DNA of 64,000 nucleotides, taken from contig NZ_CP036164.1 of the NCBI RefSeq assembly GCF_004295485.1, positions 1,922,001 through 1,986,000 of the forward strand, given 5' to 3'. Below, piece by piece: positions 1 to 64,000 of this stretch. Each line of letters opens with the position of its first letter. The first letter of the stretch is position 1. The position numbers and the translations under genes were made by a program. The notes below the pieces were generated by a model. It saw only the letters and a list, made by a program, of their open reading frames with translations, was not told the origin of the DNA and searched no databases. Origin of the DNA: Janibacter limosus. GTDB taxonomy: Bacteria; Actinomycetota; Actinomycetes; Actinomycetales; Dermatophilaceae.

Positions 1-6
1 CGTCGC

Positions 7-396
7 TCACTGCTGGCCCTCGGCCTGCTGCGAGCCCACCGCCCCGAGGTCCAGGTGCGGGCAGTCGCGCCAGAGGCGCTCGAGGTCGTAGAAGTCCTTC
101 TCGTCGTCGTGCTGGCAGTGCACGACGATGTCGCCGAAGTCGAGCAGGACCCAGCGGCCGGGGCCGTGGCCCTCTCGGCGCAGCGTCTTGACGCCCGCCT
201 CCTCGCGCAGGGTGTCCTCGACCGCCTCGGAGATCGCCTGCACCTGGCGCTCGTTGTCGGCGGAGACGATGACGAAGATGTCGGTGAGGGGCATCTGCCC
301 GGACACGTCGAGTCCGGTGATGGTCGTCGCGAGCTTGTCGGCCGCCGCGCGGGCGGCGGTGGTCGCAAGGTCGAGGGCGTGCTGGGTGGCTACCAC
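7..396 (-). CDS. rsfS: Ribosomal silencing factor RsfS
   Basis: This 129-residue protein matches the RsfS/Iojap family in length and sequence. RsfS binds ribosomal protein L14 on the 50S subunit and blocks subunit joining when nutrients are scarce. The family signature region is visible (MPLTDIFVIVSADN near residue 35, GRWVLLDFGDIVVH near residue 81). Translation starts at GTG (396). The gene lies 10 bases downstream of nadD, the usual actinobacterial order, so the two are probably cotranscribed from the small membrane-protein gene upstream. The C-terminal tail is Gln-rich and looks disordered. The assignment is secure; the exact start is slightly less so. Confidence 0.95.
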   Translation of the reverse strand: MVATQHALDLATTAARAAADKLATTITGLDVSGQMPLTDIFVIVSADNERQVQAISEAVEDTLREEAGVKTLRREGHGPGRWVLLDFGDIVVHCQHDDEKDFYDLERLWRDCPHLDLGAVGSQQAEGQQ

Positions 397-406
397 GGTG
401 TGTCGG

Positions 407-982
407 TCACTTCCGGTCGTCTGTGTAGAGCTCGTACTTGTTGATGTACTGCACGACGCCGTCCGGCACGAGGTACCAGACTGGTTCGCCGTCGCTGACG
501 CGCTGGCGGCAGTCGGTGGAGGAGATCGCCATGGCGGGCACCTCCTGGAGGGTCACCTTGTCCTCGGGCAGGCCCGACTCGCTCAAGGTGTACCCGGGAC
601 GGGTGACGCCGATGAAGTGGGCCAGGTCCCACAGCTCGTCGACGTCCTTCCACGACAGGATCTGCGCGAGGGCGTCGGCGCCGGTGATGAAGAAGAGCTC
701 GTCATCGGGGCGCACCCGACGCAGGTCACGCAGGGTGTCGCTGGTGTAGGTCGGTCCGTCACGGTCGAGATCGACCCGGCTGACGGTGAACCTCGGGTTG
801 GAGGCGGTCGCCACGACCGTCATCAGGTAGCGGTGCTCGGCCGGGCTGACCTGCTTGTCGGCCTTCTGCCACGGCTCACCGGTCGGCACGAAGACGACCT
901 CGTCGAGGTCGAAGCGCGACGCCGCCTCGCTGGCCGCCACGAGGTGGCCGTGGTGGATGGGGTCGAAGGTCCCACCCATCAC
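407..982 (-). CDS. nadD: Nicotinate-nucleotide adenylyltransferase NadD
   Basis: NadD transfers AMP from ATP to nicotinate mononucleotide in NAD synthesis. The nucleotidyltransferase motif [12 protein letters not shown] lies at the very N-terminus and the [10 protein letters not shown] motif near residue 155. The first standard start (GTG at 982, then ATG at 979) leaves out the first beta strand, which in actinobacterial homologues reads (K/R)[11 protein letters not shown]. Six more in-frame codons upstream (998-1000 onward) encode exactly LSKRLG, beginning with a CTG that overlaps the TGA of the preceding gene and is preceded by GAGGA about six bases away. The true start may therefore be the CTG at 1000, translationally coupled to the upstream gene. 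The function is secure; the start is open. Confidence 0.93.
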
Positions 983-996
983 GCCGAGGCGCTTGC

Positions 997-1209
997 TCAG
1001 TGCTGGTCCTCGGCGTCGGGCCCGTGCTCGTCGTGGGCCACGGTGTTGTGCTCGGCGGGGAGCTTGGTCGCGGCCTGGCGGAAGGCGAAGAGGACGCCGA
1101 GCATCATCGCGAAGACCAGCAGGGCGAACAGGCCGTACATGGCGGGCGGGACAGGCAGCTCGTTGGACTCAGCGACGAGGGAGGCGAAGGTGCTCAGCAT
1201 GAGGCCCAT
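997..1209 (-). CDS. Small single-pass membrane protein upstream of nadD
   Basis: This is a protein of about 70 residues with one clear transmembrane segment ([20 protein letters not shown]) and a charged, His/Asp/Glu-rich C-terminal tail ending in EDQH. I do not recognise a function. Small membrane proteins of this kind commonly precede nadD in actinobacteria. The start is taken at ATG 1209 (MGLMLSTF); ATG 1200 is nearly as good, and the longer reading frame to 1242 lacks support. Its stop overlaps the possible CTG start of nadD, so the two are likely translationally coupled and this gene would head the nadD-rsfS unit. Confidence 0.65.
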
Positions 1210-1596
1210 GCTACCCGGACGTTGTCCACCGTCGTCATCCACAGGCCGGTGGGGGACGGCGAGGACATCCCGGTCTTCCTGTGGACAGGTCTGTGGGTGG
1301 TGTCCGCTCGGCGATGGGTGCGCCCTGCTGTTGCCGTCAGTGGTCCAGGACGCGTAGAACAGACCTCACACCGCGGCCGCTCGGGGAGGGTGCCCACCCG
1401 CTCTCGGGGGCCGGCAGGACCACAGGGATAACGACATTGCACGCCCGCACGGGGCCACCCCCGTGCCGGGCACCGGCGACTCGAGCAGTGTCGGCGCCTC
1501 CTGGTCCACGTGTCACCGCGACGTCGCGGCCTCGTGCCCGATGTCGTGCCTGCAGTCGCCGCAGGGCCCGCGAGGGAACGTGCCACGGACACGGTC
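1210..1596. other. Non-coding gap between proA terminator and nadD unit
   Basis: About 390 bases hold no gene I can support; the open frames here have no recognisable protein character. The stretch must carry the promoter of the minus-strand small protein-nadD-rsfS unit, but I see no convincing -35/-10 pair. Around 1393-1440 the order TCTCGGGG, then CAGG, ACCACA and AACGAC resembles a degenerate copy of the palindromic element found at 34153 and 54116; this is a weak resemblance only. Confidence 0.5.
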
Positions 1597-1628
1597 GAGG
1601 GCCTTCTCCATCGACGGAGAGGGCCCTC
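1597..1628 (-). terminator. Hairpin terminator after proA
   Basis: Thirteen-base arms (1597-1609 and 1616-1628) pair with a single A/G mismatch around a six-base loop. The hairpin lies 33 bases beyond the proA stop on its coding strand. There is no U-run, as is common for actinobacterial terminators. Confidence 0.6.
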
Positions 1629-1661
1629 GGCCAGCGTCAGGGGTGGTGCGCGCAGGGGGGC

Positions 1662-2927
1662 TCAGCCGCGGATCTGCCCGTCGCCCTCCACGACCCACTT
1701 CGTAGTGGTCAGCTCCGGCAGCGCCATCGGGCCGCGGGCGTGCAGCTTTTGCGTCGAGATGCCGATCTCCGCACCGAAGCCGAACTCGCCACCGTCGGTG
1801 AAGCGCGTGGAGGCGTTGACCATCACGGCCGCCGCATCGACCTCGGCGGTCCAGCGGCGAGCGGCGCCGCGGTCCTCCGTGACGATCGCCTCGGTGTGGC
1901 CCGAGCCGTGCCGGCGCACGTGCTCCATGGCCGCGTCGATGTCGTCGACGACCGCGACCGACATCTGCAGGTCCAGGTACTCCGCGTCGAAGTCCTCGTC
2001 GGTCGCCGGGAGGACCTCGATCCCCTCGGTGGCCAGCTGCGCGGTCGCGGGGTCACCGTGCAGGACGACGCCCGCGCCGGCGAGCTCGGCCAGGGCCTTG
2101 GGCAGGAACTGCTCGGCGACCTCACGGTGCACGAGCAGGGACTCCGCCGAGTTGCACACGCTCGGGCGGTGGGTCTTGGAGTTGACCGTGATGGCCAGCG
2201 CCTTGCCGAGGTCCGCCGCCGCATCGACGTAGACGTGGCAGTTGCCCACGCCCGTCTCGATGACCGGGACGGTCGACTCGAGCACGACGGCCCGGATCAG
2301 GCCCGCTCCCCCGCGCGGGATGAGCAGGTCGACGAGCCCGCGGGCGGTCATCAGCGCGGTCACCGCGTCGTGGCCGCCCTCCAGGAGCTGGACGGCGTCC
2401 TGCGGCAGCCCCTGCGCCGCGAGCGCCGAGCGCAGCGTGTCGACGAGGGTCCGGTTGGTGCTCGCCGCGGCGGAGCCGCCGCGCAGGATCATCGCGTTGC
2501 CGGACTTCAGCCCCAGCCCGGCAGCGTCGACGGTGACATTGGGCCGGGCCTCGTAGATCATCCCGATGACGCCCATCGGCACCCGGACCTGGCGGATCTG
2601 CAGCCCATTGGCCAGCGTCGAGCCGCGCACGACCTCCCCCACCGGATCGGGCAGGCCGGCCACGTCCCGCAGGGCCTGCGCCACGGCGGCCACGCGGTCT
2701 GCGTCGAGGGCGAGGCGGTCGAGGAGGCCGGCGGCCATCCCCCCTTCGCGTCCCCGCTGCAGGTCCTCGGCGTTGGCCGCGACGACCCGGTCGGTGGCTG
2801 CGTCGACGGCGTCGGCGAGCGCCAGGAGCGCGGCGTCCTTGTCGGCGCGGGTCAGCAGGGCGAGGTGGCGGGAGGCGGTGCGGGCCCGCTGCGCGAGGTC
2901 CCGGACGACGGCGGTGCTGTCACTCAT
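1662..2927 (-). CDS. proA: Gamma-glutamyl phosphate reductase ProA
   Basis: ProA reduces gamma-glutamyl phosphate to glutamate semialdehyde with NADPH, the second step of proline synthesis. The 421-residue length fits the family, and the catalytic cysteine lies in the [10 protein letters not shown] motif in the middle of the protein; the [11 protein letters not shown] motif is near the C-terminus. A GTG lies at 2933, but a TACCCT -10 box (2934-2939) ends six bases before the ATG at 2927, which favours a leaderless ATG start. proB, its pathway partner, is separated from it by the oppositely oriented pdxY, so the usual proB-proA adjacency has been broken by insertion of that gene. Confidence 0.96.
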
Positions 2928-2933
2928 GGCCAC

Positions 2934-2939
2934 AGGGTA
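2934..2939 (-). promoter_or_regulatory. -10 box for leaderless proA mRNA
   Basis: TACCCT on the minus strand is followed six bases later by the proA ATG. No good -35 is visible. On the plus strand GATGAT (2954-2959) lies six bases before the pdxY GTG, so the two genes may share a divergent leaderless promoter region. Confidence 0.4.
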
Positions 2940-2965
2940 GGCCGAGGCGGTGAGATGATGCCGAG

Positions 2966-3820
2966 GTGACCACGATCCTCTCCATCCAGTCCCATGTCGC
3001 CTACGGACACGTCGGCAACTCCGCCTCCGTCTTCCCGATGCAGCGCCTCGGTGTCGAGGTCTGGCCGGTCAACACGGTCAACTTCTCCAACCACACCGGG
3101 TACGGCGCGTGGCGCGGCCCGCTGATGGACCCGGCCGACGTCGCGGACGTCATCACGGGCATCGGTGAGCGCGAGGCCTTCGGCGACATCGACGCCGTCA
3201 TCTCCGGCTACCAGGGCGGCGAGGGCATCGGCGCGACGATCCTCGAGGCGGTCGCCCAGGTCAAGGCGGCCAACCCCGAGGCGATCTACGCCTGCGACCC
3301 GGTGATGGGCAACGAGACCTCCGGCTGCTTCGTCCACGAGTCGATCCCCGTGCTCCTGCGCGAGAAGGTCGTGCCGCACGCCGACCTCATCACGCCCAAC
3401 CAGTTCGAACTGGGCTACCTCACCGGCACCGAGCCGCACTCGCTCGAGGAGACGCTCGCCTCCGTCGATGCCGCCCGCGCGATGGGCCCGAGCACGGCGC
3501 TCGTCACCTCGGTGCTGCGCCCCGACCGGCCCGAGGGCACCATCGAGATGCTCGCCTGCCACCACGACGAGGCGTGGATCGTGCGCACCCCGCACCTGCC
3601 GCTGAAGGCCAACGGCTCGGGCGACGTCACCGCGGCGCTCTTCACGAGCCACTGGCTGCGCACCCGGTCGCTGCAGGAGTCGCTGGGCGCGACCGTCTCG
3701 GCGGTCTTCGACCTGCTGGAGCTCACCCTCGACTCCGGCAAGCGCGAGCTGCAGCTGGTCCAGGCGCAGGAGTCCTACGCCCACCCGCGGATGCAGTTCG
3801 AGGTCACGCGGGTGCGCTGA
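2966..3820 (+). CDS. pdxY: Pyridoxal kinase PdxY
   Basis: This 284-residue ribokinase-fold protein phosphorylates pyridoxal to pyridoxal 5'-phosphate in the vitamin B6 salvage pathway. Family landmarks are the N-terminal [15 protein letters not shown], the [13 protein letters not shown] segment that contacts substrate, and the C-terminal anion-hole motif NGSGDVTAA with the catalytic Asp. The start is GTG 2966. It is the only plus-strand gene in this stretch and sits between proA and proB, three bases from the convergent end of proB. It therefore looks like an insertion into the ancestral proB-proA-nadD order, though nothing in its composition stands out. Confidence 0.93.
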
Positions 3821-3823
3821 GGC

Positions 3824-4945
3824 TCACAGGAGCGCGAGGTGGTCCCGGTGGATGACCTCACGCTCGTACTGCGGCCCGATCGCCTGGGCCAGCTCCTTGG
3901 TGCTGCGGCCCATGAGGTGCGGCAGCTCGCCCGAGGTGTAGTTGACCAGGCCGCGGGCGATGACCGTGCCGTCCGGGCCGACGACGTCGACCGGGTCGCC
4001 GTCGACGAAGGAGCCGGTGCACCCGGTGATGCCTGCGGGCAGCAGCGAGCGACCACGATCACGAAGGGCGGTGACCGCACCCTCGTCGATCTGGATGGAT
4101 CCGCGGGGTGTGGTCGCGTGGGCGAGCCACAGGGCGCGGGAGCCGCGCTTGCGTCCGTGCGGTGCGAAGAAGGTGCCGACGTCCTCGCCAGCCAGCGCCT
4201 CGGTGACGCGGTCGGCCGAGGTGAGCACTGCGGGGATCCCCGCGGCGTTGGCGATCGTCGCCGCCTCGACCTTCGTCGTCATGCCGCCGGAGCCGACCGC
4301 TGACCCGGTCCCCCCGATCGAGATCGCCTCGAGCTGTGCCGGGTCGGAGACGACGGTGACCCGCTCGGCGCCCGGGGTGCCCGGCGCGGCGGTGTAGAGG
4401 GCGTCGACGTCGGTGAGCAGCAGCAGCGCGTCGGCGTGGATCAGCTGGGCGACGAGGGCCGCGAGCCGGTCGTTGTCACCGAAGCGGATCTCGTGCGTGG
4501 CCACGGTGTCGTTCTCGTTGACGATCGGGACGACCCCGAGGTCGAGCAGGGAGTCGAATGTGCGCTTGGCATTGGTGTAGCTCGTGCGACGGGTGATGTC
4601 GTCGACGGTCAGCAGCACCTGGCCGATGAGGTGCCCGTGCCGGCCGAAGGCCCGGTCGTAGGCCGACAGCAGCACCCCCTGGCCGACGCTCGCCGCGGCC
4701 TGCTGGCGGGCCAGGTCCCGAGGGCGGGTGGTCATGCCGAGCGGACCGATGCCCGCCGCGATGGCGCCGGAGGAGACGAGCACGATCTGGGTGCCCTCAC
4801 CCCGGCGGGCGGACAGGGCGTTGACGAGCGCCGTGAGGCGAGCGACGTCGAGCTCTCCCCCGGCGGCGCTCGTCAGCGACGACGAGCCGACCTTGACGAC
4901 GATGCGCTCGGCGCGGGCGACCGCTCCGCGGGCATCGGCCGGCAT
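3824..4945 (-). CDS. proB: Glutamate 5-kinase ProB
   Basis: ProB phosphorylates glutamate at the gamma carboxyl, the first and feedback-controlled step of proline synthesis. The amino-acid kinase domain begins with VVKVGSSSLT near residue 16, has NENDTVATHEIRFGDND in the middle, and GGMTTKVEAA before residue 235; a C-terminal PUA domain (from about residue 285) completes the 373-residue two-domain form. The start is ATG 4945 because it overlaps the obgE stop by one base (TGATG), indicating translational coupling; a longer frame upstream lies inside obgE. The gene ends facing pdxY. Confidence 0.95.
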   Translation of the reverse strand: MPADARGAVARAERIVVKVGSSSLTSAAGGELDVARLTALVNALSARRGEGTQIVLVSSGAIAAGIGPLGMTTRPRDLARQQAAASVGQGVLLSAYDRAFGRHGHLIGQVLLTVDDITRRTSYTNAKRTFDSLLDLGVVPIVNENDTVATHEIRFGDNDRLAALVAQLIHADALLLLTDVDALYTAAPGTPGAERVTVVSDPAQLEAISIGGTGSAVGSGGMTTKVEAATIANAAGIPAVLTSADRVTEALAGEDVGTFFAPHGRKRGSRALWLAHATTPRGSIQIDEGAVTALRDRGRSLLPAGITGCTGSFVDGDPVDVVGPDGTVIARGLVNYTSGELPHLMGRSTKELAQAIGPQYEREVIHRDHLALL

Positions 4946-6453
4946 CAGTCGTCCTCGGTCCAGTGCCCGGCCTGGCGCTCGGTCCACAGGCCCTCGCGGG
5001 CCTCGGTCTGCGCGTCCTTGCGGGCGTGGAACTGCTCGCGACGCTCCTGGGTCGTGCGGCGGCTGTTGTCCTCGAAGCGCAGGTCGGTGCCGCGACCGCC
5101 GAGCAGCTCGGCGCCACCGACGATGGTGGGCTCCCAGTCGAAGACGACGGCGTTGTCCTCGGGCCCGATGAGCACGGCCGAGCCGGCGACCGCCCCGGCC
5201 TTGGTCAGCTGCTCCTCGACGCCAGCGCGGTTGAGGCGGTCGGCGAGGTAGCCGACCGCTTCGTCGTTGGCGAAGTCGGTCTGGAAGACCCAGCGGGTGA
5301 TCTTGTCGCCGACCACGTGGAAGACCTCGCCGTCCGGGGTGGTCTCCTTGCGCACGACGAAGCCCGCGTCGTCGACCGCCTTGGGCCGCAGGATGGTGCG
5401 CTGCGGGACGATGTCGATCGAGATCTCCGCGCGCGCGGCCTGCACGTGGCGGGCCATGGCGAAGGTCAGCTCCTTCAGCCCGGTGTGCGCGACCGCGGAT
5501 ACGATGAAGACCTCCAGGCCGCGCTCCTCCAGGTCGGCCTTGACCATCTCGGCCAGGTCGAGGGCGTCCGGGACGTCGGACTTGTTGAGCACGACGATGC
5601 GGGTGCGCTCCGACAGCGGCTTGCCGCCGAGGGTGTCGTCGGCGACATAGGCGGCGAGCTCGGCCTCGATGACGTCGAGGTCGCTCATCGGGTCGCGCCC
5701 CGGGTCGAGGGTGGCGCAGTCGATGACGTGGACGAGGACCGAGCAGCGCTCGACGTGGCGGAGGAACTCCAGGCCCAGGCCCCGCCCTTCGCTCGCGCCG
5801 GGGATCAGACCGGGCACGTCGGCGACCGTGTAGCGCGCATCGCCCGCGGTGACCACACCGAGGTTGGGCACGAGCGTGGTGAAGGGGTAGTCGGCGATCT
5901 TGGGTCGGGCCGCGGACAGCACCGACACGAGCGAGGACTTGCCGGCACTCGGGAAGCCGATGAGGGCGACGTCGGCGAGCGACTTCAGCTCCAGCACGAC
6001 GTCGGTGGACTGCCCGGGCTCGCCGAGCAGGGCGAAGCCGGGCGCCTTGCGGCGGGCGCTGGAGAGCGCCTTGTTGCCCAGCCCGCCGCGGCCGCCCTGG
6101 GCGGCGACGAAGCGGGACCCCGGGGTCACCAGGTCGGCCAGGACGTCACCGTGCACGTCGGTGACCACGGTGCCGGCCGGCACGGGCAGGACGAGGTCGC
6201 CGCCGTTGGCGCCGTTCTTCTCGTCGCCACCGCCGGGCGCGCCGTTGGTGGCCTTGCGGTGCGGGCTGCGGTGGTAGTCGAGGAGGGTCGTGACCTGGTC
6301 GTCGACGACGAGGATGACGTCGCCGCCGTGCCCGCCGTTGCCTCCGTCGGGGCCGCCGAGCGGCTTGAACTTCTCGCGGTGCACGGAGGCCACGCCGTGG
6401 CCGCCCTTGCCGGCCTCGACGTGCAGGGTGACGCGATCGACGAAGGTCGTCAC
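4945..6453 (-). CDS. obgE: Obg-family GTPase CgtA
   Basis: Obg is an essential GTPase acting in 50S assembly and stress signalling. The 502-residue protein has the glycine-rich Obg fold at the N-terminus ([23 protein letters not shown]), the G domain with GFPSAGKSS (G1), DVPGLI (G3) and NKSD (G4), and a C-terminal OCT domain typical of actinobacterial forms. The start is GTG 6453, placed by a strong AGAGGTGAGG ribosome-binding site and the family N-terminus [11 protein letters not shown]. It follows rpmA after a hairpin and overlaps proB by one base, so it depends on read-through or a promoter in 6454-6494. Confidence 0.96.
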
Positions 6454-6494
6454 GACCTCACCTCTTCTTGATCTGTGGGTTTGGTGCGGGTACG

Positions 6495-6530
6495 GCGAAG
6501 GGGGCAGGTCAGCGGACCCGCCCCCTTCGC
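6495..6530 (-). terminator. Hairpin between rpmA and obgE built from two inverted CGAAGGGGG motifs
   Basis: Perfect 11-base arms (6495-6505 and 6520-6530) enclose a second four-base stem (GGTC/GACC). Each arm contains one copy of the window's over-represented CGAAGGGGG motif, in opposite orientation. It lies 17 bases beyond the rpmA stop and would end or attenuate rplU-rpmA transcription before obgE. Confidence 0.7.
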
Positions 6531-6547
6531 GCATGCATGGTGTCGCG

Positions 6548-6811
6548 TCAGCTGGCGGAGTCCACCGGCAGGACGCTGACGATCTTGCGGCCGCGCTTGG
6601 CGCCGAAGGTCACCGAGCCGTCCGCGAGGGCGAACAGCGTGTCGTCGCCACCACGGCCGACGTTGTCGCCCGGGTGGAAGTGGGTGCCACGCTGGCGCAC
6701 GATGATCTGACCGGTGCCGACGATCTCGCCGCCGTACCGCTTGACGCCGAGGCGCTGGGAGTTGGAGTCGCGTCCGTTGCGGGACGAGGACACACCCTTC
6801 TTGGAAGACAT
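6548..6811 (-). CDS. rpmA: 50S ribosomal protein L27
   Basis: This 87-residue protein is ribosomal L27, whose N-terminal tail reaches the peptidyl-transferase centre. It has the classical [20 protein letters not shown] opening and the [12 protein letters not shown] core. The N-terminus begins [10 protein letters not shown], so it lacks the cleaved Firmicutes extension. It follows rplU by 33 bases and belongs to the same transcript. Confidence 0.98.
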
Positions 6812-6844
6812 GTCAGTGGGTTCCTAACTGTTGAAGAAGAAGGC

Positions 6845-7153
6845 TCAGGCCTTGATGTCGGTGATCTTCAGCTGCGTGAGCGGCTGGCGGTGACCCTGGC
6901 GCTTGCGGTAGCCGGTCTTGTTCTTGTACTTCATGATCGTGATCTTGGGGCCCTTGGCGGCACCCAGGATCTCGGCCGTGACGCTGACCTTGGCCAGCTT
7001 GTCGACATCGCTCGTGACGGTCGTGCCGTCGACGACGAGGATCGGCTTGAGGTCGATGCTGTCGCCAGCCTCGCCCTTGATCGAGTTGATGAGGATGGTG
7101 TCGCCGACGGAAACCTTCTCCTGGCGGCCACCCGCGCGAACGATCGCGTACAT
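6845..7153 (-). CDS. rplU: 50S ribosomal protein L21
   Basis: This 102-residue protein is ribosomal L21: [18 protein letters not shown] at the N-terminus, [16 protein letters not shown] in the RNA-binding C-terminal part. It is first in rplU-rpmA, with obgE-proB downstream. A promoter and a structured 5' leader of about 97 bases precede it. Confidence 0.98.
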
Positions 7154-7211
7154 CAGTGGAACTCACTTTCGGTTCAGGTGCACTCGCTCTGTCTGACCGG
7201 CCAACAGTCCC

Positions 7212-7286
7212 CGTGCCAAGGCACGAAGCGTCCGCTCGGTGGGCGCACCGAGAGCAAAGACTACCGGCCACCCCCACCACCGGCAA
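7212..7286 (-). promoter_or_regulatory. Promoter and structured leader of rplU-rpmA
   Basis: On the minus strand TTGCCG (7281-7286) and TAGTCT (7258-7263) are spaced by 17 bases, the best-formed promoter in this half of the window. The leader then contains two hairpins: CTCGGTG/CACCGAG (7235-7252) and CGTGCC/GGCACG (7212-7225). Ribosomal protein leaders often carry autoregulatory structures; whether this one does is inference. Confidence 0.55.
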
Positions 7287-7310
7287 AACGCTGGCCGAAG
7301 GGGGGTGCGC

Positions 7311-7901
7311 TCACCCGGGCGCAGTCAGCTGGTACTCGAGGACGTGCTCGCCGTCCGGCTCGTCCACGGGGTGCAGCCCGACGGTGAAACCCAGGCTCTC
7401 ACCACCGTTGAGCCAGACCTCCTGCCGGCCCTCCCCGACGGACGCGACGTAGGAGTCGAGGGCCGATCCGTCGACACCCACGGTGTCGCCGACCGTCTTC
7501 AGACGCGTGGTGAGCGCCGCCGTGTCGTCCTGGTCCTCGAAGAGGGCGATGCTCTGCACCTCGCTGCCGTCCGCGCCGACGAGCACCCTGATGACATCGG
7601 CAGGCACGACGAGGTCTCCCCTACTGCCGCGGACGGTCACATCTATCGGGTCCTCGCCTCGGACGTCGACGTCGCGCAGGACCTGCCCGTCGCCGGCGCC
7701 GAGATCCGTGGCCGTGATGGGGGCACGCAGGTCGATGACCGCCCGGCCCTCGTCCTCGATGTGCTCGACCCCGGCCGCCGTGAAGGAGGAGTTGTCCCCG
7801 GTGCCCGTGGTGGCGCCGTCGGACGACCCGAGGCTCGCCGAGCAGCCGGTGAGAGCAAGCGCTGCGACGCCCGTGGCGACCGCCCTCACAGACGCAGCCA
7901 C
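7311..7901 (-). CDS. Predicted lipoprotein, paralogue of the neighbouring gene
   Basis: I do not recognise a characterised family. The N-terminus is a lipoprotein signal (VRAVATGVAALALTGC) with a lipobox ending at Cys about residue 20, followed by a Ser/Thr/Gly linker and a domain of about 160 residues. That domain is clearly related to the product of the upstream gene: both have (S/N)S(T/S)F-T/S-AGVE-I followed by AVIDLR/T, then a V(R/I)G segment and a C-terminal LGF/VRVGL strand. Start is GTG 7901; a GTG at 7889 overlaps the preceding stop as GTGA and is an alternative that leaves a very short signal. It is the last gene of the WXG cassette. Confidence 0.7.
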   Translation of the reverse strand: MAASVRAVATGVAALALTGCSASLGSSDGATTGTGDNSSFTAAGVEHIEDEGRAVIDLRAPITATDLGAGDGQVLRDVDVRGEDPIDVTVRGSRGDLVVPADVIRVLVGADGSEVQSIALFEDQDDTAALTTRLKTVGDTVGVDGSALDSYVASVGEGRQEVWLNGGESLGFTVGLHPVDEPDGEHVLEYQLTAPG

Positions 7902-8467
7902 TGGCTCTCCTCGGTCTCGGCGGGTGCCTCGGGAGTCGTGGATGGCCCGGACTCGAGGGGCGTCACCGACCACTCGAGCACCTCCAGCGCGGGGACGTCG
8001 GCTCGGGCGGGCATGCGGTGGACCGTGAGGCCGACCCGCACGCCGAGGGCCTCCCCGGCCCTCAGTCCGTGTCGCCTCCGGCGCTCGACCGGCCCCGAGG
8101 CCAGACGTGCGACGAGCGCGTCCGTGGGGGCTTCCTCCATCCCTGCGGCCTGCGCGGTGCGCCGAACCTCGTCGGCCGCCGCATCACGGTCGTCGAAGGG
8201 TCGGGTGAGCCCGACGACCGACATCGTGCCGTCGACGCCCAGGTGGAGGCGGATGGTCGTCGCGTCCACGCGCAGCCTCGCGTCGGGGCCGATGACCGTG
8301 ACCGAGACCGGCCGGTCGAGGGGAGCATCGACATCCCAGACTGGACCGGGGTCTCCGCCGAGCAGCTGCTCGGCGTCCGGCCAGCCGCGGGTGAGGTCGA
8401 TGACGGCCGCGCGCTCCCGGTGGATCGTCTCCACACCCGCGGTCGAGAAGGTCGAGCTGTCCATCAT
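7886..8467 (-). CDS. Unknown protein, cytosolic paralogue of the lipoprotein
   Basis: This protein of about 193 residues has no signal peptide and shares with the downstream lipoprotein the AGVE-I...AVIDL block near its N-terminus and a similar strand pattern to the end. I do not recognise its family. Start is ATG 8467 (or 8464), ten bases after the WXG-protein stop; the upstream frame has no support. It overlaps the lipoprotein start. A cytosolic/lipoprotein pair next to a WXG100-like protein could be two immunity-type partners or accessory factors, but that is a guess from arrangement alone. Confidence 0.65.
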   Translation of the reverse strand: MMDSSTFSTAGVETIHRERAAVIDLTRGWPDAEQLLGGDPGPVWDVDAPLDRPVSVTVIGPDARLRVDATTIRLHLGVDGTMSVVGLTRPFDDRDAAADEVRRTAQAAGMEEAPTDALVARLASGPVERRRRHGLRAGEALGVRVGLTVHRMPARADVPALEVLEWSVTPLESGPSTTPEAPAETEESQWLRL

Positions 8468-8477
8468 GGGTCGCACC

Positions 8478-9965
8478 CTACTGTCGCGCGTCGACGTCGA
8501 ACCCGCGCAGGAGGCGCAGGACGATCTCGTCGACATTGTGGCTGGGCCGGCCCTCCTGGAGCCGGGTGTCGAAGTCGGACTCGACGATCGTGCGGATCTC
8601 GTCCTCGGACAGGTCCGTGAAGGCCGGCCAGGTGTCCTGCTCGATCAGGGCCCAGCGCGAGGACTGGTCGGCGACGTTGCCGTTGGGAAGGGGTGTGGTC
8701 ACCGTGACCGTCCCCTGCAGGGGGTTGTCCCGCGACGTGAAGGGGATGTTCTGGGGACCGGCGGTCTCGACGTCCACCGTGACCGGGAAGACCTGTCCGA
8801 AGGTCCGCGCCCCGGGGATGGTCGGTGCACCGATGAGGGTCATCCCGTAGGTGACGGCGGGCCCGGTCGGCATGTGGTGGTACATGTTCTGGTAGTCGTC
8901 GACGATGATCTGGTTCTGCTCGCGCCACAGGAGCCGGTGGTTGCCGTCCGCCACCCGATCCGGGTCACCGGAGTCGATCCCCTCCCAGGCCTGCAGTGAG
9001 TTGTCGTCGACAAGACCGGCGGCGTGCATCCGCTCGATCTCCTCGATGCCCCCGTCCACATAGGCCTGGTGCATCGATCCTTGGTCGAAGAAGATCTCCT
9101 GCTGCATGGACAGCAGGCTCGTCTCGTAGAACTTCAGGTCCTCGTCGCTCATCGACGCCAGCTCGCGCATGAGGGTGCGGTCCGGCTCCGGGAGGACCTG
9201 GGCCCCCTGCTCCACGCGCTGCGCGATCTCGCGCATCATGCCGAGGTCGGCAAAGCCACCGGCGAAGCTCGGCCCGATCATGTTGGCCATGGCCGCCCAT
9301 GAGAGGTCGGGGTTGTCCAGGTACAGCTGACCGTAGTACTCGTAGACCTTGGTGATGATCTCCTCGTTGCCCTCGAACCCCTGCGTCGGATCCCACTCCG
9401 CCGGGTCGATGCCCGCCTCACGCAGGGCCTGGTCGATCCAGTACTGCTCGAGGTAGTCCGCGTACGGCTGTGGGTCGTCCTCGAAGAGCCCGTCGTCGAA
9501 GGCCTGGTCGAGCGCCTCCTTGGTCCCCTCCGGGTCAGCGGTCGCCAGGTCTCGGAACTCGTCACTCGCGAGGAAGGCCGCCCGCTCCTGCGGTGTCATG
9601 GCCTCCAGCCGGTCCTGGAGGTTCGCCGCGACGTCCGGCGGTCGTTGCGGCGCCTTGGGCCCCGGCACCGGTGGCGAGATCCCATCCGAGCCGCCGCTCG
9701 CCGAGTCCTGGTCCGCGGCCTGTGCCCGAGCTTGTGCGCCGGAGTGCTGCAGGAGAGCTCCCGCCTCCTCCAGCCGCTGCCGCGCCACGTCCCAGTCGCG
9801 TGCGAAGTCTGCGGAGTCCTGCCCTGACCAGGCGTCCGCCAGCACGGCGATCTGTGCGCTGCCCTGCTGCTCGAACTCCCTGAGCCACCTGCCCTCGGCG
9901 ATCAGCTGGTCGCCGATCTCACGCAGTCTCGTCGAGTCCGCGCCGTGCGTCACCGATGCATTCAC
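8478..9965 (-). CDS. WXG100-like N-terminal domain protein, possible type VII secretion substrate
   Basis: The first 90 or so residues form a predicted helical hairpin with W-S-G at residues 46-48 (VLADAWSGQDSADF), the hallmark of WXG100/ESX-type proteins. A Pro-rich linker (near residue 100) follows, then a helical middle with TPQERAAFLASDEF and ANMIGPSFAGGFADL, and a C-terminal beta-rich part. At 495 residues it is far longer than EsxA-like proteins and resembles polymorphic secreted effectors, but I see no known toxin motif. Start is GTG 9965 with an AGGGGA ribosome-binding site. No EccC, EccD or other secretion gene is in the window. The gene heads a three-gene unit inserted between rne and rplU, which are normally neighbours. 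Confidence 0.7.
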   Translation of the reverse strand: MNASVTHGADSTRLREIGDQLIAEGRWLREFEQQGSAQIAVLADAWSGQDSADFARDWDVARQRLEEAGALLQHSGAQARAQAADQDSASGGSDGISPPVPGPKAPQRPPDVAANLQDRLEAMTPQERAAFLASDEFRDLATADPEGTKEALDQAFDDGLFEDDPQPYADYLEQYWIDQALREAGIDPAEWDPTQGFEGNEEIITKVYEYYGQLYLDNPDLSWAAMANMIGPSFAGGFADLGMMREIAQRVEQGAQVLPEPDRTLMRELASMSDEDLKFYETSLLSMQQEIFFDQGSMHQAYVDGGIEEIERMHAAGLVDDNSLQAWEGIDSGDPDRVADGNHRLLWREQNQIIVDDYQNMYHHMPTGPAVTYGMTLIGAPTIPGARTFGQVFPVTVDVETAGPQNIPFTSRDNPLQGTVTVTTPLPNGNVADQSSRWALIEQDTWPAFTDLSEDEIRTIVESDFDTRLQEGRPSHNVDEIVLRLLRGFDVDARQ

Positions 9966-9992
9966 GTGTGGTGTCCCCTGTCGTCGAGCACG

Positions 9993-9998
9993 ACCCTA
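9993..9998 (-). promoter_or_regulatory. -10 box for the WXG cassette
   Basis: TAGGGT on the minus strand is placed 27 bases upstream of the GTG start, leaving a leader of about 20 bases with the AGGGGA ribosome-binding site. No clear -35 is visible; that position lies in the rne terminator stem. Confidence 0.35.
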
Positions 9999-10004
9999 CC
10001 CAGA

Positions 10005-10054
10005 CGACGACCACGGGCCCATGGGGAACACTCCCCATGGGCCCGTGGTCGTCG
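10005..10054 (-). terminator. Perfect 23-bp hairpin after rne
   Basis: Two fully complementary 23-base arms (10005-10027 and 10032-10054) enclose a four-base loop ACAC. The hairpin starts 22 bases beyond the rne stop and should separate rne transcription from the WXG cassette. Being perfectly palindromic it would work on both strands. Confidence 0.8.
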
Positions 10055-10076
10055 CGCCACCGGAGAACCGGTGCGG

Positions 10077-13000
10077 TCAGGCCTGCGGCGGACCGGCCTG
10101 CGACGTCACCCGCTTGCGCTTGGGACGGGCCGGAGCAGCCGGCTCGGGGTCGGCCACCGGGGTGGTCGGGGCCTCGCCCGACTCCCCCGCCACCTTGGTG
10201 ATCGGGGCAGCCGGCGTCTCGACGGGGGCCGTGAGATCCACCGGCGTCAGCGCGACCGGCGCACCGGCGCTCGAGGCGGCGCGACGGCCACCACGACGAC
10301 GCTTCGGGGCCTCCGGCTCCGGCTCCGGCTCGGTCTCCAGCGCGGGCTCCGGCTCCGGCGTTGCTGCCTCGACCGGCTCCGGTGCCACCTCGGGCTCGGG
10401 CTCGGTGGCCGGGGTCAGGTCGACCGGCTCCAGGGCCACCGGGGCGCCGGCGCTCGAGGCGGCGCGACGGCCACCACGACGACGCTTCGGGGCCTCCGGC
10501 TCCGGTGCCGTCGCCTCCTCGGGCGCCGGCTCCTCGACCACGGGCTGGTCGAGCGCGGGGACCTCGAGCTCGGCGACATCGTCCTCGCCGGGCTCCCCCG
10601 AGATGTTCTTGATCGCAGCGGCGTGGGCCGCCGCAGCGATCTGGGCCGCGGTGCGGCCGTTGGCGTCGGTGGTCTCCTCGACGGGCTCCTGACGCTGCTG
10701 GGAGGAGTCGGACTCTCCCTTCGACCGGCCACGACGGGACCTGCCGCCGCCGTTGCCGTTGCCGCCGCCACTACCGCCGTGGTTGCCCCCCGCGTGACCG
10801 CCCGGGTCGTGGTGGACGGGCTCGCTGTGCACGATGATGCCGCGGCCCTGGCAGTGCTCGCACTCCTCGCTGAAGACCTCGATGAGTCCGGCCCCGACCC
10901 GCTTGCGGGTCATCTGGACCAGGCCGAGCGAGGTCACCTCGGCGACCTGGTGCTTGGTGCGGTCGCGTCCCAGGCACTCCAGGAGGCGACGCACGACCAG
11001 GTCGCGGTTGGCCTCCAAGACCATGTCGATGAAGTCGACGACGATGATGCCGCCGATGTCGCGCAGCCGCAGCTGACGCACGATCTCCTCGGCCGCCTCG
11101 AGGTTGTTCTTGGTGACCGTCTCCTCGAGGTTGCCCCCGGAGCCGATGAACTTGCCGGTGTTGACGTCGACGACGGTCATCGCCTCGGTGCGGTCGATGA
11201 CGAGCGAGCCACCCGAGGGCAGCCAGACCTTGCGGTCCATCGCCTTGGAGATCCCCTCGTCGACCCGGTGCGCGCCGAAGACGTCACCCTCACCGGTCCA
11301 CTGCTCGAGCCTGTCGGACAGGTCCGGGGCCACGGCGTCGACATAGCCCTTGATCTCGCGCCAGGCGCTCTCGCCCGAGACGACCATCGAGGCGAAGTCC
11401 TCGTTGAAGATGTCGCGGATGACCCGGACGGTCATGTCGGGCTCGGCGTGCAGCAGCACGGGCGCACCGCCGGAGGAGCCCTTCTTGACCTTCTTGGTCT
11501 CGGCCGCCTCGCTGACCTTGTCCCAGGCCTTGGTGAGCCGCTCGACGTCGGCGGTCAGCTCCTTCTCGGAGGCGCCCTCCGCAGCGGTGCGCACGATGAC
11601 ACCGGCGCTGTCGGGGACGACCTGCTTGAGGATCGCCTTCAGCCGCGAGCGCTCGGTGTCCGGGAGCTTTCGGGAGATACCGGTCATGCTGCCCTCGGGC
11701 ACGTAGACCACGTAGCGGCCCGGCAGGGAGATCTGCGAGGTCAGGCGCGCACCCTTGTGACCGACCGGGTCCTTGGTGACCTGGACGAGGACCGAGTCGC
11801 CGGCCGACATGGCGTTCTCGATGCGACGGGCCTGGCCGTTGCCGACGCCCTGCGCCTCCCAGTTGACCTCACCGGCGTAGAGCACGGCGTTGCGGCCCTT
11901 GCCGATGTCGATGAAGGCGGCCTCCATGCTCGGCAGCACGTTTTGCACCCGACCGAGGTAGACATTGCCGACCAGGGTCGACGTCGTCTCACGGGAGACA
12001 TAGTGCTCGGCGAGCACGCCGTCCTCGAGGACCGCGATCTGGGTGCGCTCGCCCTGCTGGCGCACGACCATGACGCGCTCGACGCTCTCGCGGCGGGCGA
12101 GGAACTCGGCCTCGGTGATGATCGTGCGGCGACGACCCTGCTCTCGGCCCTCGCGGCGACGCTGCTTCTTGGCCTCGAGGCGGGTGCTGCCCTTGATCGA
12201 CTGCACCTCGTCGCGGCGCGACTCGCGCACGCGGGTCGTGGTGCCGGGCGGGTCCTCCTGCCGGCTGCCGCCGTTGTTGTTGCCGCCACCGCTGCCACCA
12301 CGCCGACGACGCCGGCGACGACGCGAGCTCGAGCCGCCGTCGTCGTCGGAGTCGTCGCTGTCGTCGGAGTCGTCCTCGGCGGAGGTGTCGTCGGCGTCGG
12401 AGTCGTCGGTGGGCTCGTCCTGCTGCTTGTTGCCCCGACCCCGACCGCGGCCACGACCCCGGTTGCGGCTGCTGCCGCCGCCGTTGTTGCCGTTGCCCGA
12501 GCCCTCGTCGGAGGAGTCGTCGTCCGAGGTGTCGGACGAGGTGTCATCGCTCGAGGAGTCGCTGTCACTCGAGGAGGCGTCGCTCGAGGTGGTGTCACTC
12601 GAGGAGGCGTCGCCGGACGCGGCGGAGCCGTCATCGGAGGAGTCCGTCGAGCGGTTGTTGCTGTTGCGGCCCCGGCCACCACGACGACGGCGACGGCGGC
12701 CCCCTTCGCCCTGGGTGTTGTCGTCGTCGCTGGACTCGCTGGAGTCGCTGGAGTCGTTGCTCTCGTCGCGCTCGCTGCGGTCGTCGCGATCGTTGCGGTC
12801 GTCGCGATCATTGCGGTCGTCGCGATCATTGCGGTCGTCGCGATCATTGCGGTCGCTGCCACGCTCGTCGCGCGTGTCGACGTCGTCCTCGTAGGAGTCC
12901 TCGTCCGCAGGCTCCGGCTCTGGGGCTCGGCGGCGCGGCGGCGCGGCGACGGTCGTCGGCGGCTGGAAGAGCAGTCCGAAGGACGGCACGGCCGCGACCG

Positions 13001-13088
13001 GAGCCGGCTGCTGGGTGGTCTCGTCCTCGGCGGTGGTGACGTCCTCTTCGAAGGACTCGTCACGCTGGTTGTCGTTGTCGGTGGCCAT
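10077..13088 (-). CDS. rne: Ribonuclease E/G
   Basis: This is a 1003-residue RNase E/G-family endonuclease for rRNA processing and mRNA decay. The catalytic core lies in the middle: an S1 domain (LEDGVLAEHYVSRE near residue 365), the DNase I-like site with IIVVDFIDM near residue 683, and a zinc-link cysteine pair CEHCQGRG near residue 746. As in other high-GC actinobacteria, the core is flanked by long disordered arms: an N-terminal arm of about 330 residues rich in Asp, Arg and Ser and a C-terminal Pro/Glu/Ala arm. Both arms contain DNA-level repeats. Start is ATG 13088 with an AGGAGGTG ribosome-binding site; the frame extends upstream without support. Confidence 0.93.
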   Translation of the reverse strand: MATDNDNQRDESFEEDVTTAEDETTQQPAPVAAVPSFGLLFQPPTTVAAPPRRRAPEPEPADEDSYEDDVDTRDERGSDRNDRDDRNDRDDRNDRDDRNDRDDRSERDESNDSSDSSESSDDDNTQGEGGRRRRRRGGRGRNSNNRSTDSSDDGSAASGDASSSDTTSSDASSSDSDSSSDDTSSDTSDDDSSDEGSGNGNNGGGSSRNRGRGRGRGRGNKQQDEPTDDSDADDTSAEDDSDDSDDSDDDGGSSSRRRRRRRRGGSGGGNNNGGSRQEDPPGTTTRVRESRRDEVQSIKGSTRLEAKKQRRREGREQGRRRTIITEAEFLARRESVERVMVVRQQGERTQIAVLEDGVLAEHYVSRETTSTLVGNVYLGRVQNVLPSMEAAFIDIGKGRNAVLYAGEVNWEAQGVGNGQARRIENAMSAGDSVLVQVTKDPVGHKGARLTSQISLPGRYVVYVPEGSMTGISRKLPDTERSRLKAILKQVVPDSAGVIVRTAAEGASEKELTADVERLTKAWDKVSEAAETKKVKKGSSGGAPVLLHAEPDMTVRVIRDIFNEDFASMVVSGESAWREIKGYVDAVAPDLSDRLEQWTGEGDVFGAHRVDEGISKAMDRKVWLPSGGSLVIDRTEAMTVVDVNTGKFIGSGGNLEETVTKNNLEAAEEIVRQLRLRDIGGIIVVDFIDMVLEANRDLVVRRLLECLGRDRTKHQVAEVTSLGLVQMTRKRVGAGLIEVFSEECEHCQGRGIIVHSEPVHHDPGGHAGGNHGGSGGGNGNGGGRSRRGRSKGESDSSQQRQEPVEETTDANGRTAAQIAAAAHAAAIKNISGEPGEDDVAELEVPALDQPVVEEPAPEEATAPEPEAPKRRRGGRRAASSAGAPVALEPVDLTPATEPEPEVAPEPVEAATPEPEPALETEPEPEPEAPKRRRGGRRAASSAGAPVALTPVDLTAPVETPAAPITKVAGESGEAPTTPVADPEPAAPARPKRKRVTSQAGPPQA
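10264..10505. repeat. 59-bp perfect direct repeat in the 3' arm of rne
   Basis: Bases 10264-10322 recur exactly at 10447-10505, 183 bp apart and in the same reading frame. Each copy encodes the basic block PKRRRGGRRAASSAGAP, which probably binds RNA. Perfect identity at third codon positions points to recent duplication or gene conversion. Confidence 0.85.
12781..12852. repeat. Four tandem 18-bp units in the 5' arm of rne
   Basis: The unit TCGTCGCGATCATTGCGG is repeated four times (the first copy has one change), giving Asn-Asp-Arg-Asp-Asp-Arg repeats in the disordered N-terminal arm. Whole-unit gains or losses would keep frame, so copy number is likely to vary between strains. Confidence 0.9.
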
Positions 13089-13161
13089 GCGGCACCTCCT
13101 GCACCTCGACCGGATCCCGACACCGGCACCCTGGGGTGCAACCCGACCGCTGTGCGGCGTG

Positions 13162-13180
13162 GCGGGCGCGTCGCGCCCGC
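13162..13180 (-). terminator. Hairpin between the DUF2344 gene and rne
   Basis: Eight-base GC-only arms (GCGGGCGC and its complement) surround a three-base loop, about 67 bases beyond the DUF2344 stop and upstream of the rne start. It can be a terminator or part of the rne leader. Confidence 0.45.
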
Positions 13181-13247
13181 GAAAAGATCCGTGTTGCCTC
13201 GGCGGGGCTCGCGCTGAGCGCGGCACCCCGTCAGGGCCGGCGTCGTC

Positions 13248-13979
13248 TCAGTCGGCGGCCAGTGGATCGGCCACGCTCTCGGTCTCGCTGCTCCAGATCC
13301 CCTGCGCCAGTCGCGTCGCTCTGGGCGAGCGCGGTGGCACGAACGAGGTGGCAGCGGCGATCGCGCTGAGGACGTCGTCGGGGCGAACGGCAGGTGTGGT
13401 GTGCCGCACGACCATCGTCAGTATCGCACAACCGTCCTCAGCCACCCCTGTGACGGCCCGCTCGACCGGCCCGCGCGCGTCGTAGCTCTTCAGGCCCTTC
13501 TTGAACATGCGCTCGACCTCGACGTGCTCCTGGGCCATGAACCCGGCGACGGCACGCTCCAGATCGGCCAGCTCGACACCGGGGAACTCCAGGAGCCACC
13601 GGCTGGCCTGCAGCCGATCGGCCAGGGCACCGGGCTGGGCGTCGACGACCGAGACGATGTCCAGGCCCTCGGGCAGGGCCTCGTCGAGCGCGGCAGCGAC
13701 CGCGTCGGGGTCGACCTGCTCGGTCACCGAGATCTCGAAGTACTCCGCCTCGCTGGCCGCGCCGGTCGCCGCGCCGTTGGCGTAGGAGATCTTTGGGTGC
13801 GGGTGGAAGCCCGCCGAGTAGGCCATCGGCACGCCCGAGCGGCGCAGGGCGCGCTCGAGGGCGCGCCCGAAGTCACGGGTCGAGGAGTAGCGCAGCCGCC
13901 CGCGACGGGCGTACTGGATGCGCAGCTTCTGCACCGCCGGGGGTGGTGGCGGACCATCGGGAGTGCGTTGTGCGGCCAT
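13248..13979 (-). CDS. DUF2344 (TIGR03936) radical-SAM partner protein
   Basis: This 243-residue protein is the DUF2344 family, recognised by QKLRIQYARRGRLRYSSTRDF and the GFHPHPKISYA motif. In many bacteria this domain is fused to, or sits beside, a B12-binding radical-SAM protein of family TIGR03960, and the pair precedes rne. Here the TIGR03960 gene lies at 17246-19225, and two genes have been placed between the partners. The biochemical role of the family is not established to my knowledge; the pairing with rne and ribosomal-protein genes suggests RNA or ribosome modification. Start is ATG 13979; an internal start is possible because the first 17 residues are Pro-rich. Confidence 0.85.
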   Translation of the reverse strand: MAAQRTPDGPPPPPAVQKLRIQYARRGRLRYSSTRDFGRALERALRRSGVPMAYSAGFHPHPKISYANGAATGAASEAEYFEISVTEQVDPDAVAAALDEALPEGLDIVSVVDAQPGALADRLQASRWLLEFPGVELADLERAVAGFMAQEHVEVERMFKKGLKSYDARGPVERAVTGVAEDGCAILTMVVRHTTPAVRPDDVLSAIAAATSFVPPRSPRATRLAQGIWSSETESVADPLAAD

Positions 13980-14065
13980 GGCGACAAGGGTAGGTGCTCC
14001 CCCTTCGCCCCTCGCCGGGGGTGGATGCCGACGCGCGGGTCATTCGTCCGCGCGCATACCTCCAC

Positions 14066-16939
14066 TCAGCGGGGGCTCACGCGGGCGAGCAGCTCGACCA
14101 GGTGCATGCCGGTGCGCTCCGACAGGTCGGCGATCTGGGTCTGGCAGGAGAAGCCGTCGGCCAGGACGACCGCGTCCTTGCCCGCGGCGTCGATCGCCGG
14201 GAGCAGCTGCTGCTCGGCGATCTTGACCGACACCTCGTAGTGGCCCAGCTCGACGCCGAAGTTGCCGGCGAGACCGCAGCAGCCACCGAGCCGCGTGACC
14301 GTGGCGCCGGTGCGCGCCAGCAGGGCCTCGTCGGCGGCCCAGCTCATCACCGCGTGCTGGTGGCAGTGCGGCTGGGCGACGACCTCGGTGCCGGCGAGGT
14401 CGGGCGCGCTCCAGCGGCCCTCGTCGATGGCCGTGGTGAGGACCTCGGCCACGGTGCGCACCCCACCGGCCACCTGCCGGGCGAGCGCGGAGTCCACGAG
14501 GCGCGGCAGGTCGTGGCGCAGCGCCGCGGTGCAGCTGGGCTCCATGCCGACCACCGGGATGCCGGCCGCGACCACCGGGCCCAGGGTGCGGGCGGCGTCG
14601 TCGAGCGTCGACCGCGCCGCGTCGAGCTGCCCGGTGGAGATGAAGGTCAGGCCGCAGCACAGCGACTCCGCCGGGACGAAGGGGGTGAACCCCGCCTCGC
14701 GCAGCAGCGCCACGGTGGTCCGCCCCACCTGCGGCGAGAAGTGGTCGGTGAAGGAGTCGACGAAGAGCGCGACAGGGTGGTCGGTGCCCGTCGCCTGCGC
14801 GGCGGAGGCGATCATCCCTTCGTCTCGCGCCCACGAGCGGAAGGTCGTGCGCGCAAAGCTGGGGATGCTGCGGCGGGGGTCGACGCCGGCGGCGGGCAGG
14901 GTGAGCTTCTTCAGCCCCGGCAGGGAGGTCATGGCGTTGACGAGACGGGGGGCGCGGGCCGCCAGGCGAGCCATCTGCGGCAGCCGGCCGAGCGTGTAGT
15001 GGCTGCGCGGGCGCAGCTTGCCCTTGTAGGTCTGGTGGAGTGCCTCGGACTTGTAGGTCGCCATGTCGACGCCGGTCGGGCAGTCGCTGGAGCAGCCCTT
15101 GCACGACAGGCACAGGTCGAGGGCGTCGTGGACCTCGGGTGCGCTCCAGCCGCCGGTGATCGTGGAGCCGTTGAGCATCTCCTGCAGGACGCGGGCGCGA
15201 CCACGGGTGGAGTCCTTCTCCTCCCCCGTGGCGAGATAGCTCGGGCACATGACCGTCGTCGACGTGCCGGCGGCGCGGCACTTGCCGACGCCGGTGCACC
15301 GGTGCACGGCCTGGCTGAAGTCGCCGCCGTCCTCGGGGTAGCCGAAGGCGAGCGGCACGGTGACCTTGTGGGCCGCGGGGATGCGGATGTCGGCGTCGAC
15401 GGGCGCCGGGTCGACGAGGATGCCCGGGTTGAGCAGGTTGGTCGGGTCGAAGGCGCGCTTGACCGAGCCGAAGAGGCCCATGGTCTCGGCGTCGTACATG
15501 CGCGGCAGCAGCGCCGAGCGGGCCCGGCCGTCACCGTGCTCGCCGGAGAGCGAGCCGCCGTGGGCCGCGACGAGGTCGGCCGCGTCCTCGACGAACCGGC
15601 GGTAGCGGTCGGTCGCATCGGGCGCGTCGAGGTCGATGTCGAGGCGGATGTGCAGGCAGCCGTCGCCGAAGTGCCCGTAGGGCAGACCCTGCACGTCGTG
15701 CTCCTCGAGCAGGGCGTCGAAGGCCCGCAGGTAGTCCCCCAGGCGCGCCGGCGGGACGGCGGCGTCCTCCCAGCCAGCGTGGGCCGGACGGTCACGCGGT
15801 GAGCGCGCGGACAGACCGGCGCCGTCCTCGCGGATCTTCCACAGTGCCCGGGCATGCGCCGGGTCGGTGACGACGAGGGAGTCGGTGTGCTCGATCTCGC
15901 GGCGGACCCGCTCGGCGGCAGCATGGGCGGCGGCAGCGTCCTCGCCCGGGACCTCGACGAGCATCCACGCGGCGCCGCGGGGCAGGTCGGGGACGGCGTG
16001 CTCACCGCGGCGGGTGCGCACGACGTCGACGATGCGCGAGTCGATGCCCTCTGCAGCCACCGCGCCCAGCCCCTTGAGCAGGTGGGCGACGTCTCCCGCC
16101 GCGTAGATGTCGGGGAAGCCGAGCACGACGAGGCTGGTGGCCGGCGGGTCGGTGACCAGGCGCACGCGGGCCTGCGTGACGACCGCGAGGGTCCCCTCCG
16201 AGCCGATGAGCATCCGGCCGATGTCACGGCCGCGCTCGGGGGCGAGGTGCTCGAGGGCATAGCCCGAGACCTGTCGACCGAAGGTGGCGAACTTGGTCCG
16301 CACGGTGTCGAGGTGGTCGTCGGCCAGCCGGGTCAGGCGGGCCACGAGGGCGTCGTCGCCGGTGAGCGAAGGGCGCCCCCCCGCCACCCCCGTGGTGGCC
16401 GTGAGGTGCATGCCGGCCGCCGTCAGCAGGTCCATCCCGATGACGTTGTCGCTGGTGCGGCCGTAGCCGAGGGCCCGGTTGCCGCAGGCGTTGTTGCCGA
16501 TCATGCCGCCGACGGTGCAGCGGCTGTGGCTGCTCGGGTCGGGGCCGAAGCGCAGGCCGATCTCGCGGGCGCGGGCCTGCAGGGTGGCGTGGACGGTGCC
16601 GGCCTCGACGAGAGCGGACCCGCCGCCCGCACCGTCCGCGTCGACCTCGAGGACCCGCCCGAGGTGGCGTGCGGTGTCGATGACGATGCCGGGGCCGACC
16701 GCGTTGCCAGCGCACGAGGTGCCGGCTCCGCGTGCGGTGATCGGGATGCCCAGCTCGCGGGCGACCGACAGGGTCGCGGCGATCTCGTCGGTGTGCCGGG
16801 GGAAGACGACCGCGCGCGGCGGGACGCGGTAGATGCCCGCGTCGGTGGCGTACATGCCGATCGTCAGGGCATCGGTGCGGGCGTCGGACACGCCCTCGCG
16901 GTGCAGGGCCTCGGTGAGCAGCGTGGACGGCGAGGTCAT
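14066..16939 (-). CDS. FAD-binding and Fe-S oxidoreductase (D-lactate dehydrogenase-like)
   Basis: This protein of about 957 residues combines an N-terminal FAD (PCMH-type) domain (VVFPRHTDEIAATL, RGAGTSCAGNAVG), an FAD-oxidase C-terminal domain (GHFGDGCLHIR, SLSGEHGDGRAR near residue 470) and a C-terminal iron-sulfur part. The latter has a ferredoxin-like cluster (CLSCKGCSSDCPTGVD near residue 615) and two CCG motifs (LCCGLTF and GGCCGLAGNFG). This architecture is that of large 2-hydroxyacid dehydrogenases of the YdiJ/Dld type, oxidising D-lactate or a related acid to a quinone. Start is ATG 16939; ATG 16948 is also possible. It separates the two radical-SAM partner genes. Confidence 0.9.
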   Translation of the reverse strand: MTSPSTLLTEALHREGVSDARTDALTIGMYATDAGIYRVPPRAVVFPRHTDEIAATLSVARELGIPITARGAGTSCAGNAVGPGIVIDTARHLGRVLEVDADGAGGGSALVEAGTVHATLQARAREIGLRFGPDPSSHSRCTVGGMIGNNACGNRALGYGRTSDNVIGMDLLTAAGMHLTATTGVAGGRPSLTGDDALVARLTRLADDHLDTVRTKFATFGRQVSGYALEHLAPERGRDIGRMLIGSEGTLAVVTQARVRLVTDPPATSLVVLGFPDIYAAGDVAHLLKGLGAVAAEGIDSRIVDVVRTRRGEHAVPDLPRGAAWMLVEVPGEDAAAAHAAAERVRREIEHTDSLVVTDPAHARALWKIREDGAGLSARSPRDRPAHAGWEDAAVPPARLGDYLRAFDALLEEHDVQGLPYGHFGDGCLHIRLDIDLDAPDATDRYRRFVEDAADLVAAHGGSLSGEHGDGRARSALLPRMYDAETMGLFGSVKRAFDPTNLLNPGILVDPAPVDADIRIPAAHKVTVPLAFGYPEDGGDFSQAVHRCTGVGKCRAAGTSTTVMCPSYLATGEEKDSTRGRARVLQEMLNGSTITGGWSAPEVHDALDLCLSCKGCSSDCPTGVDMATYKSEALHQTYKGKLRPRSHYTLGRLPQMARLAARAPRLVNAMTSLPGLKKLTLPAAGVDPRRSIPSFARTTFRSWARDEGMIASAAQATGTDHPVALFVDSFTDHFSPQVGRTTVALLREAGFTPFVPAESLCCGLTFISTGQLDAARSTLDDAARTLGPVVAAGIPVVGMEPSCTAALRHDLPRLVDSALARQVAGGVRTVAEVLTTAIDEGRWSAPDLAGTEVVAQPHCHQHAVMSWAADEALLARTGATVTRLGGCCGLAGNFGVELGHYEVSVKIAEQQLLPAIDAAGKDAVVLADGFSCQTQIADLSERTGMHLVELLARVSPR

Positions 16940-16997
16940 GAGAGGCATTGTCCCCCTTCGTCGTTGACGGAGGGGGCAGGGTCTCGCAGTGCGGGTG

Positions 16998-17183
16998 CTA
17001 CCCGCGGATGAACCACGGGATGACCACGAGCGCGAGCGCGAGCATCCCGATCAGGCCTGAGCCCCACACGGTGTAGCGCGAGCGCTGCTCCTGCGGCCAG
17101 TGGTGCATCGGCAGGACGGCAAAACCGATCCCGTAGACCATGGCGAGCACCCCCACGATGACGAGTCCGGTCGTGACCGACAT
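16998..17183 (-). CDS. Small two-helix membrane protein
   Basis: This 61-residue protein has two predicted transmembrane helices (GLVIVGVLAMVYGIGFAVL and SGLIGMLALALVVIPWFI) joined by a short basic loop HHWPQEQRSRYTVW. I do not recognise a function. It lies between the radical-SAM gene and the FAD/Fe-S oxidoreductase on the same strand and could be a membrane partner of either; this is inference. Confidence 0.6.
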   Translation of the reverse strand: MSVTTGLVIVGVLAMVYGIGFAVLPMHHWPQEQRSRYTVWGSGLIGMLALALVVIPWFIRG

Positions 17184-17245
17184 GCCCCTGCTCCCCTGCT
17201 CGGTGACGTCGGGCTCAGCCTGTCACGAGCGGGGAGCGAAGGGGG

Positions 17246-19225
<1,980 letters not shown>

Positions 19226-19284
19226 GGGCCAAGGGTACGGGGGTCGAGAACCTCACCCAAACGACTTCACCTGTGCGTAGGTCC

Positions 19285-19356
19285 GGACGAGGATCGAGGG
19301 TGCCCCTAGGTCGTTCGTTCCTCACTCCCTGAGTCGGGGCACCCTCGACCTCGTCC
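19285..19356. repeat. Palindromic repeat serving as terminator after the acyl-CoA ligase
   Basis: Arms of 21 bp (19285-19306 and 19336-19356) pair with one bulged A around a 29-base loop beginning TAGG and ending TGAGTC. It starts 18 bases beyond the ligase stop. A related element with a compensatory change in the stem lies inside the cobB-cobC gene at 63180-63272, so this is a mobile or repeated sequence that has taken a terminator position. Confidence 0.75.
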
Positions 19357-19373
19357 GTCCCCTGCGACGCCCG

Positions 19374-21230
19374 TCAGCTCGGGTACATCTCCTCGATGTC
19401 GCCCTTGAACTTGTCCGCGACGACCTTGCGGCGCATCTTCAGGCTCGGCGTCAGCTCGCCGTCCTCGACCGTCAGGTCACGGCCGAGGATGTGGAACTTC
19501 TTGATCTGCTCGTGCCGGTTGAGTCCGGCGTTGAGCTCGTCGACGTAGGACTGGACCATCTCGCGCGCCTGGAGCGAGGAGACGATCTCGGTGTAGCTGG
19601 CGTCGGGCAGGCCGTTGGCCTCGGCCCAGGGCTTGATGGCCTCCTCGTCGAGGGTGATCAGCGCCGTCACGAACTGGCGGCTCTCGCCGTGGACGAGGAA
19701 CTGACCGACATACGGGCACAGGCCCTTGAAGGTCGACTCGATGATCGAGGGGGCCACGTACTTGCCGTTGCTCGTCTTGAAGAGGTCCTTCTTGCGGTCG
19801 GTGATCTTCAGGAAGCCGTCGGCGTCGACCTCGCCGATGTCGCCCGAGTGGAACCAGCCGTCCTCGGTGAGCACCTCGGCCGTGGCCTCGGGGTTGTTGT
19901 GGTACCCCTCCATGACGTGCTCGCCGCGGATGAGGATCTCGCCGTCCTCGGCGATCTTGATCTCCGTCTGGGGGGTGGGCCACCCGACCGTGCCGACACG
20001 AAGGGCGTAGGGCCGGTTGACCGTGGCAGCCGCCGACGTCTCGGTCAGGCCGTAGCCCTCCAGGATCGGCAGGCCCGCGCCGTTGAACCAGTCGGCGATG
20101 TCCCGGTTGAGGGCCGCCGACCCGGAGATGAAGAAGCGCACCCGACCACCGAAGCGGTCCCGCACCTTGCCGAAGACCAGCTTGTCGGCGATCTTGTGCC
20201 TGACGCCGAGCAGGAGGCCCGGCGTGCGGTTGTCGGAGAGCGCCCGGGAGTAGTCGCGGGCGGCCTTGGAGGCGAAGTCGAAGATCTTGGCCTTGGCGCC
20301 CCCTTCCTCCTCCATGCCCAGCGAGATCTTGCCGTAGACCTTCTCGAAGATGCGCGGCGCCGCGGCCATGAAGGTCGGTCGGACCTCGCCGAGGTTGTCG
20401 ACGATCTTGTCGATGCGCCCGTCGACCGCGGTCTGCATGCCGACGTCGGTGCTGATGAGCAGCAGGACCTTGGCGAAGACGTGCGAGAGCGGGAGCCAGA
20501 GGTAGTGGACGTCCTCGGCCGAGAGCATGCCGGTCGCGCGGATCGCGGCACCCTGGTAGGTCCAGGTGTCGTGGCGCAGGCGCACGCCCTTGGGCCGGCC
20601 CGTCGTTCCCGAGGTGTAGATGATCGTCGCCAGCGACGAGGGACCCGTGCCGTCGATGCGGGCGTCGACGACCCCGGGGTCGGCGGCGAGGGCGGCGGCG
20701 CCGCGTGCCTCGACGTCCTCGAAGGAGATCACCCAGTCGTCGAGGTCGACGCCGTCGGTGTCGATCGCCACCACGTGGGTCACGCCGGGGATGGCGTCAC
20801 GCACCTCGCGCAGCTTGTCGACCTGGTCTGCGTCCTCGGCGATGACGAGCTTGGACCCGGAGTTGTCGGTGATGAAAGCGACGTCATCGCTGATCGACGT
20901 CGGGTAGATCGTCGTCGTCGCGGCGCCCGCGGCCATGATCGCGTAGTCCGCGAGCACCCACTCGATGCGGGTGCTCGAGGCGAGGGCCACCCGGTCCTCG
21001 GGCTGGACACCGAGCTCGACGAGGCCGGCGGCCAGGGCCCAGACACGCTCCCCGATCTGGGCCCAGGTCAGCTCGGCCCAGGCGACCCCGGAGGGGTAGG
21101 AGTAGGCGATGTTGTCGGGTGTGTCGGCGATGCGCTGGCGCAGCAGGTGACCGACGGACGGAGCTCGGTCCTCGAAGGCACTGGCGTCGAAGGTCTCATC
21201 GGAAGCGCGGGTGGGGCGGGGATCGGACAC
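19374..21230 (-). CDS. Long-chain acyl-CoA synthetase (AMP-dependent)
   Basis: This 618-residue enzyme of the FadD15/ACSL type activates fatty acids with ATP and CoA. Motifs of the adenylate-forming family are present: IIYTSGTTGRPKG (P-loop, near residue 205), GYGLTETSA, WFHSGDIGEVDADGFLKITDRKKD and the NGKYVAP segment. Start is GTG 21230 (VSDPRPTRA), preceded by AAGGAG; the frame to 21425 upstream lies across a region with no protein character. It is a single-gene unit bounded by rodA upstream and the palindromic repeat downstream. Confidence 0.92.
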   Translation of the reverse strand: MSDPRPTRASDETFDASAFEDRAPSVGHLLRQRIADTPDNIAYSYPSGVAWAELTWAQIGERVWALAAGLVELGVQPEDRVALASSTRIEWVLADYAIMAAGAATTTIYPTSISDDVAFITDNSGSKLVIAEDADQVDKLREVRDAIPGVTHVVAIDTDGVDLDDWVISFEDVEARGAAALAADPGVVDARIDGTGPSSLATIIYTSGTTGRPKGVRLRHDTWTYQGAAIRATGMLSAEDVHYLWLPLSHVFAKVLLLISTDVGMQTAVDGRIDKIVDNLGEVRPTFMAAAPRIFEKVYGKISLGMEEEGGAKAKIFDFASKAARDYSRALSDNRTPGLLLGVRHKIADKLVFGKVRDRFGGRVRFFISGSAALNRDIADWFNGAGLPILEGYGLTETSAAATVNRPYALRVGTVGWPTPQTEIKIAEDGEILIRGEHVMEGYHNNPEATAEVLTEDGWFHSGDIGEVDADGFLKITDRKKDLFKTSNGKYVAPSIIESTFKGLCPYVGQFLVHGESRQFVTALITLDEEAIKPWAEANGLPDASYTEIVSSLQAREMVQSYVDELNAGLNRHEQIKKFHILGRDLTVEDGELTPSLKMRRKVVADKFKGDIEEMYPS

Positions 21231-21339
21231 TGGGAGTCCACTCCTTCGTGGGCTGCGGGTGATGGGCGCATCATCCACCACGCAGGGCCCCCCTGTCACC
21301 GTCTGTCCACTAGGTGACCGATTGGTAACCAAGGGGGGG

Positions 21340-22464
21340 TCAGGCGCGCACGCGTCCCGGTGGCCTCGCCACGGCGATGACGATGCCGACGCCCGCCCAG
21401 CACGCAAACATCGACGAGCCCCCATAGGACAGGAAGGGCAGCGGGAGACCCGTGACGGGAAGCAGACCGAGATTCATCCCGATGTTCTCCACCGACTGGA
21501 CGGCGAACCACGCCGCGACCGCCCAGCAGACGAGCCGGACGAAGGGGTCCTCGGTGCGTGTCCCGGCCAGCGCGATGCGCCCGACGAGGAGCCCGAGCAG
21601 CAGCACGACGAAGGCTGCACCGACGAAGCCCAGCTCTTCCCCTGCTGCGGAGAAGACGAAGTCTGTCTCCTGGAAGGGGATGGCACCCGAGCTCGTCAGA
21701 TCGCCCGTGTGCAGGCCCTGACCACCCCAGCCACCGCCGGCGATCGCCCGGCGCACCTGCTGGGTCTGGTACCCGATGCCGAGCGGATCGGCGGCCGGGT
21801 CGAGGAAGGCGGTGAGCCGGTCACGCTGGTAGGGGCTGAGCAGCGGCGTCGTGAAGGCCGCGGTCACCGCCGCGACCCCCGCGAGCAGCACCCCGGCGAG
21901 CCACGGCCACGCGGCTCCCGAGACGACGAGTACACCGAGTGCCAGGGCGACGAGCACGAGCGCCGAGCCGAGGTCCGGCTGCGCCATGACGAGCAGGACC
22001 GGGACTCCCGTGACGGCGCCCGCCAGGAGGATCTCGCGGGCCCTCGGCCGTTGCCGGCGCTCGGCTGCCGGCGCCAGCAGCATCGGCAGGGCCACGCAGA
22101 GCCCGACCTTGGCCAGCTCGCTGGGCTGGACCGAGAAGCCTCCCGGCAGCTGGATCCAGGATCGGGAGCCATTGATCTCGGAACCGAGCGGCGTGAGCAC
22201 GAGCCCCAGCCCGAGGACCCCCGCGAGATAGACGAAGGGGGCGAGTGTCCGCAGCACCGACCGGTCCAGCCGGACGACGAGCAGGGCGAGGAGCAACCCG
22301 ATACCGAGGTTGAGCAGGTGCCGTACGAGGTAGGCCGAGCCGGAGTCGGCACTGGTGGCGGAGTGGACGAGCACCGCGCCCAGCCCCGAAGCGATCAGGG
22401 CCGCGGCGATGAGCACGAGGTCGGAGCGCGCCAGCTGCCGCGCGAACCCCCCTTCGGCCCGCAC
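21340..22464 (-). CDS. rodA: SEDS peptidoglycan glycosyltransferase RodA/FtsW family
   Basis: This 374-residue multi-pass membrane protein has about ten helices and the SEDS signatures: GSRSWIQLPGGFSVQPSELAK and, at the C-terminus, NIGMNLGLLPVTGLPLPFLSYGGSSM. SEDS proteins polymerise glycan strands with a class B penicillin-binding protein. The short length without long termini favours RodA over FtsW, but no mreBCD or PBP gene is nearby, so the partner must be elsewhere. It begins four bases before the ribF stop on the same strand and is probably cotranscribed with the infB-ribF group. Confidence 0.85.
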   Translation of the reverse strand: MRAEGGFARQLARSDLVLIAAALIASGLGAVLVHSATSADSGSAYLVRHLLNLGIGLLLALLVVRLDRSVLRTLAPFVYLAGVLGLGLVLTPLGSEINGSRSWIQLPGGFSVQPSELAKVGLCVALPMLLAPAAERRQRPRAREILLAGAVTGVPVLLVMAQPDLGSALVLVALALGVLVVSGAAWPWLAGVLLAGVAAVTAAFTTPLLSPYQRDRLTAFLDPAADPLGIGYQTQQVRRAIAGGGWGGQGLHTGDLTSSGAIPFQETDFVFSAAGEELGFVGAAFVVLLLGLLVGRIALAGTRTEDPFVRLVCWAVAAWFAVQSVENIGMNLGLLPVTGLPLPFLSYGGSSMFACWAGVGIVIAVARPPGRVRA

Positions 22465-22468
22465 GGCC

Positions 22469-23437
22469 TTAAGGTCGTGCGGTCGGCGGGAGGCCGAGGA
22501 AGGTCCGGGTCAGCTCGACGTCGCGGGCCATGGCGACGAGCAGCTCGTCGATGGAGTCGAACTTCAGGGTCGGGCGCACGTGCTCGACGAAGTCGACGGC
22601 CACCCGCTCCCCGTAGAGGTCGAGGTCGGTGCGGTCGAGCACGTAGGACTCGACGACCCGGACCTGCTGGTCGAAGGTCGGGTTGGTGCCGACGGAGATC
22701 GCGGCCGGCAGCCGCCGGTCGGCGCTGCCCTCGGGCAGGTCGAGCCGGACGAGCCACCCGGCGTAGACGCCGTCTGCGGGGATGAGGCCGAGGCTGTCGC
22801 TGCCCAGGTTGGCCGTGGGGTAGCCGAGCTCCCGTCCGCGGTGGAAGCCGTGGACGACCGTGCCGACGACCCGGTGGGGGCGGTCCAGGATCACGGCTGC
22901 CTCGCCGACCTCTCCGGCGGACAGGTGGGTGCGCACGGCCGAGGAGGACCACCGCTCGCCGTCGCCCTGGTCCTCGATCACGACGACCTCGAAGCCGTGC
23001 TCCGCGCCGAGCTCGCGCAGCAGGTCCACGTCACCGGTGTAGCCGGCGCCGAAGCCCTTGGTGTCGGCGCCGACGACGAGCACGCTCGCCTGCAGGCCCT
23101 CGACGAAGGTGTCGACGACGTAGTCGACCGCGCTGGTCTGCGCGAACTCCATGGTGAAGGGCAGCACGAGCAGCCCGGACACGCCGACCTGCTCGAGCAG
23201 GTCGTCACGCAGCGGTCCGGGCGAGATGATCTCGGGAGCCCGCTCGGGGTGCATGACCTCCACCGGGTGGGGGTCGAAGGTCACCGCGACGGCGGGCAGG
23301 TCGCGCTCACGCGCCTGCCGGACCAGCTCGTCGAGGATGGCACGGTGTCCGCGGTGCACACCGTCGAAGTTGCCGAAGGTCGCCACGCACGGCCGCAGCT
23401 GCGACGGGGTGGCACTCGGGGATGACCATTGCTGCAC
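22469..23437 (-). CDS. ribF: Bifunctional riboflavin kinase/FAD synthetase
   Basis: The 322-residue protein converts riboflavin to FMN and FAD. The N-terminal adenylyltransferase domain has ATFGNFDGVHRGHRAI near residue 20; the C-terminal flavokinase domain has GRELGYPTANL near residue 205. Start is GTG 23437, 11 bases downstream of truB, which keeps the common truB-ribF order. Confidence 0.95.
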   Translation of the reverse strand: MQQWSSPSATPSQLRPCVATFGNFDGVHRGHRAILDELVRQARERDLPAVAVTFDPHPVEVMHPERAPEIISPGPLRDDLLEQVGVSGLLVLPFTMEFAQTSAVDYVVDTFVEGLQASVLVVGADTKGFGAGYTGDVDLLRELGAEHGFEVVVIEDQGDGERWSSSAVRTHLSAGEVGEAAVILDRPHRVVGTVVHGFHRGRELGYPTANLGSDSLGLIPADGVYAGWLVRLDLPEGSADRRLPAAISVGTNPTFDQQVRVVESYVLDRTDLDLYGERVAVDFVEHVRPTLKFDSIDELLVAMARDVELTRTFLGLPPTARP

Positions 23438-23448
23438 GAGAGCACACT

Positions 23449-24369
23449 CTACGAACTGGCCGGCGCGAAGACGACGTGGGCCCGGGCAGTGGACCGGCTC
23501 TCGTCGAGCACCGCGACCAGGGATCCGTCCGGCGCGAGCGCCGCGACCGGCTCCTCGCGGCCCGGCTGGGCACTCTCGATGCGCTGCCCGAAGCCGAGTG
23601 CGCGCGCCTCGCCCTCGGTCAGGGCACGGGTGGTCAGGGCAGCCGCAGCCGCCTCCTCCAGCGGCGTCAGCGGCATGACCGCCTCGTCACCCGCGTCGTC
23701 CCGCAGTGCGGCGAGCTCCTCGAGCGTGTGGGCGTGATCGAGCGTGAGGCCTCCGACGCGGGTGCGCCGCAGCGCGGTGAGGTGGCCGTGGCTGCCCAGG
23801 TCGACGCCCAGGTCGCGGGCCAGCGCCCGCACGTAGGTACCGGAGGACACCTCGACGACCACGTCGAGGTCGAGCACGGCATGCCCGTCGGCGTCTGCGG
23901 GGCGCACGTCGAGGACCTCGAAGCGGGCGACGGTCACCGGGCGCGGTGGAAGGTCGACCTCCTCCCCCGCGCGGACGCGGGCATAGGAGCGCTCCCCCTT
24001 GATCTTGATCGCGCTCACCGAGCTCGGGACCTGCTGGATGTCGCCGGTCAGGCGCGCGACGGCCGCATCGATCGCCGTGCGGTCGATCCCGGCGACGTCA
24101 CCGACGGTGGTGACCTCACCCTCGGCGTCGTCGGTGACCGTGGCCTGACCCAGGCGGATCGTCGCCGTGTACTCCTTGTCGGCGCCGACGAGGAAGGTCA
24201 GCAGCTTGGTGCCGCGGCCGACCCCGAGGACGAGCACGCCGGTGGCCATCGGGTCGAGGGTGCCGGCGTGGCCGACCTTCTTGGTCCGGTAGAGCCGTCG
24301 GCCCCGGGCGACGACGTCGTGGCTCGACCAGCCGGCCGGCTTGTCGACGACGACGAGGCCGTCGCTCAC
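23449..24369 (-). CDS. truB: tRNA pseudouridine-55 synthase TruB
   Basis: TruB makes pseudouridine at position 55 in the T-loop of tRNAs. The 306-residue protein has the KPAGWSSHD motif near the N-terminus and the catalytic aspartate in GHAGTLDPMATG near residue 38. Its GTG start overlaps the rbfA stop (GTGA), which fixes the start and implies translational coupling. The DHH phosphoesterase gene often found between rbfA and truB is absent. Confidence 0.96.
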   Translation of the reverse strand: MSDGLVVVDKPAGWSSHDVVARGRRLYRTKKVGHAGTLDPMATGVLVLGVGRGTKLLTFLVGADKEYTATIRLGQATVTDDAEGEVTTVGDVAGIDRTAIDAAVARLTGDIQQVPSSVSAIKIKGERSYARVRAGEEVDLPPRPVTVARFEVLDVRPADADGHAVLDLDVVVEVSSGTYVRALARDLGVDLGSHGHLTALRRTRVGGLTLDHAHTLEELAALRDDAGDEAVMPLTPLEEAAAAALTTRALTEGEARALGFGQRIESAQPGREEPVAALAPDGSLVAVLDESRSTARAHVVFAPASS

Positions 24370-24821
24370 GCCTCGGACGAAGGGGGCGGCTGCTCCCCTT
24401 CGTCGTCCTTGGTGCGGTACGGGTCGGCGTCGCCGGCGGGCGTGGCCCCGGAGCGGGAGCGGGCCAGGTCCTCGTCGCGCTCGCGGGCCGACCGGAGCAG
24501 GTCGTCGATGTGCGAGGCGTTCTCCGGGACACCGTCCGGGAGGATCTCCAGGGTCGGGGTGAGCCGGATGCCGAGCTGCTTGCCCACGAAGGAGCGCAGC
24601 TTGCCCCGGTTGGCCTCGAGGACCTGGGCGCTGCGCTCACGCTGCGCCTCGTCACCGAAGACCGTGTAGAAGACGGATGCGTTCTGCAGGTCACCCGTGA
24701 CGCGCACATCGGTGATCGTCACGAACCCGAGGTCGGGGTCCTTGACGATCTGCTGCAGGTTGGCTGCGATGAGCTCCTGGATGCGATCGGCGATCTTGCG
24801 GGCGCGGGCCGGGTCGGCCAT
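24366..24821 (-). CDS. rbfA: Ribosome-binding factor RbfA
   Basis: RbfA is a 30S maturation factor. The 151-residue protein shows the family core (ARKIADRIQELIAANL, GFVTITDVRVTGDLQNA). The C-terminal 30 residues are acidic and poorly conserved; their coding DNA contains an inverted pair of the CGAAGGGG motif (24376-24385 and 24395-24404) immediately before truB, which could form a hairpin in the mRNA. In related genomes rbfA follows infB directly; here two DUF4190 genes intervene. Confidence 0.93.
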   Translation of the reverse strand: MADPARARKIADRIQELIAANLQQIVKDPDLGFVTITDVRVTGDLQNASVFYTVFGDEAQRERSAQVLEANRGKLRSFVGKQLGIRLTPTLEILPDGVPENASHIDDLLRSARERDEDLARSRSGATPAGDADPYRTKDDEGEQPPPSSEA

Positions 24822-24913
24822 GGCACACCTCCGTGAGGGGCTGGGGTGGGGACGTGGTCAACGGTAAGCGAAAGGTTCGTGCGCGCGCGCCACCACGGGC
24901 CGCGACGGTCCGA

Positions 24914-25402
24914 TCAGACGCCGGCGAAGAAGCTCGCGACGCCCCACACCGCGGTGACGACCGTGAGGAAGAGACCGATCCCGCCGAGGGCGATGCCGGC
25001 GATGAGGAAGGGCTTGGCCGCTGCGGCCGACGGGTCGCTCTTGATCTCGCTCAGGCCGAAGGCGCCGGTCCCCAGCGCGGCCAGCGCGGGGATCCACGCC
25101 AGGAACCAGCAGCAGCACCCGGCGGGGATCGCGAAGATGCCCATGCCGAGCGAGACATAGCCCAGGGTCATCGCAGTGCTGGTGCGCTGCGGCGGCGCCC
25201 CGAAGGGGGCCGGCGTCGACCCGTAGGGGGCCGGCGAGGTCCCGTACGGGTTCGGCTGCTGGCCGTACTGCGGGCCCGCGGGTCCTGGTGCGCCGGGGTA
25301 GGGCTGGCCGGGGGTCTGCCCGCTCGGGTAGGGGCTCGGCTGCGGCTCGTAGGGGTCGGGCGGAAGCGTCCCGTAGCCGGGCGGGGGTGGTGGCGTGCTC
25401 AT
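24914..25402 (-). CDS. Proline-rich DUF4190-type membrane protein
   Basis: This 162-residue protein has a disordered N-terminal half rich in Pro, Tyr and Gly (several PYG and PAP repeats) and a C-terminal half with two or three transmembrane helices (GYVSLGMGIFAIPAGCCCWFLAW, and GIALGGIGLFLTVVTAVWG) separated by a cytosolic loop GLSEIKSDP. This is the common actinobacterial DUF4190 layout; the function is unknown. Start is ATG 25402. It is paralogous to the next gene upstream (25483-25989) and lies between infB and rbfA. Confidence 0.8.
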   Translation of the reverse strand: MSTPPPPPGYGTLPPDPYEPQPSPYPSGQTPGQPYPGAPGPAGPQYGQQPNPYGTSPAPYGSTPAPFGAPPQRTSTAMTLGYVSLGMGIFAIPAGCCCWFLAWIPALAALGTGAFGLSEIKSDPSAAAAKPFLIAGIALGGIGLFLTVVTAVWGVASFFAGV

Positions 25403-25436
25403 GCGGCGTCCTGGCTCGAAGCTGGTGTGGGTAGTG

Positions 25437-25471
25437 CGACGCCCCCGGCGCGCATGGCACCGGGGGCGTCG
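25437..25471 (-). terminator. Perfect 12-bp hairpin between the DUF4190 genes
   Basis: Arms 25437-25448 and 25460-25471 are fully complementary around an 11-base loop. It begins 12 bases beyond the stop of the upstream DUF4190 gene, so the second copy probably has its own promoter or relies on read-through. Confidence 0.75.
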
Positions 25472-25482
25472 AGGGGGGCGAC

Positions 25483-25989
25483 CTAGCTCATGTTGGAGTA
25501 GGTGTCGAGGTTGATGACCCCGGACGCCAGGAGGATCCAGTACAGGATCGCGATGACCAGGCCGATCGCACCCGTGATGAGACCCACCATGAGGAAGGTC
25601 TTCAGGTCGGGACGAGGAGCGGTCTTGGTCTGGTTCTTCGCGATGAACCCCGTGATGAGCGCGGCGATCGGGAAGATCGGCAGCGCCCAGCAGAAGCACA
25701 GGACGAGACCGGCGATTCCGGTGCCCATCGAGACCAGGGACAGGATCTTGGTGGAGTCGCTGCCACCCTGCTGCTGCGGGAACCCACCGCCAGCCGGCGG
25801 AGGAGCCTGCGGCGGCATGCCGCCACCGGGGGCGGATCCGTAACCCGGGGCGGAGCCATAGCTCGGCGCGCCGGAGGTCGGGTTGGACGGCCCGTCCCCG
25901 GAACCCGACGAAGGGTAGGGGTTGTTGTTGCCGGTCGGGTCGTAGGGCTGGTTGCCCCCGCCGCCGGGCGGAGGTGGTGGCGTCGTCAT
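25483..25989 (-). CDS. Proline-rich DUF4190-type membrane protein, second copy
   Basis: The 168-residue protein repeats the layout of its neighbour: MTTPPPPPGGGG and further Pro/Gly/Asn-rich disorder for about 75 residues, then hydrophobic segments (GTGIAGLVLCFCWALPIFPIAALITGF and FLMVGLITGAIGLVIAILYWILL). The two membrane parts align, including a Cys-rich first helix, so the pair arose by duplication and then diverged in the disordered half. Start is ATG 25989 with AGGGGAGC upstream. Function unknown. Confidence 0.8.
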   Translation of the reverse strand: MTTPPPPPGGGGNQPYDPTGNNNPYPSSGSGDGPSNPTSGAPSYGSAPGYGSAPGGGMPPQAPPPAGGGFPQQQGGSDSTKILSLVSMGTGIAGLVLCFCWALPIFPIAALITGFIAKNQTKTAPRPDLKTFLMVGLITGAIGLVIAILYWILLASGVINLDTYSNMS

Positions 25990-26114
25990 GATCGCTCCCC
26001 TTGATGTCGATGATGCGGTCAGGCACACCCTAATGCGAGGGCACCTCCCTTCTCCGTATTGGGCGGAGGGGAGGACTCCCCGATCTCGCCGCACCTCACC
26101 GGGCCCATGACGAA

Positions 26115-26147
26115 GGGGGACGAGCAGCGTGTCGCTGCCCGTCCCCC
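26115..26147 (-). terminator. Hairpin terminator after infB
   Basis: Fifteen-base arms (26115-26129 and 26133-26147) pair with one mismatch around a TGT loop, 33 bases beyond the infB stop. The lower arm begins with a CGAAGGGGG motif (26111-26119). Confidence 0.7.
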
Positions 26148-26179
26148 GTCGCCGTGGTGCGGTGAAGATGTGCGCGTGA

Positions 26180-29062
26180 TCAGGCGCGCGGCTTCTCCCG
26201 CATCTCGTAGGTGGTGATGAGGTCACCGTCCTGGACGTCGTTGAAGCTGCCCAGGTTGATACCGCACTCGAAGCCCTCGCGGACCTCGGTGACGTCGTCC
26301 TTGAAGCGACGCAGACCGGTGAGCTCGAGGCCCTCGGTGATGACGACGCCGTTGCGGGTGATGCGTGCCTTGGAGCCACGCTTGATCTCACCGCTGCGGA
26401 CGATCGAGCCGGCGATGTTGCCGAACTTGCTCGAGCGGAAGATCTCGCGGATCTCCGCCGAGCCGAGCTCGACCTCCTCGAACTCCGGCTTGAGCATGCC
26501 CTTGAGCGCCTGCTCGATGTCGTCGATCGCCTGGTAGATCACGCCGTAGTAGCGGATCTCGACGCCCTCGCGCTCGGCCACGTCAGCGTTCTGGCCTTCG
26601 GCCCGAACGTTGAAGCCGAGGATGATCGCCTCGGAAGCCATGGCCAGGTTGATGTTGTTGAGCGTGATCGCGCCGACGCCGCGGTCGATGATCCGCAGGT
26701 CCACGTCGTCGCCGACGTCGATCTGCAGGAGGGCGTCTTCGAGAGCCTCGACGGAACCCGACACATCACCCTTGAGGATGAGGTTGAGGGTGTCGATCTT
26801 GCCCGCCGCGATGACCTGGTCGAGGTCCTCGAGGCTGATCCGCTTGCGCGCCTTGGCCAGGCTGGCCTGACGGTCCGCGGCCTCACGCTTCTCAGCGATC
26901 TGGCGCGCGGTCCGGTCGTCCGGAGCGACGACGAAGGTGTCGCCGGCACGCGGGACGGAGGACAGACCCAGGACCTGCACGGGGCGGGACGGGCCCGCCT
27001 CGTCGACGGTGTTGCCGTGCTCGTCGAGCATGGCGCGCACACGACCGAAGGCCGAACCGGTGACGATCGCGTCACCGACGTGGAGCGTGCCGGACTGGAC
27101 GAGGACGGTCGCGGTCGCACCGCGGCCCTTGTCGAGGTTGGCCTCGATCGCGACACCGCGGGCGTCACGAGTGGGGTTGGCCCGCATGTCCAGCTCGGCG
27201 TCGACCGTGAGCAGGACGGCGTCGAGCAGGGTGTCGATGTTGGTCCCCTGCTTGGCGGAGACGTCGACGAACATCGTGTCGCCGCCATACTCCTCGGCCA
27301 CGAGGTTGTACTCGGTGAGCTGACCGCGGATCTTGCCCGGGTCGGCGCCCTCGACATCGATCTTGTTGATCGCGACCACGATCGGCACGTCCGCAGCCTG
27401 GGCGTGGTTGAGCGCCTCGATGGTCTGCGGCATGACGCCGTCGTCGGCAGCGACCACGAGGACCGCGATGTCGGTGACCTTGGCACCACGGGCACGCATG
27501 GCCGTGAAGGCCTCGTGACCCGGGGTGTCGAGGAAGGTCAGCGCCCGCTCGACACCCTCGTGCTCGGTGTGGATCTGGTAGGCACCGATGTGCTGCGTGA
27601 TGCCACCGGTCTCCCCCGAGCCGACGTCGGCCTTGCGGATCGCGTCGAGGAGACGCGTCTTGCCGTGGTCGACGTGACCCATGACGGTGATGACCGGCGG
27701 ACGAGCCACCAGGTCCTCGTCGTCCTCGTGCTCGAGGCCGATGTCGAGGTTGACGTTGTAGGCGTCGAAGAGCGCGCGCTCCTCTTCCTCCGGGGAGACC
27801 ATCTCGATGACGTAGCCGAGCTCGGCTCCGAGCAGCTGGAAGGTGACCTCGTCGAGGGACTGCGTAGCCGGGGCCATCTCACCGAGGTTGAACAGCACGG
27901 TGACCAGCGATGCGGGGTTCGCATCGATCTTCTCGGCGAAGTCGTTCAGCGATGCGCCCTGACGGATGCGGATCACGGTCGAGCCGTTGCCGCGGGGGAC
28001 GATCACGCCACCGATCGACGGTGCCGACATCTGCTCGAACTCTGCCCGCTTCGCGCGCTTGCTCTTGCGCTGCTTGCGCTTGCCGCCACCGCGACCGAAG
28101 GCACCCTGGGTGCCTCCACGGCCACCGGGACCGCCGCGGTAGCCACCGGGGCCACCGCCACCGGGACGAGCACCGGCGCCAGCAGCACCGGGACGGCCAC
28201 GACCGGCACCGGGGCCACCACGGCCGCCGGGACGCTCACCCGGCCGCGGGACGGCCGAGCTGGCCGGCATCATGCCGGGCGACGGACGGGCACCACCGGG
28301 GCGCGGAGCACCGGCAGCGGGACGGGGACCACCAGCACCGGCCGGCGGACGCGGTCCACCGGCGCCTGCGGGGGCACCGCCGCGAGCAGCGGGACGCTGA
28401 CCCGGACGGGGCATGCCCTGGCTGGACGCGAAGGGGTTGTTGCCCGGACGGGAGCTGCCGCCCTCGCGACGGGTCCCCATGCCCTGGCTGGACGAGAAGG
28501 GGTTGTTGCCCGGACGCGGACCGCCCGGCTTGGCGGCCGGCGTCTTGGCGGCCGGGGGCTTGGGGCCGGGGGTGGCCGGCTTGGGGCCCGGGGTCGCGGA
28601 GGCGGCCGGCTTCTCCGGGGCGGCGGGCGCCTCGGGAGCAGCCGGAGCCTCGGCGGCGGGTGCCTGGGCAGCCGGCTCCGGGGTCGCGGGGGCCGCAGGC
28701 GCCTTGGGTGCCTGCGGACGGGGGGTGGGGGCCTTGGGGCCGGGCGTCGGCGCTGCCGACGGGGCCGCGGGGCCGGGGGTGGATGCGGACGGCTGCGGTG
28801 CAGCGGGTGCCGCAGGTGCCTCGGCAACCGGCGTCGCCGCCGGCTTGGGACCGGGCTTGCCAGCCGGAGCCGGCTTGGCCGCGGCCTTCTTCGCCTTGGG
28901 GTCGGCGGCGGGCGGGTTGTCCTTCACCCGACGCACGACAGGCGCCTCGATCGTCGAGCTCGCCGACTTCACGAACTCCCCCATGTCGCCCAGGTGGGCG
29001 AGGAGGGCCTTGCTGGAAACCCCGAGCTCCTTGGCGAGCTCATGGACACGGACCTTAGCCAC
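26180..29062 (-). CDS. infB: Translation initiation factor IF-2
   Basis: IF-2 is the GTPase that places initiator tRNA on the 30S subunit. The 960-residue form has an N-terminal IF2_N domain ([18 protein letters not shown]), a long Ala/Pro/Gly-rich linker to about residue 340, an RNA-binding-like basic patch ([14 protein letters not shown]), a G domain with [12 protein letters not shown] near residue 465, DTPGHEA and NKID, and the C-terminal domains. The linker contains near-repeats ([11 protein letters not shown] twice). Start is GTG 29062 with AAGGAG partly held in a hairpin. It follows ylxR as usual. Confidence 0.97.
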
Positions 29063-29068
29063 GTTTCT

Positions 29069-29096
29069 CCTTCATCTGGTCCGTACCGGATGAAGG
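29069..29096 (-). promoter_or_regulatory. Hairpin overlapping the infB ribosome-binding site
   Basis: Eight-base arms CCTTCATC (29069-29076) and its complement (29089-29096), with an inner GGT/ACC stem, form a hairpin whose minus-strand 3' arm ends in AAGG, the first part of the AAGGAG ribosome-binding site of infB. Folding would hide that site, so it may tune infB translation or end ylxR transcription. Confidence 0.5.
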
Positions 29097-29196
29097 CGCG
29101 GACCGTCGTCAGTTGAGGTGAATGCTCATTGCTGAGTACTCATCGGGTGCTCATCAGCGTCAAACCCGCTCTCGGTTGCTTCTGCGAACTTGGTCG

Positions 29197-29547
29197 TCAT
29201 TGCTGGCTGCTGCCCACGTCCTGGATCCAGGCACGAAGGGCGTCGGTCCCCTCGACCCGTTGCCGGAAGGCTCGGGAGAGGGCCCGCCGCCGGACGGCGA
29301 GGTCCAGACAGGCGATGTCGGGATGGAGCCATGCCCCACGACCCGGCAAGCACTTGCGTGGATCCGGCGCGGCCGTGGTCTCCCCACGGTCGTCCGTCAC
29401 CACGACGATGCGCAGCAGTGTCGACCGGCTATCCCGTCCACGACACCCGATGCAGGTCCTGATGGGACCCGCAGGAGTGGCGTCGGACTGGAGTCCAGCC
29501 CGGTCGACCTCCGACAGTCTAGCGCCTGCCGGGTCCGTCTCGGTCAC
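29197..29547 (-). CDS. ylxR: YlxR-family RNA-binding protein (DUF448)
   Basis: This 116-residue protein has the YlxR core: [10 protein letters not shown], a Pro-rich [11 protein letters not shown] strand-loop, and the basic C-terminal helix ([13 protein letters not shown]). YlxR proteins sit between nusA and infB in most Gram-positive bacteria and are implicated in RNA binding or RNase P modulation. The GTG start overlaps the nusA stop (GTGA), although the conserved core begins only at about residue 28. The Cys pair of the core is intact. Confidence 0.9.
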
Positions 29548-30641
29548 GCGCCCGGCTGACCGGGGACGGCGACTCCCCCGCTCGAGTCCGGTGCGGTGTC
29601 CGGGCGGATGTCGATGCGCCAGCCGGTGAGCTTGGCCGCCAGTCGGGCGTTCTGGCCCTCCTTGCCGATGGCGAGCGAGAGCTGGTAGTCAGGGACGACG
29701 ACGCGCGCGGAGCGCAGCTTGGGGTCGACGATCGTCACGGACACGACCTTGGACGGCGAGAGCGCCGCGGCGATGAACTGCTGCGGGTCCTCGGAGTAGT
29801 CGACGATGTCGATCTTCTCGTCCTGCAGGTGGCTCATCACGGCCCGGACCCGAGCGCCCATCGCACCGATGCACGCGCCCTTGGCGTTGAGGCCGGGGAT
29901 CTTGGTGTGGACGGCGATCTTGGTGCGGTGACCGGCCTCTCGGGCCAGCGCTGCGATCTCGACCGAGCCGTCGGCGATCTCGGGGACCTCCATCGCGAAG
30001 AGCTGCCGCACGAGGTTGGGGTGGGTGCGCGACAGGCCGATCTCGGGCCCACGCATGCCGCGCTTGACCGAGACGACGTAGACGCGGATCCGGTCACCGT
30101 GCTTGTAGACCTCACCCGGGACCTGCTCGGCCGAAGGGAGGAAGCCCTCGACCGTGCCGAAGTCCACCAGGACGTTGCGCGGGTTGGAGCTCTGCTGGAT
30201 CACGCCGGCGACGATGTCGCCCTCGCGCCCGCGGAAGTCGCCCATGACGGCCTCGTCCTCGAGGTCGCGCATCCGCTGGGTGATGACCTGACGGGCCGTC
30301 GCGGCGGCGACGCGACCGAAGTTGGTCGGGGTGTCGTCGAACTCCGGACCCAGCTCGCGCCGGGTGCGGGTGCGCATCAGCGGCTTGCCCTCCACATCGA
30401 GGGGCAGGTCCTCCCCTTCGTCCACCTCGACGGGGACCTCCTCCTCGACGAGGGTCTCCTCACGGGCCCACACGACGACGTGACCGTCCTTGCGGCCGAG
30501 CTCGGCGCGGGCGTTCTTGAAGGCGCCCTCGGTGCGGTGGTAGGCACCCAGCAGGGCCGCCTCGATGGCGTCGACGAGGATGTCGAAGGGGATCTCGCGC
30601 TCGCGCTCGAGGGCCTTGAGGGCGTGGATGTCGATGTCCAT
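29544..30641 (-). CDS. nusA: Transcription termination/antitermination protein NusA
   Basis: NusA binds RNA polymerase and modulates pausing, termination and antitermination. The 365-residue protein lacks the C-terminal acidic repeats of E. coli NusA, as expected outside Proteobacteria. An N-terminal polymerase-binding domain ([16 protein letters not shown]), an S1 domain, and KH1/KH2 domains ([15 protein letters not shown] and [22 protein letters not shown]) are visible in that order. It is three bases from rimP and overlaps ylxR. Confidence 0.96.
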
Positions 30642-30644
30642 GGG

Positions 30645-31205
30645 TCAGTCCTTGGTCTCGTCGGCGTCGGGTGCGCCATGGGGTCGGTTGAACTCCACCT
30701 GGGCGACGCCCTTGGTGATGTCGGCGAAGGGGATGTGCTCGGTGCGCGGCGCCTGCTGCTTGGTGCCCGCGATCTCGAGGTCGACCCCGTCGGCGCTCGT
30801 CGCGAGGACGCGGCCGGTCACGGACCCGTCGGCGCCCGCTCCCTGAGGTGCGACGGAGTCGCCTCGAAGGGTGAGCTCGACGAGGCGGCTGACGGCGCGG
30901 CGGAAGTGCATCGGCTCGGTGAGCGGACGGTCGGTGCCGGGGGTGCTCACCTCGAGCGTGTACGGCTGGCTGCCCAGCAGGTCGCCCTCGTCCAGCGCGT
31001 CGCTCACCAGCCGGGTGGCGTCGGCGACCTCGTCCAGCGTGAGGGCCTCGACCGGGGTGTCGCCGGCTGCGTCCTGCAGCGGTCGCTCCACGGTGATCCG
31101 GACGACGCGGCGCTTGCCTGCGGGGGTCACGGTCACTGAGGCCACGGTGAAGTCGTCACCCAACGCGCCGGACACCTGCTCGAGGATGTCGTGGTCCAAA
31201 GCCAT
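30645..31205 (-). CDS. rimP: Ribosome maturation factor RimP
   Basis: RimP assists 30S assembly. The 186-residue protein has the family core VRITVERPL near residue 35, LEVSTPGTDRPL near residue 85, and a beta-barrel C-terminus. It is first in rimP-nusA-ylxR-infB. Start ATG 31205 has a GGAAGG ribosome-binding site. Confidence 0.95.
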   Translation of the reverse strand: MALDHDILEQVSGALGDDFTVASVTVTPAGKRRVVRITVERPLQDAAGDTPVEALTLDEVADATRLVSDALDEGDLLGSQPYTLEVSTPGTDRPLTEPMHFRRAVSRLVELTLRGDSVAPQGAGADGSVTGRVLATSADGVDLEIAGTKQQAPRTEHIPFADITKGVAQVEFNRPHGAPDADETKD

Positions 31206-31243
31206 GGGAAGCCTTCCGTGTGGAGTTGCCGTTCTGGCCCGTC

Positions 31244-31249
31244 ACTCTA
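31244..31249 (-). promoter_or_regulatory. -10 box for the rimP-nusA-infB operon
   Basis: TAGAGT on the minus strand lies 38 bases upstream of the rimP ATG, giving a leader of about 30 bases with the GGAAGG site. The -35 is not clear. Confidence 0.4.
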
Positions 31250-31290
31250 GTCATGATCGAGGCGTCCTGAGACATGCGAAGATCAACGGC

Positions 31291-32142
31291 GTGCCCGCCC
31301 GACCCAGCCGCCGCCACCTGCTCGCTGCAGCCCTGACGCTCTCCGCGTCGACGCTGGCGGGCTGCGGGGTGCGGCTCGAGGACGACGCGCCGGACATCCC
31401 CTTCGTCCCCAAGCGGGAGCCGATCCCCGGCGAGTCGGCCCTGCTCGCCGTCCTGGGCGCCCTCGAGAGCGGCGATGCCCAGCACTCCTCGCAGCGCGCC
31501 GACCTGCTGCGCACCGCCTTGCGCGGGGCCCAGGTCCCCGACGCGGTCCTCGCGGGTGCCACCGCGCCGACGTCACCGGCCGAGGTGGCTGCAGCCTTCG
31601 AGGCGTCGGTCCGCGAGTGCGGCCCCGGGCTGCTGCGCCTCGTCGGGCAGCTCACCGCCACCGAGCGCATCGTCTCCCCCGTCGGCGCCAAGGCCGCCCT
31701 GTGGACCCCTCCCGGCACGGGCGCTTGGTCCGCCGGTGCGGTCGCCACCACCGCCCTCGACGCCACCCGGGCGACGATGTACGCCCTCGAGGTCGTGGCC
31801 GGCCAGACCACCGGCGCGGTCGCCAAGGCCGCGCTCACCGCCAGCCAGGAGCTGGCGGCCCTGAGCATCCGCCAGACGACGGCCGCGGGCGACGCCGTAC
31901 AGCCGCTCCCCCTCGGCTACGTGCGGCCCGAGGACGTCACCGGCGCCGCCGGGCGTGAGTGGGTGGTCGGCAGCTTCATCCGGCTGCAGGCCGCCTACGC
32001 GGGCTGTTTCGGTCGGCTGGACAGCGACCGTGACGCCGCCCTCGAGGTCACGCACTGGATGGCCACCGCCGAGCAGGTCTCACGCTCGCACTTCCCCCAG
32101 ACCCTCCCCACGCTGTACGGGGACGGCAAGCACCAGCCGTGA
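31291..32142 (+). CDS. DUF4439-type lipoprotein with twin-arginine-like signal
   Basis: The 283-residue protein starts with a signal containing an RR pair and a lipobox (RRHLLAAALTLSASTLAGC), so it is probably exported by Tat or Sec and lipid-anchored. The C-terminal helical part (from about residue 145, TTALDATRATMYALEVVAG and onward) resembles the ferritin-like DUF4439 domain. A similar gene lies beside rimP in mycobacteria. Start is GTG 31291. Its last bases overlap the start of the kinase gene (GTGA), so both are translated together. No metal ligand set is obvious; function unknown. Confidence 0.75.
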   Translation: MPARPSRRHLLAAALTLSASTLAGCGVRLEDDAPDIPFVPKREPIPGESALLAVLGALESGDAQHSSQRADLLRTALRGAQVPDAVLAGATAPTSPAEVAAAFEASVRECGPGLLRLVGQLTATERIVSPVGAKAALWTPPGTGAWSAGAVATTALDATRATMYALEVVAGQTTGAVAKAALTASQELAALSIRQTTAAGDAVQPLPLGYVRPEDVTGAAGREWVVGSFIRLQAAYAGCFGRLDSDRDAALEVTHWMATAEQVSRSHFPQTLPTLYGDGKHQP

Positions 32143-33038
32143 GGGTCGAGGACGCCGCGGCCCTCGTGCCCGCCGGCTTCGTCGCGCGCCTCTCGTCACT
32201 ACCTGCCGAAGGGGGCCCGGCCGGCAGTGACTGGGTCGCTGCCCTGCCCCACCTGCTCGTCGACGTGCTCGAGGCGTGGGAGCTGACGGTCGACGGCGAG
32301 GCGATGACCGGGCAGTGCGCGCTCGTGCTGCCCGTCCGCGGGCCGGAGGGATCGGCCGCGCTCAAGCTCGGCTGGCCCCACCACGAGGCCGACGGCGAGC
32401 ACCTGGCCCTGCGCGCCTGGGACGGTCGCGGCGCCGTGCGACTGCTGCGGGCCGACCCACGCCGCTCGGTGCTGCTGCTGGAGCGGCTGACCACGCAGGA
32501 CCTCACGGACCAGTGGGACGAGGAGTCCGTCGCGGTCGTCGCGGGCCTCTACGCGGACCTGCACGTCACTCCCCTGCCGCAGGTGCCGGCGCTCGTGCCG
32601 TGGGTCGAGGAGATCCTGGCGCGTCCTGCCGTCGCGGGGCTGCCCCGCAGGTTCGTGGAGCAGGCGAGGGGCTCCCTTCGCTCGCTGGGGTCGCTCGGTG
32701 GCGAGCGGCTGCTGCACGGTGACCTGCACTACGGCAACGTCCTGTCCGACGGCACCGACTGGGTCGCGATCGACCCCAAGCCGGTCACCGGCCACCCCGC
32801 CTGGGAGGTCGCGCCCCTGCTGACCAACCGGGTCGAGGAGATGGGCACCGGCGCCTCGCTGCGCTGGTCGGTGCGCCGGCGGGTCGAGGTGGTCTGCGAC
32901 GTCGCCGGCCTGGACGACGAGGCCGTGCGGTCGGTGAGCGCGCTGCGCGAGGTGGTCAACGCGGTCTGGGCCACCGAGGACGGCGACGCCGAGCGGGTCT
33001 CGCAGGCGATCGCGTTGATCAAGGCGCTCGGTGACTGA
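32139..33038 (+). CDS. Aminoglycoside/hydroxyurea phosphotransferase-like kinase
   Basis: This 299-residue protein has the eukaryotic-like kinase fold of the APH(6)/hydroxyurea kinase family: substrate lobe with LPVRGPEGSAALKLGWP, brackets ALRAWDG and AVRLL, catalytic loop LLHGDLHYGNVL near residue 192 and the metal-binding WVAIDPKPVTG. Known members phosphorylate streptomycin or hydroxyurea, but many chromosomal members have unknown substrates, so resistance should not be assumed. GTG start overlaps the lipoprotein stop. It ends facing the DUF559 gene with a repeat element between. Confidence 0.82.
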   Translation: MRVEDAAALVPAGFVARLSSLPAEGGPAGSDWVAALPHLLVDVLEAWELTVDGEAMTGQCALVLPVRGPEGSAALKLGWPHHEADGEHLALRAWDGRGAVRLLRADPRRSVLLLERLTTQDLTDQWDEESVAVVAGLYADLHVTPLPQVPALVPWVEEILARPAVAGLPRRFVEQARGSLRSLGSLGGERLLHGDLHYGNVLSDGTDWVAIDPKPVTGHPAWEVAPLLTNRVEEMGTGASLRWSVRRRVEVVCDVAGLDDEAVRSVSALREVVNAVWATEDGDAERVSQAIALIKALGD

Positions 33039-33084
33039 GTCGACGCGTGGCTGGCTGCCCCGGCTGCCCCCCTTCGAGCCCGGC

Positions 33085-33158
33085 GGCGTTGTCGTCAGTC
33101 GGTGGCGTTGTCGTCACTCGGTTGCCCGCAGGAGGGGGGCCAGGTGCCCACAACGACG
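33085..33158. repeat. Palindrome-related repeat, copy A, with 19-bp tandem duplication
   Basis: Bases 33085-33103 and 33104-33122 are tandem copies differing at one position (GGCGTTGTCGTCAGTCGGT type). The rest shares CAGGTG, CCACAACGACG with copy B at 34153-34214. It fills the gap between two convergent genes and abuts the DUF559 stop. Confidence 0.65.
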
Positions 33159-34091
33159 TCAGGCCGCCGCTCGGGTCGCGCCCCGAAGAACCTTGTTCTG
33201 CACAACCTGGGGATCGTCGAGATCGGCCCACGTCAGCCTCACGATCGTGTACCCCAGCTCGCGCAACCGGTCCTCCCGCAGCTTTTCGTCCCACAGCGCC
33301 TGCGGCGTGTCGTACTTGAGGCGTCCGTCGACCTCGATGACGAGCTTGATGTCCGCGTAGAGGAAGTCGACCCTCGCCACGAACTCTCCGCGCTCGTCGA
33401 GGATCTCCACCTGGGGCTCCGGCATCCGGAAGCCGAGGGTCTTCAGCGCCCACCGGGTGCGTGACTCGGCCGCAGACTCGGCCCGGGAGTCGGTGAGAGC
33501 CACCATGCTGGCCGGCTCACGTGACCACCGCTGCGGACGAAGGGAGGCCATTGCCGCCTGCAGGTCCTGCGGGGTGAGCAGCCCCCGGTGCAACGCGTCG
33601 TCCGCGCTCACGAGCCCGGCCTCGGCGCCGAAGAGGGCGGCCACCTGCACGCAGGCCACCGCCGGCAGGACGGTGAGGACGTCGAGGTGCTTCGACGTCA
33701 GTGCCTCAGCCAGGGGTCGGTGGCTCGCGAGGCCCGCGTCGGTGCGGCCGCGTCCCTGACCGATGCGCGCCACGTGCACGCGGTCGTCGACGCCGTGCAC
33801 CTCGATGCCGCGGACCGCGAGGGCGCTGTGGTGGGTGAGGACCAGAGGTGGCGTGCTGCCGAGTGCGCCGGCCACGGCCAGCGCCCGCAGCTCGTGGCGT
33901 TCCCACGGCTTGGACTCCGTCCAGAGACTCCCCTCCACGAGGGCATTGCGACGGACCCGCACGACGTCACCGGCGCCCACGGCGCGCTCGACGTCGCGAC
34001 GGCCGGCTCCGCGCCGGAGCAGCTCGGACCCGGTGGTGACGCCGCGGCCTGCGTCCAGAGCGGCACGGATGACGGGGTGCATGCCCGCCAT
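33159..34091 (-). CDS. DUF559 nuclease-like protein with AbiEi-like N-terminus
   Basis: The 310-residue protein has an N-terminal part like AbiEi/abortive-infection antitoxin regulators (GVTTGSELLRRGAGRRDVERAV; VRVRRNALVEGS, a winged-helix pattern) and a C-terminal Vsr-like DUF559 domain with a PD-(D/E)XK-type core (FVARVDFLYADIKLVIEVDG, then REDRLRELGYTIVRLTW). Such proteins are common and often multi-copy in actinobacteria; the role is unknown, possibly defence or DNA repair. Start is ATG 34091 or 34082. It is bracketed by related repeats at both ends, about 1 kb apart in the same orientation, suggesting it moves or was inserted as a unit. Confidence 0.75.
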   Translation of the reverse strand: MAGMHPVIRAALDAGRGVTTGSELLRRGAGRRDVERAVGAGDVVRVRRNALVEGSLWTESKPWERHELRALAVAGALGSTPPLVLTHHSALAVRGIEVHGVDDRVHVARIGQGRGRTDAGLASHRPLAEALTSKHLDVLTVLPAVACVQVAALFGAEAGLVSADDALHRGLLTPQDLQAAMASLRPQRWSREPASMVALTDSRAESAAESRTRWALKTLGFRMPEPQVEILDERGEFVARVDFLYADIKLVIEVDGRLKYDTPQALWDEKLREDRLRELGYTIVRLTWADLDDPQVVQNKVLRGATRAAA

Positions 34092-34152
34092 CGTCGTCGC
34101 TACGGCTCAGGAGCGGCCCGAGTTCTCCACAGGGCGCGAAGGGGGCGGAGCC

Positions 34153-34214
34153 TGTCGTCGATAGCGGCGGTTGGCTGCTCGTCTCGGGGCAACCAGGTGA
34201 CCACAACGACGACA
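34153..34214. repeat. Palindromic repeat, copy B
   Basis: Outer arms TGTCGTCG/CGACGACA (34153-34160 and 34207-34214) and inner arms GGTTG/CAACC (34169-34173 and 34190-34194) give a two-tier stem-loop. About 38 of 43 bases of its core match copy C at 54116-54189. It lies in the gap between two divergent genes. Confidence 0.75.
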
Positions 34215-34275
34215 AGCGCCCACAACGCTGCCGGGCACCCCCCTTCGTCCTTGGTGCAGGTGAGAGCGTGGGGGC

Positions 34276-36242
<1,967 letters not shown>

Positions 36243-36255
<13 letters not shown>

Positions 36256-37265
36256 TCACCCGGGCACTCCGTGCGCCCGTCGCCGTAGGTGGCGAAGCGC
36301 GGGGTGTCGCGCGGGTGCACCGGCGAGCGGCTGTCCCAGCCCCAGCCACCGAACTCGGTGCGCTGGTAGTCCTCGAAGGCCTGGACGATCTCGGCCTGCG
36401 TGTTCATGACGAAGGGGCCGTGGGCCGCCACCGGCTCGCCGAGGTCGACGCCCTGCAGGACGAGGACGACCGACGGCTGGTCGCCGGCGGTGACCGTCGG
36501 CGCCGCACCGGCGACCGGGGCCCAGCCGGCTCCCGAGGCAACGGACGTCCCGTCGATGTGGACACCGTCCTCGCCGTGCACGTAGAGCAGCCGCTGCGTC
36601 TCGCCCCGCCGGGTGGCAGGCAGCGTGATCGAGGCGCCGGGCTCGAGGTCGACGAGCCAGACTGCGACATCGGAGGCCGGGTCCGCCGCCCAGGAGGCCA
36701 CGGGCGGGTCCAACGGGGCGAGGTCCTCGTAGGCACCGGAGACAACCGTCACGCGGGCTCCGTCGCGCTCGATCACCGGGATGTCCTCGTGCCAGAGCAT
36801 CCTGAACTCCGGGTCAACGCCCTTGCTGCGGGCCGGGAGGTTGAGCCAGATCTGGTAGAGCTCGAAGGGGTTGTCGACGTCCTGCTCGAGCAGCGGAAAC
36901 ATCTCGGAGTGGCTCACGCCGTGACCGGCGGTCACCCACTGCACATCGCCGCCGCCGAAGCGGGCCGTCGCGCCCGTGGAGTCGGCGTGGTCGACGACGC
37001 CGCGACGCACGAGCGTGATCGTCTCGAAGCCTCGGTGCGGGTGCGCGGGGAAGCCCGGGACCTGCTCACCGTGGTACATGCTCCAGCCCGACGGGTTGCC
37101 GAAGTCCTGTCCGATCGGACGGTCCGAGATGTCCTGCGCCGGGCCCAGGTCGGCGTTGCCGCGCGGGTAGGCGTCGAGGTGGTGCACCGCGAAGAGGAAG
37201 GGGCCGACACCACGCCACGGGTGGCCGATCTCGATGACGCTGCCGGTGGACGTGCTGACGCTCAT
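36243..37265 (-). CDS. Pirin-family cupin protein
   Basis: This 340-residue protein has two cupin-like halves and pirin hallmarks: HPHRGFETIT with metal-binding histidines near residue 64 and HGVSHSEMFPLL near residue 105, which supplies the remaining His/Glu ligands. Pirins act as quercetinases or redox-dependent regulators; the substrate here is unknown. Start ATG 37265 has an AGGAG site. The 3' end overlaps the DUF255 gene by 13 bases on the opposite strand, so the two mRNAs are complementary at their ends. Confidence 0.9.
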
Positions 37266-37334
37266 GTGCGCTCCTGACGTGTGCGAGTGGTCTGACCCGG
37301 TCAACGCCGGGGAGGCCGCGGATATTGCCCGGAC

Positions 37335-38000
37335 TCACTGCCCAGGGACGACGACCCCGTGCTCGTAGGCGAAGACGACCGCCTGGGCCCGGTCGCGCAG
37401 GGCCAGCTTGGTGAGCATCCGCGACACGTGCGTCTTGACCGTCTGCTCGGCGAGGAAGAGCTGACCGGCGATCTCGGCGTTGGACAACCCGGCCGCGACG
37501 AGCCCCAGGACCTCGTGCTCGCGGGCCGTCAGCTGCTCGAGCCGGGGCGAGCGGCGGGGCACCGTGCCGCGACGTCGGGTGGACTCCTCGATGAGTCGCC
37601 GGGTGATGCTCGGCGCCAACAGCTGGTCCCCGGCCGCGACGACCCGCACCGCGCGCACCAGCTCCTCGGCGGGCGCGTCCTTGAGCATGAATCCGCTCGC
37701 CCCCAGACGCAGCGCCTCGTAGACGTAGTCGTCGATGTCGAAGGTCGTGAGCATGAGGACCCGCGGACGTGTGGGGCTCGGCGAGGACAGGATCGTCGCA
37801 GCGGCCTCGAGCCCGTTGACCTCCGGCATGCGCACGTCCATGAGGACGACGTCAGGTGCCAGTCGGGCGACCTCGCGGACACCGAGTGCCCCGTCCGCGG
37901 CTTCGCCGACGACACTGATGTCCGGCTGGGCGTCGAGCAGCGCGCCGAAGCCCTGCCGCACCATCGCCTGGTCGTCGACGATGACCACCGAGATCGTCAT
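37335..38000 (-). CDS. NarL/LuxR-family response regulator
   Basis: The 221-residue regulator has a receiver domain (SVVIVDDQAMVRQGF, phosphorylation Asp in VVLMDVRMPEV near residue 55, Lys in MLKDAP) and a C-terminal LuxR helix-turn-helix (LTAREHEVLGLVAAGLSNAEIA, TVKTHVSRMLTKL). It begins four bases after the histidine-kinase stop and forms a two-component system with it. Targets are not evident. Start ATG 38000 has GGGAGAG upstream. Confidence 0.94.
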   Translation of the reverse strand: MTISVVIVDDQAMVRQGFGALLDAQPDISVVGEAADGALGVREVARLAPDVVLMDVRMPEVNGLEAAATILSSPSPTRPRVLMLTTFDIDDYVYEALRLGASGFMLKDAPAEELVRAVRVVAAGDQLLAPSITRRLIEESTRRRGTVPRRSPRLEQLTAREHEVLGLVAAGLSNAEIAGQLFLAEQTVKTHVSRMLTKLALRDRAQAVVFAYEHGVVVPGQ

Positions 38001-38004
38001 GCGT

Positions 38005-39237
38005 CTACTCTCCCAGCCGCGGTCGGTCGGTGAGCGGCACACTCGCGGTCACCGCGAAACCACCCTCGGCGGTCGGCCCGGCGGTGAGGGTCCCGCCGAC
38101 GGCCTCCACCCGGGTGCGCATGCCCGGGATGCCATTGCCTCCACCCCGCTCCCGGCTGCCCGCCGAGGACGAAGGGGAGGTCGCCACCGTGAGCAGGGCA
38201 CCCGCGGGAGCGTCAGCCGGGTGGACGCGCACGAGGTCGACCCGGACGCTCGCGCCCGGCGAGTGCCGGCTGGCGTTGGCGAGCGACTCCTGGAGCACCC
38301 GGTGCAGGACGAGCCCGGTGCCGGGCGGGCAGTCCTCGTGGGGCAGGCCGAGGTGCCACGAGAGATCCATGCCAGCGGAGCGGGAGGACTCGAGCAGAGC
38401 GGGCAGTTCGGCGAGCGTCGGCTGAGGGGCCGTCTGCACGGGCGCCCCCTCCTCGCGGAGCACCCCGAGCACGCCGCGGACCTCCTGCAGCGCGGCCCGC
38501 GCCGACTCCTCGATGGCGACGAACTCTCCCTTCGCCTCAGGGGTGAGGTCGGCAACGCGATAGGGGGCGGTCTGCGCCTGCACGACGACCATCGACATGT
38601 GGTGGGCCACGACGTCGTGGAGCTCTCGGGCGATGCGGCTGCGCTCCTCGACGACGGCTCGACGGGCGCGCTCGACCTCGGTCTCCTCCTCCTGCACCGC
38701 AAGCGCTCGGCGGGAGAGGACGAGCCAGCGGGTGAGCAGACCGAAGGCCACGATGATCGCGGCGCCGAGCGCCCACGGCTTCATGCCGTCGGGCATCGCG
38801 GCGAGGAAGAGCAGGACCGAGCCCGCGAGGACCGCGGCGACCAGGCGCAGCTGCGCGTACATCGCGGCGACGAGGATCGCGGCGAGCAGGATGAGGAAGT
38901 GCACGACCGGCCACGGCATCGGCGCGTCCGCCAGGCGAGGCAACGGGATCCACACGAGGGCTCCGACCGCGCTCACCACCCACGCGACGAAGGGGGCCCG
39001 CCGCATGATGAGCAGCGGCGCCACCGACATCGCCGCGAGGAGCGGCATGACCGAGGCGGTGACGGCATGGCTCTGCGAGATCGTCGACCAGCCGATGATG
39101 AACATCAGGACGGCGAGCAGGGTCGCCGCGACGTCGGGGTGTGCCCTCGTTCCCCGCGTCAGCCATCGGGCCCCCCGACCGCTCTGCCGCAGGGCTCGAC
39201 CCATCCGCTGACGGGCGGGTCTCGGGTTGTCGGGCAT
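38005..39237 (-). CDS. NarL-type sensor histidine kinase
   Basis: The 410-residue kinase has about five or six transmembrane segments in its first 170 residues, then a HisKA_3 dimerisation helix with phosphoacceptor His in RIARELHDVVAHH near residue 215 and an HATPase domain (N-box QESLANASRHS, G2 box GGGNGIPGMRTRVEAVGG). The G1 position lacks the usual DxG and reads TVATSPSSSAG, a variant common in actinobacterial members. No sensor domain outside the membrane is visible, so the signal is probably sensed in the membrane. Start ATG 39237 is chosen; an upstream ATG would add a short basic tail. Confidence 0.9.
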   Translation of the reverse strand: MPDNPRPARQRMGRALRQSGRGARWLTRGTRAHPDVAATLLAVLMFIIGWSTISQSHAVTASVMPLLAAMSVAPLLIMRRAPFVAWVVSAVGALVWIPLPRLADAPMPWPVVHFLILLAAILVAAMYAQLRLVAAVLAGSVLLFLAAMPDGMKPWALGAAIIVAFGLLTRWLVLSRRALAVQEEETEVERARRAVVEERSRIARELHDVVAHHMSMVVVQAQTAPYRVADLTPEAKGEFVAIEESARAALQEVRGVLGVLREEGAPVQTAPQPTLAELPALLESSRSAGMDLSWHLGLPHEDCPPGTGLVLHRVLQESLANASRHSPGASVRVDLVRVHPADAPAGALLTVATSPSSSAGSRERGGGNGIPGMRTRVEAVGGTLTAGPTAEGGFAVTASVPLTDRPRLGE

Positions 39238-39401
39238 GGGACTCAGGCTACGGACCGGCAGGGGCCTCGTCGTCATACTCCGGAGCCATCCGAGGTCACC
39301 CTGAGGTAGCACCTCGGTGGTGGGGCGACCCCTGACGGCCACCTCAGGAGCGCTCTGGCGGGTGATGTGGCACGCGGTGGCCGACGGCGAGCTTCGGTCC
39401 C

Positions 39402-41228
39402 ATGACGACAGCCCTCTCCCGCACCACCCTGCTGACCCTCCTCGCTGCCATGCTCTGGGCGGCCCTGATGATGGCGGGCAGGCCGCCCGCGGCGGTGCCC
39501 GACCCCGGGTCGAGCGCGGCGGTCGCCGCGCTGACCAGCCGGCCGGCGGACTGGGCAGCTGGCGCCGTGCCGGCAGGCTTCGTCACCGACCTCGGGTATG
39601 CGCCGCGCCTCGAGCGCGGCCGGCTGGTCAACCCCACCGGGTCGTGCTCCTCGCCCGTGCCGCTGCCGGCCGAGTTCGAGGGCCCGTGCCGGCAGCACGA
39701 CCTGGGATATGACCTGCTGCGGCACGCGGCCCACAGGGGCGGCGCCCTGCCCACGGCGGCGAGGCAGCAGCTCGACGCCCAGCTCGTCGCCTCTGCTCGC
39801 GCGTCGTGCAACGGCCGCCAGGGGATCTCCCACGGCTGGTGCTCGGCATGGGCGGACATCGCCGGCTTCTTCGTCCGGGCCAACTCGGTCCGGCAGCACG
39901 ACTCCGCTCCCCTGCCGGAGGACGCCCTGTCCCGCAGCGCGACGGGTGCGGGCGCGCTCACCCTCGTCGGCGGTGCCGGGACGCTCGTGCTCGGTGGGGT
40001 GCGGCTACGGCGCAGGGTCGACTGGTCGCGGCTGACGGTGCGGATGTCCGACCTCGCGCCCCGGGTCTCCGGTGCGAGCGCCGCGGTGGCGGGCTTCGCA
40101 GTGAGCATCGCCCCCGGGCACCTGCCCCACGGACCCGTCCTGCAGGGCGGTTTGACGGCGGTGCTCGTCGGCGCCAGCGTGCTCCTGGTGCGTGCGCTGC
40201 GGCCCGGCACGGCGCGGCTCGTCGCGCGCGGTCGCTCGTGGGCGCTGGTCGGCGTGCTGGCCATGGCTCTCGCGACGCTCGGCTGGGCGCAACCAGCCCT
40301 CTCCTCCCGGCGTCTGGCGATCGGGCTGCCACCCACCGACCTGACCTGGTGGGCGACGGTGGGCGCCGTGGTGGGGGCTGCGTGGCTGGCGGTCCGCTCC
40401 CTTCGCTGGGGGTGGTCGCGGCGAGGCACCGCGTGGCGCCCGGCTGCGGTCATCGCGATCGCCTCGACGGCGGTCTTCTCCGGCGGGCCGGTGCACGGCG
40501 TGGCCACCGCGCCGGAGGACCGGGTGCTGCTGCAGTCCTCCCCCGTCGGCGCCGTGCGGGTCTACGCCGAGATGCGCGGAGGGGAGGTCCCGGGCGACCG
40601 TGCGGAGCGCGCCGCCGACGACCTGGTGCAGGCGGGCGGTCTGGAGCGGGAGCACGTCGTCATCGCGGTCCCGACGGGCTCGGGGTGGATCAACCCGCAG
40701 GTCGTGGCAGGGCTGGAGGAGCGCTTCGGCTCGCAGGTGGCGACGGTGGGGATGCAGTACGACGACGCGCCCAGCTGGGTCTCCTACCTCGTCCGCCGGG
40801 AGGATGCCGTGGGTGCGACGGCGCAGCTCTTCGACGCGGTCACCGAGCGGGTGCGGGAGCTGCCTGCGGACCAGCGCCCGCAGGTCCACGTCCACGGGGA
40901 GAGCCTCGGGGCGACGGCTGGCCAGGCGATCTTCGGTGGACCCGACACACGCCGGGCGCACGAGGTCTGCTCGGTCCTGTGGACGGGCACGCCGGGCGAC
41001 CACCGGGTGGGCCTGCCGCGGGAGGCTGCGGTCGCCAACGACGACGACCCCGTCGTGCACGCCTCGCCGCGCGACCTCCTGCTCCCACCGGGCGACGGCC
41101 GGCCGTGGGTGCCGGTGCTGAGCGCCGTGCACGAGGCCGCTGACCTCGTGGGGTCGCTCGACGTGCCCGACGGCAACGGTCACCGATACGGACCCGACAC
41201 AGCAGATCGGCTGGAGACCTGCCCCTAG
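39402..41228 (+). CDS. Predicted fusion: prokaryotic phospholipase A2 domain, membrane segments, Abhydrolase_9 domain
   Basis: The 608-residue protein begins with a hydrophobic signal/anchor (LLTLLAAMLWAALMMAG). Residues 45-165 resemble secreted prokaryotic phospholipase A2: four cysteines (82, 96, 136, 147) placed for two disulfides, the catalytic motif CRQHDLGY with His 99, and a CSAWADIAGFFVRA helix. Residues about 180-370 hold several transmembrane helices. Residues about 385-608 match the alpha/beta-hydrolase family PF10081: VRVYAEM near residue 390, PTGSGWINPQVV, DDAPSWVSYLV and the nucleophile motif HGESLGAT near residue 500. This suggests a membrane enzyme with two lipid-acting sites. 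Start is ATG 39402. It overlaps the convergent phosphatase by four bases. The domain identities are from motif recognition only. Confidence 0.75.
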   Translation: MTTALSRTTLLTLLAAMLWAALMMAGRPPAAVPDPGSSAAVAALTSRPADWAAGAVPAGFVTDLGYAPRLERGRLVNPTGSCSSPVPLPAEFEGPCRQHDLGYDLLRHAAHRGGALPTAARQQLDAQLVASARASCNGRQGISHGWCSAWADIAGFFVRANSVRQHDSAPLPEDALSRSATGAGALTLVGGAGTLVLGGVRLRRRVDWSRLTVRMSDLAPRVSGASAAVAGFAVSIAPGHLPHGPVLQGGLTAVLVGASVLLVRALRPGTARLVARGRSWALVGVLAMALATLGWAQPALSSRRLAIGLPPTDLTWWATVGAVVGAAWLAVRSLRWGWSRRGTAWRPAAVIAIASTAVFSGGPVHGVATAPEDRVLLQSSPVGAVRVYAEMRGGEVPGDRAERAADDLVQAGGLEREHVVIAVPTGSGWINPQVVAGLEERFGSQVATVGMQYDDAPSWVSYLVRREDAVGATAQLFDAVTERVRELPADQRPQVHVHGESLGATAGQAIFGGPDTRRAHEVCSVLWTGTPGDHRVGLPREAAVANDDDPVVHASPRDLLLPPGDGRPWVPVLSAVHEAADLVGSLDVPDGNGHRYGPDTADRLETCP

Positions 41229-41827
41229 TCGACGACGGAGTGCGTGGTGATCGAGCCGGGAGCGATCGGCTCGTCCCAGTCGATGTCGCGGTGCGATGTG
41301 GAGCGCAGCCAGGCCAGGGCCGCCCGGATCGTGTGCTCGTGGCTGACGACGACCAGGCGGTCGGGCTGCTCGATGAGTGCGGGAGCAAACCACTCACCGA
41401 CGCGCTCGTAGACGTCCTGCATCGACTCGCCACCGCCCCAGCGCACCTCGCTGATGTGCGTGTCGTCCGGCACCGACTGCTCGCGCAGGGAGTCGGACCG
41501 CTGCCCCTCCAACTCACCGAGAGCCTGCTCCCGCAGACCCGCCTCGTGCCGGACGGAGGCGCTCCACCGCAGGGGGCGCAGCGCGACGGAGATGATCTCG
41601 GCGGTCTGCAGGGCACGCACCAGGTCGCTGGTCCACAGGTCGAGGGAGTGCTCGCGCCGCGGCGGTCCTGTCAGGGCACTGAGGGTGAGTCCCGCTCGGG
41701 CTGCCTGGGCCCGCCCCTCGTCGGTGAGCACCGCCTGGTTGGGGCCCCGGTGGGCGCCCTGGACGAGACCGTCACGGTTCCACGTCGACTCACCGTGACG
41801 GATGAGGTGCACGTGTGTCGGGCTCAC
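41225..41827 (-). CDS. Histidine phosphatase family protein, possible alpha-ribazole phosphatase
   Basis: This 200-residue protein has the phosphoglycerate-mutase-like active site: phosphohistidine motif HLIRHGESTWN at the N-terminus, the second catalytic His in VVVSHEHTIRAAL near residue 165, and Arg/Glu residues in between. The divergent neighbour is cobQ, so a role as alpha-ribazole-5'-phosphate phosphatase in the lower-ligand pathway is attractive, but family members act on many substrates. The -10 box TAGCGT (41835-41840) lies seven bases before GTG 41827, pointing to a leaderless start there. Confidence 0.85.
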   Translation of the reverse strand: MSPTHVHLIRHGESTWNRDGLVQGAHRGPNQAVLTDEGRAQAARAGLTLSALTGPPRREHSLDLWTSDLVRALQTAEIISVALRPLRWSASVRHEAGLREQALGELEGQRSDSLREQSVPDDTHISEVRWGGGESMQDVYERVGEWFAPALIEQPDRLVVVSHEHTIRAALAWLRSTSHRDIDWDEPIAPGSITTHSVVD

Positions 41828-41834
41828 GCAGCCC

Positions 41835-41857
41835 ACGCTATCGGCGAACCGTAGAGT
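41835..41857. promoter_or_regulatory. Divergent leaderless promoters: phosphatase and cobQ
   Basis: Minus strand: TAGCGT (41835-41840), seven bases from the phosphatase GTG. Plus strand: TAGAGT (41852-41857), eight bases from the cobQ GTG. Only 38 bases separate the two start codons, so the genes must compete for or share polymerase. No riboswitch fits in this gap. Confidence 0.5.
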
Positions 41858-41865
41858 GGCGGCTC

Positions 41866-43335
41866 GTGAGCGGACTGCTGATCACCGGGACCTCCTCCGA
41901 CGCGGGCAAGTCTCTCGTCGTGACGGGGCTGTGTCGAGTCATCGCCCGGCGCGGGATCTCGGTCGCGCCCTACAAGGCGCAGAACATGTCCAACCACTCG
42001 ATGGTCTGCCGTGACGGCTCCGAGATCGGGCGCGCGCAGTACCTGCAGGCGCAGGCCGCGGGTGTCGAGGCGACGTCCGCGATGAACCCGGTCCTGCTCA
42101 AGCCGGGCAGCGACCGGCGGGCGCACGTGGTCGTGCGCGGGCGGCCGGCCGGCGAGCTGATGGCCGGCGAGTACGCGACGGGTCGTCGCCACCTGGCGGA
42201 GGCGGCCTTTGCCGCCTACGAGGAGCTCGCCGGGGAGCACGAGGTGATCGTCTGCGAAGGTGCCGGCTCCCCCGCCGAGATCAACCTGCGAGCCGGCGAC
42301 TACGTCAACCTCGGTCTGGCGCAGCGGTTTTCGCTGCCCACGGTGCTCGTCGGGGACATCGACCGCGGAGGGGTACTCGCGGCGCTCTACGGCACGTGGG
42401 CGCTCGTCTCGGACGAGGACCGGCCGCTGCTGCGCGCCTACCTGATCAACAAGTTCCGCGGGGACGCCTCCGTGCTGGAGCCGGGCCTTGAGGAGATCAG
42501 CCGGCGCACGGGCATGCCGAGCCTCGGGGTGCTGCCGTGGCTGCAGGACGTGTGGCTGGACTCCGAGGACTCCCTGTCGATGGGCGCCTGGGGCGATGCC
42601 GCGGATGGCGTCCCCGAGGACCGGCGCCTGTCGGTGGCCGTCGTCCGTCTGCCGCGCACGTCCAACGGGACGGACGTCGACGCGCTGGCCGCCGAGCCGG
42701 GGGTCGACGTGAGGGTCACCGTCGACGCCGACCACGTGCGCGAGGCGGACCTGCTCGTGCTGCCCGGGTCCCGGGCGACGATCTGCGACCTGGCGTGGCT
42801 GCGACGGACCGGACTGGCGGACATCGTGCTCGACCGCGCCCGTCGCGGTGCGCCGGTGCTCGGGGTCTGCGGCGGGTACCAGATGCTGCTCGACGAGATC
42901 GTCGACGACGGGATCGAAGGGGGCGAGTCCACCTCTACCACAACCGTCCGCGGCCTCGGCCTGCTGCCCGGTCGGGTCGTCTTCCACGAGGACAAGGTGC
43001 TCGCGCGACCGAGCGGTGCATGGCGCGGCCATGAGGTGGACGGCTACGAGATCCACCACGGGGTCGTCGCGCCGACCGGCGGTGAGGACTTCCCCGGCGG
43101 GCACGCCGTGGGCGCCGTGCGCGGGTCGATCTGGCACGGCACCCTGGAGTGCGACGACTACCGCCGAGCACTGCTCGCCGACGTGGCCGCGATGACCGGG
43201 TCGACGTGGTCCGCGAAGCCGGGGGCGGCCCCCTTCGCCGCACGTCGTGAAGGCATGATCGACACTCTCGCCGATGCCCTCGAGACCCATGTCGACGTCG
43301 ACGCCATCATCACTCTCGCGAAGGAATCCCGTTGA
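41866..43335 (+). CDS. cobQ: Cobyric acid synthase CobQ
   Basis: CobQ amidates adenosylcobyrinate a,c-diamide at four side chains using glutamine and ATP. The 489-residue protein has the N-terminal ATP-binding domain (ITGTSSDAGKSLVVTGLCRV) and a C-terminal class I glutamine amidotransferase with the nucleophile Cys in VLGVCGGYQML and the His in YEIHHGVV. Start GTG 41866 is supported by the leaderless promoter. The stop overlaps the TTG start of cobF (TTGA), so the two form a coupled operon. Confidence 0.95.
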   Translation: MSGLLITGTSSDAGKSLVVTGLCRVIARRGISVAPYKAQNMSNHSMVCRDGSEIGRAQYLQAQAAGVEATSAMNPVLLKPGSDRRAHVVVRGRPAGELMAGEYATGRRHLAEAAFAAYEELAGEHEVIVCEGAGSPAEINLRAGDYVNLGLAQRFSLPTVLVGDIDRGGVLAALYGTWALVSDEDRPLLRAYLINKFRGDASVLEPGLEEISRRTGMPSLGVLPWLQDVWLDSEDSLSMGAWGDAADGVPEDRRLSVAVVRLPRTSNGTDVDALAAEPGVDVRVTVDADHVREADLLVLPGSRATICDLAWLRRTGLADIVLDRARRGAPVLGVCGGYQMLLDEIVDDGIEGGESTSTTTVRGLGLLPGRVVFHEDKVLARPSGAWRGHEVDGYEIHHGVVAPTGGEDFPGGHAVGAVRGSIWHGTLECDDYRRALLADVAAMTGSTWSAKPGAAPFAARREGMIDTLADALETHVDVDAIITLAKESR

Positions 43336-44165
43336 GCGACAACGCAGCCCGCCGGATCCACGTCATCGGCATCGGCGCCGGCTCCCCCGGGCACGTGACC
43401 GCGGAGGCAGCCGCTGCGCTGGCCGAGGTCGACGTCTTCCTCGTCGCGGACAAGGACGGAAGCAAGGACGAGCTGGTCGCGGTGCGGCGGGCGATCTGCG
43501 ACCGGTTCATCCCCGCAGAGCATGCCTACGAGTTCATCACCGTGCCCGATCCGAAGCGCGGTCCGGATGCCGACCGCGACAGCGCTGAGTACGCACAGGG
43601 GGTGCGCGACTGGCACGCGGCCCGCACCGACGCCTACGTGCGGATCATCGAGGGGCTGCCGACCGACGCGGTCGTGGGCTTCCTCGTGTGGGGCGACCCC
43701 GCCTTCTACGACAGCACCATCCGCATCGTTGACGCGATCGGCGAACGCATCGCGACCGCGGTGCGGGTCATCCCCGGGATCTCCGCCTTCCAGACGCTGG
43801 CTGCGGCGCACGGGATCGTGCTTCACCGCGTCGGGGAGCCCATCCACGTCACGACAGGACGCCGACTCGTCGACGAGTGGACCCGTGCGGAGGCTGCCGA
43901 CCTGTCACTCGGCACCGTCGTCGTCATGCTCGACGGCCACCTGCACTGCCGCGAGCTCGCGGCCACCCATCCGGACACGGTCATCCACTGGGGCGCCTAC
44001 GTCGGCATGCCGCAGCAGGAGCTGCGCTCCGGGCGGCTCGCCGACGTCATCGACGAGATCGTCGAGCTGCGCGCCCGGCTGCGCGAGAGGCACGGTTGGG
44101 TCATGGACGTCTACGCCCTTGGGTCCGCATCCGCGCCGGTCCATACCGGCGGAAGGCTTGCGTGA
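43332..44165 (+). CDS. cobF: Precorrin-6A synthase (deacetylating) CobF
   Basis: CobF methylates C-1 of precorrin-5 and removes the acetyl group, a step exclusive to the oxygen-dependent cobalamin pathway. The 277-residue protein has the tetrapyrrole methylase motifs GIGAGSPGHVTAEA at the N-terminus, FLVWGDPAFYDST near residue 115 and VIPGISAFQTLAAAHG. The start is an unusual TTG, fixed by its overlap with the cobQ stop. Its own stop overlaps the GTG of the first ORF of an unknown cassette. Confidence 0.94.
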   Translation: MSDNAARRIHVIGIGAGSPGHVTAEAAAALAEVDVFLVADKDGSKDELVAVRRAICDRFIPAEHAYEFITVPDPKRGPDADRDSAEYAQGVRDWHAARTDAYVRIIEGLPTDAVVGFLVWGDPAFYDSTIRIVDAIGERIATAVRVIPGISAFQTLAAAHGIVLHRVGEPIHVTTGRRLVDEWTRAEAADLSLGTVVVMLDGHLHCRELAATHPDTVIHWGAYVGMPQQELRSGRLADVIDEIVELRARLRERHGWVMDVYALGSASAPVHTGGRLA

Positions 44166-44473
44166 GTAGTGGGATCGTGCAGCAGGCAGAATCCTTGACG
44201 TCGGACAACGACCCTTCTACTATCCCGGTCTACGGGTCCCGAAGCGTAGGGGCCGCGCCTCGAGGGGGAGCCGTTCTACGAGCCACCTGCGTATCAGTCT
44301 TGAGTGTCCTCTTCTTCGTGGGAGGGCTACCAGTCCAAGCCCACTCCGGCCCCGCGTCCACTTCAGGACAGCTGCGTTCGAGCATCGCCATGACCCCTAC
44401 CGCAGAGTGGCGTTGGTACTACACCAATTACTTTCTTCCAAACAAAGTTGCAACAATCGAGGCTATGCAATGA
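44162..44473 (+). CDS. Unknown small exported or membrane protein, first ORF of AT-richer cassette
   Basis: GTG 44162 overlaps the cobF stop (GTGA). The 103-residue product has 40 polar residues, one hydrophobic segment (VLRATCVSVLSVLFFVGGL, residues 38-56) ending in a signal-peptidase-like VQA-HS, and a C-terminal stretch rich in Trp and Tyr (EWRWYYTNYF). I do not recognise it. The DNA here is visibly less GC-rich and uses codons such as TAT, CAA and ATA that neighbours avoid. Its stop overlaps the ATG of the next ORF. It could be a real acquired gene or a decaying remnant. Confidence 0.5.
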   Translation: MSSGIVQQAESLTSDNDPSTIPVYGSRSVGAAPRGGAVLRATCVSVLSVLFFVGGLPVQAHSGPASTSGQLRSSIAMTPTAEWRWYYTNYFLPNKVATIEAMQ

Positions 44474-44577
44474 CGACGCCTGGACATCCCGGATACGTGT
44501 ATGGCATCAGTTCCTATACCTGTGTGTTGCCCTCCGGAGAGCAAGTGGTCCATGAGGGTCTTGGACTGATCAGGTGA
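44470..44577 (+). CDS. 35-residue ORF chained between two unknown ORFs
   Basis: ATG 44470 overlaps the previous stop (ATGA) and its own TGA (44575-44577) overlaps the GTG of the next ORF. The product begins MTTPGHPGYVYGISSY and ends EGLGLIR. It has no recognisable domain. The paired four-base overlaps are hard to explain by chance, but so short an ORF can also reflect a frameshifted remnant of a longer gene that once joined its neighbours. Confidence 0.4.
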   Translation: MTTPGHPGYVYGISSYTCVLPSGEQVVHEGLGLIR

Positions 44578-45134
44578 CAGCGGAGTCAGCGGCACGCCGC
44601 TGCGTCATCACGCCCGGCCACGAGGTGGTCGTCTCCGGGGAGCTCACCGGCGGAGAGAGCCCGTCGGTATGGGTTCATCAGGGATTCGGTCTCACCGGCC
44701 GTGTCGAGGGTGGCCGAGTCCCGCTGACGGGCGAGAACCTCACGCCCGGGTTGGGGCGCGTCGCCGGTCTCTGGGACGGCTTCGGGATCACGCCGGCGAG
44801 GCCAACCTCCGTCATCCATGATCACGACGCACCGCCCGTGGTGCTCACCGCATCCGAGAGGCTCCCTGGTCCCCAGGACCTGACCGACACCGAGCGCGAG
44901 AGCGCGATGGACGAGGTGTTCTCCCGCTCCGGGAGCCGGTTGCTCGGCTTCGGTGGGACCTCGCACAGCACCTTCGCGTGCCTGCTCTTCGTGGACTCCG
45001 CCTTCGTCGACTGGTGGCTCGACGTCACGACCCTGCGCATCGACCTGTCAGTCGCGATGCTCCCGTCCTCGCTGTGGGACGACTCGGGGAGGCTGCCACC
45101 CGGTGTCATGCCGGGTGCGCACGCCCGACCGTGA
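44574..45134 (+). CDS. Unknown 186-residue protein, last ORF of cassette
   Basis: GTG 44574 overlaps the preceding stop. The product has a predicted beta-rich first half (VITPGHEVVVSGELTGG, VWVHQGFGLTGRV) and a second half with an unusual Cys/Trp segment (STFACLLFVDSAFVDWWLDVTTLR). No signal peptide or known domain is recognised. Base composition returns to the neighbourhood norm from about 44600 on, unlike the two ORFs before it. It ends eight bases from the convergent bluB-cobT gene. There is no evidence linking it to cobalamin beyond position. Confidence 0.55.
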   Translation: MTAESAARRCVITPGHEVVVSGELTGGESPSVWVHQGFGLTGRVEGGRVPLTGENLTPGLGRVAGLWDGFGITPARPTSVIHDHDAPPVVLTASERLPGPQDLTDTERESAMDEVFSRSGSRLLGFGGTSHSTFACLLFVDSAFVDWWLDVTTLRIDLSVAMLPSSLWDDSGRLPPGVMPGAHARP

Positions 45135-45141
45135 GGTCGCT

Positions 45142-46884
45142 TCAGCGGGTGCGGGCGGCCAGGCGGCGGATGGCGAGGCCCTGGAGGACCATCGAGGCGG
45201 CGAGGCAGGCACCGACGCCCTCGCCGGAGCGCAGCCGCAGGTCGAGCAGGGGCTCGAGGCCGAGCTCGCGCAGGACGAGGGCATGGGCGCGCTCGCGACT
45301 GACCTGACCGGCAAGCAGGTAGGCCTGCGTCGCCGGCTCGATCCGGCTGGCGATGACGCCCGGCAGTGATCCCGCCAGTCCGTCCAGAACCACCGGGGCG
45401 CCTGCGGCAGCAGCACCGAGGGTGACCCCCGTGAGCAGGGCGATCTCGGGACCCCCGACCTTCGCGAGGAGGCGAAGGGGGTCTGACTCACCCTTGGTCC
45501 GGGCCAGCGCAGCAGCGACGACGTCGCGCTTGCGCGCGACCATGTCGGCGTCCGAGCCGGAGCCGAGGCCGACGGCGTCCTGGGGTTCGAGGTCGAGCAG
45601 GGCGCAGACGAGCGCGGCAGCAACCGTCGTGTTGCCGACGCCGACCTCGCCGAGGCAGACGAGCCCGCTGGCTGCGGCCTCGCGACCGATCTCGCGGCCC
45701 GCCGCGACGAGTGCCGCGACGTCGGCGTCGCTCATCGCGTCGGTCGCCGCGAGGTCGCCCCGTTCCCCCGCGGGCCGCGCGTCACGCGCGCCTGGGATCG
45801 CGTGTGCCACACCGCAGTCGGCGGCGATGACCGCCAGCCCGGCGCCAGCAGCGGACGCCGCGCCGAGCGAGGTCCCGGCCACCGTCGCGGCGAGCACGTC
45901 ACGCGTCGTCGCGATCGGAAAGGCACTGACGTCGAGATCTGTCACCGGGTGATCCGCACCGGCCAGCACGAGGGTGCCGCCCGTGAGGTCGTGGGCGCCG
46001 ACGGCGAGCACCCGGTTGAGTGCCCGGTCGAGGACACCCAACGAGTCCGGCGGCGACAACAGCTCGTCGGCTGCATCGGTCGCACCGACGAGTCGCTCCG
46101 GCTCGGGGCCTCGCAGGTGTGAGACCGGCTGCTGCGGGGCCGACTCGTCGGCAGGCCACCGGTCGCGGATGACGACCTGCTCGAGGGGAGTCTTCCGCGA
46201 CCACGCCGCCCGCTCCAACCCCGGCGACGGGGGGCGCTCGTCGGGCCACCCCAGGCAGAGCCAGCCGAGCGTCACGACGCCCTCGGGCAGGCCGAGCAGG
46301 TCAGCGAGCTCGTCGGGGTCGAAGAGGGTCACCCACCCCATGCCCAAGCCGTGGGCGCGGGCGGTGAGCCACATGTTTTCGATCGCGGTGGCGCAGGACC
46401 ACATGTCCGCGTCGGGGAAGGTCGCCCGACCGAGCACACCCGTTGCGGGAGTGCGTCGGTCGCACGCGACGACGATCCCCACGGGCGCCTCGCGCAGACC
46501 CTCGAGCTTGAGGTCGAGCATGCGCGCGGCGCGCTCGGAGGCCAGGTGCGCGGCCTGGTCGACCCGCGCCCTGTCGGCCATCGCGGCAGCCCGGTCACGG
46601 GTCGTGGGGTCGGTGACGACGATGAAGCGCCATGGCTGCGAGTGGCCGACGCTCGGGGCGCGGTGACCGGCCTCGAGGACCGAGGTGATCAGGTCCTCCG
46701 GCACCGCGTCGGGGCGGTAACGGCGGATGTCCCGGCGCCCGGCGACCACGGCGGCCAGCGCCTCGGTGACGGACTCCCCCATCGCCCAGCCCGACGGGTC
46801 ATCGCGCCGCTGCGCGGCACTGCTGGTGTCACCGATCGTCGGGACGGGTCGGGCATAGCGGGCCCGACCCCCTTCGTCACTCAC
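45142..46884 (-). CDS. Fused BluB (DMB synthase) and CobT phosphoribosyltransferase
   Basis: The 580-residue protein joins two enzymes of the lower-ligand pathway. Residues about 35-225 are a BluB-type nitroreductase-fold domain (VAGRRDIRRYRPDAVPEDL, HRAPSVGHSQPWRF, MGWVTLFDPDELADLL), which makes 5,6-dimethylbenzimidazole from FMNH2 and oxygen. Residues about 260-580 are CobT, which attaches that base to a ribose phosphate: SPPDSLGVLDRAL, DCGVAHAIPG and the catalytic Glu in CLGEVGVGNTT. The fusion would channel the base. GTG 46884 overlaps the cobN stop (GTGA), so it is translated with cobN under the upstream riboswitch. Confidence 0.93.
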   Translation of the reverse strand: MSDEGGRARYARPVPTIGDTSSAAQRRDDPSGWAMGESVTEALAAVVAGRRDIRRYRPDAVPEDLITSVLEAGHRAPSVGHSQPWRFIVVTDPTTRDRAAAMADRARVDQAAHLASERAARMLDLKLEGLREAPVGIVVACDRRTPATGVLGRATFPDADMWSCATAIENMWLTARAHGLGMGWVTLFDPDELADLLGLPEGVVTLGWLCLGWPDERPPSPGLERAAWSRKTPLEQVVIRDRWPADESAPQQPVSHLRGPEPERLVGATDAADELLSPPDSLGVLDRALNRVLAVGAHDLTGGTLVLAGADHPVTDLDVSAFPIATTRDVLAATVAGTSLGAASAAGAGLAVIAADCGVAHAIPGARDARPAGERGDLAATDAMSDADVAALVAAGREIGREAAASGLVCLGEVGVGNTTVAAALVCALLDLEPQDAVGLGSGSDADMVARKRDVVAAALARTKGESDPLRLLAKVGGPEIALLTGVTLGAAAAGAPVVLDGLAGSLPGVIASRIEPATQAYLLAGQVSRERAHALVLRELGLEPLLDLRLRSGEGVGACLAASMVLQGLAIRRLAARTR

Positions 46885-49800
46885 TCGTCATCCTCCAGAT
46901 CACCCTCGATGTCGAGGTAGACCTGCTGCATCGCCCGCATGACGTCGCTATCGGGCTCCTCCCACAGGCCGCGGTCGGCGGCCTCGGTGAGCTTCTCCAC
47001 GATCCCGCGCAGGGCCCACGGGTTGGCGCGGCGCATGAAGTCCTGGTTGGTCTCGTCGAGGACGTAGTCCTTGGCGATGCGGTCGTACATCCAGTCGTGC
47101 ACGACCCCGGCCGTGGCGTCGAAGCCGAAGAGGTAGTCGACCGTCGCCGCCAGCTCGAAGGCTCCCTTGTACCCGTGCCGCTGCATGGCCGAGATCCACC
47201 GCGGGTTGACCACGCGCGAGCGGAAGACGCGGTTGGTCTCCTCCTGCAGCGTGCGGGTGCGCACCGCGTCCGGGGAGGTCGAGTCGCCGACATAGGCCTT
47301 GGGCTCGGTGCCGGTCAGCGCGCGCACGGTCGCGACCATACCCCCGTGGTACTGGAAGTAGTCGTCGGAGTCGAGGATGTCGGACTCGCGGTTGTCGACA
47401 TTCTTCGCCGCGACCTGAATCCGGCGATAGGTGCGCTCCATGTCCTCGGCGGCGGGCTTGCCGTCGAGGTCGCGGCCGTAGGCGAAGCCGCCCCAGACGG
47501 TGTAGACCTGCGCGAGGTCGTCGTCGCTGCGCCAGTTGCCCGACTCGACCACCTGGAGGATGCCCGCCCCGTAGGAGCCCGGCTTGGAGCCGAAGATCCT
47601 GGTGCGAGCGCGGCGCTCGTCACCGTGGTCGGCCAGGTCGTCGGCGGTGTGCGCGCGCACCGGGTTGTCCTGCGGCGACTCGTCGAGCCCGGCGACCAGC
47701 TCGACCGCATCGTCGATGAGGGCGATGACGTGCGGGAAGGCATCGCGGAAGAACCCCGAGATGCGCACGGTCACGTCGACGCGGGCACGGCCGAGCTCGG
47801 CGAGCGGGATGGCCTCGAGGCCGGTGACGCGGCGCGACTGCTCGTCCCACACCGGGGTCACGCCGAGCAGCGCGAGCACCTCACCGATGTCGTCACCGGA
47901 CGTACGCATCGCGGAGGTGCCCCACATCGACAACCCGACCGAGGTGGGCAGCTCACCCGTCTCCTCGCGGTAGCGCTCCAGCAACGAGTCGGCCATCGCC
48001 GTACCGGTCTGGTAGGCCAGCCGGGACGGGATCGCCTTGGGGTCGACGGAGTAGAAGTTGCGGCCGGTGGGCAGCACATTGATCAGCCCACGAAGGGGGG
48101 ACCCGCTCGGCCCCGCAGGGACATAGCCGCCGTCGAGGGCGTGCAGCACCATGGCCAGCTCCCGGTCGGTCGCGGCCAGCCGCGGCACCACCTGGGTGGC
48201 GGCGAACTCGAGGACGGCAGTGACCTCGGCGGCGGTGGCTGCGTCGAGGGCGGGCTCCGCCTGGGCCACGATGCCGCTCGCCGCAAACGGGGACCAGCCG
48301 GTCGCGGCGAGGGCCTCGACGAGGTGACGGGCCCTCCCTTCGACAGCGTCGGTCTCGGTGGAGGAGGCGTCCTCGGCGAGGCCGAGCGCGGACCGCAGGC
48401 CGGGCACGGACCCGACCTGGCCGGAGAAGACCTGCGAGGCGCGCAGGACAGCCAGGACGAGGTTGACGAGCTCTTCGCCCTGCGGCGCCTGGCCGAGGAC
48501 GTGCAGACCATCGCGGATCTGCACGTCCTTGATCTCGCAGAGCCAGCCGTCGACGTGCATGACGAGGTCGTCGAAGCCGTCCGCGTCATCGAGGTCGACG
48601 TCCTCGAGGCCGAGGTCGACGTGCATCTGCGCGGCGTGGATCAGCTGCCAGATCTCGCCGCGCAGGGCCGGCGCCTTGGCCGGGTCCATCGCGGTGACAT
48701 TGCCGTACTCGTCGAGCAGCTGCTCGAGCCGGGCGATGTCGCCGTAGGACTCGGCGCGGGCCATCGGCGGGACGAGGTGGTCGACGATCGTCGCGTGCGC
48801 GCGGCGCTTGGCCTGGGTGCCCTCCCCCGGGTCGTTGACGAGGAAGGGGTAGACCAGCGGCAGGTTGCCGAGCGCTGCGTCGGTGCCGCACGAGGCGGAC
48901 ATCGCGAGGTTCTTGCCCGACAGCCACTCGAGGTTGCCGTGCTTGCCGACGTGCACGATCGCGTGCGCGCCGAACTCCTCCTCGATCCAGCGGTAGGTCG
49001 CGAGGTAGTGGTGGGTGGGCGGCAGGTCGGGGTCGTGGTAGATCGCGATCGGGTTCTGCCCGAAGCCTCGCGGGGGCTGCACGAGCAGGGCGACATTGCC
49101 GCGCACGATGGCTGCGGTGACGATCTCGCCCTGCGCGTCCTGGGTGGTGTCGACGAAGACCTCACCGGGTGCGGCGCCCCAGTGCTGCGTCATCGCCTCG
49201 CGCAGGTCGGCCGGGCAGCGGTCGAACCACTCGCGGTAGCGGTCTGCGGGGATGCGCACCTGGGCGCCCTCGACCTGCTCCTGGGTGAGCCACTCCTCGT
49301 CCTGGCCGCCGGCGGCGATGAGCTCGTGGATGAGGGCATTGCCGGACGTCGTGTCGGGGGCCTCGCCCTCGACCGAAGGGAGCGGGTCCATCCCGACGAA
49401 GCCGTCACCGACGTCGTAGCCCACCTCGCGCATCGCGCGCAGCAGCCGGATCGTCGAGACGGGGGTGTCCAGACCGACGGCATTGCCCAGGCGGGAGTGC
49501 TTGGTCGGGTAGGCGGACAGGACGACGGCGATCTTGCGCTCGGCCACGGGGGTGGAGCGCAGCCGGGCGTGGTTGACCGCGATCCCGGCGACGCGGGCGG
49601 CGCGCTCCGGGTCGGCGACGTAGTGCGGCAGGCCCTCGTCGTCGAACTCCTTGAAGGAGAAGGCGACCGTGATCAGGCGACCGTCGAACTCGGGGACGGC
49701 AACCTGGGTCGCGACGTCGAGTGGGCTCATCCCGTCGTCGGAGTCCAGCCAGTCCTGGCGTCCCCAGGTGAGGCAGAGGCCCTGGAGGATCGGGATGTCG

Positions 49801-50552
49801 AGAGCGGCGAGGGCCTCGACGTCCCAGGCCTCGTCGTCCTCACCGGCGGAGGCGGTCGCGGGCTTGGTGCCACCGGCCGCAAGGACCGTGGTGACGAGCG
49901 CGTCGAGGGTGCCGAGGTGCTCCAGGAGCCCGTCGGGGGCGTCGCGCAGCGAGGCGGAGTGGATCACCACGCCCTGGCCACCAGCCGCATCGATCGCGTC
50001 GGCCAGCGCGTGGGCGTAGTCGGTGTTGCCGGCGGCGTACTGGGCACGGTAGATGAGCACCCCGACGCGGGGGCGCCGGCGGGCGGTGTCGCCGGGGGCC
50101 GTGTCGAGGGCGGCGGGCTCCTCGCGCTCGAGGACTCCCCACTGGGGCAACGCTGCCGGCGCCTCGAAGCCTTCGCCGGTGAGCAGCAGGGTGTCACCGA
50201 GGAAGGCGTGGAGCTGCGCGAGGTTGGTCGGGCCCCCTTCGGCGAGGTAGCGGTGGGCCTCCGCGGCAGTGCCCGGCGGGACGGTCGAGAGCTCCATGAG
50301 CGCGGCGTCCGGCTCCTGGGTGCCGCCGAGGACGACGAGCGGGGCGGTCGCGGCGCGCAGCTCGTCGAAGCCCTCCCACAGGCCCTGCGGGCTGCCGAGG
50401 TAGCGGACCACCACGATGTCGGCGCCCTCGACCCGTGCGGCGATCTGCTCGCCGGTCAGGCGAGCGGGGTTGGCGACGACGTAGTCGACGCCCGCGCTGC
50501 GCGCGCTCAGCAGGTCGGTGTCGGAGGTGGACAGCAGGGCGACGGTCGTCAC
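46881..50552 (-). CDS. cobN: Aerobic cobaltochelatase large subunit CobN
   Basis: CobN is the cobalt-inserting subunit that acts on hydrogenobyrinate a,c-diamide. The 1223-residue length and motifs fit: QGLCLTWGRQDW, the VVLSAYPTKHSRLGNAVGLDTP segment near residue 350, HVGKHGNLEWLSGKN near residue 530 and the C-terminal ISAMQRHGYKGAFE. The start GTG 50552 (VTTVALLSTSDTD) lies about 60 bases after the riboswitch and has AAGGAG upstream. Its ATPase partner is the ChlI/ChlD-type protein at 58993-61086. bluB-cobT overlaps its stop. Confidence 0.94.
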   Translation of the reverse strand: MTTVALLSTSDTDLLSARSAGVDYVVANPARLTGEQIAARVEGADIVVVRYLGSPQGLWEGFDELRAATAPLVVLGGTQEPDAALMELSTVPPGTAAEAHRYLAEGGPTNLAQLHAFLGDTLLLTGEGFEAPAALPQWGVLEREEPAALDTAPGDTARRRPRVGVLIYRAQYAAGNTDYAHALADAIDAAGGQGVVIHSASLRDAPDGLLEHLGTLDALVTTVLAAGGTKPATASAGEDDEAWDVEALAALDIPILQGLCLTWGRQDWLDSDDGMSPLDVATQVAVPEFDGRLITVAFSFKEFDDEGLPHYVADPERAARVAGIAVNHARLRSTPVAERKIAVVLSAYPTKHSRLGNAVGLDTPVSTIRLLRAMREVGYDVGDGFVGMDPLPSVEGEAPDTTSGNALIHELIAAGGQDEEWLTQEQVEGAQVRIPADRYREWFDRCPADLREAMTQHWGAAPGEVFVDTTQDAQGEIVTAAIVRGNVALLVQPPRGFGQNPIAIYHDPDLPPTHHYLATYRWIEEEFGAHAIVHVGKHGNLEWLSGKNLAMSASCGTDAALGNLPLVYPFLVNDPGEGTQAKRRAHATIVDHLVPPMARAESYGDIARLEQLLDEYGNVTAMDPAKAPALRGEIWQLIHAAQMHVDLGLEDVDLDDADGFDDLVMHVDGWLCEIKDVQIRDGLHVLGQAPQGEELVNLVLAVLRASQVFSGQVGSVPGLRSALGLAEDASSTETDAVEGRARHLVEALAATGWSPFAASGIVAQAEPALDAATAAEVTAVLEFAATQVVPRLAATDRELAMVLHALDGGYVPAGPSGSPLRGLINVLPTGRNFYSVDPKAIPSRLAYQTGTAMADSLLERYREETGELPTSVGLSMWGTSAMRTSGDDIGEVLALLGVTPVWDEQSRRVTGLEAIPLAELGRARVDVTVRISGFFRDAFPHVIALIDDAVELVAGLDESPQDNPVRAHTADDLADHGDERRARTRIFGSKPGSYGAGILQVVESGNWRSDDDLAQVYTVWGGFAYGRDLDGKPAAEDMERTYRRIQVAAKNVDNRESDILDSDDYFQYHGGMVATVRALTGTEPKAYVGDSTSPDAVRTRTLQEETNRVFRSRVVNPRWISAMQRHGYKGAFELAATVDYLFGFDATAGVVHDWMYDRIAKDYVLDETNQDFMRRANPWALRGIVEKLTEAADRGLWEEPDSDVMRAMQQVYLDIEGDLEDDE

Positions 50553-50611
50553 GTCGTGAGCTCCTTGAGCGGGGTTCCGCGCCCCGCGGTCGAGAGGGAC
50601 CCGAGCGTGCG

Positions 50612-50707
50612 CCCGGGCCGGCCGACCCGACGTGTCTGACTCGCGAAGTGCTCGCTCACAGTGGCGGGACCGTCCCGGACTTGCACCGGGTTCCGACGAC
50701 ATCGGCC
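50612..50707 (-). ncRNA. Cobalamin riboswitch before cobN
   Basis: On the minus strand the conserved core is clear: GGTGCAAGTCCGGGACGGTCCCGCCACTGTGA split over 50658-50689, and a B12-box segment GAGTCAGACACG (50631-50642). Boundaries are estimated. Adenosylcobalamin binding should reduce expression of cobN and the overlapping bluB-cobT. The distance to the start codon suggests control of translation initiation or transcription in the 60-base stretch after it. Confidence 0.92.
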
Positions 50708-50713
50708 GTGGGC

Positions 50714-50735
50714 AGCCTAACCCGACACGTATGCT
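50714..50735. promoter_or_regulatory. Divergent -10 boxes for cobN riboswitch transcript and cobG
   Basis: Minus strand: TAGGCT (50714-50719), about seven bases before the riboswitch. Plus strand: TATGCT (50730-50735), eight bases before the cobG GTG, implying a leaderless cobG mRNA that bypasses riboswitch control. Confidence 0.5.
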
Positions 50736-50743
50736 GCGGGCGC

Positions 50744-51880
50744 GTGAGCATCCCTTCGTCATCCCGCAGCGGCGCTGACCGCTGCCCGGGGCTGCTCACC
50801 CCCTTCATCTCGGCGGACGGTGCGATGGTGCGGCTCAGGCTGCCGGGCGGTCGCGTCGACGCCGCGACGGTGCGCGCAATCTCTTCTCTCGCAGTCAGAT
50901 TCGGCGACCCGGACATCACACTGACCTCACGCGGCAGCCTGCAGCTGCGCGGCCTGCCCGACCCGCTCCCCCGCGAGCTGGTCACCGCCATCGGTGACCT
51001 CGGCCTCGTCCCGTCGGGTGAGCACGACAAGGCCCGCAACATCGTCGCGGACCCCGACGAATCGCTCGATGACCTGGTGGAGGCCCTGGACGAGGCCCTC
51101 CTTGCGGACCCGGCCCTGGCCGGGCTGCCGGGACGCTTCCTCCTCGCGGTCGCGCGGCCCGGCGGTCCCGTGCTCGGAGAGCCGTGGGACATCGCCGTCG
51201 TGGACGAAGGGGGTTCGGTCCGCGTCCTCGTGGGCGACCACGGTGTCGTCGTCCCTCGCGACGGTGCGGCACGGACCGCTCTCGACGTCGCCCGTCGCTT
51301 CCTGGCCGTCCGCCCCGATGCCAAGACATGGAATGTGCGCGACCTGCCCGCCGCTGCCCGGGGGTCCCTGCTGCCGGAGGGGACCCCCTTCGTCGTGGAG
51401 GCCGAGGCGCCACCGCTCCCCGGGCCGGACGGGGATTACCTCGTGGCGCTCGTGCCGCTCGGGCTGCTGACGCCGCGGATGGCCGCGGCCCTCACCACGC
51501 TTCGAGGCTCGTCGCAGGGCTCCTCGCACCTCAGCGAGCGTCTCGTGATCACCCCCTGGCGCTCGATCGTGGTCCGGGGCGGGGCGGGCCTCGCCGACGA
51601 CCTGGCCGCGGCCGGGTTCGCCACCGCGCCAGACTCCCCCTGGACCGTCCTGACCGCCTGCGCCGGGGCCCCCGCGTGCGCGCGGACCACCACCTCCACC
51701 CGCGACCTCGCGCGGGACGCAGCAGCCTTGGTCGACCCCACTGGACCACCCGTCCACGTCATCGGGTGCGACCGCTCCTGCGGTCACCCCGCCCGAGCAC
51801 ACACCATCTCCCTCAACCCCTCGACCGCGGCTGATGTCGTTGCCGCGCAACGCTCTCCGATCACCGAAAGGTCCTCATGA
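50744..51880 (+). CDS. cobG: Precorrin-3B synthase CobG
   Basis: CobG is the oxygen-dependent monooxygenase that makes precorrin-3B, a marker of the aerobic pathway. The 378-residue protein has the nitrite/sulfite reductase half-domain (ITLTSRGSLQLRGLP near residue 58) and the cysteines for an iron-sulfur cluster in the C-terminal region: CAGAPAC near residue 305 and CDRSC near residue 345. Start GTG 50744 is supported by the -10 box eight bases upstream. The stop overlaps cobH (ATGA). Confidence 0.92.
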   Translation: MSIPSSSRSGADRCPGLLTPFISADGAMVRLRLPGGRVDAATVRAISSLAVRFGDPDITLTSRGSLQLRGLPDPLPRELVTAIGDLGLVPSGEHDKARNIVADPDESLDDLVEALDEALLADPALAGLPGRFLLAVARPGGPVLGEPWDIAVVDEGGSVRVLVGDHGVVVPRDGAARTALDVARRFLAVRPDAKTWNVRDLPAAARGSLLPEGTPFVVEAEAPPLPGPDGDYLVALVPLGLLTPRMAAALTTLRGSSQGSSHLSERLVITPWRSIVVRGGAGLADDLAAAGFATAPDSPWTVLTACAGAPACARTTTSTRDLARDAAALVDPTGPPVHVIGCDRSCGHPARAHTISLNPSTAADVVAAQRSPITERSS

Positions 51881-52545
51881 CCTCCCTTCGCCAGCCGCCC
51901 AGTCGCTACGACTACGTCACCGACGGCCAGGAGATCTACCGCCGGTCCTTCGGCATGATCCGTGACGAGGCCGACCTGTCCGGGCTGCCCACGGACCTCC
52001 ACGGCGCGGCCGTGCGGATCATCCACGCCGCCGGTGACGTCGCGATCACGAGCGAGATCGCCGGGCACCCGCAGGTCGCCGCCGCCGCGCACGCCGCCCT
52101 CCTCGCCGGCGCGCCCGTCCTCACCGACAGCAACATGCTCGCCTCCGGCGTCACCCGCCGGCGCCTGCCCGCCGACAACGAGGTCATCTGCACCCTGCGC
52201 GACGAGCGCGTGCCGGCTCTGGCCGCCGAGTGGGACACCACCCGCGCCGCCGCTGCCGTCTCTCTGTGGGGCGAGCGTCTCGAGGGCTCCGTCGTCGCGA
52301 TCGGCAATGCCCCCACCGCGCTCTTCCACCTGCTCGAGATGCTCCAGGACGGGGCCCCACGACCGGCCGCGATCGTCGGGATGCCCGTGGGCTTCGTCGG
52401 CTCGGCGGAGTCCAAGACCGCTCTGGCAGAGCACGACCTGCCCGGTGGGTCGATCCCCTGGCTGGTCGTCCACGGCCGCCGCGGCGGCTCCGCCATGGCC
52501 GCAGCCGCGCTCAACGCGCTGGCAAACCCGGACGAGCTGGCATGA
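51877..52545 (+). CDS. cobH: Precorrin-8X methylmutase CobH
   Basis: CobH moves a methyl group from C-11 to C-12, giving hydrogenobyrinate. The 222-residue protein has the catalytic His in VRIIHAAGDVA near residue 48, the TDSNMLASGVTRRRL motif and GMPVGFVGSAESK near residue 170. It overlaps cobG upstream and cobIJ downstream by four bases each, so three proteins of ring modification are translated as one coupled unit. Confidence 0.96.
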   Translation: MTSLRQPPSRYDYVTDGQEIYRRSFGMIRDEADLSGLPTDLHGAAVRIIHAAGDVAITSEIAGHPQVAAAAHAALLAGAPVLTDSNMLASGVTRRRLPADNEVICTLRDERVPALAAEWDTTRAAAAVSLWGERLEGSVVAIGNAPTALFHLLEMLQDGAPRPAAIVGMPVGFVGSAESKTALAEHDLPGGSIPWLVVHGRRGGSAMAAAALNALANPDELA

Positions 52546-54113
52546 GTGCCCCCACGAGCACCGGCCGCTTCTACGGTGTGGGCATCGGCCCCGGCGACCC
52601 CGAGCTGATCACCCTCAAGGCGGCCCGGCTCATCCGTGACGCCGACGTCATCGCCTACCACTCCGGCGTCGGCAAGCAGTCCATGGCGCGGGGGATCGCC
52701 GCGGACCTCATCCCCGAGGGCGTCCTCGAGGAGGAGCTGCGCTACCCCGTGACGACCGGGATGACCGACCACCCGGGCGGCTACTACGGAGCGCTGGCCG
52801 AGTTCTACGACGAGTGCTCCGCCCGGCTCGAGGCCCACCTGTCCCAGGGCCGGACCGTCGTCGTGCTCGCCGTCGGTGACCCGCTCTTCTTCGGCTCCTT
52901 CATGTACGTCCACGACCGGTTGAGCCCCCGCTATCCCACCGAGGTCGTCCCCGGCATCACGGCGATGTCAGCGGCCACCGCCGCGGTCGCGACCGGCCTG
53001 TGCCGGCACGAGGACACCCTCACCGTGCTGCCCGGGACCCTGCCCGTGCCCGAGCTCGCCCGGCGGCTCGCCGACACCGACGCGGCGGTCATCATGAAGC
53101 TCGGCCGCACCTTTGCCGGGGTCCGTGAGGCCCTGCGTCAGGCGGGGGTCCTCGACCGGGCCGTCTATGTCGAGCGCGCCTCTGGCACAGGCGAGGTCGT
53201 CGTGCCGGCAGCCGACGTCGACGAGGGGCGCGTGCCCTACATGTCCATCGTCGTCGTGCCCGGCGCCGACCTGCGGGACGACGCCGCCGGCCGGGCCGCG
53301 GACTTCGCCCGGATCACGGCCGCGCACGAGGCGCCGACTCCCGACGACTCGGCTCCCCGGGACACCACGGGCACCGTGCACGTCGTCGGTCTCGGTCCCG
53401 GCCCGGACCGCTGGCTCACCCCCGAGGCATCCGAGGTCCTGGCCCGCGTCGACCACGTCGTCGGCTACGCGCCGTACGTCGCCCGGGTGCCGCAGCGCGA
53501 GGGGCTGACCCGCCACGCCTCCGGCAACACCGTCGAGCTCGACCGTGGCCGGCTGGCCCTCGACCTGGCGAAGGGGGGCGACGACGTCGCGATCGTCTCC
53601 GGCGGCGACGCGGGGGTCTTCGGAATGGCGACCGCGATCTTCGAGTCGCGTGAGAGCGCGCTGGCTGACGACGCCGGGTACGCGGACGTGCCCGTCCGCG
53701 TCGTGCCCGGGGTCACCGCAGCGCATGCTGCCAGCGCCCTCGTCGGTGCCGTGCTCGGCGGCGACCACGCGCTGGTCAACCTCAGCGACAACCTCAAGCC
53801 GTGGCAGGTCCTCGCCGACCGGCTCACCGCTCTCGCCACCAACGACATCTCGGTCGCGCTCTACAACCCCCGCTCGGCCTCGCGCCCGGACACCCTGGGA
53901 CGCGCTCGTGACCTGCTCGTCGAGGCGGTCGGCCCGACGCGGGTCGTCGTCGTCGCGCGTCACGTCGGACGGGACCAGGAGTCGGTCGTCGTGACGACCC
54001 TCGGCGAGCTCGACGTCGATTCCGTCGACATGGGCTGCCTCGTCGTCATCGGGGCGTCCACCACCCGTGCGACGGGCGACGGACGGGTCTGGACGCCGCG
54101 TTCGGTGGGCTGA
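52542..54113 (+). CDS. cobIJ: Fused precorrin-2 C20- and precorrin-3B C17-methyltransferase CobIJ
   Basis: The 523-residue protein contains two tetrapyrrole methylases. Residues about 8-250 are CobI (YGVGIGPGDPELITLKA, LAVGDPLFFGSFMYV, VVPGITAMSAATA). Residues about 275-523 are CobJ (VHVVGLGPGPDRWLTPEA, VSGGDAGVFGMATAIFE, NPRSASRPDTLG). The fusion is known in actinobacteria and would keep unstable intermediates together, although CobG acts between the two steps. ATG 52542 overlaps cobH. A palindromic repeat begins two bases after the stop. Confidence 0.95.
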   Translation: MSAPTSTGRFYGVGIGPGDPELITLKAARLIRDADVIAYHSGVGKQSMARGIAADLIPEGVLEEELRYPVTTGMTDHPGGYYGALAEFYDECSARLEAHLSQGRTVVVLAVGDPLFFGSFMYVHDRLSPRYPTEVVPGITAMSAATAAVATGLCRHEDTLTVLPGTLPVPELARRLADTDAAVIMKLGRTFAGVREALRQAGVLDRAVYVERASGTGEVVVPAADVDEGRVPYMSIVVVPGADLRDDAAGRAADFARITAAHEAPTPDDSAPRDTTGTVHVVGLGPGPDRWLTPEASEVLARVDHVVGYAPYVARVPQREGLTRHASGNTVELDRGRLALDLAKGGDDVAIVSGGDAGVFGMATAIFESRESALADDAGYADVPVRVVPGVTAAHAASALVGAVLGGDHALVNLSDNLKPWQVLADRLTALATNDISVALYNPRSASRPDTLGRARDLLVEAVGPTRVVVVARHVGRDQESVVVTTLGELDVDSVDMGCLVVIGASTTRATGDGRVWTPRSVG

Positions 54114-54115
54114 CG

Positions 54116-54189
54116 CGAGCCCGGCGTCGTTGACGGCGCCCGGCTGCTCCTCTCGGGGGGACCGGGTGACCTCAACGACGCCGGGCTCG
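54116..54189. repeat. Palindromic repeat, copy C, between convergent genes
   Basis: Perfect 18-bp outer arms (54116-54133 and 54172-54189) and inner arms CGCCCGG/CCGGGTG form a strong two-tier hairpin. The central part (GCTGCTC, TCTCGGGG, GGTGACC, CAACGACG in order) matches copy B at 34153. It fills the gap between cobIJ and the thioesterase gene and should act as a bidirectional terminator. Confidence 0.85.
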
Positions 54190-54202
54190 GCGCGCCTGAG
54201 CC

Positions 54203-54760
54203 TCAGACCCAGAAGGGCGCCGGTCCTGCCGGCGCATCCGCACGGGGCGAAGGGAGCCGGGTCCCGTCTCCCCACCCCTTCGCCCAGTCCGGGACGGCCG
54301 AGGGAGGCGGGTCGATGCCGAGCAGCTGCCACAGGCGGTCGGGGTCGACGCCCTTGCCCTTGCGCAGGAAGCGCATCCGCACCAGGGCCTGGGCGCAGAC
54401 CTGGCCGTCGACGACGAACCGCTGCTCGTAGTAGACGCTGATCCGGTCCCAGCCGGCGAGTGCGCTGTGCAGCTCGTAGGCCTGCAGCGGCTGCAGCGAG
54501 GTGCGGAAGGTCATCGTCTCCTGCATGACGACCGGCGAGACGCGGTGACGCACCTGCGCACGCAACCACCCGGAGCGGATCGCGAGGTCGATCCGACCGA
54601 GGTCGGCCATCGTGAAGTAGACGCCGTTGTTCATGTGCCCGGCGAAGTCGATGTCGTTGGGCAGCACCCGCAGCGGGAGCACGGCGTGCTCGGTGGGGCC
54701 GACCCGGCCACGGCGGCGGGCGGTCGCCGCGGTCCAGACGACGCGAAGGATCTTGTTCAC
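54203..54760 (-). CDS. Hot-dog fold acyl-CoA thioesterase-like protein
   Basis: This 185-residue protein has the 4HBT/THEM6-type motif VLPNDIDFAGHMNNGVYFTMADLGR near residue 33 with the catalytic-type Asp, followed by the beta-strand pattern of a single hot-dog domain (MTFRTSLQPLQAYELH, YYEQRFVVDGQVCAQALVRM). It probably hydrolyses an acyl-CoA, substrate unknown. The last 35 residues are Pro-rich. Start GTG 54760 gives VNKILRVVWT; the gene interrupts the cobalamin region with no obvious connection to it. Confidence 0.85.
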   Translation of the reverse strand: MNKILRVVWTAATARRRGRVGPTEHAVLPLRVLPNDIDFAGHMNNGVYFTMADLGRIDLAIRSGWLRAQVRHRVSPVVMQETMTFRTSLQPLQAYELHSALAGWDRISVYYEQRFVVDGQVCAQALVRMRFLRKGKGVDPDRLWQLLGIDPPPSAVPDWAKGWGDGTRLPSPRADAPAGPAPFWV

Positions 54761-54823
54761 CCCGGCATCCTCTCTCGTCCCGCGCCCTCGACCGTTGTCG
54801 GCAGTCGGTGCCACGCTGTGAGC

Positions 54824-55441
54824 ATGGCCACGATCTACTGCACCGCCACGAGCCTCGACGGCTTCATCGCCGACGACGACGAGAGCCTGTCGTGGCTCTT
54901 CGCCACCGTCGGCCACGACCAGGACCCGCAGGGCCGCTACGGCGACGACGCCAGCCTCGACTTCGACCAGTTCCTCCCGACCGTCGGGGCCGTGGTCTGC
55001 GGCGCCAACACCTACGCGTGGGTGCACCGCGAGCTGACGCACGACGGCTCGGACTTCACCTGGCCCTACGAGCAGCCGTCCTGGGTCGTCACCCACCGCG
55101 ACCTCGACCTGCCCGAGGGGGTGCAGAGCTTCACCGGCGACATCACCGACCTGCACGCCGCCGCGACCGAGGCCGCCGCCGGCAAGGACGTGTGGATCGT
55201 CGGCGGCGGGGACCTCGCCGGTCAGTTCGCCGACGCCGGCCTGCTCGACCGGGTGTGGATCCACCAGACACCGGTCACCCTCGGCGCCGGCGCACCGCTC
55301 CTGCCTCGCCGGTTGCGCCTGGAGCGCGTGCGGCTCGCGCGCGACGGCCAGTTCACCGCCATGCTCTTCGACGTCGTGGGTCCCGAGCCCCGTCGCGTCG
55401 GAGATGTCGACGGAGCCGCAGAGGTCTACGCCCAGCAGTGA
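54824..55441 (+). CDS. RibD C-terminal/dihydrofolate reductase-like protein
   Basis: The 205-residue protein opens with the family hallmark ATSLDGFIADDDESLSWL and has the NADPH-binding glycine motif VWIVGGGDLAGQFADAGLLD near residue 125 and a C-terminal strand pair. Free-standing RibD_C proteins reduce various substrates; this one lacks the deaminase half of RibD and is unlikely to be the riboflavin enzyme. Start is ATG 54824. It is divergent from the thioesterase and is followed by the methyltransferase promoter. Confidence 0.85.
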   Translation: MATIYCTATSLDGFIADDDESLSWLFATVGHDQDPQGRYGDDASLDFDQFLPTVGAVVCGANTYAWVHRELTHDGSDFTWPYEQPSWVVTHRDLDLPEGVQSFTGDITDLHAAATEAAAGKDVWIVGGGDLAGQFADAGLLDRVWIHQTPVTLGAGAPLLPRRLRLERVRLARDGQFTAMLFDVVGPEPRRVGDVDGAAEVYAQQ

Positions 55442-55450
55442 CTGTTTCGC

Positions 55451-55478
55451 TGGACATGCGGCCGCACCCCGCTACGTT
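55451..55478 (+). promoter_or_regulatory. Promoter of the methyltransferase gene
   Basis: TGGACA (55451-55456) and TACGTT (55473-55478) are spaced by 16 bases, and the GTG start follows seven bases later, so the mRNA should be leaderless. Confidence 0.6.
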
Positions 55479-55485
55479 GGCAGGT

Positions 55486-56781
55486 GTGACTGCATCCATG
55501 CATGACACCGACCGCGGCTGGGACCTCGTGCGACTCGCCGAGGCCACGCCCAAGGCCCTCGACGGACGCGTCCGCAGCGAGCTCGAGCGCGGCAGGCGGG
55601 ACTACCAGCCCCTGCGCAGCGAGGTCATCGACCCCGCCGACCGGGCCGTCCCGGAGAGCCCCAACAACCGGGCTCGCCTCGAGAGGCTCGCCGACTACGT
55701 CCTCGACGGCGACGCCATCGTCGAGATCGGGTGCGGGCGGGGGTTCGTGGGCGGCCAGCTGCTCGCCGCCGGCGCTGGCCACTACAGCGCGATGGACATC
55801 GTCGCCGACTACGCGCGCAGCGCCCGGGCGGTGCTCGAGTCCCTCGGCCACGGCGACCGCCTCGGGCACATCCGGCAGCAGGACCTCTACACCCTCACCC
55901 CCCGTGATCTCGTTGACGCCGACCTCGTCGTCTGCTCGGAGGTCATCGAGCACGTGCCCGACCCCGAGGCCGCCCTGGAGGCCATCGGCGGGGCGTTGCC
56001 CGAGGGGGGCGAGCTGCTCTTCACGGTCCCGCTGCTGGGCAAGCTCGAAAAGGTCTGGGGCCACCTGTCGATCTTCACCGCGGAGCGGCTGCAGTCCATG
56101 CTCGAGAGGGCCGGGCTGACGGCCCACCACGTCGAGCCCCTCGTGGGCCAGTGGGTCCTCGTCCTCGCCGGCCCCGCCGGTGTGCCCACGCAGCGGCAGG
56201 ACGAGCGCCTGACGCAGCTGCGGGTCCGCGCCGCCGACCACCCCGAGGTAGCGCTGCCGGCCGACCTGACCCCGGTGCCGACCCAGCCGACCCGCTTCGA
56301 CAACGTCGCCACGCGGACCCTCGAGGTGAGCGCCGTGGGCGACGCCCCACCCACCGCCGGGGTCCGGGTCACGCCGCCCGACGACGCGGACCAGACGGTC
56401 CGGGTCGCGGTCGAGGCCGGAGCCGTCGGCGACGAGGTCACCGGTGGCGTGGGCATCTCGCTGGCCGGCGCCGGCCCGGTCGAGGGGGCGCGGCTCTCCT
56501 TCGAGGTCGAGGACGTCACGCACGTGCGGCAGGTGACGGTGACCTTCCGTCGCCCCGACGCGAGTCCCGCCGGCGAGTGGCGGTGGCGGCCGAGCGACCA
56601 GGACCGGGCTCGGGTCGCCGTCGCGCACACCGCCTCGCTGCGGCCCGGTGCCCATCGGCCACCCTTCTCGGGCCCCCGACGGGCTCAGGTGCCCGAGGCC
56701 GACCGCGTGGAGGTCACGGCGACCGTCGCCGCCGGCGGCACCGCCCGCCTGCGGATCGTCCGGTGGGGCTGGATCCGCTGA
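55486..56781 (+). CDS. Class I SAM-dependent methyltransferase with extra C-terminal domain
   Basis: The 431-residue protein has a Rossmann methyltransferase domain (residues about 60-235): SAM loop IVEIGCGRGFVGGQLLAAGA, acidic MDIVADYA, and VVCSEVIEHVPDPEAALEA with the post-motif PLLGKLEKVWGHLSIF. Residues about 265-431 are a beta-rich region unlike known methyltransferase tails (FDNVATRTLEVSAV ... RLRIVRWGWIR), perhaps carbohydrate-binding or structural. The VWGH and FTAERL segments recall enzymes acting on lipids or glycans, but the substrate is unknown. Start GTG 55486 fits the leaderless promoter; ATG 55498 is an alternative. It ends facing cobM. Confidence 0.82.
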   Translation: MTASMHDTDRGWDLVRLAEATPKALDGRVRSELERGRRDYQPLRSEVIDPADRAVPESPNNRARLERLADYVLDGDAIVEIGCGRGFVGGQLLAAGAGHYSAMDIVADYARSARAVLESLGHGDRLGHIRQQDLYTLTPRDLVDADLVVCSEVIEHVPDPEAALEAIGGALPEGGELLFTVPLLGKLEKVWGHLSIFTAERLQSMLERAGLTAHHVEPLVGQWVLVLAGPAGVPTQRQDERLTQLRVRAADHPEVALPADLTPVPTQPTRFDNVATRTLEVSAVGDAPPTAGVRVTPPDDADQTVRVAVEAGAVGDEVTGGVGISLAGAGPVEGARLSFEVEDVTHVRQVTVTFRRPDASPAGEWRWRPSDQDRARVAVAHTASLRPGAHRPPFSGPRRAQVPEADRVEVTATVAAGGTARLRIVRWGWIR

Positions 56782-56792
56782 GCTGCGGCCAG

Positions 56793-57578
56793 CTAGCGCT
56801 GGCCACCGGGGACGTCTGCGGCCGCACGGTCGTCGCGCTCGGCCAGCCGCCGGCACGAGTACAGGTGCGACTCGACGAAGCCCTCGGCCCGCAGCGCCCA
56901 CCCGACGACGATGATCGCGGCCTGACGCAGGTCGTGGGCCTCGACCTGGTCGGCGATGTCGGCGAGCGTCCCGCGCAGGATCAGCTCCTGCGGCTGCTCG
57001 ACGCGGTAGGCCACGGCGACCGGGCAGTCGGCGCCGTAGTGCTGGGCGAGCCGCTCGGCGAGCTCGCGGGCACGGCGGATCGCCAGGTGGAGCACGAGGG
57101 TCGCTCCGGTCGCGGCGAAGGCCTCGAGGGACTCCCCCGACGGCAGAGCGGTGGAATCGCGCTGGGCACGGGTCAGCACGACCGACTGGGCCACCTCGGG
57201 CACGGTCAGCTCGCGGCCCAGCCGGGCTGCGGTCGCGGCGTAGGCCGCGATGCCGGGCGTGATGTCCCACGGGATCCCGGCCGCGTCCAGCCGGCGGGTC
57301 TGCTCGGCGATCGCGGAGTAGACCGAGGGGTCCCCCGAGCAGAGGCGGGCGACGTCCTCGCCGCGCTCGTGGGCGGCGACGATCTCGGCGGTGATGCCAT
57401 CGAGGTCCAGGACCTGGGTGTCGACGAGCCGGGCACCCTGCGGGCAGTGCTCGAGGACGGCCGCGTCGAGGTAGGTCCCGGCATAGAGACACACCTGGCT
57501 CGCCGCCAGCAGGCGCGTGGCCCGGACGGTCAGCAGGTCGGCGGCGCCGGGACCGGCGCCGATGAAGTGGACGGTCAT
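56793..57578 (-). CDS. cobM: Precorrin-4 C11-methyltransferase CobM
   Basis: CobM methylates C-11 of precorrin-4. The 261-residue tetrapyrrole methylase has VHFIGAGPGAADLLTVRA at the N-terminus, RLCSGDPSVYSAIAEQ near residue 80, ITPGIAAYAATAARLG and the ESHLYSCRRL tail typical of the family. ATG 57578 overlaps the cobL stop (ATGA). The pair cobL-cobM is transcribed away from the chelatase gene. Confidence 0.95.
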   Translation of the reverse strand: MTVHFIGAGPGAADLLTVRATRLLAASQVCLYAGTYLDAAVLEHCPQGARLVDTQVLDLDGITAEIVAAHERGEDVARLCSGDPSVYSAIAEQTRRLDAAGIPWDITPGIAAYAATAARLGRELTVPEVAQSVVLTRAQRDSTALPSGESLEAFAATGATLVLHLAIRRARELAERLAQHYGADCPVAVAYRVEQPQELILRGTLADIADQVEAHDLRQAAIIVVGWALRAEGFVESHLYSCRRLAERDDRAAADVPGGQR

Positions 57579-58792
57579 GAGGTGCCCTTCGTCGTGGCGA
57601 GCTGGACGACGGCACGCGCCGGCGTCCAGGACAGGAAGCGTCCGAGCGTGACGGCGTGCTCGACGGACAGCCGGGTGAGCTCACCCCCGGCTCGGTTGTG
57701 GGTGGCGATGAGGGCCGACTCCCCTTCGAGGGTGACGGCATGGGCGACGAGGCGGCCGCCGGGGCGAAGGGAGGTCCACGTCCGCTCGAGCAGGTCGACG
57801 TCGAGTCCCCCGCCGACGAAGACCGCCTCGGCGTCGGGGAGCCCGGCGAGGTCGGTCGTCGTGGTGTCGCCGACGACGACCTCGACGCGTCCGGCCAGTC
57901 CGAGGGCCGCAGCGTTGGCGGTGATGCGTGCGGCACGCTCGGGGTCGCGCTCGACGCAGGTGGCCGTGGCCCGGTCCGCGGCGAGGCACCACTCGAGGGC
58001 CACCGAGCCGTTGCCGGCCCCGAGGTCCCACAGGTGGGCGCCGGGTGTGGGACGCAGCCGCGCCAGTGCCGAGGCCCGCACGTCGCGCTTGGTCAGCTGC
58101 CCGTCGTGGTCGATGAAGCTCTCGGGCCGCCCTGGAGCCGTCCCGGCGGTCCGCGACGAGCGGACCGGATCGTCGGCCCTGGCCTCGACGCAGACGACGA
58201 CGAGGTCCGCGGTGGTCGCGGTGAACTCGTGCGCGGGGTGGGCCAGCGCGCCTTCGTCCGATCCGCCCAGGTGCCAGCGTGCAGTGAGCAGGCTTGTCCC
58301 CCAACCGCGTTCGGACAGCAGAGTCGCCAGTCGTGCGGGCCCATCGCCGTCGGAGCAGAGCACGACGAGGCGGGCGCCCGGCGTGAGGTGGGGCAGGACC
58401 GCGCGCAGGTCACGACCGACAGCGGTCACCACGACGGTCTCCTCGGCGGACCAACCCTGCCGGGCCCGAGCGAGGACGTCGCTGCCGACGGCCGGGTGGA
58501 TCCGTACCCGGTCGGCCCCGAGGAGCTCCACGAGCGTGGTCCCGATACCGGAGCGCAGCGGGTCGCCGCTGGCGATCACCACCGCGTCCCCGACCCGGTC
58601 GAGCAAGGCGGGCAGGGCAGCGCGAAGGGGGCTGGGCCAGCGCACCATCTCGGCCCCGGCAGCGACGTGGTCGGCCACGAGATCGAGGTGACGTTGCCCG
58701 CCGATGACGGTGGCGGCACGCTCGACGAGGCCGCGCCGCCCGTCGTCCAGGCCGGCCCAACCATCGTCTGCGATACCCACCACGTCGATCAC
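57575..58792 (-). CDS. cobL: Precorrin-6B C5,15-methyltransferase (decarboxylating) CobL
   Basis: CobL methylates C-5 and C-15 and decarboxylates the C-12 acetate. The 405-residue protein joins a CbiE-like half (VVGIADDGWAGL, VIASGDPLRSGIGTTL near residue 78) and a CbiT-like half (LWDLGAGNGSVALEW near residue 250, VFVGGGLDVDLLERTW). Start GTG 58792 is supported by a TATGGT -10 box eight bases upstream. Its upstream substrate supplier, the reductase CobK, is not in the window. Confidence 0.94.
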   Translation of the reverse strand: MIDVVGIADDGWAGLDDGRRGLVERAATVIGGQRHLDLVADHVAAGAEMVRWPSPLRAALPALLDRVGDAVVIASGDPLRSGIGTTLVELLGADRVRIHPAVGSDVLARARQGWSAEETVVVTAVGRDLRAVLPHLTPGARLVVLCSDGDGPARLATLLSERGWGTSLLTARWHLGGSDEGALAHPAHEFTATTADLVVVCVEARADDPVRSSRTAGTAPGRPESFIDHDGQLTKRDVRASALARLRPTPGAHLWDLGAGNGSVALEWCLAADRATATCVERDPERAARITANAAALGLAGRVEVVVGDTTTTDLAGLPDAEAVFVGGGLDVDLLERTWTSLRPGGRLVAHAVTLEGESALIATHNRAGGELTRLSVEHAVTLGRFLSWTPARAVVQLATTKGTS

Positions 58793-58800
58793 GGACGCCA

Positions 58801-58806
58801 ACCATA
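58801..58806 (-). promoter_or_regulatory. -10 box for leaderless cobL-cobM mRNA
   Basis: TATGGT on the minus strand lies eight bases before the cobL GTG. The riboswitch on the other strand starts only about 30 bases away and does not lie in this transcript. Confidence 0.45.
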
Positions 58807-58837
58807 GGCCCCCGTCGGCTGTGGCATGCTGGCGCTC

Positions 58838-58930
58838 GGCGCAGCCAACCGAGGAATCCGGTGCAAGTCCGGAGCGGTCCCGCCACTGTGAAGGCCCTGT
58901 GGGCCCAGCCAGAACATCGGTCTGCGTTCG
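58838..58930 (+). ncRNA. Cobalamin riboswitch before the cobaltochelatase subunit gene
   Basis: The conserved core GGTGCAAGTCCGGAGCGGTCC continues into CGCCACTGTGA (58860-58891), and a B12-box segment AGCCAGAACATCGG is at 58907-58920. A CATGCT -10 box (58825-58830) lies just upstream. Between the switch and the GTG at 58993, CTCGCCAGGAGG supplies the ribosome-binding site, with GGCGAG (58961-58966) just before able to pair with it. Controls the chelatase subunit, cobO and cobB-cobC. Confidence 0.92.
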
Positions 58931-58992
58931 TCGGAGCGAGCCCGCCCGGCGTGTCTTGACGGCGAGCGTGGACACTCGCCAGGAGGTTTGGC

Positions 58993-61086
58993 GTGACTGC
59001 TCCGGTCTTCCCCTTCACCGCCCTCGTCGGCTCCGACGAGCTGATCACCGCACTGCTGCTCAGCGCGATCTCCCCCGAGATCGGCGGCGTCCTCGTCCGC
59101 GGCGAGAAGGGCACCGCGAAGTCGACCGCGGTCCGCGCCCTCGCCGCGGTGCTGCCCGAGCAGCAGGTCGCGCTCTCCTGCCGATTCGGCTGCGACCCCG
59201 AGCGTGCCGATGACTGCCCCGACGGCCCGCACACGGGGCCGGCGACCACCCGCCCCGCTCGTCTGGTCGAGCTGCCCGTCGGTGCCACCGAGGACCGCGT
59301 CGTCGGCTCGCTCGACCTGCGCCGTGCTCTCGGCGAGGGCGAGGCGGCCTACCAGCCGGGCCTGCTCGCGGACGCCCATCGCGGCATCCTCTACGTCGAC
59401 GAGGTCAACCTGCTGCACGACCACCTCGTCGACGTGCTCCTCGACGCGGCCGCCATGGGACGCAACACCGTCGAGCGCGACGGCGTCTCGATCTCGCACC
59501 CCGCCAGGATCACCCTCGTCGGCACGATGAACCCCGAGGAGGGCGAGCTGCGGCCCCAGCTGCTCGACCGATTCGGCCTGACCGTCCACGTCGCCGCGAG
59601 CCGTGACCCGCACGTGCGGGCCGAGGTCGTGCGGCGCCGGCTCGCGGCCGACCTCGACCCGGCCGGCTTCGCCGCCGGCTATGCCGCGTCCGAGGCCCAG
59701 CTCACCGAGCGGCTCGCCGCGGCCCGCGAGAGCGTGGCGCGCATCCGGCTCGAGGACGTGACCCTGCGGACCATCGCCCGGGTGTGCGCCGGCTTCGACG
59801 TCGACGGCATGCGCGCCGACATCGTCACCGCGCGCACGGCCGCGGCCCACGCCGCCTGGGCCGGACGCGAGCACGTGACCCGTGAGGACATCCGGGCCGC
59901 CGCGCTCCTGTCGCTCCCCCACCGTCGGCGGCGGGCCCCCTTCGACGCTCCCGGTCTCGACGAGGACCTGCTCGACCGGTTGCTCGACGAGGAGCCCGAG
60001 CCGGAGCCGCCGGTGCCACCGACTGGTGGGGATGACAGCGACGGCGATGTCGATGGCGCCTCCCCTGACGAGTCCGGACCGGGTGACGGCGCGCAGGAGG
60101 AGGGTCGGTCCGGCGACTCCCGTCCTGCTCCACCGGATGGGTCAGCGGACGACCGCGGCGAGTCGCCCACCACAGCCCCCGATGACCCATCACGAGGAGC
60201 AGAACCGGAGCGGGCGGAAGTGCCCGACACCAGCCCTTCAGGGGCGTCTGCCCCCGCTGCCACGGCCATCGCCAGCACCCCCTACCGCGCCCGTCGCCTC
60301 GAGCTCTCCGGCGTCGGCTCCGGACCGACCGGGCGCCGCTCCCCCGCTCTCACCCCGCGCGGTCGCGTCGTCGGTGTCCACCCCGCCGGCAACGAACCGG
60401 CAGGTGCTCCGGTCCACCTGACCGCCACCCTTCGCGCCTCTGCGGCTCGTCGAGCGGCCCGCACCGGGCCGGCCCGCGTGACCGGCGACGACCTGCGCCA
60501 TGCCGTCACCCGCGGCCGCGAGGCCAACCTCGTGCTGCTCGCCGTCGACGCCTCCGGCTCGATGGCCGCCCGCAAGCGGATGGGCGAGGTCAAGACCGCC
60601 GTCCTGTCGTTGCTCCTGGACGCCTACCAGCGCCGCGACCGGGTGGGGCTGGTGACCTTCCGCGGGAGCGGCGCCGAGGTCGCCCTGCCGCCCACCTCGT
60701 CGGTGGACGCGGCCGCGGCGCGCCTGGCCGAGCTGCCCCACGGCGGACGGACGCCGCTCGCGGAAGGCCTCACGCAGGTCGCCAGAGTCGTTGCGAGAGA
60801 GCGCATCCGCGACCGCAACCAGCGCGCGCTCGTCATCATCGTCACCGATGGCCGGGCCACCGCAGGACCCGATGCCCTCGCGCGCGCCCAGCACATCGCA
60901 GACGCGTGGGGGCACACCGCGGACACCGTCGTCGTCGACTGCGAGTCCGGCCGCTTCCGCATGGGGCTGGCCGCGGACCTCGCCCACCGGATGGGCGCCG
61001 AGCACATCGCCCTCGAGCAGGTCGCCGCGAGCGGCCTCGTCGAGATCGTCACCGACCGCACCGGCCCACGAAGGAGCGCTGCCTGA
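58993..61086 (+). CDS. ChlI/ChlD-type cobaltochelatase subunit (putative)
   Basis: The 697-residue protein fuses an AAA+ ATPase like BchI/ChlI (Walker A GEKGTAKST near residue 39, Walker B GILYVDEVNLL, sensor ITLVGTMNPEEGELRPQLLDR) to a C-terminal von Willebrand A domain (LLAVDASGSMAARKRMGE near residue 517, the DxSxS metal site) through an acidic, Pro-rich linker of about 100 residues. In actinobacteria this protein replaces CobS/CobT as the ATPase partner of CobN. Start GTG 58993 follows the riboswitch. The stop overlaps cobO by one base (TGATG). Confidence 0.92.
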   Translation: MTAPVFPFTALVGSDELITALLLSAISPEIGGVLVRGEKGTAKSTAVRALAAVLPEQQVALSCRFGCDPERADDCPDGPHTGPATTRPARLVELPVGATEDRVVGSLDLRRALGEGEAAYQPGLLADAHRGILYVDEVNLLHDHLVDVLLDAAAMGRNTVERDGVSISHPARITLVGTMNPEEGELRPQLLDRFGLTVHVAASRDPHVRAEVVRRRLAADLDPAGFAAGYAASEAQLTERLAAARESVARIRLEDVTLRTIARVCAGFDVDGMRADIVTARTAAAHAAWAGREHVTREDIRAAALLSLPHRRRRAPFDAPGLDEDLLDRLLDEEPEPEPPVPPTGGDDSDGDVDGASPDESGPGDGAQEEGRSGDSRPAPPDGSADDRGESPTTAPDDPSRGAEPERAEVPDTSPSGASAPAATAIASTPYRARRLELSGVGSGPTGRRSPALTPRGRVVGVHPAGNEPAGAPVHLTATLRASAARRAARTGPARVTGDDLRHAVTRGREANLVLLAVDASGSMAARKRMGEVKTAVLSLLLDAYQRRDRVGLVTFRGSGAEVALPPTSSVDAAAARLAELPHGGRTPLAEGLTQVARVVARERIRDRNQRALVIIVTDGRATAGPDALARAQHIADAWGHTADTVVVDCESGRFRMGLAADLAHRMGAEHIALEQVAASGLVEIVTDRTGPRRSAA

Positions 61087-61700
61087 TGGCACAGGGACAG
61101 ACCCCCGTCACCCCCCAGGACGGACTCACCACGCGGCAGCGCCGCAACCGCCCGCTCGTGGTCGTCCACGGCGGCACCGGCAAGGGCAAGTCGACGGCCG
61201 CCTTCGGTCTGGCCCTGCGCGGCTGGAACCAGGGCTGGGCGATCGGCGTCTTCCAGTTCGTCAAGTCCGCCAAGTGGCGCATCGGCGAGGAGGAGGTCTA
61301 CAAGACCCTCGGCCGTGTCCACGAGGAGACCGGCGAAGGGGGCCCGGTCGAGTGGCACAAGATGGGCTCCGGCTGGTCGTGGTCACGCAAGGTCGGCAGC
61401 GAGGAGGACCACGCCGCCGACGCCCGCGAGGGCTGGGCGGAGATCAAGCGTCGCCTCGCCGAGGAGACCCACACCGTCTACGTCCTCGACGAGTTCACCT
61501 ATGTCATGAAGTGGGGCTGGGTCGAGCTCGACGACGTCATCGACACGCTCACCAACCGCCCCGGCTACCAGCACGTCATCATCACCGGCCGTGACCCGCA
61601 CCCGCGGCTGCTCGAGATCGCCGACGTGGCAACCGAGATGACGAAGATCAAGCATCCCTTCGACCAGGGGCAGAAGGGCCAGAAGGGCATCGAATGGTGA
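61086..61700 (+). CDS. cobO: Cob(I)yrinic acid a,c-diamide adenosyltransferase CobO
   Basis: CobO adds the upper adenosyl ligand. The 204-residue protein has the P-loop HGGTGKGKSTAAFGLALR near residue 27, FQFVKSAKWRIGEE, and the C-terminal EMTKIKHPFDQG that is diagnostic of the CobO/BtuR family. It is coupled by one-base overlap to the chelatase gene and its stop overlaps the start of cobB-cobC by seven bases. Confidence 0.96.
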   Translation: MAQGQTPVTPQDGLTTRQRRNRPLVVVHGGTGKGKSTAAFGLALRGWNQGWAIGVFQFVKSAKWRIGEEEVYKTLGRVHEETGEGGPVEWHKMGSGWSWSRKVGSEEDHAADAREGWAEIKRRLAEETHTVYVLDEFTYVMKWGWVELDDVIDTLTNRPGYQHVIITGRDPHPRLLEIADVATEMTKIKHPFDQGQKGQKGIEW

Positions 61701-64000
61701 CCCTCCCCCGGGTGCTCGTCGCGGCCCCCGCCTCGGGCCACGGCAAGACCACGATCGCCGTCGGGATCATGGCGGCCCTCTCCCGCCGCGGGCTCACCGT
61801 CGCCCCGGCCAAGGTCGGCCCCGACTACATCGACCCGGGCTACCACGCCCTGGCGACCGGACGACCCAGCCGCACCCTGGACCCGTGGCTCGTGGGCGAA
61901 GGGAGGGTCGCCCCCCTCCTCGTGCGCGGCGCGACCCACCCGACGGTGGCCGACATCGCGGTCCTCGAGGGCGTCATGGGCCTGATGGACGGGCGCCTCG
62001 GGACCGACGGCTTCGCCTCGAGCGCGCACGTCGCCGCCCTGACCCGCACCCCCGTCGTGCTCGTCGTCGACGTCAGCTCGACCTCGCGGACGGTGGCCGC
62101 GACCGTCCACGGCCTGGCGACCATCGACCCCGCTCTCTCCGTCGTCGGGGTGGTGCTCAACAAGGCCGGCACCCCGCGCCACGGCGACGAGGCCCGCCGC
62201 GCGGTCGAGTCCGTCGGCGTCCCCGTCTGGGGTGTCCTGCCGCGCGACGCCGCCATGCACGTGCCCTCGCGCCACCTCGGGCTCGTGCCCGCCGCCGAGC
62301 GCGCCGAGGCCGCCGCGACCCTGGACCACATCGCCGCCGTCGCCGAGGAGCACCTCGACCTCGACGGACTGCTCGCCGCCGCGGCGTCGGCCCCCACGCT
62401 CGACGCCGAGCCGTGGGACCCGACCGCCGCCCTCACGCTCCCTGCCCTTCGAGACGGCGCTGGCGCGCCTCCTCAGGACCCGGAGCTTGCGCAGCAAGCG
62501 TCTCGAAGGGACTCCCCCGTCATCGCGGTCGCCGGCGGACGCGCCTTCACCTTCCGCTACCCCGAGACCGTCGAGCTGCTCGAGGCGGCCGGCGCACGGG
62601 TCGTCGAGCTCGACCCGGCCCGTGACGTCGCCCTGCCCGACGGCACCCGGGGCCTCTACCTCGGAGGTGGCTTCCCCGAGGTCCACGCGCGGACGCTGGC
62701 GACCAACCGCCCACTCGTGCACCAGATCAAGGCCGCCATCGAGGCCGGCATGCCCACCATCGCCGAGTGCGCAGGGATGCTCTACCTCGCCGAGACCCTC
62801 GACGACCACCCCATGGTCGGCGCCCTGCCCGCGCACACCGCGATGGGTCGGCGACTGACCCTCGGCTACCGCGAGGCGACCTCACTCGTGGACTCGGTCC
62901 TCGGCCCTGCCGGCACCCGGGTCACGGGCCACGAGTTCCACCGCACGGCCACCGAGCCCTCCGCCGGCACGCCCGCCGCGTGGTCGCTCGACGGCCGCGA
63001 GGAGGGCTTCGCCCTCGACCCCGCCGGCACCGGCCGGGCGACGCTCGTCGCGTCCTACCTGCACACCCACTGGGCCGGGTCCCCGTCGGTCGCTGCCTCC
63101 TTCGTCGACGCCGCGGCTTCGCACGTGCACCCCGGGTCGCCGGATCACCCGCGTGGCTGGGACGGCCGCGGACCGGGAGGGGTGGCCCTAGGGGCTTCGC
63201 ACGTGCGCCCCGGGATGTCGGAGTCCTCGCGTGATCGTTCGCAACCGGCTCAGCCCTTGAGTCGGGCCACCCGCACCCGATCCGCGTCCTCGGCGGACGT
63301 GGTCGACCCCCTTCGTCACCATGGGGATCTTGAGGTCGCTGCCGACCTCGTCGACCTGGCGGTCAACGTGCGGCTGACGCAACCGCCCGCGTGGTTGGCT
63401 GCTGCCCTCGTCGACGAGCTGTCCTCTGTGGCTGCATATCCCGACCCGACGACGGCTCGGGATGCCCTGGCCGCTCGGCACGGGCTGGCGCGGGCGCAGG
63501 TGCTGCCGACGAGCGGTGGGGCCGAGGCCTTCACGCTGCTCGCCCGGGCGCTGGCACCACGCGACGCCGTCGTCGTGCACCCGCAGTTCACCGAGCCGGA
63601 GGCCGCACTGCGAGCCGCCGGTCACGAGGTGCGCCGGGTACTGCTGCGACCCGAGGACGGCTTCGCCCTCACCGCTGGCGCGCTCGAGCAGATCGGCGAC
63701 GCCGACCTCGTCGTCATCGGCAACCCGACCAACCCGACGGGCGTGCTCCACCCGGCCGACGCCATCCGCTCGCTCGTGCGACCGGGGCGGGTCGTGCTCG
63801 TGGACGAGGCCTTCATCGACGCCGTCCCCGGCGAGCGCGAGTCGCTCCTGACCGGCGACCTCGACGGCCTGCTCGTCGTGCGCTCCCTCACCAAGACCTG
63901 GGCCGTGGCCGGCATCCGCGCCGGCTACCTCGCCGGCGACCCCGACCTGGTCGCCGCTCTCGCGGCCCACCAACCCCACTGGTCGGTCGGCTCGCTCGCG
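61694..64000 (+). CDS. cobB: CobB cobyrinate a,c-diamide synthase fused to CobC-like PLP enzyme (runs off the window)
   Basis: From ATG 61694 one frame stays open for 769 codons to the right edge. Residues 1-245 are the ATP-binding half of CobB (VAAPASGHGKTTIAVGI, KVGPDYIDPGYH). Residues 274-475 are its glutamine amidotransferase half, with GGGFPEVHA, nucleophile Cys in IAECAGMLYL and SYLHTHW. From about residue 536 the sequence is a Rv2231c/CobC-type aminotransferase-fold domain (LVDLAVNVRL, LPTSGGAEAF, NPTNPTGVLHP, PLP Lys in SLTKTWAVAGIRAGY), which in cobalamin synthesis supplies aminopropanol phosphate or its attachment. Two repeat elements lie in frame in linkers (residues 251-272 and 496-526). 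A separate CobC start at GTG 63299 cannot be excluded. Confidence 0.88.
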   Translation, partial: MVTLPRVLVAAPASGHGKTTIAVGIMAALSRRGLTVAPAKVGPDYIDPGYHALATGRPSRTLDPWLVGEGRVAPLLVRGATHPTVADIAVLEGVMGLMDGRLGTDGFASSAHVAALTRTPVVLVVDVSSTSRTVAATVHGLATIDPALSVVGVVLNKAGTPRHGDEARRAVESVGVPVWGVLPRDAAMHVPSRHLGLVPAAERAEAAATLDHIAAVAEEHLDLDGLLAAAASAPTLDAEPWDPTAALTLPALRDGAGAPPQDPELAQQASRRDSPVIAVAGGRAFTFRYPETVELLEAAGARVVELDPARDVALPDGTRGLYLGGGFPEVHARTLATNRPLVHQIKAAIEAGMPTIAECAGMLYLAETLDDHPMVGALPAHTAMGRRLTLGYREATSLVDSVLGPAGTRVTGHEFHRTATEPSAGTPAAWSLDGREEGFALDPAGTGRATLVASYLHTHWAGSPSVAASFVDAAASHVHPGSPDHPRGWDGRGPGGVALGASHVRPGMSESSRDRSQPAQPLSRATRTRSASSADVVDPLRHHGDLEVAADLVDLAVNVRLTQPPAWLAAALVDELSSVAAYPDPTTARDALAARHGLARAQVLPTSGGAEAFTLLARALAPRDAVVVHPQFTEPEAALRAAGHEVRRVLLRPEDGFALTAGALEQIGDADLVVIGNPTNPTGVLHPADAIRSLVRPGRVVLVDEAFIDAVPGERESLLTGDLDGLLVVRSLTKTWAVAGIRAGYLAGDPDLVAALAAHQPHWSVGSLA
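62445..62510. repeat. 66-bp palindromic element in frame in cobB
   Basis: Twelve-base perfect arms CCCTTCGAGACG and its complement (62445-62456 and 62499-62510) flank an imperfectly paired centre. The element is exactly 22 codons long and sits between the two CobB domains, encoding a Gln/Ala/Pro-rich linker. From memory, elements with CCTTCGAGACG termini are widespread intergenic repeats in actinobacteria. Confidence 0.8.
63180..63272. repeat. 93-bp palindromic element in the cobB-cobC linker
   Basis: Nine-base perfect arms GGGTGGCCC/GGGCCACCC flank a centre starting TAGG and ending TTGAGTC, with TCGTTCG inside, as in the element at 19285-19356. One stem pair differs between the two copies by a compensatory C-G to G-C exchange. 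It is 31 codons long and keeps the frame. Confidence 0.75.

Follow-up and report, generated by a model that had tools for sequence, protein, structure and literature searches.

The window analysed here is a 64,000-nt stretch of the Janibacter chromosome, whose genome (hereafter the own genome) measures 3.55 Mb. Within the window, the 8-mer CGAAGGGG occurs 47 times (27 plus, 20 minus) against an order-3 Markov expectation of 6.9, and the 9-mer CGAAGGGGG occurs 34 times (19 plus, 15 minus) against 1.7; CGAAGGGGG is the top 9-mer of the window by z under this model. An earlier note on this DNA had reported about 46 copies of the 8-mer (26 and 20 by strand), about 34 of which extend to the 9-mer, and had called the word strongly over-represented, and our recount agrees on each point. 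The extent given for the motif did not hold, since its full form is wider, GRCGAAGGG(G/A)G, and 46 sites in the window match CGAAGGGRG.

Independent gene calls on the window were used to classify these sites, and copies were found in coding and non-coding DNA on both strands, as the note had described. Intergenic copies of CGAAGGGGG are located on the plus strand at 6496..6504 (arm 1 of a hairpin between rpmA and obg), 7296..7304, 17237..17245, 25201..25209, 26111..26119 and 34137..34145, and on the minus strand at 6521..6529 (arm 2 of the same hairpin), 13999..14007, 16952..16960, 33068..33076, 34239..34247 and 46868..46876. Coding copies of CGAAGGGGG on the plus strand are found at 14677..14685, 22233..22241, 24378..24386, 38988..38996, 45473..45481, 48091..48099, 53569..53577 and 58623..58631, and, in a GAA-GGG frame, at 32207..32215, 35178..35186, 42915..42923, 51205..51213 and 61334..61342; those on the minus strand are at 2740..2748, 12700..12708 (ribonuclease E/G gene), 22448..22456, 36060..36068, 43229..43237, 50233..50241, 51384..51392, 59936..59944 and 63307..63315. 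The variant CGAAGGGAG lies in coding DNA at 30132..30140, 33538..33546, 49374..49382, 54248..54256, 57765..57773 and 61897..61905 (plus), and at 10715..10723 (ribonuclease E/G gene), 32672..32680, 38526..38534, 40397..40405, 48334..48342 and 51882..51890 (minus).

The enrichment holds for the whole genome, in which CGAAGGGGG was counted 1,479 times (746 and 733 by strand), against 28 times (17 and 11) for the same word read backward. CGAAGGGRG reaches 2,365 copies in 3.55 Mb (1,185 and 1,180 by strand). The wider form of the motif is borne out by CGAAGGGAG, observed 120 times against 12.3 expected under an order-4 Markov model. The limits of the word are sharp, with one purine position tolerated, and no conserved flanking tracts were seen around it. 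When one-mismatch words in coding DNA were compared with synonymous shuffles, no general surplus was found: there were 200 against 261 when CGAAGGGAG, CGAAGGGGA and CGAAGGGGT were left out and 358 against 286 when they were included, and among these words first-base variants alone were in excess (26 against 11.8). An equal enrichment of all GAAGGG-like words, the outcome that would have spoken for simple codon bias, was not seen.

Selection at the codon level, also claimed in the earlier note, is borne out by the coding copies. There were 126 coding copies of the word against 20.7 in synonymous shuffles, 64 in sense and 62 in antisense orientation. GAA supplies just 335 of 8,127 Glu codons (4.1%) in a 464 kb sample of this genome, and the dicodon GAA-GGG, for which single-codon frequencies predict 6.9 occurrences, was counted there 83 times; the gene calls placed all five sites singled out earlier (32207, 35178, 42915, 51205 and 61334) in this frame. 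The copies are also conserved, 96 of 120 being kept in orthologs against 26.6 expected.

The density of CGAAGGGGG is 1.18 per kb between genes versus 0.305 per kb within them. In the own sample of 484 kb, sites are most crowded where neighbouring genes converge (25 in 9.07 kb), and among pairs less than 60 bp apart 17 of 27 face each other as hairpin arms. Close pairs face likewise in 20 of 21 cases in seven other Janibacter samples, counts that are not independent because the samples cover mostly one homologous region, and in 7 of 10 cases in a second genus (g59). Folding predictions for five of six listed facing pairs gave a hairpin every time (z -2.7 to -8.4). The inverted pair 6496/6521, which had been read as the rpmA hairpin, indeed sits in the gap that separates rpmA from obg (gene names from NCBIfam) and folds strongly (-37 kcal/mol, z -6.7). 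The other two pairs proposed as inverted repeats are present, but neither has the 9-mer on both arms: 24378/24395 joins a 9-mer to an 8-mer on the minus strand, and 36045/36061 combines an 8-mer on the plus strand (36045) with a 9-mer on the minus strand.

To compare related genera, 159 genomes of the family from 53 genera were surveyed. All 11 Janibacter genomes and all 3 genomes of genus g59 are rich in the word, and 145 of the 159 are near background, so that among the genera sampled it is confined to two. Copy numbers in the Janibacter genomes surveyed run from about one thousand to about two and a half thousand, and in g59 the specificity is shifted at the last two motif positions. A different iterated word, GTATGNCG, is abundant in 88 of the 159 genomes; GTACGNCG, GTATGCGG and others are possibly variants of it. 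For GTATGNCG, three samples were checked for a facing-pair bias; G106 (5 of 21 pairs) and G018 (3 of 9) showed none, and the third, from Knoellia, gave 4 of 5. Janibacter is placed inside the GTATGNCG-bearing clade, joining a GTATGNCG-bearing MAG (L059) with support 0.98, while some adjacent nodes have 0.52-0.77; the word has apparently been switched within a clade that has another iterated word. In the own genome, one 20 kb island carries 1 copy against about 13 expected. It contains copper-related genes, 40% of it is similar to Rhodococcus/Gordonia plasmids, and it looks like acquired DNA.

The search for competence genes, suggested together with the uptake reading, gave a divided answer. 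The own genome encodes ComEA and ComEC and has a tad cluster, and ComEC was detected in 16 of 16 Janibacter genomes. It was also detected in 155 of the 159 family genomes, the four misses being incomplete or highly fragmented, and therefore discriminates nothing; in 9 of the 155 the match is in two or three pieces, and six of these split cases are rich in GTATGNCG (G082, G091, G115, G124, G130 and G185). Since ComEC and T2SSE ATPases are present in relatives with no detectable iterated word as well, nothing tested co-varies with the word. N_methyl (type IV) pilins were found in just 1 of 16 Janibacter genomes with a 27-position profile that may miss members, and therefore no ComP-like receptor is in sight. 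In Neisseria the DUS is read by ComP, a type IV minor pilin (PMC6370729). In the actinobacterium Micrococcus luteus, Flp/Tad pili are needed for natural transformation (PMC4322843; PMC6370729). A Tad pilin is a possible receptor.

Given these results, the explanation we favour, with a confidence somewhat short of even, is that GRCGAAGGGRG may function in the manner of a DNA uptake sequence, as a word on double-stranded DNA that is specific to the lineage and serves self-recognition. A DNA receptor on the surface or envelope of Janibacter, probably part of a Tad/Flp pilus and ComEA/ComEC uptake route, would prefer DNA with the word. Favoured uptake and homologous recombination would then spread copies throughout the core chromosome and keep them there, on either strand, wherever the coding sequence permits, and inverted pairs might serve also as terminators. 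The GTATGNCG of many relatives would be a second dialect, which the Janibacter line has given up for the present word. We infer from this pattern competence in Janibacter, a receptor that recognises the word, maintenance of the word through uptake bias, and a single system served by both words. A broader statement, put a little more tentatively, is that the family may have sequence-specific DNA self-recognition, by Tad-pilus uptake or by recombination, whose dialects share GTATGNCG as the usual word, with Janibacter and g59 having changed over completely to GRCGAAGGGRG. In the literature consulted, sequence-specific DNA uptake belongs to Neisseriaceae and Pasteurellaceae (PMC1939737), and our literature searches found no paper on Janibacter competence and no description of an uptake sequence in a Gram-positive or actinobacterial context. 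If true, and as far as these searches reach, the family would provide the first case of a DUS-like system among Gram-positive bacteria, its receptor being something other than ComP, and with a codon-overriding lineage word in Tad-bearing actinobacteria one could test, in a new phylum, what the receptor is and how dialects arise.

Alternatively, the word may be Chi-like: RecBCD (or AdnAB) would read GRCGAAGGGRG on the 3' strand, stop degrading and load RecA, and the copies would protect and repair the core chromosome. This is less likely than the uptake reading. RecC was found in all 14 word-bearing genomes of the survey and in 15 of 16 Janibacter of a separate set (the missing one is 79% complete), and the G-rich asymmetric form (cf. 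GAAGCGG or GCTGGTGG; PMC8022716), the sharp recognition with one tolerated purine, the conservation and the near-absence from the island all fit. However, many other RecC-bearing genomes lack the word and others have GTATGNCG, the own genome retains AdnAB too, and RecC is unrelated to GTATGNCG once the 14 CGAAGGGRG genomes are excluded (28 rich and 23 poor with RecC, 60 and 34 without it; p 0.37), the association at p 0.015 appearing only with them. Moreover, E. coli Chi is nearly all on the leading strand (PMC8022716), whereas our sample has no polarity, and actinobacterial RecBCD is said to work in single-strand annealing and not homologous recombination (PMC6452273). Even as a recombination word, it would represent a Chi-like motif without polarity that was exchanged for another inside a single family, and the 159 genomes could be used to trace what changed.

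Somewhat less probable still is that some other DNA protein peculiar to the lineage binds or methylates the word, either a nucleoid protein or an orphan methyltransferase as proposed for HIP1, and that the word is kept by selection or biased repair apart from uptake and recombination. Such a protein would account for a sharp word with no general surplus of decayed copies, and a link between iterated words and methyltransferases has been discussed for HIP1 (PMC4390886). Unlike HIP1, though, the Janibacter word is non-palindromic, and its lineage restriction and near-absence from the island fit uptake or recombination equally.

The KOPS and SpoIIIE words have letters similar to the motif, a point for a polar, chromosome-organising motif (KOPS/AIMS-like) guiding FtsK or segregation; the earlier note had named a chromosome-organising or recombination motif as the alternative. 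The polar reading is highly improbable and unsupported because strand polarity is absent from both the genome totals and the 484 kb sample (14% of the genome), in which heterogeneity gave a chi-square of 9.7 with 21 df and, for the 319 sites, the most favourable ori/ter division placed 55.2% on the leading strand against a null mean of 56.1%; the strand counts rule it out unless polarity is confined outside the sampled 14%. That the word arises incidentally from codon use or from an ordinary terminator stem, as the G-rich hairpins and facing pairs might suggest, is just as improbable and is ruled out by the synonymous shuffles, given the coding excess in both orientations, the GAA-GGG excess and the coding location of 229 of the 319 sampled CGAAGGGRG sites.

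Among known systems, HIP1 of cyanobacteria is likewise a short word highly iterated in one bacterial group (PMC4390886), but it is a palindrome (GCGATCGC). Chi, read by RecBCD/AddAB, resembles the Janibacter word as a G-rich, asymmetric, over-represented word, sparse in a young-looking island, and reader-type enzymes are present (RecC in the bearers, AdnAB in the own genome); it differs in its leading-strand polarity, and the Janibacter word also has an intergenic excess, facing pairs and a restriction to two of 53 genera. The USS of Pasteurellaceae (cf. PMC2346458, PMC1939737) has a 9-base core, no strand bias and intergenic enrichment. The Janibacter word is alike in all three, but it is without conserved flanking tracts and its host is Gram-positive. 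From the DUS of Neisseriaceae it differs in its actinobacterial host, in the scarcity of type IV pilins, ComP-like minor pilins included, in lacking a general surplus of one-mismatch copies, which outnumber exact copies in known DUS genomes (PMC3630211), and in that GTATGNCG shares no core with it while Neisseriaceae dialects are mutually similar. The earlier likening to a DUS is partly supported: the pilin search, the one-mismatch counts and the want of a facing-pair bias for GTATGNCG in G106 and G018 speak against it, and the profile speaks for it, with an excess on both strands and no polarity, codon selection, and comEA and comEC present. In further likeness to the DUS, the word is asymmetric and about 10 bases long, its 2,365 CGAAGGGRG copies lie within the 943 to nearly 6,000 DUS copies per genome, and it shares inverted pairs in terminators, a place in permissive parts of the core genome, and lineage dialects (PMC3630211).

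The earlier note had reported from a hand scan that the 8-mer CGAAGGGG and its 9-mer extension CGAAGGGGG are strongly over-represented, and recounting bore this out. The window contains 47 copies of CGAAGGGG (27 and 20 by strand) and 34 of CGAAGGGGG (19 and 15), against 6.9 and 1.7 expected under an order-3 Markov model, and CGAAGGGGG is its top over-represented 9-mer by z. The excess extends to the whole Janibacter limosus chromosome (3,545,254 bases, single contig, with the window at 1,922,001-1,986,000), where CGAAGGGGG occurs 746 + 733 times by strand versus 17 + 11 for the reversed word. Comparison of proB places the genome in Janibacter, its nearest named relatives being three Janibacter records at 90-97% identity. 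To describe the shape of the motif, a 464 kb sample of this chromosome (20 spread stretches plus the window) was compared with order-4 Markov expectations. The results showed 187 copies of CGAAGGGGG (14.7 expected) and 120 of a second 9-mer form, CGAAGGGAG (12.3 expected), which is just as special. Upstream of their shared core, CGAAGGGRG, the adjoining base is preferentially a purine (A 30%, G 44%) and the next is G in 72%, while information in the flanks on both sides of these 11 bases is near background; the true motif is GRCGAAGGGRG. Most one-letter variants in the sample lie near or under expectation; those at the first base and a few others run about twofold above it, and the last base tolerates A (46 vs 13.5 expected) and, less so, T (30 vs 15.1). 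Chromosome-wide, the core occurs 2,365 times versus 35 for its reverse, about one per 1.5 kb.

Selection at the codon level, also proposed in the earlier note, was upheld. Based on an uncurated set of 431 genes from a simple gene caller, the 187 copies of CGAAGGGGG divide into 126 within genes, 60 intergenic and one on a boundary (0.305 per kb in genes vs 1.18 per kb between genes). Synonymous-codon shuffling gave just 20.7 coding copies, and 0.26 in the GAA-GGG frame, where 28 were seen. Although GAA accounts for 4.1% of Glu codons, the pair GAA-GGG turns up 83 times vs 6.9 expected. Coding copies are 64 sense and 62 antisense, which rules out an RNA-level signal; together, the shuffles and antisense copies also rule out a by-product of codon use or of terminators. 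Ten other Janibacter sequences supplied orthologs. At sites with conserved amino acids, these retained the word in 96 of 120 non-independent site-by-genome cases, whereas the behaviour of the same codons elsewhere would predict 26.6; by reading frame, retention ranged from 3/13 to 17/17. Given the shuffle excess, the copies on both coding strands and the ortholog retention, what is maintained is the identity of the DNA, rather than protein or RNA.

A polar, chromosome-organising motif, which the earlier note had offered as an alternative, was ruled out: neither the genome totals nor 319 sites in 484 kb sampled show strand polarity (no departure from 1:1 across stretches; chi-square 9.7 with 21 df), and the best-fitting choice of origin and terminus puts 55.2% of sites on the leading strand, under the null mean of 56.1%. 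Spacing is approximately random (CV 0.92), with some excess of pairs closer than 100 bp (33 vs 21.5 expected). Inverted pairs of the kind noticed earlier can form hairpins. Among 27 pairs less than 60 bp apart, 17 are facing (+-), 6 are -+, 2 ++ and 2 --, and all five facing pairs folded, out of six listed, form hairpins (z -2.7 to -8.4). Intergenic spacers flanked by convergent genes hold 25 sites in 9.07 kb, compared with 17 in 12.7 kb for divergent and 43 in 27.7 kb for co-directional neighbours.

Near the window, genes with orthologs in at least five of seven genomes carry 33 motifs in 52.7 kb, those with orthologs in one to four carry 13 in 18.0 kb, and those with none carry 0 in 6.1 kb (core vs accessory p 0.044, a small sample). 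The poorest of the 21 stretches, at 3,363,001-3,383,000 (L049:1-20000), has one motif vs about 13 expected (p 2.6e-5 for a stretch picked after the fact); the remaining 20 have 0.35-1.00 per kb. It has a lower GC (67.4%), encodes a multicopper oxidase, a MerR regulator, a sensor kinase and complex I/antiporter-like proteins, and is related over 8 kb, at 79%, to plasmids of Rhodococcus and Gordonia. This stretch is probably an acquired island.

Across a first set of 58 genomes, CGAAGGGGG occurs 797-1,860 times in each of the 15 other Janibacter and 5-72 times in each of 42 genomes of other genera. Among 159 sampled family genomes, CGAAGGGRG occurs 894-2,601 times in 11/11 Janibacter and 1,452-2,165 times in 3/3 genomes of a second genus, g59, versus 23-127 in the remaining 145. 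The specificity is shifted in g59, where in a 100 kb sample position eight is almost invariably G and position nine tolerates A or T.

Untargeted word counts covering 15 relatives and named loci, followed by targeted counts, revealed a different, asymmetric word, GTATGNCG, in Knoellia, Pedococcus, Tetrasphaera, Flexivirga, Phycicoccus elongatus and others (L054-L065, L070, L079, L230-L233, L297-L301). It was scarce in two other Phycicoccus loci and Allobranchiibius (0-1 copies in about 21 kb). GTATGNCG is balanced between strands, exceeds 700 copies (a threshold chosen by us) in 88/159 family genomes, peaks at 8,019 in genome G106, whose sampled coding DNA has 154 vs 12.6 in synonymous shuffles, and falls to 41-133 copies in Janibacter and g59. 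Facing bias of its close pairs is present in Knoellia (4/5) and absent in G106 (5/21) and G018 (3/9). In a tree of up to five concatenated proteins (ProB, Obg, L27, L21, ribonuclease E), Janibacter falls among the bearers of GTATGNCG, adjoining the MAG L059 with support 0.98 (some other nodes 0.52-0.77). Since Flexivirga bears GTATGNCG though outside that clade, the simplest reading is that the Janibacter line lost GTATGNCG and gained CGAAGGGRG. Losses within genera were found in G158 of g57 (82 vs 2,408-3,210) and G105 of g47 (68 vs 1,230 and 3,862).

Codon shuffling was used to screen 21 samples of 80-100 kb, of which 43-90 kb was coding. Specific words stood out with strong enrichment in Janibacter, g59, G106, G018, Knoellia, G035 and G055; the remaining 14 samples yielded just weak or codon-like words. 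Because codon-like words also reach high z (CGACGNCG, z 13 in G105), fold enrichment was taken as the guide. GTACGNCG is raised in G105 (L282-L286; 134 vs 46 expected) and falls outside that genome's nine top words, other words ranking higher. CGGATGCCTCG is iterated in G055, of another family (L258-L261; 38 GGATGCCTC in 80 kb, 36 coding), and GTATGCGG in G035 (L210-L213; 26 copies in 80 kb, 23 coding). G030 (L234-L237) has a dispersed repeat of about 20 bases, CGTATGCCGCTGRGCT..., around 26 GTATGCCG in 80 kb, 13 of them intergenic, and G158 (L287-L291) perhaps has GTAG-containing words.

As candidate machinery, the J. limosus genome encodes ComEA (SLBB + HHH), ComEC (Competence + beta-lactamase fold) and a tad cluster, with its T2SSE ATPase confirmed by Pfam and tadB, tadC, flp and tadE-like genes assigned by visual inspection. 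Beside the comEA-comEC region, near 1,902,000 (L161:3-1496), lies a serine recombinase gene, possibly marking where an integrated element ends. ComEC was rejected as a discriminating gene, being nearly universal (155/159 family genomes), and T2SSE ATPases occur in 58/58 genomes, 57 above cut-off; these genes permit an uptake reading without testing it. N_methyl pilins were found in only 1/16 Janibacter. ComEC matches are split into two or three pieces in nine genomes (G082, G085, G091, G115, G124, G125, G130, G175, G185), six of them GTATGNCG-rich; these may reflect assembly errors or breaks, which if real would count against an uptake reading.

Taken together, the ComEC/T2SSE, pilin, RecC and AdnAB results rank a DNA uptake sequence (DUS)-like function of GRCGAAGGGRG first, a Chi-like function second and another reader third, each involving a presumed step from word to reader. 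We adopt the DUS-like function tentatively, as a possibility that falls somewhat short of probable. A non-polar Chi-like function seems unlikely. RecC is present in 14/14 CGAAGGGRG genomes, versus 65/159 family genomes overall, which speaks for it; against it, RecC does not predict GTATGNCG. RecC-positive genomes are GTATGNCG-rich in 28/65 cases vs 60/94 RecC-negative ones (p 0.015), and any simple tie between iterated words and RecC disappears once the 14 CGAAGGGRG genomes are removed (28/51 vs 60/94, p 0.37). Loss of AdnAB in Janibacter driving a Chi switch was rejected, as an adjacent nuclease pair, read off coordinates by eye, occurs in 5/5 Janibacter and 3/3 g59 tested. The J. limosus pair matches the A and B chains of PDB 6ppj/6ppr (titled UvrD/Rep helicase), which we take to be AdnAB. 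Another DNA-binding or modifying reader of the word is doubtful.

The DUS-like function presumes that Janibacter is competent. Counting against this function, GTATGNCG stays below 700 copies in 71/159 family genomes, and 57 of these have neither word in number, yet nearly all have ComEC. No description of the CGAAGGGRG word or GTATGNCG was found in the open-access papers searched, including those on actinobacterial or Gram-positive uptake sequences, Janibacter competence, Chi in Actinobacteria and AdnAB; occurrences of the words' letters were unrelated by title and abstract. One-mismatch coding words number 358 vs 286 expected with the three tolerated forms included, and 200 vs 261 with them left out. 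The Janibacter word thus has no general one-mismatch excess, whereas in known DUS genomes, according to PMC3630211, one-mismatch copies outnumber exact ones.
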